Shown: one piece after another, positions 1-64,000 of the stretch | How the letters are laid out: each line of letters begins with the position of its first letter | How positions within the stretch are numbered: the first letter of the stretch is position 1 | Assembly (NCBI RefSeq): GCF_001598215.1 | Contig: NZ_BCXJ01000002.1 | Span: forward strand, 248,001-312,000 | Direction of reading: 5' to 3' | From: Shouchella clausii | GTDB lineage: Bacteria > Bacillota > Bacilli > Bacillales > Bacillaceae_D | DNA: 64,000 nt | Position numbers and translations under genes: made by a program | Notes under the pieces: model-generated | What the model was told of the DNA's origin: nothing | Seen by the model: only the letters and a program-made list of their open reading frames with translations | The model's database searches: none

Positions 1-124
1 TTCGTACCGGCTCTTTAAGTAGCTCATACATTTCATCTGGATAGCCTAGTTTTTTTAGCGCCTTATGTATAATGGACTGAGTCGCTACAAGAACATCTAA
101 TTTATCCTCTTGGTTTTCGTCCAT
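1..124 (-). CDS. gudB: NAD-specific glutamate dehydrogenase, N-terminal 41 residues only
   Basis: The reading frame opens at an ATG (complement of 122-124) behind an AGGTGG ribosome site and runs off the left edge. The visible start, with the stretch LDVLVATQSIIHKALKKLGY and then YELLKEP, matches what I recall of Bacillus GudB/RocG, which interconverts glutamate and 2-oxoglutarate in the cytoplasm. The position next to ypbH also fits: in B. subtilis gudB follows ypbH. The catalytic and NAD-binding regions lie outside the window, so GudB and RocG cannot be told apart by sequence, and the symbol rests on neighbourhood. Confidence 0.85.
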   Translation of the reverse strand, partial: MDENQEDKLDVLVATQSIIHKALKKLGYPDEMYELLKEPVR

Positions 125-211
125 CTTTTCCACCTCTTCGGAAGTCAGCTGCTCACATCTTTATCTTAATGAAATGCTCACATAATTGCCATCCTTTTTT
201 CTAAAAACCCA

Positions 212-1228
212 TTAGTCTGTTGCAACAAGTTCCATTCCTTCAATCAATTCCACTGCCTGTTGTTTTTGCCAATCCCTCATTGTGAACAGTTCATAAAAAA
301 GTCCGTCTTCCGTCCAATTTGCATAATGACTTGACGGTTCCCAACTAAAATTGACCTCCATGCCACGAACGGTCTCCGTCTCACTTTCGCCAATCCATTC
401 CAACCCGTAGCTTTTGGAGATGGTCAGTTCAATTTCCTTGCCGTCACTATCGAGATACAACGCAACAACAGAAGCATCCTCACTGCCGCCGTCATACAGC
501 TCAATGTTTTCCAGCTTTAAACCGTTTAACTCGTTTGGCAAGCGCAGTGATTTGTCAAATGCGTCAGCCAATTCGTTTTTCTCTATTTGGACAGGTGCCT
601 CTTCACTTACTAAAACAAATCCATCTTCCTCCACATCAAACCAACCTTCAGGAAAGTCAGGCTTAAAGCGAACCTCGACCGCTTCCCCTGCCACGACTTG
701 ATCAGAGTACGTATAAACGGTCTTTAGTTGGAGGTACGTTTTTTTGTCGACCCATAACTCAGCTTCCTTTATGTGGTCAGTCTCAGAATAAAAATGGAGT
801 TTAAACACATTACGTTTTAAAAAGCGCTCGTCTTCAACGACTTCAATCTCATGGTTTTTCAGCAAATAGCTCACTTCATCAAGCAATGCTTCTTTTGGGG
901 TAAGCGGGTTCGTCGCTGCCTCTACATTTGCTTCGTAAATCATTTTTGTTTCATAGTCTTTTTCATAAATATTGCCATCAACATATAAAGAAGTGGACAA
1001 CAACTGCCCGTCTTTGGCAAAATCGACCCGTTGTGTTTGCTCGTCTTTTGCATAGACTGACTCGCTGTAGCCATCATCAAATTCTTTAATAATCGTATAA
1101 GGAACAAACTTTTCTTCTCTTGCAAGGGCCTGCTCTAGCACATCTTCAGCATTGATTGTCATGAAGCTGCACCCACCTGTAAACAACAACCCTGTAATTG
1201 CCGCTAAAAATAGCGGTTGCCGTTTCAT
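212..1228 (-). CDS. Lipoprotein encoded with a two-component system, LolA/RseB-like
   Basis: This 338-residue protein has a signal peptide with a lipobox-like FTGGC ending at Cys20, so it should be anchored on the outer face of the membrane. The rest is soluble and acidic, with alternating strands reminiscent of the LolA/RseB fold (for example FKLHFYSETDHIKEAELWVD). That fold assignment is by eye and uncertain. Its ATG overlaps the kinase stop codon in an ATGA arrangement, so the two are translationally coupled. The operon order is regulator, kinase, lipoprotein, which suggests a sensor accessory or an envelope-stress sensing role. No enzymatic motif is visible. Confidence 0.75.
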   Translation of the reverse strand: MKRQPLFLAAITGLLFTGGCSFMTINAEDVLEQALAREEKFVPYTIIKEFDDGYSESVYAKDEQTQRVDFAKDGQLLSTSLYVDGNIYEKDYETKMIYEANVEAATNPLTPKEALLDEVSYLLKNHEIEVVEDERFLKRNVFKLHFYSETDHIKEAELWVDKKTYLQLKTVYTYSDQVVAGEAVEVRFKPDFPEGWFDVEEDGFVLVSEEAPVQIEKNELADAFDKSLRLPNELNGLKLENIELYDGGSEDASVVALYLDSDGKEIELTISKSYGLEWIGESETETVRGMEVNFSWEPSSHYANWTEDGLFYELFTMRDWQKQQAVELIEGMELVATD

Positions 1229-2667
1229 TCACTTCCCCCCTCTGTTTTTATACACGGAATGGAAAAGAAAAACGTACTCCCGTGTGGTGGCGACGAATAG
1301 ACATCAATTGTGCCTCCATGCTGATTGATAAGTTCCCGGCAAATAGACAGTCCTAAGCCTACGCCCTTATCGTTTGTTTGGCTTCTAGCCTGTTCTACTT
1401 GAAAAAACGGGTCAAAGAGCTGGCGTTGCACCCCACTTGGAATCCCTTGCCCTTCATCTTTTACGAAAATATAGAGTCGCTGGTCATTTGTCCGCGCTAC
1501 GTAAGGAGGCAAACAAGACTGCTTATTTGTCGCGTACAAGGAAATCGCGCCTCCTTCAGGCGAATAGCAGATTGCGTTGGTAACCAAATTGTCCATGACT
1601 TGAACAAGACGGCCAGCATCTGCATCGACTTCAGCCGGCTCTATTTCCATGTTCGTACTTAACCTTAACTGCTCTTTTTCAAGGTCGTACCCATCAAACA
1701 ACAATTCGACAAGCTCTTCTGCATCGACCTTTTTTAACGACAAGCTAAAGCTCGTTGAATGAACTTGGGAGAAAATAAGCAAATCTTCAATCAATCGCTG
1801 CATATACTCGGTCTTTGCTAAAATAACCTTGCTATACTCCTCCCTTTTATCCGGGTGGGCGTGCATCCCTTCCGCATACGCGCGTATGGATGTTAAAGGC
1901 GTCCTTAAATCATGTGAAATCGCCACAATCAGCTTTTTGCGGTCTTCGTCCTCACTTTGTTTTTGGGCATCAATTGCTCGCAAATGCGCTGCCATGTTCG
2001 CAAAATTGTCCATCAGTTGGCCAACTTCCGTACGCCCGCGCTTAACAGGGGTCGTACGATTTTGTTTCCCATAAGCAACTTCGTCCATTTCCGCTTTCAT
2101 CCAAGCAAATGGAACGAGCATATTCCGTTTAAACCAGTGCTGCACAATAAAAAGAGTGATACCTACTGTTATAAGAAAAAACAAGACCGTCAGCATGTAC
2201 ACTTCCTTCGTTTCCTTGCGTATGCCGCTTTTGTCAAAGCGAAGCTCAAAGTAGCCTGCAATTTGGTCTTGCAAAAAAATCGGCTCCTTGTAAATGTAGG
2301 CCGAATCACTTGATTGCCAACTATACAAATTGCTTAACATCCCCTCTGGCGTAAGGTGGGTGGCAAAAACCCCTTCCTCAGAGGCGCTTTGGAATTGCAA
2401 GGCCCGATCCTTTGAATAAAGACCTAACTGGACGTTTTCATGTTGTTTGAGCGCCAAGCGGCCAAGCTCCTTTGCCGAGCCATCAAACATTTGTGCATTC
2501 TGATTTAGCGTTCGGCTTATGCTTTTAGCGACAATCATCGACTCTAAATGGTTACTTGACTCTTCTTTCGCCACACGGTTTAGTTGGTATGAAAATAAGC
2601 TTGTCGCGATAAACGGGACAAGCGCGGTTGCGAGCAAGAGCAAGTTTAACTGCCCTCTAAGCTTCAT
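1225..2667 (-). CDS. Membrane sensor histidine kinase
   Basis: The protein has 480 residues. A first membrane segment lies near residues 7-27 and a second near 155-175, enclosing an extracytoplasmic sensor region of about 125 residues. HAMP-like sequence follows, then the dimerisation domain with the phosphoacceptor in AISHDLRTPLTSIRAY. The ATP-binding domain carries the N box (VMDNLVTNAICYS), the G1 box (DEGQGIP) and the G2 region (GVGLGLSICREL). It overlaps the upstream response regulator by 4 bp and the downstream lipoprotein by 4 bp, so the three form one operon. The sensor domain gives no clue to the signal. It is unrelated in position to resE, which lies 23 kb away. Confidence 0.93.
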   Translation of the reverse strand: MKLRGQLNLLLLATALVPFIATSLFSYQLNRVAKEESSNHLESMIVAKSISRTLNQNAQMFDGSAKELGRLALKQHENVQLGLYSKDRALQFQSASEEGVFATHLTPEGMLSNLYSWQSSDSAYIYKEPIFLQDQIAGYFELRFDKSGIRKETKEVYMLTVLFFLITVGITLFIVQHWFKRNMLVPFAWMKAEMDEVAYGKQNRTTPVKRGRTEVGQLMDNFANMAAHLRAIDAQKQSEDEDRKKLIVAISHDLRTPLTSIRAYAEGMHAHPDKREEYSKVILAKTEYMQRLIEDLLIFSQVHSTSFSLSLKKVDAEELVELLFDGYDLEKEQLRLSTNMEIEPAEVDADAGRLVQVMDNLVTNAICYSPEGGAISLYATNKQSCLPPYVARTNDQRLYIFVKDEGQGIPSGVQRQLFDPFFQVEQARSQTNDKGVGLGLSICRELINQHGGTIDVYSSPPHGSTFFFSIPCIKTEGGSE

Positions 2668-3350
2668 CGGTTCCCCAGCCCTATAAATTTATAACCAACG
2701 CCCCACACCGTTTCTATGTATTTCGGATGCTTCGTCCCGTCTTTTAATTTGTGTCTGACATTTTTCACATGGACTGTAACCGTTCTGCTGTCAAAGCCGT
2801 CACCATTCCATACTGCTGCGTACAGCTCTTCTTTTGTAAAAACGCGCCCTGGGTGGTTGGCTAAAAACAGCAGCAGTTCAAATTCTTTTGCTGTAAAAGA
2901 GATTTGCTCGCCACGAGCGAAAACGCGCCTGCCCGTTATGTCAATTTCTACATCTATAAATCGAAGCCTGTCTTCTTGCTGCGGGTACGACCGTTCATAA
3001 CGACGAATTTGCGCTTTCACCCTTGCCGTTAGTTCAAGGGGGCTAAATGGCTTTGTCACATAGTCGTCTGCTCCTAACCCGAAACTTTGGACTTTGTCGA
3101 AATCGGTCTGCTTTGCACTAACAACAATAATGGGCACTTCTGAACTGGCGCGGATTTTCTCACACAAAGCAAACCCATCCATTTTTGGAAGCATCAAATC
3201 GATTAATACAAGCTGGTACGCGCCTTCACAAAAGGCACGGTAGCCACTCTCGCCATCGGCTTGCCATACGACTTTAAAGGATTCCCTCTCTAAGTACTCT
3301 TTCACGATTGTTGCAATTGATTGATCATCTTCAATTAACAATATTGCCAT
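2664..3350 (-). CDS. OmpR-family response regulator
   Basis: The 228-residue protein has an N-terminal receiver domain with acidic residues in IEDD, the phosphoacceptor Asp51 in LVLIDLMLPKMDG, and the conserved Lys in YVTKPFSP. The C-terminal winged helix (TAKEFELLLFLANHPGRVF, then VTVHVKNVRHKLKD and VWGVGYKF) identifies the OmpR/PhoB family. It is the first gene of a three-gene operon with the kinase and the lipoprotein and is the probable partner of that kinase. The targets are unknown; autoregulation is a fair guess only. Confidence 0.94.
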   Translation of the reverse strand: MAILLIEDDQSIATIVKEYLERESFKVVWQADGESGYRAFCEGAYQLVLIDLMLPKMDGFALCEKIRASSEVPIIVVSAKQTDFDKVQSFGLGADDYVTKPFSPLELTARVKAQIRRYERSYPQQEDRLRFIDVEIDITGRRVFARGEQISFTAKEFELLLFLANHPGRVFTKEELYAAVWNGDGFDSRTVTVHVKNVRHKLKDGTKHPKYIETVWGVGYKFIGLGNR

Positions 3351-3445
3351 AAACCGTCCTCACACTCCTAAAACGCTGCCCCTTATCATGCCAAGGTTTC
3401 ACTCGTTTGTTGCTTTTCGCTCAAGTATCCTTATTTTTCTTTACG

Positions 3446-3478
3446 AAAAAAGCAGCGAAAGGTTTCATGCCTTTCGCT
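3446..3478 (-). terminator. Rho-independent terminator after ypbH
   Basis: On the minus strand AGCGAAAGG pairs perfectly with CCTTTCGCT across a 7-nt loop (arms 3454-3462 and 3470-3478) and is followed by GCTTTTTTC. It lies just after the ypbH stop codon and before the response regulator promoter region, so it separates ypbH from the two-component operon. Confidence 0.85.
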
Positions 3479-3486
3479 ACATCCAG

Positions 3487-4089
3487 CTACGTCTTAAGAT
3501 AAAAAATCCGATAAAGCTGTTCAACCGCTTGCGCTGGCATTAACGCTTTTCCATATTCGCAAATACGATGGAAAGAGGTTGTCGCAGGGCTGCCAAATTC
3601 TGATAAAATCGCTATAATGGCCGCTTCATTCACTTCCTCAAGCTCTGCTTCGTTAAACTTTAAGTAGAAGCGCGTTTGATAGGAATGCAATTCGCCGCCT
3701 AACATACCTATTGCGTGTAGACGGGACGCGAGACCAATGACGTCTTCAAACGAAGAAAACTCATAAAAAACTTCGTCGGTTTCGTCTAAAGTCAATTGCA
3801 TTTCAATAAAGCCTTCTTCATAGTCATCGACATCATACTCGTCAGCAGGGTCGCCTTTCGTAATAATAAAGACCATGCCCTGCGCTGGCATCGCAAACAC
3901 TTCAACTGCAATCGGCCCATCGATTTTAAAACCTAGCTCGTCATCTGCTTCCAGCATCATATCCCGAAATAAGTCATGGACTTTCGGAACATCTTGCCAT
4001 AAGTCTTCTTTTGTAATACCTCTTTCGTCCATATCATCATAGGTTAGAAAAACCTTAAATTTATCGATTGCTAAACGCTCTAAGCGCAT
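3487..4089 (-). CDS. ypbH: MecA-type adaptor protein (YpbH, MecB)
   Basis: The 200-residue protein starts MRLERLAIDKFKVFLTYDD and continues with DLFRDMMLEADDELGF, the pattern of MecA and its paralogue YpbH. MecA proteins deliver substrates such as ComK to the ClpC ATPase; YpbH is known to bind ClpC and to have weaker, partly distinct effects on competence and sporulation. The acidic middle (DEYDVDDYEEG) and the C-terminal domain (FYEFSSFEDVIGLASRL) are both present. An AAAGGAGGGG ribosome site precedes the ATG. The assignment to YpbH rather than MecA rests on its place beside ypbG and gudB, as in B. subtilis. Confidence 0.88.
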   Translation of the reverse strand: MRLERLAIDKFKVFLTYDDMDERGITKEDLWQDVPKVHDLFRDMMLEADDELGFKIDGPIAVEVFAMPAQGMVFIITKGDPADEYDVDDYEEGFIEMQLTLDETDEVFYEFSSFEDVIGLASRLHAIGMLGGELHSYQTRFYLKFNEAELEEVNEAAIIAILSEFGSPATTSFHRICEYGKALMPAQAVEQLYRIFYLKT

Positions 4090-4125
4090 ACCAGCCCCTC
4101 CTTTATGCCCGTATGGTTCTCTCGC

Positions 4126-4157
4126 GCGTATCTATACGATACGGTATGTGGATACGC
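4126..4157. promoter_or_regulatory. Inverted repeat between the MerR-like gene and ypbH
   Basis: GCGTATC (4126-4132) and GATACGC (4151-4157) form a perfect 7-bp inverted repeat around an 18-nt spacer rich in GTAT. It sits in the 111-nt gap upstream of ypbH and directly downstream of a MerR-like regulator gene. MerR proteins bind dyad sites, so an operator is possible. A hairpin in the intercistronic RNA is the alternative. Confidence 0.3.
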
Positions 4158-4200
4158 AAAAGATGGTTCTCAAAATCATTGTTTTTCCTAAATCCAATTT

Positions 4201-5112
4201 TTAATGTTGCAGCATTCGTTCAATCCATATTTCCCAGTCTGCTCTTGACTTGCCGATGAACATCGTCTCACAGTTTGTTTTCTTGTTGTCAGGGAGCTCT
4301 GAAAACCCTTTTCCAAGCAACCCGATCTTCGTGTTAGGCTGTTTTTTTATCACTTGTTTCAGCCAGTCCTCAGCAGCCTGTATGTTCTTCTCATCTCTGC
4401 AAGAAACAGCGACAAGGCTAGGCGAGCACTGCTGCACAACCAATTCTGCATCTTCAACAGAAATTCCTGTCCCAAAACAGATTGTGCTAAACCCTTTTCG
4501 CTTTAAATAAAACGCAAAGATCCTTAACGGCAAAGCCGATTGTTCATGAGGGCCGCAAAACAACAAAATTTTTGGCTTGGACCTGTCAGTAGGCAGCACC
4601 ATTGCCAAATTTGTGATTTTCGCCTCCATGGCTCGTACAGCATATTGTAGATGGGCAAGTGTAATGGTTCCTTGCCTTCTTTCCTGTTCAAGCATGTCAT
4701 AGGCAATACTAAACAGCTCAATCGCCACACGTTCCATCGAATACATACTAAAAGCACGGTTAAGCCATTCTTGGGCTTGTTCCTCATCAAAGGCGAGCAA
4801 AGCTTTTAGGAAATCCGTGGCAAGGTGGCTTATATAGCTGGAATTCTCTGTTGCTGTACTCCATTCACCGCTCGCTTTGTCAGCCTCTTTTAGTTCAACG
4901 GCTTGTTTAATGGAAAATCCTTCATTGACTTTTTCAATTAGCCAGCGGAGCACGGCAATGTGTTCGTCTGTATACAAACGATGGCCGCTTTCGTTCCGAT
5001 CCGGGTTAATAGCCTGGTATCGCCTTTCCCATGCCCTTAATGTTCCCGGGTGAATCCCTAATTTCTTGGAAACGGCCTTTATGTTATACTTCCCATCTTT
5101 AGAGGTCATCAT
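4201..5112 (-). CDS. MerR-like regulator with degenerate B12-binding domain
   Basis: The protein has 303 residues. The N-terminal helix-turn-helix (YNIKAVSKKLGIHPGTLRAW, then ERRY and GHRLYTDEHIAVL) is typical of MerR-family DNA-binding domains. A helical middle (about residues 85-185) and a C-terminal Rossmann-like domain (ILLFCGPHEQSALPLRIFAF, then GFSTICFGTGI) match the layout of CarH/LitR-type photoreceptors. The residues used for cobalamin are missing: the usual His after Gln in the ExHxxG-like motif is replaced (HEQSALPL), and the W-x9-EH motif of the helical bundle is not intact (RRQGTITLAHLQYA). Either of two adjacent ATGs (5112 or 5109) could start it. It lies 14 nt after ypbG and is probably co-transcribed. 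Confidence 0.82.
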   Translation of the reverse strand: MMTSKDGKYNIKAVSKKLGIHPGTLRAWERRYQAINPDRNESGHRLYTDEHIAVLRWLIEKVNEGFSIKQAVELKEADKASGEWSTATENSSYISHLATDFLKALLAFDEEQAQEWLNRAFSMYSMERVAIELFSIAYDMLEQERRQGTITLAHLQYAVRAMEAKITNLAMVLPTDRSKPKILLFCGPHEQSALPLRIFAFYLKRKGFSTICFGTGISVEDAELVVQQCSPSLVAVSCRDEKNIQAAEDWLKQVIKKQPNTKIGLLGKGFSELPDNKKTNCETMFIGKSRADWEIWIERMLQH

Positions 5113-5126
5113 CCTGCCTTTGCCCC

Positions 5127-5909
5127 CTATTCCTCCACCTTTGCTATGCTTGGTTTGATCGTAATCGCATGAACTTCAGGAGCAGCGCCTAAACGAAGGG
5201 GTACAGACGTCGTCCCATACCCATTGCTCACGAGTTTCAAAAATCCGCCTTCCTGTACAAGTCCGCCTTTTTTCTCTAAGCCGAAACCGAAGACACGGAT
5301 TTGCCCTCCATGCGTATGTCCACAAAGCATCACGTCCACATCCCTACCATGAAGGGAATGGCTTACATTTGGGTAATGGCAAAGAACAATTGTATAAGTG
5401 TCCTGTTTGTCGGCAAAAAGCTTGTCCAGTTCTTCCTCGCTATAGTCTCTGTCGCTCAGTCCAATGATTGTGATACGAGCTTCCTTTATCGTTATCGTCG
5501 TCTGTTTATTGTCTAAATAGCTTACGCCATATTTACGAAGGCATGCAGCAAGCCATTGTTGATCGACTTCTTCGTCGTTGTTGCCTCGCACAAAAAAAAC
5601 AGGCGCCAATTCAGCTAATTTTTGTAAGTTCTCTTCAGTCCGTGCTCTCGGAGCACCTCTCTCTGTTAGATCTCCACCAATCAATACCGCATCGCAGCGC
5701 TCTCTCGCGATATCCAATATTTCATCGGCAATTTGCCGCCGGTGGATATCCGAAATAAACAAAAGCTCGATTGGATCTGCTTTTGCCGGGATTTTCGCGC
5801 TTGAGAAAGTGTGGAAGCGGACATTATTTTCTTGAGCTTGTCTCGCCATATGCATCGCCAAGGCGCCCCCAGCAAACGCAACAGCGGTTTTTATCCAGAA
5901 TTTCCACAT
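5127..5909 (-). CDS. ypbG: Membrane-anchored metallophosphoesterase (YpbG)
   Basis: I place the start at the ATG at 5909, because an AAGGAG site lies 9 nt upstream. The frame stays open to 6059, but those codons overlap the preceding gene. The resulting 260-residue protein begins MWKFWIKTAVAFAGGALAM, a short membrane anchor. It then shows the calcineurin-like metal ligands: LLFISDIHRR, LIGGDLTERG, FVRGNND, LCHYPN and LCGHTHGGQIRV. This is the YkuE/YpbG type of phosphoesterase; the substrate is not known. Its position fits ypbG of B. subtilis, which lies between ypbF and ypbH. Confidence 0.88.
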   Translation of the reverse strand: MWKFWIKTAVAFAGGALAMHMARQAQENNVRFHTFSSAKIPAKADPIELLFISDIHRRQIADEILDIARERCDAVLIGGDLTERGAPRARTEENLQKLAELAPVFFVRGNNDEEVDQQWLAACLRKYGVSYLDNKQTTITIKEARITIIGLSDRDYSEEELDKLFADKQDTYTIVLCHYPNVSHSLHGRDVDVMLCGHTHGGQIRVFGFGLEKKGGLVQEGGFLKLVSNGYGTTSVPLRLGAAPEVHAITIKPSIAKVEE

Positions 5910-6042
5910 TTCCATAAGCTCCTTGTCATTCGAAAAGTATAGATGTATCATACCACATTCCTGCCATAATTGCCTTATTTGGCAACTTTTCTCGGCTAAT
6001 AAAACATAAGAAAAACACGGAGGCACATCGTATGCCTCCGCG

Positions 6043-7230
6043 TTACTTTTTATCTCCATTTCCTAAAAAGGAAAGAGCAGCTGCTCCTAGGTGTTTGGCG
6101 GCCACAAGCATAGCACGCTCGTCAATATCAAACTTAGGGTGATGATGGGGATAAACGATGCCCTTTTCTTCATTCCCAGCACCGGTGAAAAAGAACGCTC
6201 CTGGAACACGTTGTAAATAATAAGAAAAGTCTTCCCCGCCCATTACGGGCTCGATTTCATGCAATTTTTCTGCTGGATGGAATGATTCCGCTGTTTTCAC
6301 TAAAAGTTCCGTCATTTCTCTGTCATTCACGACTGCTGGATACCCTTTTGCGTAAGTAAACGAATAAGTCGCACCACTCGCCTCGCAAACCCCTTTGATC
6401 GTTTCTTCCATACGGGCAATTAATTGGTTTTGTACGCTTTCACTAAACGTTCTTACCGTCCCTTCTAACTTCGCCGTATCACTAATGACGTTAAAAGCAC
6501 CTCCTGCATGGAAAGAAGCGATTGTGACAACTGCCGGTTCTAGAGGATTGACATTGCGGCTCACTAACTGTTGGAGCATCATGGCTACAGACGAGCCGAC
6601 CATGACAGCATCAATCGTTTCATGGGGAAGAGCTCCGTGCCCGCCTTTTCCTTGGATATTCACTTCAAAGCGGTCTGATGCAGCCATCAAACGGTCATAT
6701 GAATAGCCAACTTCCCCATAAGGAAGGGGGCTCCATAAATGGGTGCCAAAAATAGCGTCCACCCCATCTAAACAACCATCTTCGATCATCGCAATCGCAC
6801 CGCCTGGGGCAAATTCTTCCGCAAATTGGTGGATGAGGACAATCGTCCCTTCCAACTCATCACGCATCGCTACGAGCGCTTTCGCTAATACGAGCAGTGT
6901 AGCGGTATGGCCGTCATGCCCACAAGCATGCATTTTCCCAGGAATTTTCGAAGCAAACGGCAGCCCCGTTTCTTCATGAATAGGCAGCGCATCAAAGTCC
7001 GCTCGTAGTGCTACTGTTTTGCCTGGTTTTTTGCCTTTGATTGTCCCGACGACACCCCGTCCCCCTACTTGTGTACGGACGTCAATACCAAGTTTTTGCA
7101 AATAAGAGGCAATTTTTCTTGGTGTTATTTCTTCTTCAAAGGCCAGTTCAGGCTCAGCATGAAAATCCCGGCGCAAGTCCACCATTTCCGGGTAAAGTGA
7201 TTCAAGTTTTTTAAACAACGCCTCTCGCAC
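6043..7230 (-). CDS. M20-family amidohydrolase (aminoacylase-like peptidase)
   Basis: This is a metallopeptidase-family hydrolase of the M20D group, which removes acyl groups from N-acyl amino acids or related amides. The metal ligands and catalytic residues are visible in MHACGHDGHTA, in QFAEEFAPGGA and in MGGEDFSYYL, and the dimerisation-domain motif GGHGALPHETIDA is present. AGGAGG lies 8 nt before the GTG at 7230; the GTG at 7236 is only 2 nt from it, so 7230 is preferred. The product has about 395 residues, the family's usual length. The substrate cannot be read from sequence. The gene interrupts the ypbF-ypbG order known from B. subtilis. Confidence 0.9.
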   Translation of the reverse strand: MREALFKKLESLYPEMVDLRRDFHAEPELAFEEEITPRKIASYLQKLGIDVRTQVGGRGVVGTIKGKKPGKTVALRADFDALPIHEETGLPFASKIPGKMHACGHDGHTATLLVLAKALVAMRDELEGTIVLIHQFAEEFAPGGAIAMIEDGCLDGVDAIFGTHLWSPLPYGEVGYSYDRLMAASDRFEVNIQGKGGHGALPHETIDAVMVGSSVAMMLQQLVSRNVNPLEPAVVTIASFHAGGAFNVISDTAKLEGTVRTFSESVQNQLIARMEETIKGVCEASGATYSFTYAKGYPAVVNDREMTELLVKTAESFHPAEKLHEIEPVMGGEDFSYYLQRVPGAFFFTGAGNEEKGIVYPHHHPKFDIDERAMLVAAKHLGAAALSFLGNGDKK

Positions 7231-7254
7231 CGACACCCCTCCTCATTTATGTAC

Positions 7255-7279
7255 AAAAAAGGTACCCTAAAAGGATACC
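7255..7279 (-). terminator. Terminator between the 35-residue ORF and the amidohydrolase
   Basis: On the minus strand GGTATCC pairs with GGGTACC (one G-T pair) across TTTTA and is followed by six T residues. It lies 20 nt after the stop of the small ORF and ends only about 10 nt before the amidohydrolase ribosome site. It would therefore stop or attenuate transcription into that gene. Confidence 0.75.
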
Positions 7280-7298
7280 ATCGAATAAAACAACTGCC

Positions 7299-7406
7299 TT
7301 AATCAGAGTTCTGGGACATTTTCAAAAGCATAAACGCCATCGAAACCGCCACAGCAATGGCAGTTAGACCGATGCCGAGGATAGAAATTAATTGAGACCC
7401 GCTCAT
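7299..7406 (-). CDS. Small single-span membrane protein, 35 residues
   Basis: An ATG at 7406 follows AAGGAG with a 9-nt gap. The 35-codon frame encodes MSGSQLISILGIGLTAIAVA and then VSMAFMLLKMSQNSD. Nearly all of residues 5-28 are hydrophobic, so the product would be a single transmembrane helix with a short polar tail. A fair promoter lies upstream (7457-7486) and a terminator directly downstream, so the ORF is a self-contained transcription unit. I do not recognise the family. The ribosome site, promoter, terminator and composition together make it likely to be translated. Confidence 0.6.
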   Translation of the reverse strand: MSGSQLISILGIGLTAIAVAVSMAFMLLKMSQNSD

Positions 7407-7456
7407 TCTTGTCCACTCCTTGCTTTATCTGCCTTAAAGAAAACGAATACAACTCC

Positions 7457-7486
7457 AGTATAGCATAACGGGAGGCGTTTTTGAAA
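7457..7486 (-). promoter_or_regulatory. Candidate sigma-A promoter of the 35-residue ORF
   Basis: On the minus strand TTTCAA and TATACT are spaced by 18 nt. The -10 element is about 50 nt upstream of the small ORF start. The spacer contains TCCCGTTATG, which can pair with the sequence over the stop codon of the upstream flippase-like gene (CATAACGGG, 7514-7522). Confidence 0.4.
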
Positions 7487-7517
7487 GGCTATCCCACAAG
7501 TGCTTATCATTTTCCCG

Positions 7518-8579
7518 TTATGACCTTTGCCGCCTCCTTATTGATACCCCTTCAACGGCCTTCTCCTTTACTCGCCTGATTTTTTTGCGACTCTCCCCTA
7601 ATATGAGCACAAAGCCAACTAAGATTGTGCTGTATGACGTTAGGATCCGCCAAAACAAGAGTGCGATCAACAATGTTGCTGGCGAGACAAAAGACTGGAA
7701 CAACCCGCTAAACGTCATCTCAGCCGCGCCACTGCCACCAGGGGTCGGCACAACTGTCGCAAACATGACTACAAACGCATGAAACACCGTGCCAATTAAA
7801 AGGGTGATATTTGGTGCGCCCAGTGCCTGAAAAATAAAATAAGGCACGCTGAAAAATAGCAATAGTTGTGCAGTGGTTAACAAAGATGTAACCAAAAGAG
7901 CACGCTTGCTCCGCACAAGCTGCCTGCTTTTTTCATGAAAATCGACTAACGCCCCGCCCAGTTTGACCTTCCATTCAGCTGCCTTGCGCTTGCTAATGAA
8001 GCGGACAGGGAAAAGAATACCATAGGCAAGCTTTTCGGCCAGCTTTCGGTAAAACACGACGAGCAACATCGCCACGATCACGATAACATGGACTCCATAA
8101 CCAATTAGCATGAGCAGTTTCAACTGAGGCATCGCTTGCACCAACGCTCCATAGCCTATAATTAAAATACCGGAAAAGCTTAACACAAGCACCACTTGGA
8201 AGACGAGAAATTTCATCAACAAAATCGACGTTGCACTCCCACCAGGCACCCCTTTTTTCACTAATACATAGAGCTGTGCAGGCTGACCCCCTGCTGCCAT
8301 TGGAGTCAGCTGATTAAACATTTGTCCCACCATCGTTGAATAAAAGCTGTCGAATAACCCCAGCTTTGCTCTTTTTCCAACCATGACTTTAAGAACCGCT
8401 GCTTCTAAGAGCCAAGACAACAACAGCATAACAGCGGCTAGAGCGAGCCAAGTTAGGTGAGCTTTGCGAATACCTTCAATAGCCGCATCCAAGCTAACAT
8501 TCCTCGCCAGGAAAAACACGCACAGAGCGCCGAGCAAAATAACTAGCCCTAGTTGTAAAAATATTTGTTTCTTATTCAT
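7518..8579 (-). CDS. Flippase-like integral membrane protein (UPF0104, MprF-type membrane domain)
   Basis: The 353-residue protein has about eight hydrophobic spans starting at FLQLGLVILLGALCVFFL. It carries the family pattern MVGQMFNQLTPMAAGGQPAQ near residue 90 and VVPTPGGSGAAEM near 280, as in the membrane half of lysylphosphatidylglycerol synthetase and its stand-alone relatives. No synthetase domain is present. It overlaps the upstream glycosyltransferase by 8 bp and is the third gene of a three-gene operon. In Firmicutes such proteins accompany glycolipid synthases, and a role in moving or modifying the glycolipid product is an inference. Confidence 0.85.
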   Translation of the reverse strand: MNKKQIFLQLGLVILLGALCVFFLARNVSLDAAIEGIRKAHLTWLALAAVMLLLSWLLEAAVLKVMVGKRAKLGLFDSFYSTMVGQMFNQLTPMAAGGQPAQLYVLVKKGVPGGSATSILLMKFLVFQVVLVLSFSGILIIGYGALVQAMPQLKLLMLIGYGVHVIVIVAMLLVVFYRKLAEKLAYGILFPVRFISKRKAAEWKVKLGGALVDFHEKSRQLVRSKRALLVTSLLTTAQLLLFFSVPYFIFQALGAPNITLLIGTVFHAFVVMFATVVPTPGGSGAAEMTFSGLFQSFVSPATLLIALLFWRILTSYSTILVGFVLILGESRKKIRRVKEKAVEGVSIRRRQRS

Positions 8580-9609
8580 GCACTGGCTCCCTTATCTTGA
8601 GGAGGCTTGAATAAAAGCCGTCCCACTCGTTAAGCAAACGTTCTTCTGAGTAGAAGCTTGCACCTTTTTTAGCCCGTTCGACCGTCTGCTCATAAAAACT
8701 GTGATCGGCCTCCAAACGTGCTATGGCCGCCGCAAACGCTTCATTTGATCCAGCCCGCTCATAAAAATCAAATAATATGTTTTCATATAAAGGCAAATCT
8801 CTAAGTAGCAACGGCTTATTGCAGCTCATTGCCTCTAAAATCGTCATCGGGAACAACTCATGATAAGACGGCGAAAAAAGCAAATCCGCCGCATTGTAGC
8901 AATGCTTCATCTCATGACGTTCAAGGATTCCTGTAAAATGGACATTTTCCGGCGGGTTTTCCACTAGTTTTTTCAACTCGGCATAACCGGCAGTTAACTG
9001 CCCAAACGAAAAACCGCCTGCCCAAACGAAATGAATATGTTTGAGACGTTTGGCGACATCCATAAAATCCAAGACGCCTTTTCGGTGTTGGATTTGCCCT
9101 GCGCCCAGCACGACAAACGCCTGCTCTGGAATATTGTACCGCTGTCGAAATGCGATTCTTTCTTCCTTCGTCCCCTCTGAAAACCCTTCTTTAGACACAA
9201 AGTTTGGAATGTAGGATATCCGATCACGCTCAATTCCATACTGAGCCAACTTGTCGATAAAGGAAGGGTTAACGACAACAAGCCGGTCCATCCGCTTATA
9301 AAAGGAGAGAATGTATTTATAAAACACACGTCGAAATAAGCGCGGCAACTGCAAGCTGTCGTCAACGGTTTCAGGTAAAAAATGAACGTAGCCAACGTTT
9401 ATGCCCCTTTTCCGCGAAAATGACGCGAGGTAAAACTTTAAGTCTATGGTGTGGTAATGGGTAATATCCGCGGCTTGAAATGTATTCAATTGAAGATCGT
9501 ATTTATGTTTTGCTTTTCGCTGCAGAACATTGACTAGTTCCCTGTAGGCAGAGGCGACCCCCTGCCCTTTTACTTTTTCTGCAGATGATAACATTTCCAG
9601 TTTAATCAT
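8572..9609 (-). CDS. Glycosyltransferase family 4, glycolipid second-step type
   Basis: The protein has 345 residues and a GT-B fold. The donor-binding half shows FVVLGAGQIQHRKGVLDFMD and the EX7E-type region SPSYHELFPMTILEAMSCNK. The N-terminal region (VKGQGVASAYRELVNVL, then ADITHYHTIDLKFYL) resembles the processive or second glucosyltransferases LafB/BgsA that turn monoglucosyl- into diglucosyl-diacylglycerol. It overlaps the upstream glycosyltransferase by 4 bp. The acceptor and the sugar are inferred from recalled family resemblance and from the paired gene arrangement. A role in another glycoconjugate pathway cannot be excluded. Confidence 0.82.
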   Translation of the reverse strand: MIKLEMLSSAEKVKGQGVASAYRELVNVLQRKAKHKYDLQLNTFQAADITHYHTIDLKFYLASFSRKRGINVGYVHFLPETVDDSLQLPRLFRRVFYKYILSFYKRMDRLVVVNPSFIDKLAQYGIERDRISYIPNFVSKEGFSEGTKEERIAFRQRYNIPEQAFVVLGAGQIQHRKGVLDFMDVAKRLKHIHFVWAGGFSFGQLTAGYAELKKLVENPPENVHFTGILERHEMKHCYNAADLLFSPSYHELFPMTILEAMSCNKPLLLRDLPLYENILFDFYERAGSNEAFAAAIARLEADHSFYEQTVERAKKGASFYSEERLLNEWDGFYSSLLKIREPVHE

Positions 9610-10826
9610 AATGACTGCTCTTTTCGGTAAAGGATTGCTTGCATTAGTTTAGGTGAGCTGTTTTCGATTTTTTTGTTTTTGGCGAGCTCAAAATAAGTTT
9701 GTTCTACTTTTGCGCCAAACGCTTCTGCTGTCAATGGCTGAATTTGTTTTTTGGCCGCTTTCCGCACTTTCGTTAAATTGGATGCGTGCAATAAACGGCG
9801 CAAAAGCGGTCCAAGATCCTTATCTTCTTTAAATACAAAACCAGTTGTGCCGTCTAAGACAATCCGTTTAATACTTGGATCAGACTTGGCCACTACAATA
9901 CAGCCTGAAGCCATTGCTTCAATATAGGTAAGACCTTGCGCTTCAGTCGTCGAGGCGCTTACGAACAAATCGCCCAAATGGTAATAATGGTGAATCTGGT
10001 TCCACTCAACAGCACCAGTAAAGCGGACATGTTCGCTGATTCCAAGAGATACAGCCAGCGCTTCGAGTGACTGTCGGACAGGGCCGTCCCCAACCATCAC
10101 CGTTTTCACATGATCCAGTTCGCTCTCCAGTGATTTGATTGCGTACAAGAGCGCCTCCATGTTTTTTTCTTCTGCCATCCGACCAATGCTAATAATGACT
10201 TTGTCACTTTCATTGATCGCAAGCTTTTTCCTTAACGCCAACACATCCACCAAGCTTGCTTCGGAACGTTTAAACTGCTTCACCGATACGCCTGTCGGAA
10301 TCACATAAATCGGTTCGCTTACTTTATAACGACGCAAATACGTCTTCACTTTTTCCGTGGGCGCAATCACGGCATCAGCACCGCGACAAAACCATTTTGT
10401 TAAACGGCCAACCATTTTCGGAGACAACAGCTTTCCTCTTGCAATGTAATGAACATAGTCTTCATACATCGTGTGGTATGTATGAATGTGAGGAAGCTTA
10501 CATTTATGTGCAAGATGCTTTCCTAAGCATCCCATTGTAAATTCTGTGTGGGTATGGACGATTTCGATGTTTAGTTCCTTCATCAGTTTTGTCGCTCTGC
10601 GTATCCCAGCATAAGCTAAGCGTCGCTCGGGAACAAATCCAACAGCAAGGCTTGAAAACCGAAAAACCTTCCCCTCCTCCTGTTCTGGATCTGCCGCTTT
10701 ATCCGTTGACGTAAAAATGTAGACGCGATGACCCCGGGCGCTCAATTCTTTTTCAAGTGTTGCAATAGACGAAGCCACCCCGCTAATTTGCGGAAAATAG
10801 GTGTCGGTAAAGATCCCAATATTCAT
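9606..10826 (-). CDS. Diacylglycerol glucosyltransferase, predicted (LafA/BgsB-like)
   Basis: The 406-residue GT4 enzyme starts MNIGIFTDTYFPQISGVASS, the usual opening of 1,2-diacylglycerol 3-glucosyltransferases. It has VHTHTEFTMG, the acceptor-side helix PHIHTYHTMYEDYVHYIARG, the donor site IISIGRMAEEKNMEALLYA, and STTEAQGLTYIEAMASG. The predicted reaction transfers glucose from UDP-glucose to membrane diacylglycerol, giving the first sugar of the lipoteichoic acid anchor. It is the first gene of a tightly overlapping operon with a second glycosyltransferase and a flippase-like protein. The ATG at 10826 has only a modest upstream ribosome site (AAAGGAA-like). Confidence 0.84.
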   Translation of the reverse strand: MNIGIFTDTYFPQISGVASSIATLEKELSARGHRVYIFTSTDKAADPEQEEGKVFRFSSLAVGFVPERRLAYAGIRRATKLMKELNIEIVHTHTEFTMGCLGKHLAHKCKLPHIHTYHTMYEDYVHYIARGKLLSPKMVGRLTKWFCRGADAVIAPTEKVKTYLRRYKVSEPIYVIPTGVSVKQFKRSEASLVDVLALRKKLAINESDKVIISIGRMAEEKNMEALLYAIKSLESELDHVKTVMVGDGPVRQSLEALAVSLGISEHVRFTGAVEWNQIHHYYHLGDLFVSASTTEAQGLTYIEAMASGCIVVAKSDPSIKRIVLDGTTGFVFKEDKDLGPLLRRLLHASNLTKVRKAAKKQIQPLTAEAFGAKVEQTYFELAKNKKIENSSPKLMQAILYRKEQSL

Positions 10827-10867
10827 GTTATTCCTCTTTCCTTTTCTGAAATGGAGCTTACTTTCTC

Positions 10868-11003
10868 GAATAGAACACTAGTAAAGTATAAAGCTTCTTG
10901 CCAATAAAAGAAGAACGATTCCATTTCTTTTTATAAAAATTTTAGAATTAAGCCCGTTTCTTGTTCAATCAAAGGGAACCAATCTTGTTCTAGTGTTCTA
11001 TTC
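10868..11003. repeat. 136-bp unit bounded by perfect 14-bp inverted repeats
   Basis: GAATAGAACACTAG at 10868-10881 is repeated as its exact reverse complement at 10990-11003. The unit between them is AT-rich and lies upstream of the glycolipid operon. The size and ends are those of a miniature inverted-repeat element, but no target-site duplication is visible beside the ends and only one copy is seen here. Confidence 0.5.
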
Positions 11004-11146
11004 AAATAGTACACTAACACTATGACATCTGCAAATACCTCGTGTCGTTTGCCAGTATGAGCGTTCTTTAAGTCTGTCTTAAAAAGGTACACCGGCATAA
11101 GTGGGGCCGAATATTTCTTTGTGACATAATACATCATGTCATTCAT
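10931..11146 (-). CDS. Hypothetical protein, 71 residues, doubtful
   Basis: The frame begins MNDMMYYVTKKYSAPLMPVY and ends with EQETGLILKFL. The residue composition is plausible for a protein, but there is no good ribosome site before the ATG at 11146, and the C-terminal half overlaps the 136-bp inverted-repeat unit. It may be the remains of a larger gene or chance. I recognise no family. Confidence 0.25.
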   Translation of the reverse strand: MNDMMYYVTKKYSAPLMPVYLFKTDLKNAHTGKRHEVFADVIVLVYYLNRTLEQDWFPLIEQETGLILKFL

Positions 11147-11619
11147 TAGAGCTCTGCTATAACAATTGGTTCAACAGATGCTATTAACGGCTATTCCCCT
11201 CCTTTTACACCGATCCAATAGCTTTGCCAGTAGCCGGTTAGTTCCTTATTAACTATCTATATCCTATCAAGTGCCTTTTTGTTTTTTTACTGTCTCCTTT
11301 CACCTCACATACAAACTTTTGCGCTTATAAACAAATTAGGAACTATTCAACCTTACAAACCCGAAAAACCACCATTATGTTCGATAGAATTAAATGATTG
11401 ACTTACATAAGAACGTTTAGGAATCACCAACTTAATTCCTTTTAAAAATCATTGCCACCTACGCATTTATTTTAACAACCAGTTCAAAAAAGCGCGATAC
11501 CCTTTAGAATGGTCTTGCACTCAGTCTCTAGCCTGATATTACTGTTGTCTTCATTGGCTAAAAATAGTTTTGTTCCTGCTTGATAGGTTTATTTTCTTTG
11601 CAATTGATTTTTTCGATTG
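11147..11619. other. AT-rich intergenic stretch with no gene recognised
   Basis: About 470 nt between the doubtful 71-residue ORF and the terminator of the XRE gene. I found no frame with a ribosome site, no clear hairpin pair and no RNA family signature. Its base composition is more AT-rich than the flanking coding DNA, as expected for decayed or recently inserted sequence. Confidence 0.5.
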
Positions 11620-11648
11620 AATAAAAAAAGCGCCGACTGTGGCGCTTT
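11620..11648 (-). terminator. Terminator of the minus-strand XRE gene
   Basis: AAAGCGCC (11627-11634) pairs with GGCGCTTT (11641-11648) around a 6-nt loop. On the minus strand it is followed by a run of seven T residues. It lies about 60 nt after the stop codon of the gene at 11711. Confidence 0.85.
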
Positions 11649-11710
11649 GAGAGTTTTACCAATTTTTTGTAACAACAACAAATCCTCGTGCAAAAAGTAA
11701 ATCCGCCTTT

Positions 11711-11968
11711 TCATTTGTTAGACTGTCTTTTATCATTTTTTGTTTCTTTTTCATTTTGTAAATCATTAGTTAACATATCGTCAAAAAAGAGATCATCGGG
11801 CTTTAAGGAAAAAACAGCCGCAATCCGGTAAGCAAGTTCATAAGAAAGCCCTCTTTTCCCATTTTCTATTTGCCAGTAAAATGGGGTACTCACGTTAATT
11901 TTTTTTGCTACTGCCTCTAACGTCATTTGGTGCTCCAATCGAACTTTTTTCAATGTTTCCCGCTGCAA
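11711..11968 (-). CDS. XRE-family transcriptional regulator
   Basis: A Cro/C1-type helix-turn-helix fills the first 65 residues: LKKVRLEHQMTLEAVAKKIN, then VSTPFYWQIENGKRG and LAYRIAAVFSLKPDDLF. A charged tail of about 20 residues follows. I prefer the TTG at 11968, which has GAGGTGAT 8 nt upstream; a GTG at 11977 is in frame but sits on the ribosome site. The product would have 85 residues. It is divergent from a second XRE gene, and the shared promoter region holds several GTTAAC boxes. This is the layout of a phage-type repressor pair, though no other phage gene is present. Confidence 0.8.
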   Translation of the reverse strand: MQRETLKKVRLEHQMTLEAVAKKINVSTPFYWQIENGKRGLSYELAYRIAAVFSLKPDDLFFDDMLTNDLQNEKETKNDKRQSNK

Positions 11969-11986
11969 TACGATCACCTCATTTGA

Positions 11987-12089
11987 TTAACCAAAAGTTA
12001 ACTACAGTATATCCTTCCCAGTTTCTTCTGTAAATACAATTGTTTCTATTTAGTTAACCGAATTTACGTTAGCGATTTGTTAACATATA
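11987..12089. promoter_or_regulatory. Divergent promoter region with GTTAAC operator-like boxes
   Basis: A dyad TTAAC-CAAAA-GTTAA lies at 11987-12001. Further GTTAAC boxes are at 12053-12058 and 12079-12084, with a partial one (GTTAGC) at 12068. A rightward promoter with TTTACG (12063-12068) and TATAAT (12086-12091 region) overlaps the last two boxes. Binding by one of the XRE proteins encoded on either side would be expected from this arrangement. Confidence 0.55.
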
Positions 12090-12122
12090 ATACAGGTAGA
12101 CCGAGCAGAAAGGGTTGTGCAT

Positions 12123-12442
12123 ATGACTATTGTTCCAGAGCGTCTAAGAGCATTAAGGAAAGAACGACAGCTTACCAGGAACAGCTAGGCGAGCTGATCA
12201 ACGTAACGAAAGTGTCCATATCAGGCTATGAAAATGGCAACCGCACCCCTGACACCGATACATTACGCCGCCTTGCAGATGTCTTCGGTGTTTCAACAGA
12301 TTATCTGCTAGGGCGTTCCAAAGAGAAAAATGGCTCTTTCTTTTATGACAATGAACTTACACACAAAGAGGCACAGCTATTGCGTGAACACCTTGCCTTT
12401 ATCCGCTTCCGGGCCAATAAAAAAGAAAATGAAACAGACTGA
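12123..12442 (+). pseudogene. XRE-family regulator broken by a one-base deletion
   Basis: The proper start is the ATG at 12123, behind AAAGGG, giving MTIVPERLRALRKERQLT. The next codons then read into a TAG at 12186. In the neighbouring frame the homologous protein resumes from about 12176 with QEQLGELINVTKVSISGYEN, then GNRTPDTDTLRRLADVFGVS and a stop at 12440-12442. Joining the two gives a normal SinR/phage-repressor-like helix-turn-helix protein of about 106 residues, so one C seems missing in ACCAG at 12174-12178. It could be a real mutation or a sequencing error. A start at 12077 would give a meaningless N-terminus. Confidence 0.85.
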
Positions 12443-12532
12443 TAGAAAACGCTTGCCAACGAGAAGTGCAGTGAAGATGCTTTTGAACAGCAGTTTCAAA
12501 GCAGATGAACAAGGCAGACGATGTTTATGAAT
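12435..12532 (+). repeat. Intergenic repeat family, copy C (partial)
   Basis: The first 23 bp (12435-12457) are identical to 46251-46273, and the block continues with weaker similarity to 50611-50700 (AAGTGCAGTGAAGATG, then GTTTCAAAGC). It begins inside the last codons of the XRE gene, so the stop codon TGA is supplied by the repeat. Confidence 0.6.
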
Positions 12533-12548
12533 GGTTGTTACGATCTAA

Positions 12549-12579
12549 AACAGCTTGCTAAGCAGGCTGTTTTTTTTTA
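12549..12579 (+). terminator. Rightward terminator after the XRE pseudogene
   Basis: AACAGCTTGC pairs with GCAGGCTGTT (one G-T pair) and is followed by nine T residues on the plus strand. It closes the XRE transcription unit. Confidence 0.85.
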
Positions 12580-12586
12580 GCCACCC

Positions 12587-12613
12587 AAAAAAACGCCTAG
12601 CGTATGACTAGGC
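12587..12613 (-). terminator. Leftward terminator after ypbF
   Basis: On the minus strand GCCTAG and CTAGGC enclose a 7-nt loop and precede GTTTTTTT. It lies 20 nt after the ypbF stop and, with the rightward terminator beside it, insulates the convergent genes. Confidence 0.8.
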
Positions 12614-12632
12614 ATTTCGATTTATCATGATA

Positions 12633-13046
12633 TCATTCAAAATAAAACAAGTTGATGGAGTAGCGCGTTTGCATTTCTTTTAAATAGGCTTCTTTCTCGG
12701 CTGCGCTACGCTCAGTTGGCCAAAACTCTTCGCTACGCTCGATAAACTCATTGCGCAGCGCCTCAAATTCTTTTTCTTTTTTTGCTGCTTTCTTTGATAA
12801 ATGAACAAGTCCAATGAGAGACAGAGAGAGTACGACGAGTAAAGCTGTTGACAACGGCGAAGCAAGCAACTCTTTGGGAAAGACCATGCGTCCTGTTTGA
12901 GGCTCATTCAAAAGAATCACAAATGTGCAGCCACTAATGAGCGCAGCCCACCCGCAAAACAAGTGTTGTTTCTCCAAGCGATCCCACTCTGTTTTGCGTT
13001 TAATCAACTCTTTCGTAATCATCTCTAATGCCAATTGGCCTCCCAT
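12633..13046 (-). CDS. ypbF: YpbF-like membrane protein
   Basis: The 137-residue protein has a charged N-terminal helix, two hydrophobic spans (LFCGWAALISGCTFVILL near 31-48 and TALLVVLSLSLIGLVHL near 67-83) and a long charged C-terminal helix (KKAAKKEKEFEALRNEFIER). GGAGGG lies 8 nt upstream of the ATG at 13046. The function of this family is not known. The symbol rests on its place in the ypbD-ypbE-ypbF order and on the two-span layout; the sequence identity is by recall. Confidence 0.7.
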   Translation of the reverse strand: MGGQLALEMITKELIKRKTEWDRLEKQHLFCGWAALISGCTFVILLNEPQTGRMVFPKELLASPLSTALLVVLSLSLIGLVHLSKKAAKKEKEFEALRNEFIERSEEFWPTERSAAEKEAYLKEMQTRYSINLFYFE

Positions 13047-13090
13047 TGCCTGATCCCTCCCATACGTAATGTATGGGAAAGGCTGTCCTT

Positions 13091-13285
13091 TTAGAACAAA
13101 TAGAACGAGACAGCTAAACTCGTGAAAACAAGCAAAAAGAAAAGAACAGCGAGCATATGGGCAATGGGAGAGACCACTGCTTTTTTCTTGTCTTTTCGTT
13201 TCTTTTTATGGTTCCGAACTTTTGAACGGGGAGGCAGCGTTTCAAGTTCTCCTTGGTTTTCTAAATAAATCGGCTGTTCGCTCAT
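13091..13285 (-). CDS. ypbE: Shortened YpbE: anchor without LysM domain
   Basis: I choose the ATG at 13285, which lies 8 nt from AGGAGG; the ATG at 13291 is only 2 nt from it. The 64-residue product begins MSEQPIYLENQGELETLPPR, has a basic stretch (NHKKKRKDKKK) and ends with a membrane span (HMLAVLFFLLVFTSLAVSFY) and a stop. As I recall it, B. subtilis YpbE has the same kind of N-terminus and span followed by a long extracellular part with a LysM peptidoglycan-binding domain. Here that part is absent, and the 44 nt before ypbF leave no room for it. Either a reduced protein or a truncated gene. Confidence 0.65.
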   Translation of the reverse strand: MSEQPIYLENQGELETLPPRSKVRNHKKKRKDKKKAVVSPIAHMLAVLFFLLVFTSLAVSFYLF

Positions 13286-13297
13286 TAGCATCTCCTC

Positions 13298-13873
13298 CTA
13301 CTTTCTGTTCTTAACATTTAAAACAAAGGCAAGAACAGCGTTAATGAAAAAATGCGCACATACAACAGTCGCAAAGTTCCCTGTCACCTCAAACGTCCAA
13401 CCAAGCCCTATGCTTATAACGAGTACGTAGGCAAACAGCACAGGCTTTGTTACATAGCGAAAATGGACAATCGCAAACAGCAAACTCGCCAGCGGCAGCC
13501 CAACGAGCTGTTGCAAAACGGCTCTGAATAGCCATTCCTCGCAAAAGGCCACCAACAAGCAAAAACAGACAATATGGACAGGGCCCATGCCGGTAAAAAC
13601 ACGCTCATTCAATCCCCCATCATCGAGCCAGCCTTCTGGCAACAACACGACAAGCAGCCAATTTATGAGCAAGGCGGCAACAGCAAACAAACTTCCGTAC
13701 CCTATTCCCGTGCCCCACTGAAATTCAAGGCTTTGCCAAATGCCAACCGGTCCGCCCGTATAGAAAAAGCTTAACGCGATTCCAATGGCCAAAAGCAGCA
13801 GTTGCGAACCGTATAAGCTGATGTATAAATCTTTCTTATCCAGCTGAGTGGTGGCGCGGCGGTTTGCTTTCAT
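13298..13873 (-). CDS. ypbD: CPBP-family (CAAX-like) intramembrane metalloprotease YpbD
   Basis: The 191-residue protein has about five membrane spans. The catalytic motifs of the CPBP/Abi family are visible as FCEEWLFRA (glutamates and arginine) and, about 20 residues later, LLFAIVHFRY with the second-motif histidine; a third region (CAHFFINAVLAF) supplies a further His. Members are thought to cleave membrane-embedded substrates; the substrate here is unknown. The start overlaps the recS stop by 4 bp, and it is followed 6-12 nt later by ypbE, so recS, ypbD and ypbE look like one operon. Confidence 0.85.
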   Translation of the reverse strand: MKANRRATTQLDKKDLYISLYGSQLLLLAIGIALSFFYTGGPVGIWQSLEFQWGTGIGYGSLFAVAALLINWLLVVLLPEGWLDDGGLNERVFTGMGPVHIVCFCLLVAFCEEWLFRAVLQQLVGLPLASLLFAIVHFRYVTKPVLFAYVLVISIGLGWTFEVTGNFATVVCAHFFINAVLAFVLNVKNRK

Positions 13874-15375
13874 CGTTTTCCCTCCGCCACTGCAAAAACG
13901 GCTTTAAGCTCTTCTTCCCACAAAAACGGCTCCTCATTTACGTTAACAGGCGTCCGTTTAAACGAGTCAAGGGTGAGACCACACACATCACAGCACGGAT
14001 TTTGGGGAGCTGGAAACTCATCGAAATAGGCAAGTAATTGTTGGCGCCGGCAAGTTTGGTCATCACGACCATAGTGAAACACCGGGAACAGCCGGTTCTT
14101 TTTAGCTGCAATTTGCTCTTTAAAATGGCGGTGGAGCAAACTTGTTAGTTTTGCCATTGAAAAGGATTGGACAAGCCCTGCCTTGATTACACCCCATTTT
14201 TCTAACAAATATGCAACCGTCCGTGCTTGATCGGATTGCATGGCTAAAAGCCGGTTCTCAAATGATGGAAAATCAAGCGTTTCTCCTACTTTTAACTGTG
14301 AAAGTGCCCATACCCATTCATCGGCAGTAAAATCGTTTTTTTTAAGTAAATTTTGCGCTTGTACACGATCTTCTTGAGCAGTTAGAAGCAAAGCAAAGCT
14401 TAAAGCCCCATCGCGCCCTGCCCGACCAATTTCTTGAATGTAGGAGGCGATGTCAAGTGGGTAATGCAAATGGATGACATAACGCACATCTGTTTTGTTA
14501 AGCCCCATCCCAAATGCGTTCGTCGCACAAATCACATCCAGTTGGCCATTCATAAATTGTTGTTGGACAAGCAAGCGGTCGGCGTTTTCCATGCCGCCAT
14601 GATAAAAGCTCGTCCGAACATTCTTCACTTCCTGAGCAAGATAAGCGCTGCATGCTTCTGCCTGGGCTCTGCTCTGAACGTAAATGATTCCTGGTGCTTG
14701 ATAAGTAGCGACCATTTCCACAAGGCGTTGCTGTTTTTGGGCTTGGTCAGCAGCCTCCTCAGCTAGAAGCACAATATTGGAGCGGTTGACACTCTCAATA
14801 TGTTCAAACGGTGTCCGTAAATCGAGCTGTTTTTTAATATCAGTACGGACTTCTTTCGTTGCTGTGGCTGTAATCGCTAAACAAGGCGGCGAACCGAGCA
14901 CCTGTTTGATGTCGCAGATCCGCAAATAATCTGCGCGGAAGTCATGCCCCCAATAAGACACGCAATGGGCTTCATCGACGACAATATAAGAGACTTTTAC
15001 CTTTGCCAAAGCAGCGAGCAGTTCTCGTGATTGCAACATCTCCGGCGACGTGTACAACAGTTTCACTTTTGCAAGGTTACGGAGCAAACGTCTACGTTCT
15101 TCCGTTTCCGTAAAGCTGTTGAGAGCGGCAGTTTGTTTCAGTCCGATTGATTTCAACTGTTGGACTTGGTCTTCCATCAACGCGAGCAGCGGTGAAACGA
15201 CAATCGTAACCCCGTCGGCGAGAAAAGCAGGCAGCTGGTAACAAAGGGATTTGCCCCGTCCTGTCGGGAGCATAGCCAACACGTCTGCCCCATCTATGAG
15301 CGCTTCAATGATTTCTTTTTGCCCTTGCCTAAATGAAGTAAAACCAAACAAAGCCTGCAAATGACGTTCTAACAT
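13870..15375 (-). CDS. recS: RecQ-like ATP-dependent DNA helicase RecS
   Basis: The 501-residue protein has the superfamily 2 helicase motifs in order: ALIDGADVLAMLPTGRGKSL (Walker A), VDEAHCVSYWGHDFR (DEAH box), AITATATKEV (motif III), and YIQEIGRAGRDG (motif VI). Cysteines of the RecQ zinc-binding region are near the C-terminus (CRRQQLLAYFDEF, then PCCDVC). There is no long HRDC extension, matching the short RecS form and not RecQ. It unwinds DNA 3' to 5' and takes part in recombinational repair. Its ATG overlaps the end of ypbB, as in the B. subtilis ypbB-recS pair. Confidence 0.92.
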   Translation of the reverse strand: MLERHLQALFGFTSFRQGQKEIIEALIDGADVLAMLPTGRGKSLCYQLPAFLADGVTIVVSPLLALMEDQVQQLKSIGLKQTAALNSFTETEERRRLLRNLAKVKLLYTSPEMLQSRELLAALAKVKVSYIVVDEAHCVSYWGHDFRADYLRICDIKQVLGSPPCLAITATATKEVRTDIKKQLDLRTPFEHIESVNRSNIVLLAEEAADQAQKQQRLVEMVATYQAPGIIYVQSRAQAEACSAYLAQEVKNVRTSFYHGGMENADRLLVQQQFMNGQLDVICATNAFGMGLNKTDVRYVIHLHYPLDIASYIQEIGRAGRDGALSFALLLTAQEDRVQAQNLLKKNDFTADEWVWALSQLKVGETLDFPSFENRLLAMQSDQARTVAYLLEKWGVIKAGLVQSFSMAKLTSLLHRHFKEQIAAKKNRLFPVFHYGRDDQTCRRQQLLAYFDEFPAPQNPCCDVCGLTLDSFKRTPVNVNEEPFLWEEELKAVFAVAEGKR

Positions 15376-16409
15376 TTTATGAATCCTTTCCTCGCCAGCG
15401 TAAGCCGAATGTCAAAATAAGTGACTTCATTGTTAAGCGCTGTTCGAATCGTTTTTAACTTTAACGTACGGTGTTCGCGGCTGGCGCGCAAAATGTTCTT
15501 TTGCGTTTCTTCGCTCACATAGCGGTCAATTGGGAAAGAGCGGTCAAACAAAGCAATTTCAACGAGATGATCTTCAATCGTTGCCGGCTTTAAGCCGCGT
15601 ATGTGCGCGAGCTCTTGCACAGAATCAACTTGCGGCAATAAAGAGGCGGTTTTTCGTGCCGACGCAGTGCTTGTCCGGCTTTGTATCGTTGGAAGCAAAT
15701 GTGAAAGCACTTCGTAATTGCACGGGTTTTCACTGGTCTCAGCCATCAGTGCATGGAGGTTGCTTTTATGGCGTAGTTCAACTTCCATTAAGGAAAGACG
15801 ATAGCGCAAGGCAAGCTGTTGCCTCGTCTCCCCGATCCGCTTTTGCCTTGAAAGCTGTAGAACAAACAGTTCAGCTTGCAGTCGATCACGCTTTCTTAAA
15901 AAAGCGGCACATTCTTTATATAACTTCATCCTGTATCGATTCCGTTCAGCTGGTTTTGGGAGTGTGCTTTTGACGAATCGTTGTACATCTAAATCGCCAA
16001 CGACAGGAATAAAAGAAGTCCCCGTTGCTAATGCATTTAATGACTGCACAAGCAAAGCGAGGCGGTTCCAAAAGAGCACATCCGCCTGTTGGAACAATCC
16101 ATTGTTTATATTTTGTACGTAAGAATGGGCATGTAGCCAGGCATCCAACTGGGTCTCGCCTTTCTCAGTCAGCTGGTGCGCCCCGTCCGTTTCGCGGACT
16201 TTCCCATTTTCAAGCAACGCTTTAACGACTTGTTCCGCTTCGTTATAAGACAGTTGGGGCAAAAGACCAAACAAAGGAAGAGCGCTGAACAAAGCGCCAT
16301 CTTGTATCGTTTGTGCGGAGCGCTTGCCTTTTAATAAATGATACGCTCCGAATAAAGAGCGTTCGCCTTGAAAACGATGACAGGCAAGCATAAAAAGCTG
16401 TTCTCTCAC
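15369..16409 (-). CDS. ypbB: YpbB, helix-turn-helix partner of RecS
   Basis: The start is set at the GTG at 16409, with GAGGG 7 nt upstream. The frame is open to 16448, but that region has no ribosome site. The 346-residue product begins MREQLFMLACHRFQGERSLF and continues GAYHLLKGKRSAQTIQDG, like YpbB. The C-terminal part (SVQELAHIRGLKPATIEDHL) resembles the helix-turn-helix/HRDC-like domain found after RecQ helicases. It overlaps recS by 7 bp, so the two proteins may act together; the biochemical role of YpbB is not established. Confidence 0.85.
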   Translation of the reverse strand: MREQLFMLACHRFQGERSLFGAYHLLKGKRSAQTIQDGALFSALPLFGLLPQLSYNEAEQVVKALLENGKVRETDGAHQLTEKGETQLDAWLHAHSYVQNINNGLFQQADVLFWNRLALLVQSLNALATGTSFIPVVGDLDVQRFVKSTLPKPAERNRYRMKLYKECAAFLRKRDRLQAELFVLQLSRQKRIGETRQQLALRYRLSLMEVELRHKSNLHALMAETSENPCNYEVLSHLLPTIQSRTSTASARKTASLLPQVDSVQELAHIRGLKPATIEDHLVEIALFDRSFPIDRYVSEETQKNILRASREHRTLKLKTIRTALNNEVTYFDIRLTLARKGFIKC

Positions 16410-16518
16410 GATTTTTCCCTCTTTCAATCGTGCCTTGGTTTTCCTCATTGTACCAAAACAGCCTTGTTTTTGTCCTTGTTTGTCAATTGCAGTTTTGCTT
16501 GTTGCGCGCTACAATTGA

Positions 16519-16797
<279 letters not shown>

Positions 16798-16905
16798 AAG
16801 AATGATTTTGATTAAAGTTATCTGTCTTTTTTCTGTATTTTTCTTTTTTATAACTAACGAGGATTAGCGATTACAAGAAAAACCGAACTTTTTTGGTTTT
16901 GACGA

Positions 16906-16934
16906 TTGACTTTTCTGCGTTGCCATGATAAATT
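16906..16934 (+). promoter_or_regulatory. Sigma-A promoter of the serA leader
   Basis: TTGACT (16906-16911) and TAAATT (16929-16934) are separated by 17 nt. Transcription would start near 16942, just upstream of the T-box leader. Confidence 0.7.
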
Positions 16935-16969
16935 ATCTAACAAATCAAATTGCTAAAAACGATGATGAA

Positions 16970-17190
16970 GACATGAAAAGCAAGGCCGATTCAGAGAGCT
17001 GGTGGGAGCTGCAAACCAGTGACAGCCTGTTTGGATAGCCCTTCTAAGTTGTCACGTCGAAAAAACAGTAGACGTGTGCCGGCTTCTGCCGTTACCAGTA
17101 AAGATGCACATCTTGTGCAAACAACGAGGGTGGTACCGCGAACATTCGCCCCTCACAGCAAAATTCTGCCGCTGTGGGGGGCGTTTTTCA
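16970..17190 (+). promoter_or_regulatory. T-box leader of serA, probably serine-specific
   Basis: The conserved T-box sequence GAGGGTGGTACCGCG lies at about 17126-17140. It is followed by a terminator, with CGCCCCTCACAGC (17147-17159) pairing with GCTGTGGGGGGCG (17171-17183) and then TTTTTC. The upstream part has the AGAGAGCTGGTGG element of stem I. By alignment to other T-boxes, the specifier triplet following TGGAT is AGC (17037-17039), a serine codon. Uncharged tRNA-Ser would stabilise the antiterminator and turn on serA. The T-box and terminator are clear; the specifier is inferred without folding. Confidence 0.9.
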
Positions 17191-17229
17191 TTTATGTAGG
17201 AAGAGAACCATAAAAGGAGTGGAGTACAA

Positions 17230-18831
17230 ATGAACCAAGTAGCAGAGCCAAAAACAGCCCAATTTCACATTCTCGTAGCCGATACCATGAGCGAAGAAGG
17301 CCTGTTGCCTTTGCTTGAGGCTGACCATGTTGAGGTTACACAAGCAAGCGTCGACAACGCTGGGCCACTGGAGCAATACGACGCCCTGTTAATCCGCAGT
17401 GCCACTACAGTCACCGAGGAGCTCCTCAGCCGTATGCCACGTTTGAAAATCGTTGCTCGTGCCGGCGTCGGTGTTGACAATGTAGACATACAAGCGGCAA
17501 CCAAACATGGCGTTGTCGTCATTAATGCACCTGACGGCAATACCATTTCAACAGCGGAGCACACATTTGCGATGATGTGCGCACTGTTGCGCAATATTCC
17601 ACAAGCTAACGCTAGTGTTAAATCAGGAAAATGGGACCGCAAAGCTTACCAAGGCACTGAGCTTCGTGGAAAAACACTTGGCATTATTGGCTTTGGCCGT
17701 ATTGGTACGCAACTAGCTAAACGAGCCAAAGCGTTTGAAATGGGTGTGCTTGTGTATGATCCATTTTTAACGGCTGAACGAGCAGAAAAACTTGGCATCG
17801 CCCAAGGCGAGTTGGATCATGTTCTATCCGTTGCCGATATCATTACTGTGCATACGCCATTAACGAAAGACACAAAAGGGCTTTTGAATATGGAAACAAT
17901 CGCGAAAACAAAGCCAGGTGTGTTTTTAATAAACTGCGCCCGGGGGGGCATCATTGATGAACAGGCTTTAAAACACTACTTAAACAACGGCCACGTGGCC
18001 GGGGCTGCTTTGGATGTGTTTACAGAAGAACCAGCGACAGACAAAGAATTGATTGATCATCCTAACGTAGTTGCCACACCTCATATTGCTGCTTCCACGA
18101 AAGAAGCACAACTGAACGTTGCTGCCCAAGTCTCACAGGAAGTACTGCAATTTTTAAACGGTGAACCGGCATTAAACTCCATTAATTTGCCAGCCATGCC
18201 AAAAGAAGTTTACGAAAAAATGAAGCCATATTACGACCTTGCTAGGACAATGGGCTCCGTATTATCACAATTGATGCGCGTGCCTGTCCAAGAAATCGAA
18301 GTGTTTTACAGCGGTACAACAGCCGAACAAAATACGAGCGTGCTAACGAGAAGCCTTATTTCTGGTTTTCTCCAACCACGTGTTGATGCGGCTGTCAATG
18401 ATGTCAACGCCTCACTTATTGCCAAAGAACGTGGCATTTCCTTTGGCGAAAAGCATGTGACGAAAACATTTGGCTACTCTAACCTCATTCAGGCAATTGT
18501 CCATGGCGAAGGCAGACAGTTTGAAATGAAGGCAACTTACATCCATGAATATGGGCCACGGATTGTATCAATCAACGGCTTTTCAGTCGATGTCGTCGCA
18601 GAAGGGCATATTTTATACATCCAACATTTTGACCGCCCCGGCGTTATCGGCAAAATGGGTCAACTCCTCGCTAAGCACGACGTCAACATTGCAACGATGC
18701 AAGTTGGACGGAAATCAGCCGGTGGCGAAGCGATTATGATTGTCCAAGTCGATAAACATGTAGATCAAACGGTGATCGACGGTTTGTTAACGTTTGACGA
18801 AATCGCTATTGCTAGCGTCATCGATTTATAA
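17230..18831 (+). CDS. serA: D-3-phosphoglycerate dehydrogenase
   Basis: SerA oxidises 3-phosphoglycerate to 3-phosphohydroxypyruvate with NAD, the first step of serine synthesis. The 533-residue protein has the NAD-binding motif LGIIGFGRIGTQLAKRAK, the catalytic Arg in FLINCARGGIIDE, the Glu in DVFTEEPATD, and the His in VATPHIAASTKEA. An intervening domain and a C-terminal ACT domain (HFDRPGVIGKMGQLLAKHDV) follow; the ACT domain usually mediates feedback by serine. The ATG at 17230 follows AAGGAG. The gene is controlled by the T-box leader directly upstream. Confidence 0.96.
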   Translation: MNQVAEPKTAQFHILVADTMSEEGLLPLLEADHVEVTQASVDNAGPLEQYDALLIRSATTVTEELLSRMPRLKIVARAGVGVDNVDIQAATKHGVVVINAPDGNTISTAEHTFAMMCALLRNIPQANASVKSGKWDRKAYQGTELRGKTLGIIGFGRIGTQLAKRAKAFEMGVLVYDPFLTAERAEKLGIAQGELDHVLSVADIITVHTPLTKDTKGLLNMETIAKTKPGVFLINCARGGIIDEQALKHYLNNGHVAGAALDVFTEEPATDKELIDHPNVVATPHIAASTKEAQLNVAAQVSQEVLQFLNGEPALNSINLPAMPKEVYEKMKPYYDLARTMGSVLSQLMRVPVQEIEVFYSGTTAEQNTSVLTRSLISGFLQPRVDAAVNDVNASLIAKERGISFGEKHVTKTFGYSNLIQAIVHGEGRQFEMKATYIHEYGPRIVSINGFSVDVVAEGHILYIQHFDRPGVIGKMGQLLAKHDVNIATMQVGRKSAGGEAIMIVQVDKHVDQTVIDGLLTFDEIAIASVIDL

Positions 18832-18850
18832 GCCTTGAAAAACATAGACA

Positions 18851-18888
18851 ACTTTTGCTAATAGGCGCGCTTCGTCGATAGCAAAAGT
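18851..18888. repeat. Inverted repeat after serA
   Basis: ACTTTTGCTA (18851-18860) and TAGCAAAAGT (18879-18888) are a perfect 10-bp inverted repeat with an 18-nt loop. It lies between the serA stop and its terminator and is not followed by a T run. Role unknown; it may protect the 3' end of the message. Confidence 0.5.
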
Positions 18889-18904
18889 TAACGATCGATT
18901 GCCT

Positions 18905-18940
18905 GGCCACCTCGTTTTTCAACTAGGTGGCCTTCGTTTT
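18905..18940 (+). terminator. Terminator of serA
   Basis: GGCCACCT (18905-18912) and AGGTGGCC (18925-18932) form a perfect stem, followed by TTCGTTTT. Confidence 0.85.
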
Positions 18941-19017
18941 CTTCTACTTATCTAAACCACTTCTCAACTTCCATAGCGATTCTAAAACAAACAAGAATGT
19001 CAGCTTTAAAAAAATAT

Positions 19018-19046
19018 TTGCTCACCAGTTCACAATATGATATGAT
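19018..19046 (+). promoter_or_regulatory. Promoter of the NADH oxidase gene
   Basis: TTGCTC and TATGAT are spaced by 17 nt. TTCACAA half-sites overlap the spacer (about 19030) and follow the start region (about 19072), and a nearly complete Rex-like dyad lies 60 nt further down. Confidence 0.5.
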
Positions 19047-19105
19047 CAACTTGAGGATTTTGCTCAATGGTTCACAAAAAGATGAACCTTTTCACTTGCT
19101 CATTC

Positions 19106-19123
19106 TTGTGAAATTACTCACAT
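19106..19123 (+). promoter_or_regulatory. Rex-like operator upstream of nox
   Basis: TTGTGAAATTACTCACAT matches the Rex consensus TTGTGAA-N4-TTCACAA at all but two of the defined positions. It lies 24 nt before the nox start codon, downstream of the promoter. Rex is the NADH/NAD-sensing repressor of Gram-positive bacteria, and an NADH oxidase is a fitting target. Confidence 0.6.
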
Positions 19124-19146
19124 TCTTATATAGGAGGCTACAAACG

Positions 19147-20526
19147 ATGAAAATAATTGTAATTGGTTGTACCCATGCTGGTACGACTGCTGTTAAAAAT
19201 TTAATCCGGCTTCATCCTGACGCTGAAATAACCGTCTATGAACGAAACGATACAGTCTCCTTTCTGTCTTGCGGGATCGCCTTGCACGTCGGCGGTGTCG
19301 TTGAACATGCTGAAGACTTGTTTTATTCATCTCCACAAGAATTGGCTGCTCTTGGCGCAAACATGCACGTCCTTCATGACGTGATTAACGTTGATAATAA
19401 AAACAAAAAAATTCGCGTCCGCAACCTTCAAACAGGTGAACAATTTACAGACAACTATGACAAACTTGTATTTACAACAGGCTCCGCTCCAGTCATACCG
19501 CCTATTCCTGGTGTCGGCTTAAAGAACATTCAGCTTTGCAAAAACTATTACCAAGCGCAGCAAATCATAAAAAAAGCAACGAACGCCAAAAAAATAGCCG
19601 TCATTGGCGCTGGCTACATTGGCATTGAACTCGTTGAGGCATTTGCAGCAAACGGCAAGGATGTAATCCTTATCGAGGGTGCCAGCCGTATTTTAAACAA
19701 ATACCTCGACCATGAGTTTACCGATGACATTGAAACAACATTACGTGACCATCATGTTACGCTGGCGCTTGGCGAAAAAGTCGAATCATTTACCGGAAAT
19801 TCGGCAGGATGTGTCCAAGCCGTGCAAACAAGCAAACAGACACACGAAGCAGACCTTGTCTTGCTTTGCGTCGGCTTTAAGCCACTAACAGATCTCATTA
19901 AAGATAAAGTCGACACACTTGAAAATGGCGCTTTGCTAGTGAATGAATATATGCAAACGAGCGATCCTGATATTTTTGCGGCTGGAGACAATTGTGCAGT
20001 ATTTCACAACTCTGCCAACCATATGGCTTACATCCCTCTTGCTACAAATGCAACGAAAATGGGCACGCTCGTTGCGTACAATATTGATGGGCCGACATTT
20101 GCCTATAAAGGGACACAAGGAACATCTGGGCTAAAGTTGTACGACCTAAACATTGCCTCTACTGGTTTAACTGAAGAAACGGCAGCGATATATGGCCTTG
20201 ATGTCCGTTCATTTACATTCACGGACCATGAACGCCCGACATTCATGCCTTCTGCTGAGGAAGTTCGGATAAAGCTTGTTTTCGAACAGGAATCGCTTCG
20301 CATTGTCGGTGCCCAAGTCATGAGCAAGACCGATCATACACAACTAATGAATACCCTATCGGTCTGCATCCAACAGAAGATGACGGTGACTGATTTAGCG
20401 TTTGCTGATTTCTTCTTCCAACCACATTACAGCAAGCCTATTCACCTGCTGAATACGCTCGCCCTTAACATTCTTGAACAAAGGGAACCAATACAAAAAA
20501 CAGCAGAAGTACGCTTATCAAACTAA
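19147..20526 (+). CDS. NADH oxidase / CoA-disulfide-reductase-type flavoprotein
   Basis: The frame is open from 18997, but AGGAGG lies 9 nt before the ATG at 19147, which gives the usual N-terminus MKIIVIGCTHAGTTAVKNL and 459 residues. The FAD-binding motif is at the start, the redox Cys42 is in VSFLSCGIAL, the NAD motif is IAVIGAGYIGIELVEAFA, and the second FAD motif is IFAAGDNCAV. A single Cys42 is the mark of water-forming NADH oxidases and CoA-disulfide reductases; they cannot be separated safely here. The Rex-like site upstream favours an NADH-consuming oxidase. A strong terminator follows. Confidence 0.88.
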   Translation: MKIIVIGCTHAGTTAVKNLIRLHPDAEITVYERNDTVSFLSCGIALHVGGVVEHAEDLFYSSPQELAALGANMHVLHDVINVDNKNKKIRVRNLQTGEQFTDNYDKLVFTTGSAPVIPPIPGVGLKNIQLCKNYYQAQQIIKKATNAKKIAVIGAGYIGIELVEAFAANGKDVILIEGASRILNKYLDHEFTDDIETTLRDHHVTLALGEKVESFTGNSAGCVQAVQTSKQTHEADLVLLCVGFKPLTDLIKDKVDTLENGALLVNEYMQTSDPDIFAAGDNCAVFHNSANHMAYIPLATNATKMGTLVAYNIDGPTFAYKGTQGTSGLKLYDLNIASTGLTEETAAIYGLDVRSFTFTDHERPTFMPSAEEVRIKLVFEQESLRIVGAQVMSKTDHTQLMNTLSVCIQQKMTVTDLAFADFFFQPHYSKPIHLLNTLALNILEQREPIQKTAEVRLSN

Positions 20527-20533
20527 ATGACAA

Positions 20534-20569
20534 AGCAGCTACTCTTTTCAAGGAGTGGCTGCTTTTTTA
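20534..20569 (+). terminator. Terminator of nox
   Basis: AGCAGCTACTC pairs with GAGTGGCTGCT (one G-T pair) and is followed by TTTTTT. Confidence 0.88.
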
Positions 20570-20674
20570 CTTGTCAGTCGAGACAATGAAAACCAAAGGA
20601 GGAAGTTAGAACAACGTTTTTGTGGGCATGGACGAACCGTCCCAAATCCAAACAACAAAGTTGGTCTACAGTCT

Positions 20675-21436
20675 TTATGGTTGTAGAGAAGCCTTTTTCA
20701 AATCCTTTGACGACTTGAACCAAGCGATCAGGACAATCCCAGCAAATACGGTCCAGAAGATGGTTTTCCATACCGAAGATTCTGGGAAATGCTCTGGTAA
20801 AATGTGCAAGTCAGGATGGGCAAGCGTATAAACAAGAAGTTTCACGCCAACCCAGCCAACGATTAAATAAGCGGCTGTTTCAAGGCTTGGCCGCCATTCA
20901 AGCAATTTAATAAATTTGCCTGCTGCAAATCGCATAATCACAATGCCGATGATCCCACCGCTTAGGACAACAGCAAACTGTGCTCCGTCCAGTTGGCCGA
21001 TGTTTGGCCAATTCGTCGCTGGCAATGTGACGGCAAGGGCGACGGCTGCTAAAATGGAATCGACCGCAAATGCAAAATCGGCAAGCTCGACTTTTACGAC
21101 TGTTTTCCAAAACCCTACAGGTGCTTTCATCGCCTTTGCACTCTTTGTTTTCTTTTTGATCCATTTTCGATACAAATAGTGAATAGACAAATACAACAAG
21201 TAAATAGCGCCTATTGCTTGGATTTGCCAAACATCGACAAGCAAAGAAATAAAGAACAAAGAAATGATGCGAAATAAGAAAGCACCTGCAAGCCCATAAA
21301 ATAAAGCTTTTTTTCTTTCGTTTTCTGGCAAATGGCGAACAATCATTGCCAGCACCACTGCGTTGTCAGCAGCTAAAATCCCTTCCAGACCAATTAAAAC
21401 AAGCAAAACCCAACCATATTCTAAAAGAAGCGGCAC
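20675..21436 (-). CDS. TerC-family integral membrane protein
   Basis: The 253-residue protein has about seven membrane spans. The family's paired acidic motifs are visible in GLEGILAADNAVVLAMIVRH and in VELADFAFAVDSILAAVAL. TerC/YkoY/YceF proteins are membrane metal-ion transporters, and Bacillus members export manganese to supply secreted enzymes. The start is a GTG at 21436 with AGGAGG 7 nt upstream. Many relatives sit behind the yybP-ykoY manganese riboswitch; I looked for that motif upstream and saw only a terminator-like hairpin. Confidence 0.9.
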   Translation of the reverse strand: MPLLLEYGWVLLVLIGLEGILAADNAVVLAMIVRHLPENERKKALFYGLAGAFLFRIISLFFISLLVDVWQIQAIGAIYLLYLSIHYLYRKWIKKKTKSAKAMKAPVGFWKTVVKVELADFAFAVDSILAAVALAVTLPATNWPNIGQLDGAQFAVVLSGGIIGIVIMRFAAGKFIKLLEWRPSLETAAYLIVGWVGVKLLVYTLAHPDLHILPEHFPESSVWKTIFWTVFAGIVLIAWFKSSKDLKKASLQP

Positions 21437-21449
21437 ATGTTTCCCTCCT

Positions 21450-21483
21450 AAAAAACCGTTGCTCCCTTTAGGGTTGCCAACGG
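21450..21483 (-). terminator. Hairpin with T run directly before the terC ribosome site
   Basis: On the minus strand CCGTTG pairs with CAACGG, with an inner CCC-TAAA-GGG, and TTTTTT follows. The terC ribosome site AGGAGG begins at the end of the T run. It can end the transcript of the upstream 47-residue ORF or act as an attenuator of terC. Confidence 0.75.
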
Positions 21484-21532
21484 CTTTTTATCTATGTACG
21501 CTTCTTTCAGCAAAGAGCAGGCATCTGGCAAG

Positions 21533-21676
21533 TTATTGCTTTTGCCCCTCGATGTCCCGCTCCATAATGACTTCATCTGCGGCAGGGCTTTTAAAGCTAA
21601 AGAAAAGCAAACAGATGGCAAGCCCTAGCACTAGCACAATTCCGATCCGCCTTACAAAATCCATAAAACCAACCAT
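21533..21676 (-). CDS. Small membrane protein, 47 residues
   Basis: An ATG at 21676 follows AAGGAGG with a 5-nt gap. The product reads MVGFMDFVRRIGIVLVLGLA, then ICLLFFSFKSPAADEV and a charged tail ending in EGQKQ. It has one clear membrane span (about residues 11-28), with basic residues before it and an acidic tail after it. Terminator-like hairpins lie on both sides. I do not recognise the family. The strong ribosome site and orderly topology support translation. Confidence 0.65.
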   Translation of the reverse strand: MVGFMDFVRRIGIVLVLGLAICLLFFSFKSPAADEVIMERDIEGQKQ

Positions 21677-21696
21677 ATTGGCCTCCTTCAAGTCGC

Positions 21697-21743
21697 TAAA
21701 AAAGAGCCATTAAGCCGGCAAATAGCGCCCTCTTATCGCTCTT
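21697..21743 (-). terminator. Probable terminator after pduO
   Basis: On the minus strand AAGAGC (complement of 21738-21743) can pair with GCTCTT (complement of 21702-21707), with an inner GCC/GGC, and a run of six T follows. The loop is long, so this is weaker than the other terminators of the window. Confidence 0.45.
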
Positions 21744-21786
21744 TTAAACATTCGCCACTACTATCCATATGGCTTCATTTCCCGTT

Positions 21787-22338
21787 TTATTCCTCCCTTT
21801 GAAGGCGTTGTTCGCCGACATAGAGGACATCTTCTTCGGCCAATTCGTGATTAGCGCTACGCGCCATTGTAAAAAAACAGTCCGATAAGCGATTAAAAAA
21901 GGGCAACAACGCTTGGGACACATCGGCAACGCCGTTGATTTTTCGTTCTGCTTTGCGGGCGTCTGTACGGCAACGATGCAATGCGCAAGCAGGTTCAGAC
22001 CCTCCTGGAAGAATAAATCCGGACAGTGGCGGCAACTTAGACGTGTGGGCATCAATGCAACGCTCCAACGCATCGGTATGAGCGCTCGTGATTTTCCAAT
22101 TCGCCTCTCTCCCTTGAGCCAAATCGGCCCCTGCATCAAATAATTGGTGTGATAGCACAATCAGCTCCTCTGTTAATTGGCTGAGGCCGTGCTTTTTACA
22201 GCTGTATATCGCAAAGCCCAGTGAACTGTTCAACTCATCGACTGCACCAATCGCTTCAATGCGTGCATCTGTTTTTAGCAAGCGGGCTCCGACAATGCTC
22301 GTCTCGCCCCGATCTCCCCTTTTCGTATAAATCTTCAT
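21787..22338 (-). CDS. PduO-type cob(I)alamin adenosyltransferase
   Basis: The 183-residue enzyme transfers the adenosyl group of ATP to cob(I)alamin, giving coenzyme B12. The N-terminal nucleotide-binding motif is TKRGDRGETSI (family pattern TxxGDxGxT), followed by VDELNSSLGFA and, further on, FILPGGSEPACALHRCRTDA and RKAERKI, all typical of the PduO/YvqK family. An AAGGAGAAGG site precedes the ATG. It lies 72 nt after a cobalamin-type ABC ATPase gene, so uptake and activation of B12 seem to be encoded together. Confidence 0.92.
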   Translation of the reverse strand: MKIYTKRGDRGETSIVGARLLKTDARIEAIGAVDELNSSLGFAIYSCKKHGLSQLTEELIVLSHQLFDAGADLAQGREANWKITSAHTDALERCIDAHTSKLPPLSGFILPGGSEPACALHRCRTDARKAERKINGVADVSQALLPFFNRLSDCFFTMARSANHELAEEDVLYVGEQRLQREE

Positions 22339-22410
22339 TCTACCTTCTCCTTAAGGCCATTTTGGACGTCTCCGATTTTCGTATGACGTTTGCTCACCTA
22401 CACCTACGCT

Positions 22411-23190
22411 TTAGACGCGTGTGACCACCGAAAATTGTTTCCTTCCTTTCACTGGCTCTATCCATTCATGAAATGCTGTTCCGTAAATATTTTCAAGAGC
22501 GGCCCGTGTCAATATCGACTGCGTTTCGCCTTGGCCTACTACTTTTCCATTTTTTAGTAACAACACATCATCACAATATAAACTAGCCAGATTAATGTCG
22601 TGTAGAATGCACACAACAGTCAATTGCTGTGATGACAGCAGTTTTGTTAAATGTTCCATGAGCGCAACTTGGTGGGCTAAGTCCAAATGGTTTGTCGGTT
22701 CATCAAGTAGCAAGCTGTCAGGTTGTTGTGCTAGCGCCCGAGCGAGCCAGACACGTTGTTTTTCGCCGCCGCTCAAACTTAACAACGACCGTTCAGCCAT
22801 GTCGCTTATACCTGTCTCTTCCATCGCTTTACAAATGATGTCGTCGTCTGTTTTTCCTTTAACGGTAAACAAGCCTTGTTTATGGGCGTAACGGCCAAGG
22901 GCGACCGCTTCATAGACAGGCACGTCAAAGGAAACATGCTCCTCTTGGGATAGCACAGCCATCCGTCGCGCCCGCTCTTTTGGCTTTAGGGTTGCCAGTG
23001 GCTTTCCGTCGATTTCAATCGAACCTGCCTGATAAGGATAGAAACCTGTCACCGTTTTTAACAACGTCGTTTTGCCACTGCCGTTTGCCCCAAGTATGCC
23101 AAGCATTCGCCCTCTCTTTGCTTGGAAACTTACTTGTTGGAGGATTGGACGTCCCCCTCGGTTGACGGAAAGGTTATTTGCAACAATCAT
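22411..23190 (-). CDS. ABC transporter ATPase, cobalamin/iron-siderophore type
   Basis: The 259-residue protein has Walker A (GILGANGSGKTTLLK), the Q loop (AVLSQEEHVSFDVPV), the signature LSGGEKQRVWLARAL and Walker B (LLLDEPTNHLD), then the switch His in CILHDINLASLY. The family is that of FecE/BtuD and B. subtilis YvrA. It overlaps the permease stop by 4 bp. The adjacent PduO gene favours cobalamin over iron as the substrate. No binding-protein gene is present beside it. Confidence 0.9.
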   Translation of the reverse strand: MIVANNLSVNRGGRPILQQVSFQAKRGRMLGILGANGSGKTTLLKTVTGFYPYQAGSIEIDGKPLATLKPKERARRMAVLSQEEHVSFDVPVYEAVALGRYAHKQGLFTVKGKTDDDIICKAMEETGISDMAERSLLSLSGGEKQRVWLARALAQQPDSLLLDEPTNHLDLAHQVALMEHLTKLLSSQQLTVVCILHDINLASLYCDDVLLLKNGKVVGQGETQSILTRAALENIYGTAFHEWIEPVKGRKQFSVVTRV

Positions 23191-24257
23191 GCTGCCTCAT
23201 CCCTCCTTTTCGCCCGCTGGCTTCTATATAGCATCCACGCAAAGGTTGGGGCGCCAATGAGCGCGGTTACAACGCCAATTGGCAGTTCTGCAGGAGAAAC
23301 GACGATACGCGCCGCCAAGTCGCATAACACTAAAAAACTGCCGCCAACAATGGCTGCCAGGGGGAGCAAGTGTGAATAGTCGCTCCCAAAAAGCGTTCGG
23401 CACATATGGGGGACAACAAGACCAACGAAGCCAATTGTACCCGAGACGGCAACGGCACTGCCTGTTAAAATGGTCGCGGCAATAAGGACGATGTATTTTT
23501 TCTGTACCACATGAACGCCTAAATGCTGCGCCGTTTCCTCTCCATACATAAACGCATTCAACTCATTCCTACAAAAAAACAACAATGTGAACCCGCCAAT
23601 GAAAAATGGCAGCAACAAGCCAATATGGGCCCAGCCTCTCATCGCAACGCTGCCCATCAACCAATTGATGACTTGACGTAGCTCATCTTGAGACATGGCA
23701 ATCATCAGCGAAAGCCCTGCCCCTAGAAAGGCGCTGGCAATAATACCTGCAAGCACAACGGTTTCATTTTGCAAAGATGGTGAAAGTAGCTTTGTAAAAT
23801 ACAAGACAGCCACTAACGTCAAAAACCCACACCCCATTGCGACAACGGGCAATGTCCACGCCCCGAAAAAGGCCAATTGAAAGAATAGCACCGCTACTGC
23901 GCCAAGTGCAGCTCCAGAGGAAACGCCTAACGTATATGGATCAGCAAGGGGATTCCGCAATAGCCCTTGAAAAGCAGCACCAGCTACAGCTAAACAGGCG
24001 CCAACGAAAAGCGCCAGCAGCACTCGAGGAAGGCGAATCTGTAAAATAATTTGTACATGCCCTGGATCTAATTCTTTTCCGAGAGGGATGTTCAGTCCTT
24101 CTTGTACAAGGACGAAGAAAACCGTTGGGAATGAAAGGCCGACGCTGCCAAAGCGAACAGCGGCTAGCACCACTAACATCGTGATCACTGTAGCTCCAGC
24201 GTAAACGGCGGTTTTATGCGTTTTTAAAACTCGTTGCAATGCGCGCTGCGGTAACAA
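23187..24257 (-). CDS. FecCD/BtuC-family ABC permease
   Basis: I place the start at the TTG at 24257, with AGGAGG 9 nt upstream; the frame runs to 24347, but that extension is rich in Cys and Arg and not membrane-like. The 356-residue product has about ten spans and family motifs (LRLPRVLLALFVGACLAVAG, then AFQGLLRNPLADPYTLGVSS, and GFVGLVVPHMCRTLFGSDY). It forms the channel for cobalamin or siderophore import with the ATPase that follows. B. subtilis YvrB has nearly this length. The substrate is inferred from the neighbouring adenosyltransferase. Confidence 0.9.
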   Translation of the reverse strand: MLPQRALQRVLKTHKTAVYAGATVITMLVVLAAVRFGSVGLSFPTVFFVLVQEGLNIPLGKELDPGHVQIILQIRLPRVLLALFVGACLAVAGAAFQGLLRNPLADPYTLGVSSGAALGAVAVLFFQLAFFGAWTLPVVAMGCGFLTLVAVLYFTKLLSPSLQNETVVLAGIIASAFLGAGLSLMIAMSQDELRQVINWLMGSVAMRGWAHIGLLLPFFIGGFTLLFFCRNELNAFMYGEETAQHLGVHVVQKKYIVLIAATILTGSAVAVSGTIGFVGLVVPHMCRTLFGSDYSHLLPLAAIVGGSFLVLCDLAARIVVSPAELPIGVVTALIGAPTFAWMLYRSQRAKRRDEAA

Positions 24258-24295
24258 GATAGCGTTCCTCCTGCCATTTTTCTTCCTAACGGCAA

Positions 24296-24330
24296 ATGCA
24301 GCGCCTCGTCGATTTCGACAAACGCTGCAT
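24296..24330. repeat. Strong hairpin between resE and the permease gene
   Basis: ATGCAGCG and CGCTGCAT pair perfectly, with a second inner stem GTCG/CGAC around ATTT. There is no T run on either strand, so it is not an ordinary terminator. It lies about 40 nt upstream of the permease start. Confidence 0.5.
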
Positions 24331-24394
24331 CCGACTGCATTGCCCACTTACATAAGCATCCACTTGAGCAATGCCGTTACTTGTCTCTGTTTAA

Positions 24395-26203
24395 TTACAG
24401 AATGTCTTCATTTCGCCCTATCGCCTTGATGTTTGGCAACGTAAAACGAAACGTTGTCCCTTCTCCTAAGCGGCTATGGACAGTAATTTTCCCTTGATGT
24501 GCGTCAATAATATGTTTTGCAATGGCAAGGCCTAACCCTGTGCCACCATGCTGCCTTGTCCGCGCTTTGTCCGCTTTATAAAAACGTTCAAATACATAGG
24601 GAAGGTCTTCTTCGGGAATGCCCTTCCCCGTATCAACTACAGCAAATGTGTCACGTTCTTGTTCTTGTTCATGTACAACGGTAATCAGTCCACCAGGATC
24701 TGTATGCCTGATCGCATTATGAATTAAATTGGTTAAAACTTGCTCAATCCGATCAGGGTCAAATACAGCAATCTGTCCTCTTCCTGGCTTGGCCAATTCG
24801 ACTGTTACGTCATATTCGCGGGCAAAGCTTGCAAACTTGCGGGTAATCCGTTCTAAATAAGAATCAAGATCCACTTCTTCTAGTTTCAAGTCAATATAGC
24901 CTGCTTCCATACGCGCCAAATCGAGGAGCTCATTGACGAGCCTGCCCATACGTAGCGATTCATCATAAATGATTTGCGCCACTTCTTTTCGTTCCTCATC
25001 ACTTGACGTTACCCCGTCAACCATTGCTTCGCTATAGCCTTGCAACATCGAGATAGGCGTCCGCAGCTCGTGTGACACGTTGGCAATGAAATCTTTGCGC
25101 AGTTTGTCATGGCGGCGCTCTTCCGTTACGTCACGGACAACGGCAACAGCACCGCGGACATGCTCTTCAGCATAGAGAGGCGCCATCAACACAGCCATAC
25201 TTCGCCCTTGAACGGACAGTTCTTGCAGCTCTTCTTTCTCCGCTGAAACAACTTGTTCAAACAAAGGAGTTAACGATACTGGCAATGTTTTCCGTTCACC
25301 CGTTTTTGGCTTTTGCCCCTCTTCATAGAATAGCAGCGCTAACACTTCTTCTGCTTGGGGGTTGGTCAATAAGATTCTGCCTTGTCGATCTAGCGTAATC
25401 ACGCCGTCAGCCATTGAGGCGAGAATATGGGAAAGCTGTTCTTTCTCTTGATTTAACTCGGAAATGTTGCGGTTAAGCTCTCGGCGCATCCGGTTAAAGG
25501 CAATCGCTAGCTGGCCAATTTCATCTTGTGTAAGGATCGGCACTTTCGTATGAAACTGCCCTTGTGCCACTTCCAATGCCGCTTGCCGCATTTTTCGCAG
25601 CGGCGACGTAATCCGGCTTGACAAAAAAAATGCAAAAACAGTCGTCAACACTAACGCGATGCCTGCTGACAAATAGATAATGCGTCGCGTTTCTGCCGCT
25701 GCTTCCTCGACGGCAGACAGTGGTTGGTATAGAATGATGCCGCTGCTCGTTAAATAATCTTCTGATAACGGCACTCCGACAACGATCATTTCGATCGGGT
25801 CTTGCTGCTGATCATTTGCAGGATAATTGGCCTCTGTTACAATCCGCTCGCCTTTTTCCAGTCCTTCTACCGACCACTCTTCTAGCAATGTCGCAACATT
25901 GATCTCTCCTGAGCGGTTGCCTTGGGTACTCCACGCTTTTGCGCCATTTTTAATAATGGTGATATTAATTTGAAATTCATTGCTTAACGATTGCAAGTAA
26001 TCATACGTGCTTGTTTCATCCGTATGGGTTTCATACATCGTTTTTGCCATATTTGCGTAGCTGTTTAAGCGGCTTTCAGCTTCCTCAATCGCATTTCCTT
26101 CTGTAAAGCGAAGCAGCAGCACCATTAAAATCGTCAATACAGCGGTGACAAGCAAAAGGATGGTGAACCATAATTTCCCGACCACACTTTGCCACAGCAT
26201 CAC
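24395..26203 (-). CDS. resE: Sensor histidine kinase ResE
   Basis: The 602-residue kinase has a membrane span near 10-30, an extracytoplasmic region, a second span near 175-195, a HAMP domain (SSRITSPLRKMRQAALEVAQ), a PAS-like domain (HILASMADGVITLDRQGRIL), the phosphoacceptor His in FIANVSHELRTPISML, and the ATPase boxes (VLTNLIHNAIRHT, DTGKGIPEED, GTGLGLAIAKHII). ResE senses oxygen limitation or nitric oxide and phosphorylates ResD, which drives respiratory and anaerobic genes in B. subtilis. It overlaps resD by 4 bp and ends the resABCDE cluster. Confidence 0.95.
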   Translation of the reverse strand: MMLWQSVVGKLWFTILLLVTAVLTILMVLLLRFTEGNAIEEAESRLNSYANMAKTMYETHTDETSTYDYLQSLSNEFQINITIIKNGAKAWSTQGNRSGEINVATLLEEWSVEGLEKGERIVTEANYPANDQQQDPIEMIVVGVPLSEDYLTSSGIILYQPLSAVEEAAAETRRIIYLSAGIALVLTTVFAFFLSSRITSPLRKMRQAALEVAQGQFHTKVPILTQDEIGQLAIAFNRMRRELNRNISELNQEKEQLSHILASMADGVITLDRQGRILLTNPQAEEVLALLFYEEGQKPKTGERKTLPVSLTPLFEQVVSAEKEELQELSVQGRSMAVLMAPLYAEEHVRGAVAVVRDVTEERRHDKLRKDFIANVSHELRTPISMLQGYSEAMVDGVTSSDEERKEVAQIIYDESLRMGRLVNELLDLARMEAGYIDLKLEEVDLDSYLERITRKFASFAREYDVTVELAKPGRGQIAVFDPDRIEQVLTNLIHNAIRHTDPGGLITVVHEQEQERDTFAVVDTGKGIPEEDLPYVFERFYKADKARTRQHGGTGLGLAIAKHIIDAHQGKITVHSRLGEGTTFRFTLPNIKAIGRNEDIL

Positions 26204-26916
26204 CCACGCGTCGCCTCAAACTTGTATCCAACCCCCCAAACGGTTGAAATAATCGCTGCTACTTCTGGAGAAACGCGATTCAGTTTTTCGCGCAATCGTT
26301 TGACGTGTGTGTCGACTGTTCGCAAGTCGCCAAAAAACTCATAGTTCCACACATCCTTTAATAGCTGTTCACGCGAAAACACTTTATCTGGTGATTGCGC
26401 CAAATAAAAGAGCAGTTCATATTCTTTTGGCGTCAAGCTAATTTCCGTCTTGTCAACGGTCACTCGATGGGCATCATTGTCAATCGTGAGTGGCCCAAAC
26501 ACAAGCACATCTTTTGTCTGTGTGTCAGTTTGCAAAAACTTAGTAGCAGACGCACGGCGCAACAAAGCTTTCACACGGAGCACCACTTCCCGGGGGCTGA
26601 ACGGTTTGACAATGTAATCGTCGGCTCCTACTTCAAACCCTTGCACACGGTTTGCTTCTTCTCCCTTGGCCGTCAACATCATCACAGGCGTCGCTTTTTT
26701 CTTACGGAGCTCTTGGCACATCTCGACGCCGTCCATCCCCGGCATCATCACATCAAGCAAAATCAAGTCATATTCTTTTGCAAGGGCGAGTTCAAGTGCC
26801 TCCTCACCGTTGCTTGCTTCTTCAATTTGGTACTCTTCCCTTTCTAAATACATTCGCAACAAGCGGCGAATCCGCTCTTCATCATCTACAACAAGCAATG
26901 TCGGCTTGTATTCCAT
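26200..26916 (-). CDS. resD: Response regulator ResD
   Basis: The 238-residue OmpR-family regulator has the phosphoacceptor Asp55 in LILLDVMMPGMDG and the conserved Lys in YIVKPFSPREV. The winged helix follows (LTPKEYELLFYLAQSPDKVF, then RTVDTHVKRLREKL and VWGVGYKFEA). An AAGGAGG site precedes the ATG. Position directly before resE and after resC identifies it as ResD. A terminator-like hairpin upstream suggests resDE also has its own promoter, as in B. subtilis. Confidence 0.95.
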   Translation of the reverse strand: MEYKPTLLVVDDEERIRRLLRMYLEREEYQIEEASNGEEALELALAKEYDLILLDVMMPGMDGVEMCQELRKKKATPVMMLTAKGEEANRVQGFEVGADDYIVKPFSPREVVLRVKALLRRASATKFLQTDTQTKDVLVFGPLTIDNDAHRVTVDKTEISLTPKEYELLFYLAQSPDKVFSREQLLKDVWNYEFFGDLRTVDTHVKRLREKLNRVSPEVAAIISTVWGVGYKFEATRG

Positions 26917-26991
26917 TTGGGAAACCTCCTTATCAATACTGCTCTCATTAGTAGTGTACCACGGAAGAAATTTTAGTTGCCATTCGTACGA

Positions 26992-27035
26992 CTAAAAATG
27001 CGGAATTGATGCAGCCGAAGCTGTAACAATTCCGC
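26992..27035 (-). terminator. Terminator between resC and resD
   Basis: On the minus strand GCGGAATTG pairs with CAATTCCGC, with an inner CAGC-TTCG-GCTG stem and tetraloop, then ATTTTTAG. It starts right after the resC stop codon and would reduce read-through from resABC into resDE. Confidence 0.85.
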
Positions 27036-27040
27036 CAAAT

Positions 27041-28240
27041 TTAAGCGTAAGAATGAAGTCCCGCTATGACCAAATTAACAAATACGAGGTTAAACATAAT
27101 AATCGCAAAACCAATTACGCATAACCACGCCGATTTTTCACCATGCCACCCTTTGTTTAAACGTAAGTGGAGATAAACGGCGTAAAATAAAAACGTAATA
27201 AGCGCCCACACTTCTTTCGGGTCCCATCCCCAAAAACGTGACCACGCAATTTGCGCCCAAATCATCGCAAATACAAGCCCACCTAAAGCGAAAACAGGAA
27301 AGCCAATTGCAATGGCACGATGGCTTAACTCATCCGTTGTTTGCGGGCTAATGTTTTTCAAAAGCGGCTGGATTGCCTTTGTGAGCCGTTTGCGCAAAAT
27401 CAACCGCAGCAGCCAATAAAGCAACAAGCCAGCAACAAATGACCACAGCAACGTATTCAAATCGCTCGCTTCGATATTGCCTGGTACTGAAACCCATGGC
27501 TCCATCGCGCCCTCCGTCAAAAGTTCCCATTCATTAGGCCCGACAATTGCTGGCAAATTGTACACCATCGGCTGTTCTGAAACGATGCCTTCATCGTTAA
27601 CATATTGAAATTCGACTTCATATCCTGCTGCTGCAAACCCATGGGATAGTGTCGAATAGGCAAGAAAACAGAGAATACTGTACATGATGACTTCCAATGC
27701 CCGAGGCTTCCAACTTTTCGTCGTCAAATCAATCGTGCGGATCAAATAAGCAAGCCCGGCGGCAAAGCCGATCGCTAAGAGCCCTTGCCCAATCGAAGTC
27801 GTTATAATGTGGAGCTTTAGCATGAGCGGCATTTGCAAAGACGGTACAAGCGGTGAAATCGCCGTTTCAAATGTTGACGCGTAAACAATCAACAGCATTA
27901 CAGTCGGCATTGCAAAAAAACCAATGACATCTGCCTTGCTCGGATAAATAAAATAAAGGATGACAAAAGCCAAGCTCATCGCGATTCCGAGAAAAGTCAT
28001 ATACTCAAACATATTGCTGACAGGCGGATGGCCTGCTACAGACCAGCGCGTTATAAAATAGCCTAAAGCTAGAAGCAAGCCTAAAGACGCAAACACGAAC
28101 CCACGCCTGCTTTCTTTTGATGCTGTTTTGCTTGATTCCGCTTCTTTTTTCCGTTTCCGAAGGGAGAACGCAAAAAATACCGTTGCTATTAAATAAGCAA
28201 AAAAAGCAAACAGCAGTAAATTAAAGCTAAGATTGACCAT
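27041..28240 (-). CDS. resC: Cytochrome c biogenesis protein ResC (CcsA family)
   Basis: The 399-residue membrane protein has about eight spans. The tryptophan-rich haem-handling motif is WSRFWGWDPKEVWALITFLF, and conserved histidines are in MLKLHIITTSIGQGLLAIG and in TLSHGFAAAGYE. With ResB it forms the system II complex that carries haem across the membrane and attaches it to apocytochrome c. It begins 18 nt after resB. The protein has the usual length for the family. Confidence 0.95.
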   Translation of the reverse strand: MVNLSFNLLLFAFFAYLIATVFFAFSLRKRKKEAESSKTASKESRRGFVFASLGLLLALGYFITRWSVAGHPPVSNMFEYMTFLGIAMSLAFVILYFIYPSKADVIGFFAMPTVMLLIVYASTFETAISPLVPSLQMPLMLKLHIITTSIGQGLLAIGFAAGLAYLIRTIDLTTKSWKPRALEVIMYSILCFLAYSTLSHGFAAAGYEVEFQYVNDEGIVSEQPMVYNLPAIVGPNEWELLTEGAMEPWVSVPGNIEASDLNTLLWSFVAGLLLYWLLRLILRKRLTKAIQPLLKNISPQTTDELSHRAIAIGFPVFALGGLVFAMIWAQIAWSRFWGWDPKEVWALITFLFYAVYLHLRLNKGWHGEKSAWLCVIGFAIIMFNLVFVNLVIAGLHSYA

Positions 28241-28258
28241 AACGTCCCCCTATTTCTT

Positions 28259-29893
28259 TTATACACCTTCTGAGCGGCTCTCCGCTTCTTCCTCTTGGTC
28301 GACAGGAGGGACAAGCGCATTGCCTTCTAATGCATCGTCAATTTCCCTTTTAAAAGACAGCCAGTTCCGATTTGTATGGCCAGCAATCCAAACTTCCCCG
28401 CCAACTTGTTGCAGCCACACACGCCTGTGGGCCCAGTACGACCCTTGAATGAGCCCAATAATAAAGATCACCCCTCCGGCAATTAAAAGCGGCATTGTCA
28501 AGTCTTTTCGGACCGTTAAAATGCTGACATTGACTAAATCGACATCGACAAATGTCATTTTATATTCATTTTCCCCTAGCGGTTCTAAATTTTGCTGGAT
28601 ACCAACCATGCTTGTCTCGCCATCTGGGGTATCAGGTGTGTACATCGTAAAAATAAAGAACGGATTATTCGGCACACTTGAACGTGTAGATGGTTCGTTA
28701 TTGCTATTCATGTAAAAATCCGGGAAATATTCATCAAGCATAACGGAATACCCGTCGCCAAGGTCATAAGATTTCTCAGGGTTAAGTAAATTAACGGTCA
28801 GTTCGCCAAACGTGTCACCAGTGTCTTTATGTTCCAATGTAAACGTCATTTCATGCAACTCATTTAAGCGGTAATCCGTTTGATAAAGGGAAAATGAATC
28901 AAATTTGAGCGGATCGTTGACACGAATCTGTTTTTCTTGCACTTGTTCAAGCTCGCCGCTCTCTCCGACAATTCCTGATTCTTGCCGTTTGTAAAGAACG
29001 GCATCGGTTTCAAACGTCTCAGGTACAACTGCATTGCTTGATGCAAACGCATCTTGGAAACGCTCATCTTCTTCGTCGTATAGCTCCACCGTAAACCCAC
29101 GGTTCTCAATAAAATAACCCTCTGTTTCTGGTATCGGGCTTTGTTCTCCTTCACGGACCCACATTTGCGTGTCCACGTACATGCCAGGAATGTAGCGGAG
29201 CAAACAACCGATCAGAAACAAAATTAAACCTAAATGGTTGACGTACGGGCCCCAACGGGCAAAGCGGTTTTTTTCCGCCAGTACGTTCCCATTTTCGATG
29301 CGAATGCGGTAGCGTTTATGTTCTAGCCTTTCTGCCGCTTCAGAAATCGCTCTCTCCGCTTCTGAAGGCGCGATTTCTGTCTTTGAAAATAAACGCTGCC
29401 TTGTCATAAAATGCTTATGGCGCGTTACCCGTTGCGACTTTAACGCTTTATACAAAGGAACGCCACGGTCAATGCTGGCAACAATAATGGAGATGCCAAG
29501 TGCGGCTATTAAGGCAATATACCACCACGAACTATACAGTTCGTGCAAGCCCAACTTGTAATAAAACAGTCCGATGCTGCCATACTCTTGTTCATAAAAT
29601 ACTTCTGGGTCTTCGCCAATTAAATTTTCTTGCGGAAAGATTGTCCCGACTCCTGAGGCAAGCAGCAGCAAAACGATAATCCATACGCCAACCTTCACGG
29701 AAGAAAAAAAGCCCCAAATCCGATCAAGTACCGTTACTTTCCGCTTTTTTGAGCGAATCGCTGCCCCCTCGTAGCGCATGTTCACGCCTTCTGTTCGCGC
29801 TTTTTCCGTCAGAGGCTTCCCACATGCTGCGCACATCTCGGTGCCTTCTCTGTTTGTGTGTCCGCACTCACATACGTGCGTCTGTTCGTTCAT
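28259..29893 (-). CDS. resB: Cytochrome c biogenesis protein ResB (Ccs1 family)
   Basis: The 544-residue protein starts with a small zinc-ribbon-like segment (CECGHTNREGTEMCAACGK), then has membrane spans near 75-95, 130-150 and 215-235, a large extracytoplasmic domain, and a last span near 480 (LLIAGGVIFIIGLIQGSYWA). WGPYVNHLGLILFLIGCLLR carries a conserved His. It works with ResC in cytochrome c maturation. The gene lies 21 nt after resA and just before resC, the standard order. Confidence 0.95.
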   Translation of the reverse strand: MNEQTHVCECGHTNREGTEMCAACGKPLTEKARTEGVNMRYEGAAIRSKKRKVTVLDRIWGFFSSVKVGVWIIVLLLLASGVGTIFPQENLIGEDPEVFYEQEYGSIGLFYYKLGLHELYSSWWYIALIAALGISIIVASIDRGVPLYKALKSQRVTRHKHFMTRQRLFSKTEIAPSEAERAISEAAERLEHKRYRIRIENGNVLAEKNRFARWGPYVNHLGLILFLIGCLLRYIPGMYVDTQMWVREGEQSPIPETEGYFIENRGFTVELYDEEDERFQDAFASSNAVVPETFETDAVLYKRQESGIVGESGELEQVQEKQIRVNDPLKFDSFSLYQTDYRLNELHEMTFTLEHKDTGDTFGELTVNLLNPEKSYDLGDGYSVMLDEYFPDFYMNSNNEPSTRSSVPNNPFFIFTMYTPDTPDGETSMVGIQQNLEPLGENEYKMTFVDVDLVNVSILTVRKDLTMPLLIAGGVIFIIGLIQGSYWAHRRVWLQQVGGEVWIAGHTNRNWLSFKREIDDALEGNALVPPVDQEEEAESRSEGV

Positions 29894-29914
29894 GACAAAT
29901 CCCCCCAGATGCCC

Positions 29915-30448
29915 TTATGCGTCAGGAACAATGCTTTTGAAAAATTCGTGGACCATTTCCTCTGTCATTGCGCCTGTATGTACTTTTTGCACAATGCCGT
30001 GCTCGTCCACTAAAATTGTAGCTGGAAGCGGGCCGATTCCATACGCCCGTGTTACTTCCCGGCGCTCATCAATGGCGACTGGAAAGGTAAGGCCGTGGCG
30101 ATTGATAAACGACTGGACTGTTAGGGGCGCCTCATCAACATTGACGGCAATCATTTCAACTTCATCTTTGTATTGCTCGTAAGCATTTTCAATGTAAGGC
30201 ATTTCCCGCTCGCACGGCTCACAGAACGTGCCCCAAAAGTTGATAAATACCCCTTTGCCTTTATTTTGGCCAAGCTCAAACCGCTCCTGTTCCAGATCGA
30301 CTAACGCAAAGTTGGTCGCCGGTTCTCCGACTTTGACTGCTCCCTGTTCAGAGGCGGCATTCGCATAAATCGTGTAGCCGATTGCACACACGATTGCAAA
30401 TAACACCGTAAAACGGATAATGCTCCTTTTCTTTTTGCTTTTACCCAA
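29915..30448 (-). CDS. resA: Thiol-disulfide oxidoreductase ResA
   Basis: This membrane-anchored thioredoxin-like protein reduces the CXXC of apocytochrome c before haem attachment. The 177-residue sequence has an N-terminal anchor ([17 protein letters not shown]), the active site Cys76-Glu-Pro-Cys79 in [14 protein letters not shown], and the cis-proline region [18 protein letters not shown] is the hallmark active site of ResA. The start is a TTG at 30448, with GAGGAGGGG at a good distance; no ATG is available. It heads the res cluster 78 nt after rluB. Confidence 0.95.
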
Positions 30449-30526
30449 GCGACGTCCCCTCCTCTCGCGAAAATGTGAACGTTTTCTTACATTATAGCGC
30501 TTTCTTCATTTTGTCCGCCTGCAATT

Positions 30527-31255
30527 TTATGACGGTTTCGTGACAGCCAGTTCCTTTAATTGTTTGACTTCAATCGGCTTTAACGGCCGTGACTCACCTG
30601 GATGTAAATGGCCAAGCGTTAAAAACCCGTAGCGCTCGCGCTTTAACTTTACAACAGGATGGCCAATTGCTTCAAACATCCGGCGGACTTGGCGGTTTTT
30701 GCCTTCATGGATAATAAGCCGCACAATCGCTGTTTGCTTTTTTTTGTCAATCGATAGGACTTTTGCTTTTGCCGGGGCAGTCTTGCCATCTTCTAAGACA
30801 ATGCCGGTTTCAAGTTCTTTGATCCGTTTCCGTTCAGGGATTCCTTTCACTTTGGCAATGTATTCTTTTTCAATTTTATAACGGGGATGCATGAGCAGAT
30901 GGGCAAACTCTCCATCATTTGTAAGCAAAAGCAAACCAGATGTGTCATAATCCAACCGGCCAATAGGATAAATTCTTTGTTCGCTTTCAATAAAATCTGT
31001 GACGACTTTCCGCCCTTTCTCGTCATTTGATGTTGACACGACGCCAGTCGGTTTATACAACAAATGATAGACAGGCTCTTCTTTATCAAGGGGAACGCCA
31101 TCCACTTCAACAGCGTCTTTGCTTGGATTTACTTTTGTCCCTAATTCCGTGACTGTTTCGCCGTTTACTTTCACTCTACCTTCAACAATATATTCTTCTG
31201 CTTTTCTTCTAGAAGCCACTCCTGCTTTGGCGATAACTTTTTGCAATCGTTCCAT
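30527..31255 (-). CDS. rluB: 23S rRNA pseudouridine synthase RluB
   Basis: The 242-residue enzyme has an N-terminal S4 RNA-binding domain (MERLQKVIAKAGVASRRKAE) and the RsuA/RluB catalytic motif with its aspartate in YPIGRLDYDTSGLLLLTNDG. Later motifs (IHEGKNRQVRRMFEAIGHPV) confirm the family. It converts a uridine of 23S rRNA to pseudouridine. The position between spmB and resA matches ypuL of B. subtilis, now called rluB. Confidence 0.93.
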   Translation of the reverse strand: MERLQKVIAKAGVASRRKAEEYIVEGRVKVNGETVTELGTKVNPSKDAVEVDGVPLDKEEPVYHLLYKPTGVVSTSNDEKGRKVVTDFIESEQRIYPIGRLDYDTSGLLLLTNDGEFAHLLMHPRYKIEKEYIAKVKGIPERKRIKELETGIVLEDGKTAPAKAKVLSIDKKKQTAIVRLIIHEGKNRQVRRMFEAIGHPVVKLKRERYGFLTLGHLHPGESRPLKPIEVKQLKELAVTKPS

Positions 31256-31536
31256 CGTTGTTCACCTCTTTGCCATCATACCGCCTTCAAGCGACTGATA
31301 CAAGTAGGCGAAAGTAGAGATTTTATGGGACTCGAAAAATCAAACAATTGCCCCTCTTTACTGCTGTTCCCGTCGTATACCTATGTTTTTCGCCCCGAGC
31401 TCTCTCCATCATAATAGAACACTGCTTTGCGTGGCAATTGATGTAAAGCGTATTCTCCAACAGAAAAAAACGCGTCTAGCTTATTTGCCAGCCACGCTCT
31501 TTTTGCTTGTCTGTTTTTCTGCCTGTTTCTCCTCGC

Positions 31537-32067
31537 TTACCCAAAGACGAGGCTAACGACAACAACAGCGGCAATCATGCCGACTAAGTCAGCAAGTAGT
31601 CCGACTTTTAGGGCATCGCCCATTTTCTTGATGCCGACTGCACCGAAATAAACCGTTAAAATATAGAACGTTGTATCTGTGCTTCCTTGCAGCGTAGCAG
31701 CTAAGCGGCCAATGTAAGAGTCGGGGCCATGGACAGCAGTTAAATCCGTCATTAACCCAAGAGCACCTGTTCCGGAAATGGGACGCATTAGCGCGAGTGG
31801 AACAATATCGGCAGGAATGCCGACCCAGCTCAGTACCGGCGCCATGGCACCGACAAGAGCATCCATTGCCCCGGAAGCGCGAAACACATAAATAGCGACG
31901 AGCATCCCGACTAAATAGGGGATAATCGAAACGGCCATGCTAAACCCTTCTTTTGCACCCGATACAAATGTTTCATACGTCGGCACGCGCTTAAATGAAG
32001 CGACAAGGACGACAAAACCAATGAGCAACGGGATGAGCCACACGGAAAGCGATGTTAAATAGGTCAT
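31537..32067 (-). CDS. spmB: Spore maturation protein B
   Basis: The 176-residue membrane protein belongs to the nucleoside-recognition (Gate) domain family, with spans such as VWLIPLLIGFVVLVASF and GKEGFSM-like loops, and MRPISGTGALGLMTDLTAVH in the middle. SpmA and SpmB are needed for full dehydration of the spore core and heat resistance. It overlaps spmA by 4 bp. About 280 nt without a recognised gene separate it from rluB, in which I found no convincing terminator. Confidence 0.94.
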   Translation of the reverse strand: MTYLTSLSVWLIPLLIGFVVLVASFKRVPTYETFVSGAKEGFSMAVSIIPYLVGMLVAIYVFRASGAMDALVGAMAPVLSWVGIPADIVPLALMRPISGTGALGLMTDLTAVHGPDSYIGRLAATLQGSTDTTFYILTVYFGAVGIKKMGDALKVGLLADLVGMIAAVVVVSLVFG

Positions 32068-32663
32068 TTCTTTTTACGCTCCTTTCGCGCCCGGCGCATA
32101 TAAAAAAGGCGGTCAATGCAAATCGCCCCTAGCATGGCGCAGCCAGAAGCTAAAATGGTCGTGCTGACAATATCTGTAGGCGCCGCAGAACCGTACGACA
32201 TACGAATGGAAATGACCGTTGTCGGCACAAGCGTTAAGCACGCTGTGTTTAAAGCAAGCAACGTGACCATAGAACGGCTCGCTTCTTCTTTGCCGCCATT
32301 TAGCCGTTTCAACTCCTCCATCGCCTTGATGCCCATCGGTGTTGCAGCATTGCCAAGACCGAACACATTAGCGGTCATGTTCGACAATATATAACCCATT
32401 GCTGGGTGGTCTTTTGGCACTTCTGGAAAAAGACGCCTTGCAAGGGGATGGACAATTTTCGCCAATGCCTTGAGAAGCCCAGCCGCTTCTGCGACTTTCA
32501 TCAGCCCAAGCCAGAATGTCAGCACGCTAATTAAGCCGATGCATATCGTTACCGCTTCTTTCGCCCCCGTGAAGACGCTCTCTGTCACCTCTGCCATCGT
32601 CCCGTTCACACCTGCATAGATAAGACCGATCAATAGCATACCGGCCCAAATCACGTTAATCAT
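32064..32663 (-). CDS. spmA: Spore maturation protein A
   Basis: The 199-residue membrane protein has Gate-domain sequence: GLISVLTFWLGLMKVAEAAG, then YILSNMTANVFGLGNAATPM and GIKAMEELKRLN. It acts with SpmB in spore core dehydration and is expressed in the mother cell. Both ends overlap neighbouring genes by 4 bp (dacB before it, spmB after it), so the three are one translationally coupled operon, as in B. subtilis. Confidence 0.94.
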   Translation of the reverse strand: MINVIWAGMLLIGLIYAGVNGTMAEVTESVFTGAKEAVTICIGLISVLTFWLGLMKVAEAAGLLKALAKIVHPLARRLFPEVPKDHPAMGYILSNMTANVFGLGNAATPMGIKAMEELKRLNGGKEEASRSMVTLLALNTACLTLVPTTVISIRMSYGSAAPTDIVSTTILASGCAMLGAICIDRLFYMRRARKERKKK

Positions 32664-33805
32664 AAAGGCCGCACCCCAATGATGAATGTTAGTAAGCGCC
32701 CAATTTTTTGAAACAAAGAAACGTGCTCCTCTTCTTGAGCCTGATAATAAAGAGGGATCGATTCAATCGTTTTGCCATCAACCGTAAATGCTAATTTTCC
32801 AATTGGATCAAGAAGCTCCTGGTCAGTAAACTTTCCTCTTTTCGGGGGATTCTTCAACGTTAAAGCAGACTGCAACTGGCTTTTTTCTTCTGTCGTTAGC
32901 GGGTACACAACGTCATACGGGACATACAAATTGCCTTCGTAAAATGGATCGACTTTGCTTTTCAGCTTCCCTTTTGACACGAGCCGTTCAAGGCTGTAAT
33001 GTTCAAATCCCCAGTTAAACATATGCATATGGTCATCCCAATCATCAGGGGCATTTAACGTGACGGCAATTAAATCAAGCCCGTCTTTGGAAGCGGTAGA
33101 CACAAGCGTTCGTTTCGCCAATTTCGTATAACCTGTTTTCCCGCCAGTTGAGTAACTGTACTTCTCGGTGAGGAGACGGTTTTTATTATGGAACACACGG
33201 ACTTTCTCGCCTTTTGAACGGTAGTCTTTTGTCGATGAAATATCTCGGTATTCTTCGTTTCCCATCGCATATTGGGTTAAAAGCGCCATATCGTACGCAC
33301 TCGACAAGTGATCCGCATCTGTATCTAGCCCGTGTGGATTACGAAATAGCGTATTAGACATGCCAATTTCCTCTGCCTTTTCGTTCATTAAAAAAACAAA
33401 GCCTTCGACGCTGCCGCCAACATGTTCAGCAATCGCTATAGCTGCGTCGTTGCCGCTCCGTAGCATAAGCCCATACACTAAGTCGCGGAGCGTTAATTTT
33501 TCGCCAGCCACTAAATACAGGGAGGAACCTTCTGTTCCTTCAGCACGTTTGGATACGGTTACTGTCTCGTCCAGCTTGCCTGATTCAATCGCTAAGATGG
33601 CCGTCATAATCTTCGTAATGCTGGCGATTTTCAGGGGCTGATGTTCATTTTTGCTATACAGAACACGGCCAGAAGACTGTTCCATCAAAATAGCGGCCTG
33701 TCCAGAAACAGGAAATGTTGCAGGTTCATTCGCAAGCGCCTCGCTGCTCTGAAAAAAAAACAAGAACCCGACCAATAAACAGTGCACGATTGTTTTTTTC
33801 ATCAT
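32660..33805 (-). CDS. dacB: D-alanyl-D-alanine carboxypeptidase DacB (PBP5*)
   Basis: The 381-residue penicillin-binding protein has a signal peptide (residues 1-25), the SxxK motif Ser62-Ile-Thr-Lys65, the SxN motif in LRSGNDAAIAIAEHVGG, and the KTG motif in GGKTGYTKLAKRTL. It trims cortex peptidoglycan during sporulation, controlling cross-linking. The link to spmA-spmB identifies it as dacB and not dacF or dacA. The start region holds a hairpin that might affect its expression. Confidence 0.93.
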   Translation of the reverse strand: MMKKTIVHCLLVGFLFFFQSSEALANEPATFPVSGQAAILMEQSSGRVLYSKNEHQPLKIASITKIMTAILAIESGKLDETVTVSKRAEGTEGSSLYLVAGEKLTLRDLVYGLMLRSGNDAAIAIAEHVGGSVEGFVFLMNEKAEEIGMSNTLFRNPHGLDTDADHLSSAYDMALLTQYAMGNEEYRDISSTKDYRSKGEKVRVFHNKNRLLTEKYSYSTGGKTGYTKLAKRTLVSTASKDGLDLIAVTLNAPDDWDDHMHMFNWGFEHYSLERLVSKGKLKSKVDPFYEGNLYVPYDVVYPLTTEEKSQLQSALTLKNPPKRGKFTDQELLDPIGKLAFTVDGKTIESIPLYYQAQEEEHVSLFQKIGRLLTFIIGVRPL

Positions 33806-33842
33806 ACCCTCCAGCCTCCACTCCGTTTAGTACCACTTTATG

Positions 33843-33874
33843 CGAACAAGCTATGAATATGACGGGCTTGTTCG
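33843..33874. repeat. Inverted repeat in the dacB upstream region
   Basis: CGAACAAGC (33843-33851) and GCTTGTTCG (33866-33874) are a perfect 9-bp inverted repeat with a 14-nt gap, about 40 nt before the dacB start. It may be an operator or an RNA hairpin; no T run follows. Confidence 0.45.
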
Positions 33875-33885
33875 AAATCAACCAT

Positions 33886-33926
33886 GACAAAAAACCTTTT
33901 CACCTCTTTTAACGGCGAAAAGGTTT
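33886..33926 (-). terminator. Terminator of the short spoVA operon
   Basis: On the minus strand AAACCTTTTC pairs with GAAAAGGTTT (10 bp) and TTTTTG follows. It separates the operon at 33950-36222 from dacB. Confidence 0.82.
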
Positions 33927-33949
33927 TTATTCTTGGATTCAAGGCAGTT

Positions 33950-34300
33950 TTAGCCTTTTGGTTTAAAGCAAAGGGAAGCCAAAAATCCAAAGATGATCGC
34001 AGCAGAGATGCCGGCGCTTGTCACTTCAAATATGCCGGTAATAATCCCAATCAAGCCGACACGATTTACTTCCATTAACGCTCCTTGGACAAGGGAATTT
34101 CCGAAACTTGTTATTGGTACAGTCACGCCTGCGCCAGCAAAATCAATTAACGGTTCATATAAACCAAACCCGCTTAAAATCGCCCCTGATACAACGAGCG
34201 TCGACATCGTATGGGCAGGTGTCAGCTTGCCGACATCCATAAGCAGTTGGCCAATGACGCAAATGACCCCGCCAACTAAAAAGGCCCACAGAAAAATCAT
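33950..34300 (-). CDS. SpoVAEb-type membrane protein, second copy
   Basis: The 116-residue protein has four predicted spans, with [20 protein letters not shown] at the start and [20 protein letters not shown] in the middle, the SpoVAEb/SpoVAC pattern. A canonical copy lies at 62935-63291 in this window, with a similar N-terminus (WAFLVGGAICLIGQVLLDAA), so this is a paralogue. SpoVA proteins form the channel that moves dipicolinic acid and calcium into the forespore and out during germination. It overlaps spoVAD by 4 bp. Confidence 0.92.
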
Positions 34301-35313
34301 GACATCCCTCCGTTCGCTTCAATCGACACCGCATGAGCGATACAAGGGATCGACTCTTTTTGCTGATAAGACAAAGGAGAAAGCAACGCGCCTGTTGCCA
34401 CAACGAGCAAACGCTTTAACTCCCCTTTTTGCATTTTTTTCAACAGATGCCCGTATGTGACGACAGCGGAACAGCCTGGTCCGCTTGCGCCCGCCATAAC
34501 AGGCTGGTCTTCTTTATAGAGCATTAAGCCACAATCCTGAAACTTGCTATGGTCAAGGTCATACCCTTGTTGCTTTAATAAGTCACGGCAGATCGGTAGG
34601 CCAATTTGGCCAAGGTCGCCAGATACGATTAAATCATAGTCATCGGGTTTGCTGTTTGTGTCGCGAAAATGAGCAGCGATCGTGTCAGCAGCGGCAGGCG
34701 CCATCGCCCCTCCCATATCATAAGGATCGGACAAGCCCATATCAACAATACGGCCGATTGTCGCTTTCGTAACGACTGGCCCATTGCCTGTTTTTTCAAG
34801 CAGGCACGCCCCTGCGGCAGTTGCTGTCCATTGCGCGGTTGGCGGCTTTTGACTCCCATACTCAGTCGGGTAGCGGAATTGCTTTTCAGTTACTGTATTA
34901 TGGCTTGAAGCGACACTAATCACATGCCGGGCTCCCCTTGCTTCCATAATCATCGCGCCGATTGCCGGCCCTTCCATCGACGTTGAACAAGCACCAAACA
35001 TGCCTAAATACGGAATGCCAATTGTACGGCCGGCAAAACTGGAAGGCGTAAGCTGATTAACCAAATCGCCAGCAAGCATAAAGTTCACATCTTCTTTTTT
35101 TAGGGAGGCTTTTTTCAACGTTTCTGTTACAGCGCCTTCAATCAGAATAGTCTGCGCTTTTTCATAAGAATCTTCGCCGATCCATAAATCGTCATGCAAT
35201 AAGTCAAACGCTTCTGGAATGGCGCCATTTGCTTCAAACGGTCCGCCCACTGTTCCCGTTGCTGTTATAACCGGTTTGCTGTTAAAAATCCAACTCTGTT
35301 TGCCTGCGAGCAT
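34297..35313 (-). CDS. SpoVAD, second copy
   Basis: The 338-residue protein has a thiolase-like fold, with [20 protein letters not shown], then [20 protein letters not shown] and [20 protein letters not shown]. SpoVAD binds dipicolinic acid directly. It is paralogous to the partial spoVAD at the right end of the window (shared region KQFRYPTE). It overlaps spoVAC by 1 nt (TAATG) and spoVAEb by 4 bp, so the three are coupled. Confidence 0.93.
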
Positions 35314-35783
35314 TAAAGCACCCCCGTTTTCATTAAAATCGTTTTGATGAGCGCAATAATGAAAGCAGCAACAGTGCCAAAAACAATAACTGAACCAGCC
35401 AATTTGAACATATTGCCACCGACACCGAGGACATACCCTTCCGTCCGGTGCTCAATCGCAGCCGATGCAATCGAGTTCGCAAATCCAGTAACTGGTACTG
35501 CCGTCCCAGCCCCTGCCGTCTGCGCAATCCGATCATAAAAGCCAAGGCCTGTCATTAATGTCGCTAAAAAAATCAATACGGCGACTGTCGGGTTTCCAGC
35601 CGTTTTTTCGGTAAAATTAAAGTTCGTATAGAAAAAAACGTGCAAACATTGTCCAATTAAACAGATAAAACCGCCAATAAAAAAGGCGTAAATACAGTTT
35701 TTAAGTACAGGCCGCTTTTTCTCATAAGAGCTATGCAGTTCTTGGTATTCTTGCTGCTGCGGCGTAAGCTGTTTTTTTGCCAT
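35313..35783 (-). CDS. SpoVAC, second copy
   Basis: I use the ATG at 35783, with AAAGGA about 10 nt upstream; the frame continues to 35834, overlapping the lipoprotein gene. The 156-residue product has a charged N-terminal region, then spans starting with NCIYAFFIGGFICLIGQCLH and the family stretch GAGTAVPVTGFANSIASAA. SpoVAC is a mechanosensitive-type channel protein of the spore inner membrane, needed for dipicolinic acid release. The N-terminal charged region is typical. Confidence 0.92.
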   Translation of the reverse strand: MAKKQLTPQQQEYQELHSSYEKKRPVLKNCIYAFFIGGFICLIGQCLHVFFYTNFNFTEKTAGNPTVAVLIFLATLMTGLGFYDRIAQTAGAGTAVPVTGFANSIASAAIEHRTEGYVLGVGGNMFKLAGSVIVFGTVAAFIIALIKTILMKTGVL

Positions 35784-35790
35784 ATGTGCC

Positions 35791-36222
35791 CTATCCTTTC
35801 GAATGCTTTTCAATAACCTTGATCGTTTTCTCAAGCTCTTTTTCGCTTAAATTGCCGGCTTTCACTTTATTTTCAGCGTCCTCTAGTTCTTTGTAGATTT
35901 TCTTATCCGTGGAAATGTGGATTGTATAATCTGGATATAATGCTTTGATCCGGTCAAATGCTTTTTTCCGTACATCTTTTAATTGAAAGCGATCCACTTG
36001 CTTGACATGCATCGCCATGACCATTTCTTCTTTATACTGGATGCCTCTGACGCTGATCACTTCTTCCATCGCCAGAATCTCGTCCTTCGCCCTATCTGAA
36101 GCTTCTTGGCCATGGCCTGCAGCTTCCTGGAGTTTGAAGGCACTGCCTCGCTCATCTTCAGCTTGAGTACAAGCTCCTAAACAGAGGAGAACAGCAAGCA
36201 CCGAAACCAATTTTCTTTTCAT
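35791..36222 (-). CDS. Sporulation lipoprotein, YhcN/YlaJ family
   Basis: The start is the ATG at 36222 behind GGAGGT (the frame continues to 36240). The 143-residue product is MKRKLVSVLAVLLCLGACTQ, a lipoprotein signal with lipobox LGAC at Cys18, followed by a YhcN/YlaJ-like domain (ASDRAKDEILAMEEVISVRG, then AFDRIKALYPDYTIHIS). Members are spore inner-membrane lipoproteins. It is the first gene of the short spoVA operon. In mobile spoVA2 operons of Bacillus this lipoprotein gene also precedes spoVAC, which supports the grouping. Confidence 0.85.
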   Translation of the reverse strand: MKRKLVSVLAVLLCLGACTQAEDERGSAFKLQEAAGHGQEASDRAKDEILAMEEVISVRGIQYKEEMVMAMHVKQVDRFQLKDVRKKAFDRIKALYPDYTIHISTDKKIYKELEDAENKVKAGNLSEKELEKTIKVIEKHSKG

Positions 36223-36459
36223 GTTTAGTTTCACCTCCACCTACAAATCATATCTAGACACACATAGGTTGTTTTAGTTAGAAATCGTTTAAACATGAAA
36301 TTTTTGTAAATTTTTTCGCCGTTAATTTTCTCTTACCTATTTAGCCTGCCTAATGGCGAAGGCAATCTTTCTAGACATCCGTTTTTCACGACTAAATCAT
36401 TATCTGCATTTGCTGCACTCTGAATACGAACAGAATTTGGAATTGGGGGATGGTAGACG

Positions 36460-37146
36460 ATGGAAGGGTATCTGTTTCTCACAACTGAGCTCATTGTTGG
36501 CTTTTTTGCTCTCCTGTTGCTAACAAAAGTGCTTGGCAAAAACCAAATTACGCAATTAACACCGTTTGACTTTATTTCGGCACTCGTTATCGGCGAATTG
36601 GTCGGCAATGCCATTTATGATAAAGATATTGGCCTTCAGTATGTGCTCTATGCCATTTTCGTATGGGGCTCACTCATTTATTGCATTGAAATCATCACGC
36701 AAAAATTTCGTATCACCCGGGGGTTCCTTGAAGGCACCCCGGCGATTGTGATTGCTAAAGGGCGAATTCAATATGAGGAACTCCGCAAAAATAAGCTGGA
36801 TTTGAACCAGCTCCAACATCTTTTGCGTGAAAAAAGTGTGTTCTCAGTCCGTCAAGTCGAGTATGGCATTTTAGAAACAAACGGAACAGTAAACGTCCAA
36901 CTCAAACCGCCTTACGCGCTGCCGACTAACCGTGACCTTTCCCTAAACCCAGAAAACCTGCCAATGCCAGTACTGTTAATAATGGATGGGGAAATCATAA
37001 AAAAAGCTTTAAAGGAAATTGGCCGAGATGAAACCTGGCTTAAAGATCAATTAAAAGAACGGGGCATACTGTCTTATAAAGACGTCCTGTATGCAGAATG
37101 GATCGATGGAGAACCACTATTCTTGCAAACGTACAGAGCCGAGTAA
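36460..37146 (+). CDS. YetF-like membrane protein (DUF421)
   Basis: The 228-residue protein has three N-terminal spans (LTTELIVGFFALLLLTKVLG, then ALVIGELVGNAIYDKDIGLQ and VLYAIFVWGSLIYCIEII) and a soluble C-terminal part ending in KDVLYAEWIDGEPLFLQTY. This is the DUF421/YetF pattern. GGGGGAT precedes the ATG. It is divergent from the yhcN-spoVAC-spoVAD-spoVAEb operon. YetF proteins occur in mobile spoVA2 operons and affect spore heat resistance, so its position is notable. The molecular role is unknown. Confidence 0.88.
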   Translation: MEGYLFLTTELIVGFFALLLLTKVLGKNQITQLTPFDFISALVIGELVGNAIYDKDIGLQYVLYAIFVWGSLIYCIEIITQKFRITRGFLEGTPAIVIAKGRIQYEELRKNKLDLNQLQHLLREKSVFSVRQVEYGILETNGTVNVQLKPPYALPTNRDLSLNPENLPMPVLLIMDGEIIKKALKEIGRDETWLKDQLKERGILSYKDVLYAEWIDGEPLFLQTYRAE

Positions 37147-37324
37147 ATAAAAGGCGGATCGCCTAATAAGAACGATTGTCTACATGTTCGGAAGCAAACA
37201 TGAAACATATTGCTTGCTTTTGTCGTAAAACAAGGAAACACATATTATATATTGATTGTGTTTGCCAACTGCTTTTGTATACAATGAACCTACAACATCA
37301 AATTGCAATAGGAGGGTGTAAAGA

Positions 37325-37642
37325 ATGGCAATGAAAGATCTTTTAAACAATATGTATTCTTTAGGTGTAGGCGCCGCTGCTGCGAGCAAAGAACAAATTG
37401 AAAAAACAGTCAATGACTTAGTCCAACGCGGTGAAGTCAAACGGTCTGAATCGAACCAACTTATCGATGATTTGCTGGCAAAGGGGCAAAAGGCGCAGGA
37501 GAATATGGAAAATATGATCCAAGAGCGGACAAAACAATTCTTATCGTCTATGGACGTGCCGACAAAGGAAGAGGTCGACGCCCTTAAAGCGCGTGTCGCT
37601 GCCCTCGAAAAAGCCCTTAGCGAGAAGGACGTAGAAAAGTAA
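37325..37642 (+). CDS. Phasin-like coiled-coil protein
   Basis: The 105-residue protein is mostly helical, with MAMKDLLNNMYSLGVGAAAA, then SKEQIEKTVNDLVQRGEVKR and an Asp/Glu/Lys-rich coil to the end (VDALKARVAALEKALSEKDV). It resembles the phasin-superfamily proteins that are found next to ABC1/AarF kinase genes; polyhydroxyalkanoate granule binding is the family theme but is not shown here. AGGAGGG lies 8 nt before the ATG. The kinase gene follows 33 nt later, so the two are co-transcribed. A promoter (TTGTGT...TACAAT, 18 nt apart) may lie at about 37255-37285. Confidence 0.8.
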   Translation: MAMKDLLNNMYSLGVGAAAASKEQIEKTVNDLVQRGEVKRSESNQLIDDLLAKGQKAQENMENMIQERTKQFLSSMDVPTKEEVDALKARVAALEKALSEKDVEK

Positions 37643-37675
37643 CAGAACGAACCAGGACTGGAAAGGACGAAACCT

Positions 37676-39340
37676 ATGTTAAAAACGCGCATTCGCTACC
37701 TTTCTAGGTACCAAGATATTATTACAGCCCTTTATCACTATGGTTTTGGCCAAATTGTCCGTGATTTAGGGCTGCTAGATCGCACAAAAAAACGAACCAA
37801 AAAGAAACGTGCCAAAGACTCTTCGCTTTCAGTCGCCAAGCGGATTCGCTTGCTTTTAGAAGAGCTTGGCCCTACCTTCATTAAACTTGGACAACTTGCG
37901 AGTACACGGGGCGACCTGTTTCCTGCTTATGTGCTATCCGAACTGGAGAAACTTCAAGACAATGTGCCAAGCTTTGCCTATCAAGAGGTGAAAGACATCA
38001 TTGAAGTAGAACTGGAAGCACCGCTTGAGAAGTTATTCCGTTCCTTTGAACCAGTCCCATTGGCAGCGGCCTCGATTGGACAAGTCCATCGGGCTGAACT
38101 GCCTACTGGCGAAAAAGTCGTAGTGAAAGTGCGGCGCCCAGGAATCGAGCGCACAATTGAAACGGACCTTGCCATTTTGCATGACTTGTTAGAGTTGGCC
38201 GAAGAGCGGATCGGTTGGGTCAAGCGCTTCCGTCTCGTCGATTTGTTTCACGAGTTTGCTGAAGCGCTAAAAGAGGAAATCAATTATAAAAATGAGGCGC
38301 AAAACGCAGAACGGATTAGGCGGCAAAACTCGGAAACACATCATCTTTTTACACCGGTTGTCTACTCGTCTCATTCAACGATGAAAGTGTTGACGATGAC
38401 CTATGTGGATGGCACGAAAATTACCGATGCTACATATGAGAAAGGCTTCGACCAAGAAATCGTGGCTGAACGGTTTGCCACAGGCATGTTTGAGCAGATT
38501 TTTGTGCATGGCTTTTTCCATGGCGATCCACACCCAGGCAATGTGTTTGTCACTAAAGAGAACGAGATCATTTTGATTGATTTTGGAATGGTAGGCCGCT
38601 TGACAAACGATATGCGCCAAAATTTGGCTTTACTTGTCCTTGGTTTAAAAGGACGCAACACCGACCGCGTCATGGAAGCCCTTTTCCGCATGGATATTGT
38701 TCACGACCAAGTGGACCGTGACCGCCTCTGGGATGACCTCGACCATTTACGGTTAAAATATTACGACATCCCAATGGCTGACATTTCTCTCGCCGAAGCT
38801 GTACAAGACTTGTTCAACGTCGCCAATAAACATGATTGCGTTGTGCCTGTCGATTTGACAATGCTCGGAAAAGCACTATTATCAGTAGAAGCGATTGTCT
38901 CGTCACTTGCCCCTACATTGCGCATTATTGATATTGTTGAACCGTTTGGGCGTGTCTTAATTAAGGAACGCTATGATCCACGCAACTTTGCCAAAAAAGT
39001 CCAAGCTGAATTTCAAGAAGGCATGGAAACATTGCGGCATTTTCCACGAGATATGCGCAAAACGTTAAAAGATATCCGTGGCGGAAAATTGAAAGTCAAT
39101 ATCTCGATTCGCGAAATCCACCATCTGATCCAAAAAGTGGACCGAATTAGCAATAAGCTTGCTTTTTCAATCGTGCTCCTTTCATTTAGCATCATTATGG
39201 CTGGAGTCATTATTGGCGGCTCCTTAACAGCTGAGCCAACCATCCTATTGCAAATTCCCGCCATCGAAATAGGGCTTGTGATTACCTCACTAATGTTTTT
39301 TTGGATTATCTGGGCAATTTTTAGGTCGGGGCGTTTTTAG
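37676..39340 (+). CDS. ABC1/AarF (UbiB-family) atypical kinase
   Basis: The 554-residue protein has the family motifs LGPTFIKLGQLASTRGDLFP (KxGQ), the Ala-rich loop AAASIGQVHRAELPTGEKVV with its lysine, the catalytic region FHGDPHPGNVFV and the metal-binding DFG in LIDFGMVGRL. Two membrane spans close the C-terminus (FSIVLLSFSIIMAGVIIGG, then IEIGLVITSLMFFWIIWA). Bacteria of this group use menaquinone, not ubiquinone, so its role in quinone or lipid metabolism is an inference. It is paired with the phasin-like gene upstream. Confidence 0.92.
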   Translation: MLKTRIRYLSRYQDIITALYHYGFGQIVRDLGLLDRTKKRTKKKRAKDSSLSVAKRIRLLLEELGPTFIKLGQLASTRGDLFPAYVLSELEKLQDNVPSFAYQEVKDIIEVELEAPLEKLFRSFEPVPLAAASIGQVHRAELPTGEKVVVKVRRPGIERTIETDLAILHDLLELAEERIGWVKRFRLVDLFHEFAEALKEEINYKNEAQNAERIRRQNSETHHLFTPVVYSSHSTMKVLTMTYVDGTKITDATYEKGFDQEIVAERFATGMFEQIFVHGFFHGDPHPGNVFVTKENEIILIDFGMVGRLTNDMRQNLALLVLGLKGRNTDRVMEALFRMDIVHDQVDRDRLWDDLDHLRLKYYDIPMADISLAEAVQDLFNVANKHDCVVPVDLTMLGKALLSVEAIVSSLAPTLRIIDIVEPFGRVLIKERYDPRNFAKKVQAEFQEGMETLRHFPRDMRKTLKDIRGGKLKVNISIREIHHLIQKVDRISNKLAFSIVLLSFSIIMAGVIIGGSLTAEPTILLQIPAIEIGLVITSLMFFWIIWAIFRSGRF

Positions 39341-39359
39341 ATCGTAAGAGAAAGTTGCA

Positions 39360-40829
39360 GTGATACCAATGATGATTGAATTAGCAATACCAACGTATTT
39401 ATTTGTCGCCCTCATGATCGTGAATATCTTGCTTGCCGCCATTTTAATTTTTATTGAACGTAAAGATGCACAAGCGACTTGGGCATGGCTGCTTATTCTG
39501 TTTTTTATTCCACTAGGCGGCTTTATTATTTACATTTTCCTAGGACAAACATTAACGCGGAGGAAAATGTTTGAATGGGAAGGAATTAATAAAGTAGGTC
39601 TCGAGCATTTCATTGAAGAACAAAAGCGTGATCTTTTAGATACCTCGTTCCGCTTTAATAGCCCTACTGTTGATAAAAACCGTGAATTGATCTATATGCA
39701 TTTAATGAGCAACGATGCGCTGCTGACAATAGAGAACCGTGTCGATATTTCCAGTGACGGCAAAGAAAAATTTGCGCAACTGTTAAAGGATATCGAACAG
39801 GCCAAGACATTCATCCACATCCAGTATTATATTTTTCGTTATGATGAGATCGGAAAAACGATCGTGGACGCGCTGACAGAAAAAGCGCGACAAGGCGTGA
39901 AAGTCCGCTTGCTCTATGATGACCTCGGTTCCCGGTCTTTGCGCAAAAAGTATTTAAAAGCGTTTCGTGAAGCAGGCGGAGAAATTGGTATCTTCTTCCC
40001 ATCTAGGTTTACGATTGTCAACTTGCGTTTGAATTTCCGCAACCACCGTAAGCTCGTTAACATAGATGGCAAGTGTGGTTATGTCGGTGGCTTTAACGTT
40101 GGAGATGAGTATTTAGGAAAAAGCAAAAAATTTGGTTACTGGCGTGATACCCATTTGCGCATCGTCGGGCCTGCTGTCCAAGCGATCCAAACGCGCTTTA
40201 TCCTCGATTGGAACCAAGCTTCCAAACAATACCATATTTCCTACCATGATCGTTATTTTCCAGAAGTGCCGCCTGCTGGCGATACGCCTGTACAAATTGT
40301 CTCAAGCGGACCGGACTCGGAATTTGAACAAATCAAAAATGGCTATTTAAAAATGATCATGGATGCACGAAAGTCGATTTTAATCCAGACGCCTTACTTT
40401 ATTCCAGACCAAACGTTGCTTGATGCCCTTCGTGTCGCTGCACAAACGGGCATAGAAGTAAAACTGATGATTCCAAACAAACCGGACCATATGTTTGTTT
40501 ACTGGGCGACTACTTCCCACATTGGTGAAATGCTAAGAGCTGGCGCAACGGTCTATCAGTATGAAAATGGCTTTATTCATAATAAAGTGTTGATCGTCGA
40601 TGAAACGGTTTGTTCTGTCGGTACCGCTAACATTGACCAACGGAGCTTTAAACTCAATTTTGAAGTAAATGCCTTTATCTATGACAGTCAAATCGCTGGC
40701 CAGCTAATAGCTGACTTTGAGAATGACGTAAAACAATCAACTCAAATTACGCTAGAAATGTATGAAAACCGGCCAACAAGCGTCCGCTTTAAAGAGTCAA
40801 TATCGCGATTGTTGTCGCCCATTTTGTAA
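39360..40829 (+). CDS. Cardiolipin synthase
   Basis: The enzyme joins two phosphatidylglycerol molecules to cardiolipin and glycerol at the membrane. The 489-residue protein has two N-terminal spans (LFVALMIVNILLAAILIFI and WLLILFFIPLGGFIIYIFL) and two phospholipase-D HKD motifs, HRKLVNIDGKCGYVGGFN and HNKVLIVDETVCSVGTANID. The assumed start is the GTG at 39360; an ATG at 39369 or 39372 is also possible, and no ribosome site decides between them. A long terminator follows. Bacillus genomes have several cls genes (clsA, ywjE, ywiE), and I cannot say which this is. Confidence 0.93.
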   Translation: MIPMMIELAIPTYLFVALMIVNILLAAILIFIERKDAQATWAWLLILFFIPLGGFIIYIFLGQTLTRRKMFEWEGINKVGLEHFIEEQKRDLLDTSFRFNSPTVDKNRELIYMHLMSNDALLTIENRVDISSDGKEKFAQLLKDIEQAKTFIHIQYYIFRYDEIGKTIVDALTEKARQGVKVRLLYDDLGSRSLRKKYLKAFREAGGEIGIFFPSRFTIVNLRLNFRNHRKLVNIDGKCGYVGGFNVGDEYLGKSKKFGYWRDTHLRIVGPAVQAIQTRFILDWNQASKQYHISYHDRYFPEVPPAGDTPVQIVSSGPDSEFEQIKNGYLKMIMDARKSILIQTPYFIPDQTLLDALRVAAQTGIEVKLMIPNKPDHMFVYWATTSHIGEMLRAGATVYQYENGFIHNKVLIVDETVCSVGTANIDQRSFKLNFEVNAFIYDSQIAGQLIADFENDVKQSTQITLEMYENRPTSVRFKESISRLLSPIL

Positions 40830-40834
40830 ACGAG

Positions 40835-40869
40835 AAACAAATCTAGGTCCCTCCTAGGTTTGTTTTTTT
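40835..40869 (+). terminator. Terminator of the cardiolipin synthase gene
   Basis: A 13-bp stem (AAACAAATCTAGG with CCTAGGTTTGTTT, one G-T pair) and a run of seven T, ending at the stop of the convergent sodF gene. Confidence 0.88.
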
Positions 40870-41602
40870 AATAGGGCACCCATTTTAACAGCGAGGCCTG
40901 GCGATAACGATTTTCGGCTTCTCTCCAGTTCACAACATTCCACCATGCCTCAATATATGCTTTACGATCATTTTGGTACTTTAAATAGTAGGCGTGTTCC
41001 CATACATCTAACACCAACAGCGGCACTTGGTCTTGTTGGGAAAGGTTTTGATGTTTTTCAGCCTGAAGAATTTCTAATCGATGGGACCTAGGCGCATAAA
41101 TGAGCATCGCCCAGCCTCCGCCTTCAACTTTTTCAGCAGCATTGGAAAAATGGGCTTTCATTTTTTGAAAGGAGCCAAAGTCTTCTGTTATTCTCGCTTT
41201 TAGCGCCCCTTGGGGCTCTCCACCCCCATTTGGCGACATAACATGCCAAAAAAGCGTGTGCAAATAATGCCCCGCTCCATTAAACGCTGCTTCCCTCTCC
41301 CAATGCTTAATCAAATCATAATTTCCAGTACGTCTTGCCTTTTCCATTTCTTTCTCTGCTTTATTTAAATCATTGACATATGTCTGGTGATGCTTTAAAT
41401 GATGAATGCGCATCGTCTTTTCATCAATGTACGGTTCCAACGCATTATAAGAATAAGGCATTGGTGGCAGCCTATGACCGCCAATGGGAACACTGTTATT
41501 TTTACCTTTCCCTCTTAAATTAGCCATTATTAGCCATGAGTCATATGCGTCTTGAGCATGTTCGTTTGCTTGGGCAGGATCGTGATCAAGCGCATATTCC
41601 AA
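40868..41602 (-). CDS. sodF: Fe/Mn superoxide dismutase SodF-like, 5' end uncertain
   Basis: The enzyme dismutates superoxide. Metal ligands are visible as the His in MRIHHLKHHQTYVND, the His in GAGHYLHTLFWHVM, and Asp and His in VLDVWEHAYYLKYQ, with WWNVVNWREAENRY at the end. As in B. subtilis SodF, the catalytic part is preceded by an unusual N-terminal helical extension. Only a TTG (41602) without a ribosome site is available for this frame. The coding sense continues upstream to 41716 ([20 protein letters not shown]) and, after a TAA at 41717-41719, to a GTG at 41734 that has AAGGAGG 7 nt away. The gene may be interrupted by a nonsense codon. Confidence 0.8.
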   Translation of the reverse strand: MEYALDHDPAQANEHAQDAYDSWLIMANLRGKGKNNSVPIGGHRLPPMPYSYNALEPYIDEKTMRIHHLKHHQTYVNDLNKAEKEMEKARRTGNYDLIKHWEREAAFNGAGHYLHTLFWHVMSPNGGGEPQGALKARITEDFGSFQKMKAHFSNAAEKVEGGGWAMLIYAPRSHRLEILQAEKHQNLSQQDQVPLLVLDVWEHAYYLKYQNDRKAYIEAWWNVVNWREAENRYRQASLLKWVPY

Positions 41603-41871
41603 TTGGCTTAACGACGTTGTAAATGGCTGTGTATGCTCTTCTCCTATGGACCTGACAAACTCGCTTTCCTGCTCTTTCCAAAGCCTGGCAAGCTCATCTT
41701 TCCATTTTCTTAATGCTTACTCATGCGAATCCACATTATTCCCTCCTTTTTCCTTTTCCCCCTACGTATATGCAACCGTTCTTGGCCAATTGCGAAAAAA
41801 GTATAAATTTGCAGGGAAACGCTTTCTTCATCTCGAAACTACGTATAAACCATATAAAAGGAGGAATTTTC

Positions 41872-43431
41872 ATGGCTTATCAACCATCTAGTACGGAAGA
41901 CGCACTTTCCATGGCTTATCAACAACCTAATACGGAAGGCGCACTTGTGCATTTTAAGGAGCGCTACGGCAATTTCATTGGAGGCGAATGGGTTGCTCCT
42001 GTTAAGGGGCGCTATTTTGAAAACCGCAGCCCTGTGACGGGAAAGCCTTTTTGTGAAGTAGCCCGTTCCAGTGCGGAAGACGTTGAACTAGCCCTTGATG
42101 CTGCCCACAAAGCGAAGGCTAGCTGGGGAAAAATGCCTGCTGCAGAACGGGCCAATTTGTTAAATAAAGTCGCTGATCGGATCGAAGAAAACCTGGAAAT
42201 GCTTGCGGTAGCCGAAACGTGGGATAACGGAAAGCCGATTCGGGAAACATTAAACGCCGATATTCCTCTCGCCGTCGACCATTTTCGCTATTTTGCTGGC
42301 GTGATACGTGCCCAGGAGGGGACGCTTAGCCAAATTGATGAAAATACGGTTGCTTATCATTTCCAAGAGCCACTTGGCGTTGTTGGTCAAATTATTCCTT
42401 GGAACTTTCCGATTTTAATGGCCGTTTGGAAGCTTGCACCTGCACTCGCGGCTGGTAATTGCGTCGTCCTTAAGCCGGCCGAGCAAACGCCTGCCTCGAT
42501 TTTCGTTCTGCTGGAGCTCATTTCTGACCTGCTGCCTCCAGGAGTCGTTAATGTGGTAAGCGGCTTTGGCCTCGAAGCAGGAAAACCACTTGCTTCTTCG
42601 TCAAGAATCGCAAAAATCGCCTTCACGGGGGAAACGACAACGGGCCGGTTAATTATGGAGTACGCATCTGCAAACTTGATTCCTGTCACACTTGAATTAG
42701 GTGGAAAATCACCGAATATCTTTTTCAGAGATGTCATGGAGAGAGAAGATGACTTTTTGGATAAAGCGATTGAAGGGTTTGTCTTGTTTGCGTTAAACCA
42801 AGGTGAAGTGTGCACATGCCCATCTCGAGCGCTAATTGACGAAACGATTTATGATGCGTTTATCGAAAAGGCGCTCGAACGTGTGGCAGCTATCAAGCAA
42901 GGCAATCCACTTGACCCGGAAACGATGATGGGCGCGCAAGCATCTGAAGAACAGTTGGAAAAAATCCTCTCCTATCTAGCCATTGGCAAAGAAGAAGGAG
43001 CAGAAGTTCTTGCAGGCGGCAATCAAAGGCAGTTAAGCGGAGATTACAGCGGTGGCTATTATGTTGAGCCTACCGTTTTCAAAGGGACAAACAATATGCG
43101 CATATTCCAGGAGGAGATCTTTGGCCCTGTTGTTTCCGTTGCGACATTTAAAGATGCAGACGAAGCACTCCGAATTGCCAACGATTCCCTTTACGGCCTT
43201 GGTGCAGGCGTATGGACACGCAACATCAACACCGCTTACCGCTTTGGACGTCAGATCGAAGCCGGCCGGGTCTGGGTTAATTGTTATCATGCTTATCCAG
43301 CACATGCCGCTTTTGGCGGTTATAAAAAATCAGGTGTAGGCCGTGAAACGCATTTAATGATGCTTAACCATTACCAGCAAACGAAAAACATGCTTGTCAG
43401 CTATAGTGACAACTCGCAAGGATTCTTTTAA
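41872..43431 (+). CDS. Aldehyde dehydrogenase (ExaC/AldB-like)
   Basis: The enzyme oxidises an aldehyde (probably acetaldehyde or another short one) with NAD. The start is the ATG at 41872 behind AAAGGAGG; the frame reaches back to 41713 without a ribosome site. The 519-residue protein has the catalytic Glu in [15 protein letters not shown], the catalytic Cys in [15 protein letters not shown], and [13 protein letters not shown]-type NAD-loop sequence; [18 protein letters not shown] and [17 protein letters not shown] close it. The N-terminus contains a tandem duplication of 13 residues ([26 protein letters not shown]), which adds to the usual length of about 506. Confidence 0.92.
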
Positions 43432-43480
43432 TGAATGTGAGCGACGTTTGTGGCTGTTAAAACCAATACGAAAACAGCCC

Positions 43481-43570
43481 CAGCCAGAGGCTACTGCTTC
43501 TGGCTGAGGCTATAGGCAAACGATCGCATAACGTTGTTGTTTGCACAGGCTATGTTTCTATCAGACTTTG
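43481..43570. repeat. Intergenic repeat family, copy E (short)
   Basis: A hairpin (CAGCCAGA 43481-43488 with TCTGGCTG 43499-43506) is followed by GAGGCTATAGGCAAACGATC, GCATAACGTTGTTGTTT and, at the far end, TTTCTATCAGACT. The same order of hairpin, CTCAGACTGTAGGCAAACG-like block and TTTTCTATCAGTCTGAG-like end occurs in the copies at 50.6 and 53.2 kb. It lies between convergent genes. Confidence 0.6.
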
Positions 43571-43601
43571 TACTGTGGTTAACGTTTCTTTAACAAGCAG
43601 A

Positions 43602-44174
43602 TTAAACAGGCCACATTTCCCGAGGGTTCAGCTCATACTTCCCGTTTTCACGGAACATAAAATGGCACATGACCCATTCGCGGCGGACGGTGGCATAATC
43701 ATCATAAAACTGTTGAATATGACTGTTAATGTCCTCTTCTGTATAAATTTTTCCAGTTTGCAGTCCCTTTGTCATGTATTCAAGCATAATCAGTTTCTTT
43801 TTCCGCTGTGCAGGCAGCGTTTTCAGCCTGCCATTTGCCTGCAAAAAATTTCCGATGACTTTTTGTTTGACTTCCTCATCTACTTCGATTGCTCCAAACA
43901 TTTCTTCGCTACCAAGCAACACAATCGCTTGCGCCATTTGCATTAATTTCTTTTCATGCAAATAAAAATAGATCGTGTTTTTATCACGCCTTTGGTAAAT
44001 TAAATCAATTTCACGCAGCTTGGCAATGTGATGAGAAATGGTCGGCGGTTTCAAGCCAAGTTTTTCTGCAATCGCCTGCCCGTGAAGAGGGCCATCTTTT
44101 AACAAAGCAATGATGCGCAAGCGAGTTTTGTCTCCTAGCGTTTTGTGAAAATTGACAAGCCGGTTTAATTGCAT
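43602..44174 (-). CDS. ArsR-family regulator with DUF2087 domain
   Basis: The 190-residue protein has a winged-helix N-terminal domain (FHKTLGDKTRLRIIALLKDG, then GQAIAEKLGLKPPTISHHIA and the wing KNTIYFYLHEKK). The C-terminal region (LPAQRKKKLIMLEYMTKGLQ, then YTEEDINSHIQQFYDDYATV and WVMCHFMFRENGKYELN) is the DUF2087 domain. No CxC metal site of the ArsR/SmtB type is visible, so a metal sensor is unlikely. It is a DNA-binding regulator of unknown target. Confidence 0.88.
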   Translation of the reverse strand: MQLNRLVNFHKTLGDKTRLRIIALLKDGPLHGQAIAEKLGLKPPTISHHIAKLREIDLIYQRRDKNTIYFYLHEKKLMQMAQAIVLLGSEEMFGAIEVDEEVKQKVIGNFLQANGRLKTLPAQRKKKLIMLEYMTKGLQTGKIYTEEDINSHIQQFYDDYATVRREWVMCHFMFRENGKYELNPREMWPV

Positions 44175-44198
44175 CGCGCAAACCCCTTCATTGCTGTT

Positions 44199-44786
44199 TT
44201 ACAAGTCAGCGTTCAACTTTTCAAAGAACAAATCCGTTTCATCCTGTTCTTCTTCATTTAAATCAAGCTCTTTTAAATCGGGCAAGTCAGCTAACGACTC
44301 TAAGCCAAAATGGTCTAAAAAATATGGTGTCGTGCCATAGAGGATCGCCCGGCCTGTACCCGACGCCCGACCGCACTCTTCAATTAACAGTTTTGATACA
44401 AGCGATTGCAGCGCTTTCTCCGATTTGACTCCCCGTACTTCGTCAATTTCAGCCCGTGTAATGGGTTGTTTGTAAGCAACAATCGCCAGCGTTTCAAGGG
44501 CCGCACGAGAAAGACCGCCGTGGATCGGCGATGAAGCCAGCTTTTTATACATATCGGCATGTTCTACTTTTGTTGTCAGCCGATACCGGTTGGCAAGACG
44601 TGCTAACCGGATGCCGCGCTCCTCTTTAGCCATTTGTTCCGAAAGCACTTCTAACAATTGAATCACTTCGTCTTCACTAATTCCAACCAGTTCGGCCATT
44701 TCTGTTGGCGAAATGCCATCATCACCTGTGACAAACAGCAAACCTTCAATCTTTGCGAGCTTACTTGCTTGCATGCTCATCCCCAT
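44199..44786 (-). CDS. scpB: Segregation and condensation protein B
   Basis: ScpB is the winged-helix kleisin-interacting subunit of the SMC-ScpAB condensin, which organises and segregates the chromosome. The 195-residue protein has LAKIEGLLFVTGDDGISPTE, the stretch GLSRAALETLAIVAYKQPIT and RAEIDEVRGVKSEKALQSLV, all typical. It overlaps scpA by 26 bp. The start may be one of three in-frame ATGs (44786, 44780, 44774); the last has the best spacing from GGGG. Confidence 0.95.
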   Translation of the reverse strand: MGMSMQASKLAKIEGLLFVTGDDGISPTEMAELVGISEDEVIQLLEVLSEQMAKEERGIRLARLANRYRLTTKVEHADMYKKLASSPIHGGLSRAALETLAIVAYKQPITRAEIDEVRGVKSEKALQSLVSKLLIEECGRASGTGRAILYGTTPYFLDHFGLESLADLPDLKELDLNEEEQDETDLFFEKLNADL

Positions 44787-45531
44787 CCCATAAGTAAATC
44801 ATAATTTCAGCAAAGCTCTCCTCTTGCACACAATGGATCGCCCGTGTTTTAATAAGCTCAAGCATGGCCAAAAACGTGACGATCAGCTGCGATACATTGC
44901 CAATCTCGTACAGCGTATGGAACGGTGCCTTGCCTGAATGAGCCGATAGCTCGTCCAACAGTTCGTTCATACGAAGTTCAATCGACTGTTCTTCACTCTG
45001 GACCGTTTTCGTTTTTGGTGCATTCCATGCATTGCGCTGGAGAAGCTTTTGAAACGCGCCAAGCATGTCGGCAAGTGTGACGCCTTCGATTTGGAGCTTG
45101 CGTTCTTCTTCTTCGCTTAAAAAAGCGTCCAAATCGTTTGGAGGTCTCGTATGGACTAAGCTGCGCTGTGCTTCTTTTTCTTTTAATTGTTCGGCCGCTT
45201 CTTTAAAAGCTCGATATTCCAAAAGCTGCTCAACGAGTTCATCCCGAGGGTCTTCTGCTTCCATCCCCTCGTCTTCGTCAAACAATTCCTCGGGCTTTGG
45301 CAAAAGCATTTGACTTTTAATTTGCAAAAGCGTGGCCGCCATGACTAAGTATTCGCTCGCTAAGTCAAGCTCAAGTTCTTGCATTGTATGGATATAGTGT
45401 AAATATTGGTCTGTAATTTTTGCTACAGGAATATCATAAATGTCCACTTCCGCCTGCGCGATCAAATGGAGCAACAAATCGAGGGGCCCTTCAAAAGAAT
45501 CTGTTTTTACGTTATAAGTTGTTGTGTTCAC
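44761..45531 (-). CDS. scpA: Segregation and condensation protein A (kleisin)
   Basis: ScpA links SMC heads and binds ScpB in the condensin complex. The 256-residue protein has the characteristic N-terminal FEGPLDLLLHLIAQAEVDIY, then DIPVAKITDQYLHYI and LASEYLVMAATLLQIKSQML, an acidic linker (EELFDEDEGMEAEDPRDE), and the C-terminal winged helix (VTFLAMLELIKTRAIHCVQ). The start is a GTG at 45531 with a weak site. scpA-scpB overlap, as in most Bacillales. Confidence 0.95.
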   Translation of the reverse strand: MNTTTYNVKTDSFEGPLDLLLHLIAQAEVDIYDIPVAKITDQYLHYIHTMQELELDLASEYLVMAATLLQIKSQMLLPKPEELFDEDEGMEAEDPRDELVEQLLEYRAFKEAAEQLKEKEAQRSLVHTRPPNDLDAFLSEEEERKLQIEGVTLADMLGAFQKLLQRNAWNAPKTKTVQSEEQSIELRMNELLDELSAHSGKAPFHTLYEIGNVSQLIVTFLAMLELIKTRAIHCVQEESFAEIMIYLWDGDEHASK

Positions 45532-45677
45532 TCAATCACCACATTAGATTTGGACATCTTAAACGAAAGCAACGGTCCTCTGCTTTCGTGGCCAATTCGT
45601 TTCTAGCCACAAAAAGTCGACTCACGCTAGAAGTATACCATAAACCACTTTTTTGCAACAGCAAAGGGGAACGAACG

Positions 45678-46142
45678 ATGTACAAACAGCGCTATCTTGA
45701 TTTCCTCTATTATTTTCATGCGGAACGGGATTACTTTGAATGCCACGAAGTGTTAGAGGCAGAATGGAAATCCGTTCCGAAAGACAAGCGCGCTTCTTGT
45801 TGGGTCACGCTCATCCAACTAGCGGTCGCCCTTTATCATGAGCGAAGAGGCAACATAAAAGGAGCAGCGATTTTGTATCGCCGCTTGCTCAAACGCGTTC
45901 CTGTAGAGGCAAACGACCTTTACGAACTAGGCCTAAATGCAAGGACGCTAAAACAAGATATGAAAACACGGCTCGCCCATTTAGGCTCTAACTGTTTTGA
46001 GGACTACAACCTTCCGATATGGGACACAGCCTTGCTTGCAGCATGTCAACGCCACGCTGGAAAATCGTGGTGTGCTCCAAGCAATCTCGCAGATCCCCAG
46101 CTCATTGATAAGCACCTTCTGCGCAATCGAAATGACCAATAA
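45678..46142 (+). CDS. ypuF: DUF309 protein YpuF
   Basis: The start is the ATG at 45678 behind AAAGGGGA. The 154-residue product begins MYKQRYLDFLYYFHAERDYF, with ECHEVLEAEWK and IQLAVALYHERRGN, the DUF309 signature (His-Glu pairs that suggest a metal site). B. subtilis YpuF lies next to scpA in the same divergent arrangement, which supports the symbol. The function is unknown. Confidence 0.85.
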   Translation: MYKQRYLDFLYYFHAERDYFECHEVLEAEWKSVPKDKRASCWVTLIQLAVALYHERRGNIKGAAILYRRLLKRVPVEANDLYELGLNARTLKQDMKTRLAHLGSNCFEDYNLPIWDTALLAACQRHAGKSWCAPSNLADPQLIDKHLLRNRNDQ

Positions 46143-46159
46143 GAGGATTGAACAGCCCC

Positions 46160-46187
46160 AAAAAAAAAACGGCCCTAAAAGGGGCCG
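46160..46187 (-). terminator. Terminator of the riboflavin operon
   Basis: On the minus strand CGGCCC and GGGCCG pair around a 6-nt loop and a run of ten T follows (complement of 46160-46169). It lies downstream of ribH, beyond the 30-bp tandem repeat. Confidence 0.85.
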
Positions 46188-46196
46188 CTTGAGGTT

Positions 46197-46273
46197 GTCG
46201 ACAAAGTCGATAACCGCACTCAGACTGTAGACAAAGTCGATAACCGCACTCAGACTGATAGAAAACGCTTGCC
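46197..46273. repeat. Two 30-bp tandem units plus intergenic repeat end, copy D
   Basis: Units 46197-46226 and 46227-46256 differ at one base; each contains ACAAAGTCGATAACCGCACT and ends in CAGACT. The block 46247-46270 is identical over 24 bp to 50601-50624, and 46251-46273 is identical over 23 bp to 12435-12457. It lies between the ribH stop and its terminator. Confidence 0.85.
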
Positions 46274-46277
46274 GTTA

Positions 46278-46748
46278 TTACGCCTCGAACTGCTTCGCTA
46301 GATTCGCCATTTCAATCGCTGCGCTTGCTGCTTCCCACCCTTTGTTTCCTGCTTTTGTGCCTGCTCGTTCCACTGCTTGTTCGATTGTATCCGTTGTTAA
46401 GACACCAAAAATGACGGGAATCCCAGTGGTCAATGCCAACGAAGAGACCCCTTTCGCCACTTCATTACAAACGTAGTCAAAATGAGGCGTCGAACCCCGT
46501 ATAACGGTCCCTAAAGTGATCACCGCGTCATATCGGCCGCTTTCAGCCATTTTTTTTGCTGCAAACGGGATTTCGAACGCTCCTGGGACCCAAGCAACAT
46601 CGATATCGCCTTCATCTGCTCCATGGCGGATTAACCCATCTTGCGCGCCGCCGAGAAGTTTACTTGTAATAAATTCGTTAAAACGACCAACAACCATTCC
46701 GATCTTCAATCCGGATGCCACCAAATGGCCTTCATAATTTTTCCCCAT
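46278..46748 (-). CDS. ribH: 6,7-dimethyl-8-ribityllumazine synthase
   Basis: The 156-residue enzyme condenses the pyrimidinedione intermediate with 3,4-dihydroxy-2-butanone 4-phosphate. The motifs are present in order: [60 protein letters not shown] and [20 protein letters not shown], with the catalytic His in the third. It is the last gene of the rib operon, 11 nt after ribBA. The icosahedral shell subunit is of the normal length. Confidence 0.96.
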
Positions 46749-46759
46749 TTGAATTCCTC

Positions 46760-47953
46760 CTATAAATTGAGCATATGCCCAAGCTTTTCTCTTTTCGTAT
46801 GCAAGTAATGTTCATTTTCGGCTACTGCTTCCATTTGCAAGGGCACACGCTCAACAATGTTTAAGTCATAGCCTTCTAGCCCTGCGATTTTTCGAGGGTT
46901 ATTCGTCAAAAGCCGCATGTCACGGATGCCTAAATCGCGAAGGATTTGCGCCCCAATCCCGTATTCGCGCAAATCCGCTGGAAATCCAAGGCGCTCATTC
47001 GCTTCCACCGTATCGTAGCCTTCCTCTTGCAACTTATAAGCGCGAAATTTATTGATTAGCCCAATCCCGCGGCCTTCCTGTTTCATATAGAGCAACACGC
47101 CTCGTCCTTCTGCTTCAATTTGCTTTAGCGCCGCGTGCAACTGCGGACCACAATCGCATCGTTTTGAGCCAAACACATCGCCAGTCAAACATTCGGAGTG
47201 AACACGAACTAGAACAGGTTCACCGTTTCCGACGTCCCCTTTAACAAGGGCGACACTTTCTTTGCCGTCTATGGAATTTGTATAGCCAACCGCTTTAAAA
47301 TCGCCATACTCAGTCGGCAACGAAATAGCCACTTCTCTTGTGACAACTTTCTCCGTCTTACGGCGGTAAGCGATCAAGTCTTTAATCGTCACCATCGGCA
47401 AGTTGTGCTGATCGGCAATGATACGCAACTCAGGCACTCTAGCCATCGAACCGTCTTCGTTCATCACTTCGCAAATAACGCCTGCCGGTTTCGCTCCACA
47501 AAGTTTCGCAAAGTCAACAGCGGCTTCCGTATGACCAGCCCGGCGTAGCACACCGCCGTTTTTGGCAACAAGCGGGAAAACATGCCCTGGCCGTTTAAAA
47601 TCGCTTGGCTGCGCATTGCCATCTGCTAAAGCGCGGACCGTTTCTGCCCGCTCAAAAGCGGAGATGCCAGTTGTCGTACTTGAATGGTCGACGCTCACAG
47701 TAAATGCCGTTCCATGTGGATCTGTGCTGTGAGACACCATCTGCCCAAGCTGCAGGCGTTCAGCCTGCTCTTCTGTCAAAGGGACACAAATAAGACCGCG
47801 TCCGTGTGTTGCCATAAAATTGATTGTTTCAGGGGACGCCGTTTCAGCAAGAGCCAAAAAATCCCCTTCATTCTCCCGGTCTTCATCATCTACAACGAGG
47901 ATTATTCCCCCTGCTTTTAATTGTGCGATCGCTTCATCAATCGATTCAAACAC
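46760..47953 (-). CDS. ribBA: Bifunctional DHBP synthase / GTP cyclohydrolase II
   Basis: The start is the GTG at 47953 (GGGGAG upstream), giving 397 residues, which is the usual length; the frame reaches 48088, overlapping ribE. The N-terminal half ([20 protein letters not shown], then [11 protein letters not shown] and [16 protein letters not shown]) makes 3,4-dihydroxy-2-butanone 4-phosphate from ribulose 5-phosphate. The C-terminal half ([20 protein letters not shown], then [20 protein letters not shown]) is GTP cyclohydrolase II, with the three zinc cysteines. It supplies both precursors of riboflavin. Confidence 0.96.
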
Positions 47954-47966
47954 GTTGTTCTCCCCT

Positions 47967-48611
47967 TTACATATAGCTATTTTCTTTAAGAAGCTGCGAC
48001 AAAGGCGTACGAACGGCACTTTCTTTCGGGGCAAGCAGTTTCTCAACGTATTTGCCGATAATGTCGCATTCCAAATTGACATGGTCACCAGGTTTCTTTG
48101 TGCCCATAATGGTCATTTCAAGTGTGTGCGGAATAATCGAAATCGTAAAGCTTGTATCAGTGACGGCAAACACAGTCAAACTCGTTCCATCAACAGCGAT
48201 CGACCCTTTTTGAACAATATAGCGAACAAGTTCTCGGTCTGCTTCCACTTCGAATAGCACAGCATTCTCAACTGGTTGTCTTTTTTGAATGATGCCGATG
48301 CCATCTACATGGCCGGAAATGATATGCCCGCCAAAGCGGCTGCCGACAGCCATCGCCCGTTCCAAATTAACAAACTGGCCAGGAACAAGCTGTTTGATCG
48401 TTGTCGCTTCGTATGTCTCTGGCATGACGTCTGCTTGAAATTGGCTTTCAGATATCGCCGTAACCGTTAAACAAACGCCGTTCACAGCGATGCTATCGCC
48501 AATTGCCGCATCTGCCAAAACGGTTTTGCAGTTAACGGCCAACGTCATGGCTTTGCCTTTTTTTGAGACAAAAGCAATTTTGCCCATTTCCTCAATGATA
48601 CCTGTAAACAT
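47967..48611 (-). CDS. ribE: Riboflavin synthase, alpha subunit
   Basis: The enzyme dismutates two lumazine molecules to riboflavin. I use the ATG at 48611, 7 nt after AGGGGG, giving [16 protein letters not shown] and 214 residues; the ATG at 48617 lies on the site. The two lumazine-binding repeats show [16 protein letters not shown] and [16 protein letters not shown], and [16 protein letters not shown] lies between them. It is the first gene after the FMN riboswitch. In B. subtilis ribD precedes it, but here ribD is missing. Confidence 0.95.
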
Positions 48612-48630
48612 AGTCATGCCCCCTTTTAAA

Positions 48631-48665
48631 TAGAAAAAACCCTGAAGAACATGTCTTCAGGGTAC
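48631..48665 (-). terminator. FMN riboswitch terminator before ribE
   Basis: On the minus strand ACCCTGAAGA pairs with TCTTCAGGGT across CATGT, followed by TTTTTTC. It lies between the aptamer and the ribE ribosome site and is the expected ligand-controlled terminator. Another hairpin (AAACGTATG/CATACGTTT, 48673-48694) lies just upstream and may take part in the switch. Confidence 0.9.
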
Positions 48666-48747
48666 AGGAAATAAACGTATGGCTTCATACGTTTTTGCGC
48701 ACAACAAATAAAGCAAACATAACCGTTTTTTAAAAGTTTGCGCTCGA

Positions 48748-48892
48748 ACTTCTCCCATCCAGACTATTACTGTCGGCTCTGGATTTGCACCAGATCCACC
48801 GCACACGCAAGTGATGCTTATGCGGGTCACGGACTAAAAGGCAATTGCCTTATCACCGCCGGTCGGGATTTGCACCCTGCCCCGAAGTTGAG
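48748..48892 (-). promoter_or_regulatory. FMN riboswitch (RFN element)
   Basis: The minus strand shows the conserved RFN blocks in order: TTCGGGGCAGGGTGCAAATC, CCGACCGGCGGTGA, AGTCCGTGACCCGC, GTGGATCTGGTGCAAATCC, GAGCCGACAGT, and TCTGGATGGGAGAAG. Binding of FMN favours the downstream terminator and shuts off ribE-ribBA-ribH. The promoter should lie at about 48900-48950. Confidence 0.96.
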
Positions 48893-49100
48893 TATTATTC
48901 ACTTGTGATTGGTTCACTAAGTAAACCAAGATTATCATTGTAAAATAAAAAAAGCAAGGACTTTGCTCCCTAGCTTAAGGACACGGTTTTATAACGTCCA
49001 TTCTATTCCCTTTTAGCGCCGGAAATAACGAACAAGCTGCTGATCAATTTATCCTATCTTCATTCATTGGAGCTCCTATTGAATAAAAATATAAAAACGC

Positions 49101-49146
49101 AAAAAAGCAAAGCACTTGGTCATCATCGCCATTCTACGTGCTTTGC
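49101..49146 (-). terminator. Terminator of an orphan minus-strand transcription unit
   Basis: On the minus strand GCAAAGCAC and GTGCTTTGC (9 bp) enclose a 22-nt loop and are followed by TTTTTT. It is 30-60 nt past a good promoter-driven segment that encodes only a 75-residue ORF. Confidence 0.7.
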
Positions 49147-49361
49147 CTGCTTATAAGCTTCTCTATTCTATCTTCTTGTTCCGTTAGAAGAGACAAAAAG
49201 CTAGACTCTATGGAATTTTTTGCTAACAAGACAACGAAAGCCCTTCCTCTCGATCGTCCTTGCGGCTCCGAGGCCGCGCCAGTTTGAATTGCATGTACAA
49301 AAAGTCTTTTCCCTGCGCCTGAAAGGAGGCGGTGTAAGTGATAATAGACGGGAGGCATCAA
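49134..49361 (-). CDS. Hypothetical 75-residue protein or non-coding transcript
   Basis: The ORF reads MMPPVYYHLHRLLSGAGKRL and ends ESSFLSLLTEQEDRIEKLIS plus RQST. The C-terminal part looks like coding sequence; the N-terminal part is less convincing. GGGAG lies a few bases before the ATG and can pair with CTCCC just inside the gene. The stop codon lies within the terminator stem, which is unusual. A different frame (49201-49434) is also open. The transcript may act as RNA, since its 5' part holds ACACCGCCTCCTTTC, which is close to the anti-Shine-Dalgarno sequence. No family recognised. Confidence 0.35.
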   Translation of the reverse strand: MMPPVYYHLHRLLSGAGKRLFVHAIQTGAASEPQGRSRGRAFVVLLAKNSIESSFLSLLTEQEDRIEKLISRQST

Positions 49362-49405
49362 CTCCCGCAGGCAGAAAAAAGTAGCCTAGCCTTATATAAA
49401 TAATC

Positions 49406-49434
49406 ATTATAACGAAAAAGATGGCGCAATGCAA
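49406..49434 (-). promoter_or_regulatory. Promoter of the orphan transcription unit
   Basis: On the minus strand TTGCAT and a perfect TATAAT are spaced by exactly 17 nt. Transcription would start near 49399 and end at the terminator at 49101, giving an RNA of about 300 nt. Confidence 0.7.
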
Positions 49435-49514
49435 GTTGAAATGTTTTGCATTTCCGCTAAAAATGCGTCAAAATAGAAAAAGAAGCGATTACTTTTTAAT
49501 GATGGGGTGAAGCA

Positions 49515-50567
49515 ATGTCGACCAATATGCGATTTGAAAAATTAGATACTGGGGTAGGAGTCATCACACTTGCCCGTGAAAAAGCGTTGAATTCGCTGTC
49601 TTATGACATGGTGAGTGGCATGTTGGCACAATTGCAACAGTGGAAACAGGATGATGAGGTTGCACTCGTTCTTCTTGAAGGAGCCGGGAGCAAAGCTTTT
49701 TGTGCTGGCGGAGACATTAAAGCGCTTTATAACGCCCGGGACAGCAAAAATGGAATCGAGGAAGCAAAACATTTTTTTGCCCATGAATACGAACTTGACC
49801 TGCTCGTTGCCACCTACCCCAAACCGATCGTCGCCCTTCTTGACGGCATTGTGATGGGAGGAGGCGTTGGCCTTAGTTACGGCGCGAGTCACCGCATTGT
49901 CACCGAGACAACTAAGTGGTCTATGCCTGAAATGAACATTAGCTTCTTTCCCGATGTAGGGGCCTGTTATTTTCTGAGCCTTGCTCCTGGGTATACAGGG
50001 AGGTATGCAGCACTGACTGCTGCAATGCTAACTGGAGAAGATGCGATTTTTCTAGGGTGCGCCGACTATTATACGAAAAGAGAAACGATTGAACCTCTTC
50101 GCAGTCAATTGCTTAGCACCGACTGGACAAATAGCGAACAAGATCTGGGTCAAGCACTGCACCTTTTTTTGCAGTCATTCATTGCAGAACCGCCAAAAAG
50201 CGAATTGGCTATGCTGCAAGCGAAAATCGATCAACATTTTTCCCACAAAACGGTCGAAGCCATTATCGCTTCACTTGAAGAAGCGAAAGCGGATGAATTT
50301 GCCCAAGATTGCGCCAACATATTGCGCAGCAAATCGCCTTTATCACTAAAGGTGACACTCGCCCATTTAAAACAATCGAAGACATCTACGCTTGAAGAAA
50401 CGTATGAAACCGATAAGCGCCTCGCTTTGCGCTTTTTACGTTGCGATGATTTTTATGAAGGCGTACGGTCTGTATTAATCGATAAAACGCGTATGCCCAA
50501 TTATCAGTATAAAACAATCGAAGAGGTACCTGACGAATTAGCGCTTTCCTTTTTCCGTGAACTGTGA
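49515..50567 (+). CDS. 3-hydroxyisobutyryl-CoA hydrolase
   Basis: The 350-residue protein belongs to the crotonase superfamily. The oxyanion-hole motifs are KAFCAGGDIKALYNARDSK and VMGGGVGLSYGASHRIVTE, and the following WSMPEMNISFFPDVGACYFL has the acidic pair and the PDVG stretch found in hydrolases of 3-hydroxyisobutyryl-CoA, not in plain hydratases. It frees 3-hydroxyisobutyrate from CoA in valine degradation. The next genes encode the following enzymes of that pathway on the opposite strand, which supports the call. Hydratase activity on other acyl-CoAs cannot be excluded. Confidence 0.85.
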   Translation: MSTNMRFEKLDTGVGVITLAREKALNSLSYDMVSGMLAQLQQWKQDDEVALVLLEGAGSKAFCAGGDIKALYNARDSKNGIEEAKHFFAHEYELDLLVATYPKPIVALLDGIVMGGGVGLSYGASHRIVTETTKWSMPEMNISFFPDVGACYFLSLAPGYTGRYAALTAAMLTGEDAIFLGCADYYTKRETIEPLRSQLLSTDWTNSEQDLGQALHLFLQSFIAEPPKSELAMLQAKIDQHFSHKTVEAIIASLEEAKADEFAQDCANILRSKSPLSLKVTLAHLKQSKTSTLEETYETDKRLALRFLRCDDFYEGVRSVLIDKTRMPNYQYKTIEEVPDELALSFFREL

Positions 50568-50600
50568 GTTCGCTGCTTTTTTAGGTAAAGTCGCTCCCAT

Positions 50601-50742
50601 CACTCAGACTGATAGAAAACGCTTCTCAGATGAAAGTACAGATGAGCAAAGATGTTAGCTTTGCACTGACTGTTTCAATCCATTTGAGAAGCAAATGACG
50701 ATTTGCCTACAGTCTGAGCCACCTGCTATATGCGGGTGGCTC
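50601..50742. repeat. Intergenic repeat family, copy A (full length)
   Basis: It starts CACTCAGACTGATAGAAAAC and GCTTCTCAGATGAA at 50601-50633 and ends GAGAAGC...CAGTCTGAG at 50688-50718. These are imperfect terminal inverted repeats, sharing CTCAGACTG and GCTTCTC. A hairpin (GAGCCACC with GGTGGCTC, 50716-50742) adjoins the right end. It lies between convergent genes and is homologous to 53190-53353 and, in part, to 12435-12532, 43481-43570 and 46247-46273. Confidence 0.75.
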
Positions 50743-50805
50743 TAAAAGTAGTTATGCAAATTCCATTTCTAAATGCTTTTTTAAGCGATAACCAGGTTCC
50801 CTTAA

Positions 50806-52266
50806 CTAATTAAACCAGCGTTCAGTAACGACTTTTTTCCTTGTGTAAAATTGGATGCCGTCACGTCCATTTGTGCCAAGGTCGCCAAAAAACGATGCTT
50901 TATTGCCAGCAAATGAAAAGAACGCCATTGGAGCGGGCACATTCACATTGATGCCAACCATCCCGGCATCAATCGCATTTCGAAAGTGTTGCGCTGCCTT
51001 GCCGCTAGATGTGTAAATAACCGCCCCGTTAGCAAAGCGAGATCGGTTCGTTAAAGCAATTGCCTCTCCTAAATCTCGAACACGGACTATGCTGAGCACT
51101 GGTGCAAACAACTCTTCTTGCCAGATTGTCATATCGGGTGTCACGTGGTCGAATAAGGTTGCGCCAAGGTAATAGCCGGCTTCCTCGCTCGTTGCGTTGC
51201 GGCCATCAACCAACAGCTCTGCTCCTTGTTCTACTCCTTGTTCAATGTATTTAACAACTTTGTCTTTATGGCTTTGGCGAATGAGCGGGCCGACAAAATG
51301 TTCATCGTTTTTGCCGTTGCCGACTGTCAATTTCTTCGTCTCTGCCGTTAGTTTTTCGATAAACGCATCCGCTACTTCCTCAACGACGGCGACGACGGAA
51401 CAAGCCATGCACCGTTCGCCACTCGATGCAAACGCTGCACCAATGACCCCTTGGATCGTCTTATCCAGTTCACAATCGGCTAAAACAACAGCGTGGTTTT
51501 TTGCGCCTGCAAGGGCCTGAACTCGTTTGCCATTTGCTGTACCTGTTTCATATACATAGCGAGCCACTGGCTCAGAGCCGACAAACGAAATCGCTTCAAC
51601 GTCCGGGTGGTTTAACAAGCCATTAACCACTGCTTTGCCGCCATTCACTAAATTCAATACACCGCTTGGCAAACCGACTTCATGCATAAGTGTGACAAGT
51701 CGTTCAGCTAAAAGCGGCGTCCGTTCAGAGGTTTTAAGAACAAATGTATTCCCTGCTGCAATCGCAAGTGGAAACATCCATAACGGTACCATCATTGGAA
51801 AGTTAAACGGCGTAATGCCAGCAACAACACCTAAAGGATAGCGCCAAATCGAACCGTCAATCCCGCTAGCAATATCGGGAAGAGCGTCGCCCATCATCAT
51901 TGTCGGTGTCGACGTAGCCAGCTCGACACACTCAATGCCACGCTGGACTTCCCCTCTAGCATCTTTGATCGTCTTGCCGTTTTCAAGCGTTATCAACTGC
52001 GCCAATTGCTCCCTATTTTCCTTTAGCCGCTCCAAATACGCAAACATGTACCGAGTACGCTCGGGAACAGGAACCGTTTTCCATGTTTCATAGGCCCGTT
52101 TTGCGCTCGCCACCGCCTGCTCAACATCGCGTTCGCCTGAAAGGGGCACGTAAGCAATGGTTTCCCCTGTTGCTGGGTTTGGCACGACTTCCGTTTCAGC
52201 CGTAGTTGCTTCCACCCAAGCACCGTCAATCCAGTTTTTCACCGTTTTCACTTTCGTTGTGGTCAT
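50806..52266 (-). CDS. mmsA: Methylmalonate-semialdehyde dehydrogenase (acylating)
   Basis: The enzyme turns methylmalonate semialdehyde, NAD and CoA into propionyl-CoA and CO2. The 486-residue protein has the CoA-dependent ALDH features: catalytic Cys in [17 protein letters not shown], the NAD loop [16 protein letters not shown], and no conserved Glu general base at the usual LELGGK place ([13 protein letters not shown]). Its overlap (4 bp) with mmsB identifies it with valine catabolism; an iolA role in inositol degradation is less likely, because no iol genes are present. Confidence 0.92.
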
Positions 52267-53168
52267 CGTTTAGCCACTCCTTCCGCTTTAAAGGAAATCG
52301 TCTGTTCCCCAATCCGTTCAAACAGCACGGCCATGTCCTTTTCTCCAAGCCCTGCTTGCTCAGCGTCTGCATACAGTTCAACTAAAGCTTCACTAATCGG
52401 CAATTTAATGCCGCGCTCTTTCGCAAGATCCATCGCAAAACGCAAATCTTTATTAAGCAGCTTTAAGGCAAATCCAGGTTCATAATTGCCTGTTGCCATA
52501 AACGATTTATAATTTCGCTCATAAATGCGGCTTTGGCCATAACTAACATTTAGGACGTTAAACAGAAAATCCAAATTTAAGCCGCTCTTTTCGGCAAGCG
52601 CCAATGCTTCTGCAACACCGGCTGTGTAAAAGCCAATCAGCAAATTATTGATCAACTTTGCATTGGTGCCGCTGTCATAGCTTTCACTAATATGAAAGAC
52701 ATTGCTTCCTAGTTTCATCAGGTGATCAGATACTGTCTCAAGCAGTTTTTTTGGACCGCCAACCATGAACGTCAAGGTTCGGTTTTCCGCTCCAACGACG
52801 CCGCCACTAACTGGAGCGGCCAAAAACGATAATCCTTTTTCTTCTGCCGCTTGCCCAATCCGCACTTCAAGCTCTGGAGCGACAGTGCTTGTGTCGACAA
52901 AGAGAATGCTCGAAGGGGCAGAAGCGAATACGCCCTCTTCTCCTAAATACACATTTTCGACCGCTTCAGAAGAAGGGAGGCTTGTAAAGATGAGCTCACT
53001 TGCCAGCACGATGTCTGTCAAATCATGGGCCCGCTTTCCCCCTGCCTGTTCAAACGCTAAAAGAGAAGCTTCATTGATGTCATAACCAACTACTTCATAT
53101 CCAGACTCAAGCAAATTTTTCGACATTGGCATGCCCATATTGCCTAAACCGATGAACCCGACTTTCAC
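52263..53168 (-). CDS. mmsB: 3-hydroxyisobutyrate dehydrogenase
   Basis: The enzyme oxidises 3-hydroxyisobutyrate to methylmalonate semialdehyde with NAD. The 301-residue protein has the dinucleotide motif [20 protein letters not shown], the substrate motif [20 protein letters not shown], and the catalytic Lys in [16 protein letters not shown]. It is the first gene of the mmsB-mmsA pair, separated from prpB by a 188-nt gap that is mostly repeat. GGGGGAGATGTC precedes its GTG/ATG start. Confidence 0.92.
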
Positions 53169-53189
53169 GACATCTCCCCCTCTGGTGAT

Positions 53190-53353
53190 TTTGTCGACTT
53201 TAGCGATAACCTCAAGAGCCTGTCAAGCAGGCTCTCAGACTACACACAAACGCTCGCATATGTCGTCGTTTTCATATATTTAAAAACCGTTTCTCATGAC
53301 ACGCATTTTACTCGCATCTTCCCTTACTACATTCATCTGAAAAGCGTTTTCTC
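53190..53353. repeat. Intergenic repeat family, copy B
   Basis: On the plus strand TTGTCGACTTTAGCGATAAC lies at the left end, then a hairpin (AGAGCCTG with CAGGCTCT, 53215-53235), CTCAGACTACACACAAACGC, TCGCATATG, and, at the right end, CATCTGAAAAGCGTTTTCTC. Read on the minus strand, its end matches the start of copy A (AAAACGCTT.TCAGATGAA). It fills almost the whole gap between prpB and mmsB. Confidence 0.75.
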
Positions 53354-53357
53354 GGTT

Positions 53358-54266
53358 TTACTGGTCGCTTGTTAATACCGTTTTTGCGACAGACGCATCC
53401 AACGCTTCGAATTCTTCGTACGAAATGGCTTTGTATAATTCGCTGCGCTTTTGCATGTCAGCCAAACTCGCTTTTTGTGTGCCATTCTCCATAATATCAG
53501 TAAACACGCGTTCATATGCTTTGGCAGCTACACGGAGCGATGTGACTGGATAAATGACCATCGCAAAACCCATCTGTTCAAATTCCTCTGCTTTGTAATA
53601 AGGCGTTTTGCCAAACTCAGTCATATTAGCAAGCAAAGGCGCTTCGACTGCTTCGGCAAAGGCACGGAACTCTCCTTCGCCTTGCAACGCTTCTGGGAAA
53701 ATACCATCGGCGCCGGCATCGAGATAAAGCTTTGCGCGGTCAATTGCTGACTGAAGCCCTTCCACGCCCCTTGCATCGGTGCGGGCAATGATGACAAGCG
53801 ACGGAGCTGCTTGTTTCAAAGCAGCAATTTTTTGCGCCATCTCTTCTGCCTGAATCAGTTTTTTTCCGTTCAAATGGCCACATTTTTTCGGCAAATCTTG
53901 GTCTTCCATCTGTACAGCCGCAACGCCAGCCTCAACCATTTCTACCCCTGTTCGCGCAACGTTCATCACGCCGCCAAATCCAGTATCGATATCGACTAAA
54001 AGCGGCAGGTTTGTAGCCCGGACAATTTCCCGTGCTCGGGCGGCGACTTCGTTTGAGTGAACAATCCCAAGATCAGGCAAACCTAAGCTCGCCGTATAGG
54101 CAGCTCCTGACAAATAAAGGCTTGTAAAGCCCGTTTGTTTTGCGATTAAACCAGCCATCGCATCATGTGCCCCTGGAATTTGCAAAATTCCTTTTTCTGT
54201 CATCTGTTTGTAAAAAGACGTTGCCAGTTCATGTTGTGAGCGTGGTTCGTCTACAATCCAAGGCAT
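53358..54266 (-). CDS. prpB: Methylisocitrate lyase
   Basis: The enzyme splits 2-methylisocitrate into pyruvate and succinate, the last step of the methylcitrate cycle. The start is the ATG at 54266, behind AAAGGAGGG (the frame extends to 54296, overlapping prpD). The 302-residue protein has the PrpB/PEP-mutase signature LVDIDTGFGGVMNVARTGVE, the active-site DLPKKCGHLNGK, and IIARTDARGVEGLQSAIDRA. It lies 19 nt after prpD. Confidence 0.94.
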   Translation of the reverse strand: MPWIVDEPRSQHELATSFYKQMTEKGILQIPGAHDAMAGLIAKQTGFTSLYLSGAAYTASLGLPDLGIVHSNEVAARAREIVRATNLPLLVDIDTGFGGVMNVARTGVEMVEAGVAAVQMEDQDLPKKCGHLNGKKLIQAEEMAQKIAALKQAAPSLVIIARTDARGVEGLQSAIDRAKLYLDAGADGIFPEALQGEGEFRAFAEAVEAPLLANMTEFGKTPYYKAEEFEQMGFAMVIYPVTSLRVAAKAYERVFTDIMENGTQKASLADMQKRSELYKAISYEEFEALDASVAKTVLTSDQ

Positions 54267-54285
54267 TGCAATCCCTCCTTTCCTT

Positions 54286-55719
54286 CTATAAGGCAAACAA
54301 GTCTGTAAAAGCCGGCACTGACATGTTGCCTAAGTCTTTGTTTGTACATGCCTCAAGGATTGCTTTTTCTTGCTTTTGCGGGTAATGACTAGCGATATTT
54401 GCTGCGAATTTTGCCTGGATAGCAGGAACGGCTTCTTCGCGGCGGAAACGATGGCCGAGTGGATATTCGATTGTTACTTGGTCCGTTTTTGTACCGTCCT
54501 TAAAAAAGACTTGCACAGCATTGGCAATGGACCGTTTTTCTGGATCTAAGTAGTCTATTGAAAACTGCTTGTTTTCCGTGACAACCATCAAATCGCGAAG
54601 TTGGTCCACGCGTGGATTTTGGGCCATCTCATCTTCATAGTCATCTGCTACAATTGCACCTTTTAACAGGCCAATTGCTGTAATATATTGCAAACAATGA
54701 TCCCGATCAGCAGGATTGTAAAGCGGCCCTTTTTTGTCAATAATGCGGATCGCCGATTCATGGGTCTGGATGTCAATACGGTCGATCTCATCCAAACGGT
54801 CGCGGACCGACTCATGTAACGTTACTGCCGCTTCGGCTGCCGTTTGCGCATGGAATTCAGCTGGATAAGACACTTTAAATAACACGTTTTCCATGACATA
54901 CGAATCGAGCTTACGGGCAAGCACGACTTCCTTCTTACCAAAAAGTACATCTTGGAAACCCCATCCTGGAGCAGACAGCGCTGTTTTATAGCCCATCTCG
55001 CCAGTTAAGGCTGTCATTGCCAAAAAGACGCCTCGGCTTGTTGCGTCCCCTGCCGCCCATGATTTCCGCGAGCCTGTGTTCGGAGCGTGGCGGTATGTGC
55101 GCAATGAGGAATTGTCAATCCACGCATGGGAGACGGCGTTTACGACTTCCTCTTTTGTACCACCAAGCATCCCGGCTACAACAGCCGTAGTCGCTACTTT
55201 TACGAGGAGCACATGGTCAAGGCCAACTCGGTTAAAGCTATTTTCCAGCGCAAGCACGCCTTGGATTTCATGGGCTTTCACCATCGCGATTAACACATCT
55301 TGGATTGTTAGAGGTGCTTTGCCTTCCGCTATGTTTTTTCTGCTTATATAGTCGGCTGTCGCTAAGATGCCGCCAAGGTTATCCGATGGGTGCCCCCACT
55401 CGGCCGCAAGCCACGTATCGTTGTAATCGAGCCACCGTATCATCGTGCCAATATTAAAAGCGCCTCGAACCGGGTCTAGGACATGCGGTGTGCCAGGAAC
55501 TTTAACGCCATTTGGAACAATCGTCCCTGGCACAACCGGTCCGAGCATTTTGACGCATTCTGGATAGCGGAGGGCGAGAATGCCGCAGCCAATCGTATCA
55601 ATAAGAACGTGTGCTGCCGTTTCCAGCGCCTCCTCGCTTGTAATGTCCTTTTTTAGCACATACTCGGCAATTTCCTCTAAGAGCAAGTCTGTTTTCCTTG
55701 TATCCGTTTTCAATTCCAT
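54286..55719 (-). CDS. prpD: 2-methylcitrate dehydratase
   Basis: PrpD dehydrates 2-methylcitrate. The 477-residue protein belongs to the MmgE/PrpD family: [20 protein letters not shown], then [20 protein letters not shown] and [20 protein letters not shown], with [20 protein letters not shown]. It lies between prpC and prpB, with 22-nt and 19-nt gaps, so prpC, prpD and prpB are one operon. Confidence 0.94.
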
Positions 55720-55741
55720 GCAAAAAACCTCCGTTGTCCCT

Positions 55742-56863
55742 TCATTTCTGTACAGATGTATAACGCGGCCCCGTATACTTAACCCGCGGCCTAAATAGCT
55801 TATTGTTTCGATGTTGCTCGATTACATGGGCACTTAGCCCGGCTGTCCGGGACGAAAAGAAAATTGGGGTATACAAGCTGATTGGGATGCCTAACATCCA
55901 GTATACTGGGGCTGCATAATAGTCCAGATTCGGATAAAGTCCCTTCTCTTTTGCCATAAGAGCCTCTCCTGCCTCACACATTCGCAGGAGCCTGTCATCT
56001 CCAGCAGCTTGTGAAAGTTCAGCAAGCGCCTCTTTCATAATGAGAGCGCGTGGGTCGATTTTTTTCATATAAACTCGATGGCCAAATCCCATTATTTTCT
56101 CTTTTTTCTTTAACTTATTCGACAGAAGCGTTTCAAACTCTTCAGGCGAGTTTGCATCAAGGAGCATATACATAACTGCCTCATTGGCGCCGCCATGCAA
56201 ATGCCCTTTTAAAGAAGCGACTGCCCCTGTGAGGGCGCCATACATATCTGAAAGTGTAGAGGCGATGACTCGCGCTGCAAAAGTGGAGTTAGGCATTTCA
56301 TGCTCAGAATAAAGCAACAGCGATTGGTCGAATACACGCTCTTCTAATTCACTCGGCACATTCCCTGTGATCATGTATAAGAAATTGGCGCTATAGGAAA
56401 GGGAATCTTTTGGCGTTAAAACTTGTTTCTTCTCAAGGATGCGGTAGCTGTTAGCCACAATCGCTGGCAGCTTCGCCAGCAGTTCATAGGCCCGTTCACG
56501 GTTTGCCTCCTCGCCGCGGTCATCTAGCCGTGTATCAAAACCTCCTAGCACAGAAACGCCCGTCCGCAGTGCATCCATTGGGTGTGTCGATGCTGGCAAC
56601 CGTTTTAAAACGTCCAAAATGGCTTCAGGCAAGTCATACGAACCGCTTAAACGCTCTGCTAATACTAGCCGTTCTTGTTCCGACGGCAATTCACCCTTTA
56701 ACAATAAGTGGACAATATCCAAATAGCCATTTGTTTTTGATAATTGAATCAAGTCGTAACCGTGGATAATGATTTGTCCTTGTTCCGTGTCGAGAAAAGA
56801 TAAATCGGTTTCTGCCGCAATCACTCCGTCCAAACCTGGATGATACGTTTGTTCAACTTGCAT
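55742..56863 (-). CDS. prpC: 2-methylcitrate synthase / citrate synthase
   Basis: The enzyme condenses propionyl-CoA with oxaloacetate. The 373-residue protein has the citrate-synthase active-site histidines in [16 protein letters not shown] and [17 protein letters not shown] and an Asp region in [18 protein letters not shown] housekeeping citrate synthase is similar in sequence; the operon with prpD and prpB makes methylcitrate synthase the likely role (MmgD/PrpC type). AGGAGGG precedes the ATG. Upstream is a 510-nt gap towards the divergent LysR gene. Confidence 0.93.
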
Positions 56864-57374
56864 GCGATCCCTCCTTTTTCTTTTTCCGAGTAAAACGATA
56901 AGTCTAATTAAATAAAGCGCTTACATAATTCGACGAAACTCACCTCCAGCTGCCGTATACGACTTCGATGTGTTCATCCGTCTACTTAAATGTAACATAC
57001 TCCAAATTCACTCGGCAATAATCATTTGTTTTTTCAGCGATTCTGGAGACAACCTCGCTTCTACCAACTGGTATTTTTGTCCACTATGCCAACGCCTCTT
57101 CCGTCCCCCCTTGACGTTAATGGCCTATTTTCTTTCAGGAAGCGGACAGCACTATATTAAAAAGGGCTTATAAATATCTCTTGCCCAATCGCCCTAGCAC
57201 GGTCGATCTGTGCTGATTTTGCCAGCAGTTTTTTCATTTATACAACCAACACTTCTTGTTATTTGTATCCTTCATTCATGGCCTTACACACTTCATTTGT
57301 TGCTGCAAAACGCCTATTTTTGTAAACTAATGAAAAAAGCAATGATACCCATTGCTTAGAAAAGAGATGGTTGG
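56864..57374. other. Divergent prpC/lysR intergenic region
   Basis: About 510 nt without a gene, containing the promoters of both directions. I see a cre-like site at 56912-56925 and a short hairpin (GCAATG with CATTGC) at about 57338-57355, and no recognised RNA family. Confidence 0.5.
56912..56925 (-). promoter_or_regulatory. cre-like CcpA site upstream of prpC
   Basis: ATAAAGCGCTTACA matches the cre consensus TGNAANCGNTNNCA at seven of nine defined positions and has the central palindrome TAAAGCGCTTA. It lies about 50 nt upstream of prpC. Carbon-catabolite repression of propionate use would be expected. Confidence 0.4.
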
Positions 57375-58247
57375 ATGCGACTAGAAGAGGACTTATTGAT
57401 TGCAACGCTAAGCGATGAGGGGACCATTCGCGGTGCATCACGCAAGTTATATATCTCCCAGCCCGCTCTCAGCCAACGGCTTAAGCAAATCGAACAACGC
57501 TTTGGGGAGCCGCTGTTTATCCGCACCCACAAATCACTTATTCCAACACCAGTAGGGGAAGAAGTGATTGCCTTTGCCAAACGCCGTGTTCAGGAGGAAA
57601 AACAACTACAAGACCGCCTTAGCAAGTTGACAGGAACCATCCGTGGCACGCTTTCACTAGGAGTCTCATCCGTCATTGCCCAATACGTATTGCCAAAGCC
57701 ATTGCGTGCCTACGTGAACGCTTACCCCGATGTCAAAATTGATTTGCATACGGGCCTTAGTTCTGCTATTTATCAAAACAGGCATCATACGCATCTTTCG
57801 ATTATTCGCGGCGATGTCGACGATAAAGAAGGGCTCACGCTGCTATTTTCTGAACAGCTCTACTATGTCCGCCGCGTCGATACAGAGAAACCAACTGTGT
57901 TCATTTCTTTTCAAAGCGATGATGCCTTCCAATCGCTCATTGAAGAATGGCTGTTTGCTGAGGCGACCCGCTCGCCCTTACAAACGATCAACGTTGACCA
58001 AATTGAAACATGCAAGCAATTAATGGCAAACGGCATTGGCGCCGCCATTCTTCCAGAGGTTGCCGTCCGCGACTTAAACGGAAACGACTATATACGAATG
58101 CCATTGGACGTAAACGGCAAGGAACAGATGCGCAGCACTTGGTTGCATTGCCCAGAAAGCCATCGGTCCCTTCCACAAGTAAAAGCGTTTTTAACGTTTT
58201 TACAAGGGGCACTACCGCCATCTCCTCATAAAAACACATCCAATTAG
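57375..58247 (+). CDS. LysR-family regulator
   Basis: The 290-residue protein has the LysR helix-turn-helix: LIATLSDEGTIRGASRKLYI, SQPALSQRLKQIEQRFGEPL and FIRTHKSLIPTPVGEEV. The effector domain has the RGTLSLGVSSVIAQYVLPKP region. It is divergent from prpC and so probably regulates the methylcitrate operon, though that is positional inference only. The ATG at 57375 has a weak ribosome site. Confidence 0.88.
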   Translation: MRLEEDLLIATLSDEGTIRGASRKLYISQPALSQRLKQIEQRFGEPLFIRTHKSLIPTPVGEEVIAFAKRRVQEEKQLQDRLSKLTGTIRGTLSLGVSSVIAQYVLPKPLRAYVNAYPDVKIDLHTGLSSAIYQNRHHTHLSIIRGDVDDKEGLTLLFSEQLYYVRRVDTEKPTVFISFQSDDAFQSLIEEWLFAEATRSPLQTINVDQIETCKQLMANGIGAAILPEVAVRDLNGNDYIRMPLDVNGKEQMRSTWLHCPESHRSLPQVKAFLTFLQGALPPSPHKNTSN

Positions 58248-58264
58248 ATGCGTTGACTACACGG

Positions 58265-58732
58265 TTACAGATTCATTGAATAGGTTGTAAAGGATAAGAT
58301 GGTCGCAAATACACTCCATAAAACATAAGGCAAAAGAAGGTAGCTTGCCACTTTGCTATATTTTTTGGCTACTATCATTAATACCAGTGCTGTGAGGGCT
58401 ACAAACAAGGAGTCAATCGATGCGGCCAGCAAGTTCTTTTGTGTAAACTGAAAATAGCTGAATGCTTGATTAATCACATAATTAATCAAAAGCGCAAACC
58501 AGTAGCTTTTCGCACCTTTAAATCTAAAGACTGCATACACAATAGCAGCTGAAAGGGATATTAGGACAAACAGGATAGCCCAAATGACTCCGATCGTAGA
58601 TCCACTTGGCGTCCATTCCGGCTTGTTCAGTGAATGGTACCATTCTTGATCAACTGGAAACAGGTAATCGGCGGCTGAAAAAAGCGCGTAAGTAATAATA
58701 AAAACCGCTATGGTGCCGGCAATTTTCTTCAT
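58265..58732 (-). CDS. TspO/MBR family protein
   Basis: The 155-residue protein has five membrane spans and the family pattern SLNKPEWTPSGSTIGVIWAI, then ALLINYVINQAFSYFQFTQK. TspO proteins bind porphyrins and take part in stress or haem handling; the exact role in Firmicutes is unclear. It lies convergent with the LysR gene, with a 17-nt gap. ATG at 58732. Confidence 0.9.
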   Translation of the reverse strand: MKKIAGTIAVFIITYALFSAADYLFPVDQEWYHSLNKPEWTPSGSTIGVIWAILFVLISLSAAIVYAVFRFKGAKSYWFALLINYVINQAFSYFQFTQKNLLAASIDSLFVALTALVLMIVAKKYSKVASYLLLPYVLWSVFATILSFTTYSMNL

Positions 58733-58913
58733 GTTCTAACCTCCGCATTATGTATCATGCCCCTCAGCTTGTAAAACAATCCCCCGTGGTGTTAGCTAGG
58801 GTTACCAATGGTTTCGATCAATCACATGTTTATGAATCGTGTGGGCGTCTGTACTAATAGAACCGATGCGTCAAATGATTTATATTCTACGTTTGTTTAT
58901 TTTTTTGTTGCAT

Positions 58914-58943
58914 AGAAAAAGCCCTGTCATCACGACAGGGCTT
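58914..58943 (-). terminator. Terminator of ppiB
   Basis: On the minus strand AAGCCCTGTC and GACAGGGCTT (10 bp) enclose a 5-nt loop and are followed by TTTTC. It lies 12 nt after the stop codon. Confidence 0.88.
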
Positions 58944-58955
58944 ACTGCTGTACAC

Positions 58956-59390
58956 TTATTCTTCCCAAACTTTCACTTCTAACATCACATCGCCTTGTTT
59001 GATGCGGTACACACTGTCTAGTCCTTCAACGACTTGCCCGAACACCGTGTGGACACCATCAAGATGGGGTTGAGGCTCATGGACGATAAAGAATTGGCTG
59101 CCACCTGTGTCTCGACCGGCGTGTGCCATTGAAAGCGCCCCTGGAACATGTTTATGTGGGTTGCCTTCTGTCTCGCATTTTATCGTATAGCCTGGACCAC
59201 CTGTGCCATTTCCATTTGGATCTCCCCCTTGGGCAACAAATCCAGGGATGACACGGTGGAACGTAAGACCATTATAAAACCCTTTATTGGCCAGTGTTTC
59301 GAAATTTTCTACGGTACCAGGCGCAGCGTCCTCATAAAATTCGATGACAATCTTTTCACCGTTTTCAAATTCAATGCTTCCTTTTTTCAT
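58956..59390 (-). CDS. ppiB: Peptidyl-prolyl cis-trans isomerase B (cyclophilin)
   Basis: The start is the ATG at 59390 (the frame extends to 59411), 9 nt after GAGG, giving 144 residues, close to B. subtilis PpiB. The cyclophilin active site is visible: [20 protein letters not shown] with the catalytic Arg, then [20 protein letters not shown] and [15 protein letters not shown]. It speeds proline isomerisation in the cytoplasm. It lies 75 nt downstream of lysA. Confidence 0.95.
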
Positions 59391-59464
59391 CCAAAAAAAC
59401 CTCACTCTCAACTATGAAGTAGCGGCAAGCGCTTGTTCCATTGTACACAAATCTCCAGTAATTC

Positions 59465-60796
59465 TCAAACGTCACTTGTTTCTTTTACATTCGCTTGATA
59501 AGCAAGATCGAGCTTGGTTAAATCTTCATAACTCTCCCGTTGAATCACTAGTTGATCTGCCCCGTCTTCTGCAAACACAACAGCCGGGCGTGGAATGCGG
59601 TTGTAATTATTTGCCATTGAGTAGCCGTACGCCCCGGTACAAAACATCGCTAGGACGTCGCCATGCTTCACCTCTGGCAGAGGCATATCCCAGACAAGCA
59701 TATCGCCGCTTTCACAACATTTGCCTGCTACAGAAAACGTTTCTTCTGCTTTGTCGTGGGCGCGGTTGGCAAGCAATCCTTCGTATTTAGCATCATATAA
59801 AGCTGGGCGCAAGTTATCACTCATTCCCCCATCTACAGATAGATAACGCCGGACATTGGGAATGTCTTTCGTTGAACCAATTGTATATAGTGTTGTGGCT
59901 GCATCCCCGACAAGAGAACGCCCAGGCTCAATCCAAATTTCTGGGATCGCCAAACCTAAACGGTCAGCGTGTTTTTTTGTTTCCTTTACAATTTCTTCAA
60001 TGTACGCTTCAGGCACTAGTGGCTTGTCTCCTTCTACATAACGAATGCCAAAGCCACCACCGAAATTGAGCACACGCGGTACAAAGTCGAATTCCTCTTG
60101 CCACCTTTGAAGCTGGTTAAAAACTTTTTCAATCGCAAGCACAAAGCCTTCTGTTTCAAAAATTTGCGAACCGATATGGCTATGGACGCCAAGCAAATCA
60201 ATGAATTTGCTGCTTTCGGCAATCCGCGCCGCCTTGTCCGCCTGCCCGCTAGCAATGTCAAATCCAAACTTTGAGTCTTCTTGCCCTGTTGCGATAAATT
60301 CATGGGTATGGGCTTCAACTCCTGGAGTTAAACGGAGCAAAATCGAAACCGTTTGCTCCCTGTTTGCGGCGAGTTCCTCAAGCAATTCTAGCTCATAAAA
60401 ATTGTCCGCGACGATACAGCCGATTCCCGCTTTAATGGCCATTTCTAATTCTTCTCGGCTTTTATTGTTGCCGTGGAAATGGATCCGCCCTGGCTCGACC
60501 CCTGCTTTTAGGGCGGTAAACAGCTCGCCACCTGAAACAACGTCAATGCTCAAATCTAGCGAGGCGGCTAGTTGGTACATGGCAATGCAGCTAAAAGCTT
60601 TGCTCGCGTAGGCAACTTGATAGGAAACCCCTTCTGCCTCAAATGCTTGTTTAAAAGCGCGGGCTCGTTCTTTTATGAGAGCAGTATCATAAACAAACAA
60701 GGGCGTATCGTATTTTTTTGCTAAATCCACTGTATCGACGCCGCCAATTTCCAAATGGCCAGCTTTGTTAATTGTCATTGTCCCGTGTAAATACAT
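59465..60796 (-). CDS. lysA: Diaminopimelate decarboxylase
   Basis: LysA makes lysine from meso-diaminopimelate. The start is the ATG at 60796, behind GGGAGTGG (the frame extends to 60841, within the terminator). The 443-residue PLP enzyme has the cofactor Lys in YQVAYASKAFSCIAMYQL, HFHGNNKSREELEMAI, GVHSHIGSQIFETEGF, NFGGGFGIRYVEGDKPL, EPGRSLVGDAATTLY and CCESGDMLVWDM. A terminator lies directly before it, so its expression comes by read-through or from a promoter within spoVAF. Confidence 0.95.
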   Translation of the reverse strand: MYLHGTMTINKAGHLEIGGVDTVDLAKKYDTPLFVYDTALIKERARAFKQAFEAEGVSYQVAYASKAFSCIAMYQLAASLDLSIDVVSGGELFTALKAGVEPGRIHFHGNNKSREELEMAIKAGIGCIVADNFYELELLEELAANREQTVSILLRLTPGVEAHTHEFIATGQEDSKFGFDIASGQADKAARIAESSKFIDLLGVHSHIGSQIFETEGFVLAIEKVFNQLQRWQEEFDFVPRVLNFGGGFGIRYVEGDKPLVPEAYIEEIVKETKKHADRLGLAIPEIWIEPGRSLVGDAATTLYTIGSTKDIPNVRRYLSVDGGMSDNLRPALYDAKYEGLLANRAHDKAEETFSVAGKCCESGDMLVWDMPLPEVKHGDVLAMFCTGAYGYSMANNYNRIPRPAVVFAEDGADQLVIQRESYEDLTKLDLAYQANVKETSDV

Positions 60797-60820
60797 GGCT
60801 CCACTCCCTTGTATCCCTTT

Positions 60821-60860
60821 AAAAAAAGCAACTTCAGCCAAAAAGGCTAAGCTGCTTTTT
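60821..60860 (-). terminator. Terminator between spoVAF and lysA
   Basis: On the minus strand AAAGCAGCTTAGCC and GGCTGAAGTTGCTTT pair (one bulged base), with a TTTTT loop and a run of seven T after the stem. It ends about 25 nt before the lysA start. Confidence 0.82.
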
Positions 60861-60900
60861 CGCGTTTTTCCACTAGTGTATCAAATCCACGTTCGTTTGG

Positions 60901-62382
60901 CTACTCGCTTGTTGGCGTTTGCCTAATTTTATCTTGTGGATGGACAATACTTGGCCTCCACCTGAGCGATGGCACTGAAGCCCTGCACAACACTTGGTAT
61001 AATGCAGGCGGGTCAAAAGGCAAAAATGGCCATAAGTAAGGGCGCTGCAAAGGGGCAAGTCGCACAAGTGAAAAAAACAGCAATGTCATTGCGACCACTA
61101 AGCCCATTCCGTCAAAAAAGATGACTGATAAAATTAAGCCGTAGCGTGCTATCCTAAGCGCTACACCGAGCTCATAGCTTGGAGTGGCAAACATGCCAAT
61201 TGCGCCAAGGGAAACATAAAGAATAACTTCTGCCGTAAAATAGCCGACTTCAATCGCTATTTCGCCAATCAGCAAGGCGGCGACTAGCCCTAATGCAGTC
61301 GCTAATGGCGAAGGGGTATGAATAGCAGCCATTCGCAACAATTCAATGCCGGCTTCGGCAAAAATAACTTGCAGTGCAATCGGAATGTTTTTATTTTCGT
61401 TTACTCCGATAAAATCAAGAGCGGGGGGTACCATTTCTTGATTGATGGCGAGAAGCAACCAAAACGGTACAATTAAAAGTGAAAACAAAATGCCAACTAG
61501 ACGCATCCAGCGGAGGAACGTCCCCACTGCTGGAGCCTGCCTGTATTCTTCCGCATGCTGAACGTGGTGAAAAATCGTCGCTGGCGTTATGACAACAGAC
61601 GGCGAGGTGTCGACAATGATGACGACATGCCCTTCTAAAATATGGGTAGCGGCTACATCGGGCCGTTCGGTATAGCGCACTAAAGGGAAAGGGTTAAGCC
61701 CTTGTTTGACAATGTATTCTTCGACGACTTTGTCTGCCATTGTCAAGCCGTCGATGTTGATCGCTCTTAATTCTTTTTTAATGATTTTAATAAAGCCTGG
61801 ATCGACAATGCCATCTATATAACAAAGGCAAATATCGGTTTTAGAGCGGACGCCGACTTGCATAATTTCTTGCCGAAGCCGCTCATCACGAATGCGGCGC
61901 CTGGTCAACCCTGTGTTAAAGATAATATTTTCTGTATAGCCATCTCGTGCACCACGAACAACACGCTCTGTATCTGGCTCTTCAGGACCCCTTCCTGGAT
62001 AGGAACGGACGTCGGCAACAAGCGCTTTCGCCTCCCCGTCTACAATAACGAAGATCAGCCCTGACAGCACTTGAGTAATGGCGCGGTCCATTGATTCCGT
62101 TTCTTCCACTTGGATATGGGCCAAATGATTTTTAATCGTTACAAACGGTTGTTCAACACGGCGCAACCTGCCTTCAACTTCCATGAGCTCGCGTAAAATT
62201 TCAATGATATATAAATTGTCGACAAGACCTGTCAAATAATAAATGCCGACCTCTCTATTAAAAATTTTCAGCTTGCGAACGCCAACATCAAAGGATTGGT
62301 CAAGACCAAGTCTTTCCTTTAAAATCGCTTCATTCTCGGAAAAGTCATGGCTAAAGTTCATCGGTTTCATCGGGGACTTCAC
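60901..62382 (-). CDS. spoVAF: SpoVAF, spore germination GerA-family protein
   Basis: The start is the GTG at 62382 (AGGAG 8 nt upstream), giving 493 residues. The N-terminal soluble part and the later spans (LFSLLIVPFWLLLAINQEM, LATALGLVAALLIGEIAIEV) match GerA A-subunits, and FRAxxG-type motifs include FNTGLTRRRIRDERL and CLCYIDGIVDPGFIKIIKKE. SpoVAF is an inner-membrane protein that aids germination. It overlaps spoVAEa by 32 bp and ends the spoVA operon, as in B. subtilis. Confidence 0.93.
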   Translation of the reverse strand: MKSPMKPMNFSHDFSENEAILKERLGLDQSFDVGVRKLKIFNREVGIYYLTGLVDNLYIIEILRELMEVEGRLRRVEQPFVTIKNHLAHIQVEETESMDRAITQVLSGLIFVIVDGEAKALVADVRSYPGRGPEEPDTERVVRGARDGYTENIIFNTGLTRRRIRDERLRQEIMQVGVRSKTDICLCYIDGIVDPGFIKIIKKELRAINIDGLTMADKVVEEYIVKQGLNPFPLVRYTERPDVAATHILEGHVVIIVDTSPSVVITPATIFHHVQHAEEYRQAPAVGTFLRWMRLVGILFSLLIVPFWLLLAINQEMVPPALDFIGVNENKNIPIALQVIFAEAGIELLRMAAIHTPSPLATALGLVAALLIGEIAIEVGYFTAEVILYVSLGAIGMFATPSYELGVALRIARYGLILSVIFFDGMGLVVAMTLLFFSLVRLAPLQRPYLWPFLPFDPPALYQVLCRASVPSLRWRPSIVHPQDKIRQTPTSE

Positions 62383-62938
62383 GGTATCCACTCCTTTCTA
62401 AAATCATTTCTAGCGCTTGCCTCGTCACAGGTGCCCCGCGCTTGACATCATCAAAGCGAGCCATCTTGCCAATATCGCCGATGCCGACTATATAGGGAAT
62501 TTGCAGTTCATCAAGAATAGAAACGGTATCGCCATAAATTCGCCCGATTTCCAGGTCAGGCACCCCTTCTTTGTCGACTCCGTACCCAGTCAGTTCGCCT
62601 GTTCGGTCAACAGAGACATCGATATGGGCCCACTCTTTTGCATGTGTTTTTGAAGCCACTGCTACCGCCCCGATGATCTCAATCTGGTCGTGGCCCGCAA
62701 GATAGCGCATCGCTTCTTCTCCAGGGCCGTTATCACGCCAGCCACAATCATCAAACATGACTAAAATTGGTACGTCAGGAGCAGACAAGATTAACGTAGC
62801 AAGCTGTTCGCCAGTTAACGTGGAGGGATTGCCAGATGAAGCGCTAATGCAGCGGCAACCAAGCTCAGCCGAAAGGAACTCAAGTACTTTTTTAGCTGCT
62901 AAATCGCCGTCTGTCACAAAAATTACTTTCCTCTTCAT
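62351..62938 (-). CDS. spoVAEA: SpoVAEa, stage V sporulation protein AE
   Basis: The 195-residue soluble protein starts MKRKVIFVTDGDLAAKKVLE and has FLSAELGCRCISASSGNPST and LTGYGVDKEGVPDLEIGRIY. This pattern is specific to the SpoVAEa family. It has no membrane span and its role in the SpoVA complex is not well defined. It overlaps spoVAEb by 4 bp. Confidence 0.93.
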   Translation of the reverse strand: MKRKVIFVTDGDLAAKKVLEFLSAELGCRCISASSGNPSTLTGEQLATLILSAPDVPILVMFDDCGWRDNGPGEEAMRYLAGHDQIEIIGAVAVASKTHAKEWAHIDVSVDRTGELTGYGVDKEGVPDLEIGRIYGDTVSILDELQIPYIVGIGDIGKMARFDDVKRGAPVTRQALEMILERSGYREVPDETDEL

Positions 62939-63291
62939 CCTGTCGAACCCCTAGGCTTGAAAAACAAGGCAGCTGCAACGCTAAACAAGATCGAAAAAAC
63001 AATCGTTGTTGAGGCGATTTCAAACACTCCGTCCGTGATCTTAAACAGCCCCCTTGCCCCTTCTTCCATCGCACCATGAACAAGTGAATAACCAAATCCT
63101 GTTAAAGGCACGGTAGCGCCTGCTCCAGCAAGCTCAACCAAATGCTCGTACAAATGAAAGCCATCAAGGACAATTCCCACTATCACCATAACGACGAGCA
63201 TTTGAATAGGGGTCAGCTTTGCTGCATCGAGTAAAACCTGACCGATTAAACAAATCGCTCCACCGACTAGAAACGCCCATAAAAACTCCAT
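62935..63291 (-). CDS. spoVAEB: SpoVAEb membrane protein
   Basis: The 118-residue protein has about four spans: [59 protein letters not shown] and TIVFSILFSVAAALFFKP. It belongs to the dipicolinic acid channel. It is a paralogue of the copy at 33950-34300. Overlaps spoVAEa by 4 bp and lies 3 nt after spoVAD. Confidence 0.94.
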   Translation of the reverse strand: MEFLWAFLVGGAICLIGQVLLDAAKLTPIQMLVVMVIVGIVLDGFHLYEHLVELAGAGATVPLTGFGYSLVHGAMEEGARGLFKITDGVFEIASTTIVFSILFSVAAALFFKPRGSTG

Positions 63292-63294
63292 TTG

Positions 63295-64000
63295 CTAGTT
63301 CCTCCTTTCAAGGACAATTGCATGGGCAATTGCCGGTATCGATTGCTTTTGCAAAACGGTCATCGAACTTAGAAGCGCCCCAGTGGCAACGACAAGAACA
63401 CGTTTTAGTTCTCCGGCGAGAAGGCGATGGTAAATATGCCCGTATACAACGGATGCGGAACAACCTGCGCCACTTCCCCCGGCTAGTGCTTGTTGCTTAG
63501 AGTGGTACATCATGACGCCGCAGTCCTCATAACGCCCGGTTATATAAATGCCTTGCTCTCGCAAAAGCTTACGGTAAATTTCACTTCCAGATATCGCCAA
63601 ATCACCTGTCACAATTAAATCAAAGTCACTTACTTGCTGATTCGTTTTATGCAAATGACCGATTGTCACCTCAGCTGCAGCTGGTGCCATTGCTGCCCCT
63701 AAACTCATTGGATCGGTGATGCCTAGGTCTTGGACACGGCCAATCGTTGCTTCTGTTAATTGAATTTGCGTCCGTTTCTTCCCCAATAGAACGGCACCTG
63801 CTCCAGTTACAGTTGTCTGAGCAGTCCCTGGTTTTTGGACCGCAAATTCAGTTGGATAGCGAAATTGCTTTTCGCAAGCGCCGTAATGACTGCTTGCCGC
63901 TGCGAGCACCAAATCAGCTAACCCGCTAGATACCCATACGCCGCTAATGATTAGCGTTTCTACAGAAGTGGCGCATGCTGAATATGTACCGATGTATGGC
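63295..64000 (-). CDS. spoVAD: SpoVAD, partial at the right edge
   Basis: The frame stays open to the window edge; the first visible residues are YIGTYSACATSVETLIISGV, the equivalent of the GACSTSME region of the second copy. [40 protein letters not shown] and GSGAGCSASVVYGHIYH follow to the stop. About 235 residues are present of the usual 338. It is the dipicolinic acid-binding subunit of the canonical SpoVA complex. Apparent ATG/TTG starts within the window (for example TTG at 63912) are internal. Confidence 0.93.
   Translation of the reverse strand, partial: PYIGTYSACATSVETLIISGVWVSSGLADLVLAAASSHYGACEKQFRYPTEFAVQKPGTAQTTVTGAGAVLLGKKRTQIQLTEATIGRVQDLGITDPMSLGAAMAPAAAEVTIGHLHKTNQQVSDFDLIVTGDLAISGSEIYRKLLREQGIYITGRYEDCGVMMYHSKQQALAGGSGAGCSASVVYGHIYHRLLAGELKRVLVVATGALLSSMTVLQKQSIPAIAHAIVLERRN

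Follow-up and report, generated by a model that had tools for sequence, protein, structure and literature searches.

Repeat copies in the window

The window, a stretch of 64,000 nucleotides from Shouchella clausii, carries a short intergenic repeat that a sequence-only reading had described as conserved left and right blocks beside a hairpin of variable sequence, in five copies. The described blocks are indeed present in all five stretches. The placement holds as well: every copy lies after the end of an open reading frame, and three are situated between convergent frames (in an ORF list, not a set of curated genes). In the rows below, G060 is a genome labelled as the same species as the window's own genome (G000), and G010 and G008 are other genomes of the genus.

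12435..12532, minus strand: decayed element copy of the long class whose left end is missing or can no longer be recognised; G060, G010 and G008 share this decayed copy
12550..12570, plus strand: terminator-like hairpin followed by a T-run, called from sequence, on the left-end side of the 12435..12532 copy
43481..43506, plus strand: hairpin (target terminator) beside a left end; related hairpin in G010 and G008
43504..43570, plus strand: short decayed copy that G060 shares; alignment shows it faintly in G010 and leaves it unclear in G008
46170..46187, strand not given: hairpin (target terminator) beside a right end
46189..46273, minus strand: right-end remnant with about 30 bp tandemly doubled; the remnant lacks the doubling in G010 and G008
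50603..50718, minus strand: near-full copy without the outermost right end
50716..50742, strand not given: hairpin (target terminator) directly adjoining the 50603..50718 copy at its left end
53187..53213, plus strand: right end of another copy
53214..53235, strand not given: hairpin (target terminator) between two copies
53236..53353, plus strand: copy in which the left end and body can be recognised and the right end is decayed

The inverted terminal sequences reported earlier were recovered in the near-full copy at 50603-50718, which has CTCAGACTG at both ends; no second copy of its hairpin was found at this element. The stretch 46247-46273 is the inner portion of the right end whose tandem doubling runs from 46189, and at 43481 some of what looks like the left block (CTGAGGCT) is also the 3' arm of the hairpin itself. 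Ahead of the hairpin of the 53236-53353 copy lies a right end belonging to a second copy, so that right end, hairpin and the left end of the other copy adjoin within 53187-53236. All five copies are present in G060 at 100% rounded identity, and those at 12435, 50603 and 53236 are also found in G010 and G008, more or less decayed. A complete hairpin pair is absent at all five, and the copies in the window itself are old and decayed. The same region also contains an FMN riboswitch (48743-48893, minus strand; 109 bits) and a match to the BsrC sRNA (49221-49307, plus strand; 81 bits), both above the Rfam gathering score.

The family and its duplicated hairpins

The further genomic copies expected by the sequence-only reading are abundant. 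The 53190 copy as query gave at least 43 matches across the 4.66 Mb genome, and a cleaner copy at least 42, in each case among the best candidates scored. Allowing up to three mismatches, the 24-bp left end has 77 matches in the window's genome, 83 in G060, 79 in G010, 49 in G008, 23 in G005 and two in G009; it has none in the other seven of the 13 genomes of the genus, and the reversed pattern has none in any of the 13. A 22-base left-end pattern was found in at least 106 stretches, and the genera among the matches listed are Shouchella, Bacillus, Gottfriedia, Peribacillus, Anaerobacillus, Jeotgalibacillus, Lederbergia, Metabacillus, Ureibacillus and Niallia.

The sequence of a full copy is CAGACTGTAGACAAACGCTCGCAT ... 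GACAAGCGTTTTCTATCAGTCTGA, followed by about 30 bp ending in CGACTTTGTCGACAACCTC, and its left end and the inner repeat near its right end are mutually inverted. The element measures about 154 bp, and a second class (about 191 bp) is longer by 37 bp located in the middle. At two aligned sites (own1 and own9) the conspecific genomes carry different length classes; at the orthologous loci L056/L289 and L071/L278 the difference is this 37-bp middle segment, implying that the length classes switch in place. Head-to-tail tandem copies occupy one site (L066, L317), where G060 has the longer array and the window's genome the shorter. The right end of the element is itself palindromic (e.g. L138, L159 and L214) and could therefore be a target in its own right. 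A conserved fold of the element body was considered and discarded, as the predicted consensus helix comprises the inverted ends only. In Rfam 15 no match at gathering level covers the element copies of the window; among the eight element loci searched none reached the gathering score, with five matches below threshold.

Target duplications, which had been proposed as a check, were found at 22 of the 64 own copies and at 28 of the 67 usable copies in G060 as direct repeats abutting both element ends. In a multi-genus scan they abut both ends at 55 of 96 usable copies among the matches listed, a set that overlaps G060. One of 68 copies in G060 and 11 of 107 in the scan were dropped for lack of flank. 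A repeat was called only with a score above 13 that also exceeded the 99.5th percentile of mispaired flanks, the best mispaired scores being 13 (own), 13.5 (G060) and 16 (scan). The other 42 of the 64 own copies show no detectable duplication and are presumably old or rearranged.

The duplicated sequences are predominantly hairpins. They are 15-36 bp long in the own set, 15-36 bp in G060 and 14-45 bp in the scan, mostly between 20 and 31 bp (19/22, 25/28 and 41/55, respectively), and form inverted repeats beyond 95% of shuffles in 19/22, 24/28 and 46/55 cases; here and below, scan values refer to the matches listed. Where the stem is clear, the length of the repeat tracks that of the hairpin (own, r = 0.77, n = 17; G060, r = 0.79, n = 22; scan, r = 0.74, n = 40). 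A T- or A-run, defined as at least five T in the eight bases after the repeat or at least five A in the eight before it, adjoins 15/22, 19/28 and 50/55 repeats, with no preference in orientation (T-run only against A-run only, 8/5, 8/8 and 18/18). Hairpins of unrelated sequence are duplicated whole, which suggests that the target is recognised by its shape.

Comparison of the two conspecific genomes supplied the empty sites that the reading had also asked for, eight sites being occupied in one genome and empty in the other. Both flanks of 61 of the 64 own copies lie in G060 at a spacing that fits the element, and own7 is empty there. Two own copies lacked a flank in the G060 DNA first examined; own5 proved to be empty there, and own19 has a variant copy in G060. 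Conversely, 8 of the 68 copies in G060 have no match for one or both flanks in the own loci, and six of these sites are uninterrupted in the window's genome (of the other two, one lies at the end of a stretch and one, copy 57, was left out of the test). Seven sites of the own-versus-G060 comparison were aligned. All eight differences between the strains show a single hairpin in the empty genome, although at g6 the bases to the right of it differ too. None of G000, G008 and G010 has an interruption at g25, g37 or g60, nor do nine more distant genomes at g25, so these are best read as insertions gained in G060. Both own5, missing in G060, and g64, missing in G000, are occupied in G008 and G010 as judged by spacing; their absence fits a precise loss through recombination between the duplications, with lineage sorting or transfer as alternatives.

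The changing hairpin of the sequence-only reading is thus not a part of the repeat but the terminator-like target of the host, present already at empty sites and found on each side of recent copies. The suggestion that the family is mobile, on the other hand, is supported by the target duplications, the precise empty sites within the species and ends that are common to an insertion-sequence family.

Candidate transposase, mechanism and alternatives

No transposase gene can be housed in the element because it is too short. It is small and numerous, with inverted ends, target site duplications, empty sites and an IS1182 partner with similar ends in relatives, and we consider it very probable that the family is a non-autonomous, protein-less MITE moved in trans by a DDE transposase of the IS1182 family. 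The assignment is based on the match of both MITE ends to the ends of IS1182 elements in relatives, some of which lie between duplicated hairpins. The IS1182 model NF033551 has matches in 44 of 60 genomes, including two weak ones in the window's genome. Among 21 IS1182 loci examined, five (L104, L106, L107, L119 and L124) are flanked by direct repeats of a 21-26 bp hairpin, and their ends resemble CAGACTGTAGACAAA with the exception of L104 (GAGAAA) and one end of L124 (CTG); L119 contains a stop and L124 is short. The other 16 show no hairpin duplication and may include other subgroups, broken copies and contig ends.

The candidate partner is an IS1182 element of G010 with five near-identical copies (95-100%), three of which (one being L107) have both ends inside duplicated hairpins and two have one such end. 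The MITE ends correspond to those of this element, CAGACCGTAGACAAAACGC on the left and CAGCCTGTCGACAAAGTC on the right, a likeness of only about 13-18 bp per end that does not extend to the interior. The element encodes an IS1182-family transposase (NF033551, 485 bits) with DUF772 and DDE_Tnp_1_6 domains. Full-length copies were found in G010 only; the partner transposase has no match at E 0.001 in G000 or G060, both draft assemblies, and DUF772 has none in the window's genome. Partial matches in G037 and G056 were considered as autonomous elements and rejected, showing no transposase-like ORF by eye. Likewise, the 1.2 kb between the flanks of the g6 site in G010 appeared to be a candidate autonomous version and turned out to be a copy together with an element that, judged by eye on its first part, is of the IS30 type.

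The transposase would recognise an inverted repeat by its structure, probably as a cruciform that an intrinsic terminator extrudes, and would join the two 3' ends of the element to the two 5' feet of the stem-loops, after which gap repair would leave a full hairpin on each side. After insertion, CAGACTG rather than a T-run directly follows the inner hairpin, and the outer hairpin keeps its own T-run, by which it would rebuild termination; termination is accordingly expected to be retained. Insertion would therefore be cheap, so that dozens of copies could accumulate, and recombination between the duplications could excise an element cleanly. In this way, insertion at terminator hairpins with duplication probably lets the element spread without breaking genes.

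Three other explanations deserve weighing against transposition by an IS1182 enzyme. The repeat might be a selected RNA or terminator module of gene ends that brings the hairpin along and stabilises or ends transcripts, its mobility being incidental. Such a module would account for the position of copies after ORF ends, for a body still recognisable across genera (mean column identity of 77% over 24 sequences) and for co-variation between the left end and the inner repeat, where three of ten predicted pairs are changed on both sides (in 5, 3 and 1 of the 24 sequences). It also agrees with the paired hairpins, whose stems have diverged less than their loops (18/988 against 24/276 positions in 53 non-redundant pairs of equal length; Fisher p about 4e-7), a difference that could come from selection on both hairpins or from a repair effect. 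However, the hairpin belongs to the target and precedes the element at empty sites, no consensus fold emerges beyond the inverted ends, no Rfam match reaches the gathering score in the eight element loci searched, and copy number is patchy, down to zero in seven of the 13 genomes of the genus, which leaves this explanation improbable.

An IS30-family transposase of the IS1630 kind is a quite improbable mover, even though IS1630 is described in the excerpt of PMC3317919 used here as targeting and duplicating inverted repeats, with duplications of 16, 23, 25 and 26 bp. The MITE ends match those of IS1182 instead, HTH_38 has no match in the window's genome, where it was searched for, and MITE-like ends are not evident by eye in an IS30-type element near a copy in G010. 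An ORF for an IS30-type transposase (by eye) adjoins an element copy at L339 (G010:C1:2168300-2170600). Finally, the paired hairpins might have arisen by slippage or gene conversion between repeats without any transposition, and the same-site length differences at own1 and own9 and the tandem copies of L066 and L317 do show that recombination or slipping takes place. This origin is nevertheless most improbable, contradicted as it already is by repeats directly bordering the element at dozens of hairpins unrelated in sequence and by empty sites with one hairpin. The IS1182-driven MITE is the reading we retain.

Relation to known systems

The dozens of paired hairpins with matched empty sites constitute a large natural record for structure-guided transposition, which for IS1182 elements appears so far, in the sources at hand, to have been proposed on a small number of cases in which the hairpin is, on the contrary, deleted. 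They show how a mobile element can fill the space at gene ends, probably without loss of termination, and could account for the repeats that lie beside terminators in many Bacillaceae. As sites are occupied or empty within one species, the effect on transcription is measurable there.

The published MITEs most similar in build are MITEPye1 of Paracoccus yeei (PMC11578231) and the ISMac2-related MITEs of Methanosarcina acetivorans (PMC3852290), which are likewise about 160 bp long, ORF-less and provided with IS1182-like ends. They differ in having direct repeats of 4 bp or none, and terminator targeting is not described in the excerpts of these two papers used here; the numbers given are 1-3 copies of MITEPye1 per chromosome and 14 and 7 of the ISMac2 MITEs. 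IS1630 differs in its transposase family (IS30) and in being a full IS of mycoplasma (PMC3317919). The literature searched, with few subscription journals and with ISfinder outside its scope, contained no IS1182 MITE that duplicates terminators.

IS1272 and TnSha1 share the transposase family by name, and their targets are also hairpins or terminators without sequence consensus (PMC4923244, PMC5678879). According to the same excerpts, however, these elements delete or replace the target hairpin (PMC4923244 describes deletion without duplication), and for IS1272 the stem-loop is proposed to be lost because the element is joined to a cruciform at its 3' feet (PMC5678879), whereas the MITE here has a hairpin on both of its sides and duplicates it whole. 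As the published IS1182-related MITEs have 4-bp repeats or none and IS1272 deletes the hairpin, whole-hairpin duplication by an IS1182-type MITE is, as far as these excerpts go, new relative to both. We consider it somewhat better than an even bet that a subgroup of DDE transposases reads DNA shape and, by joining both strands to an extruded cruciform at its 5' feet, duplicates a hairpin of any sequence and length; that, across Bacillaceae, terminators serve this subgroup and its MITE as safe sites that repair themselves; and that the IS1182 family is split into hairpin-duplicating and hairpin-deleting (IS1272) modes. In the hypothetical pathway b of PMC5678879, the element would be joined at the 5' feet and the whole hairpin duplicated as a result, and the MITE family described here fits that pathway.
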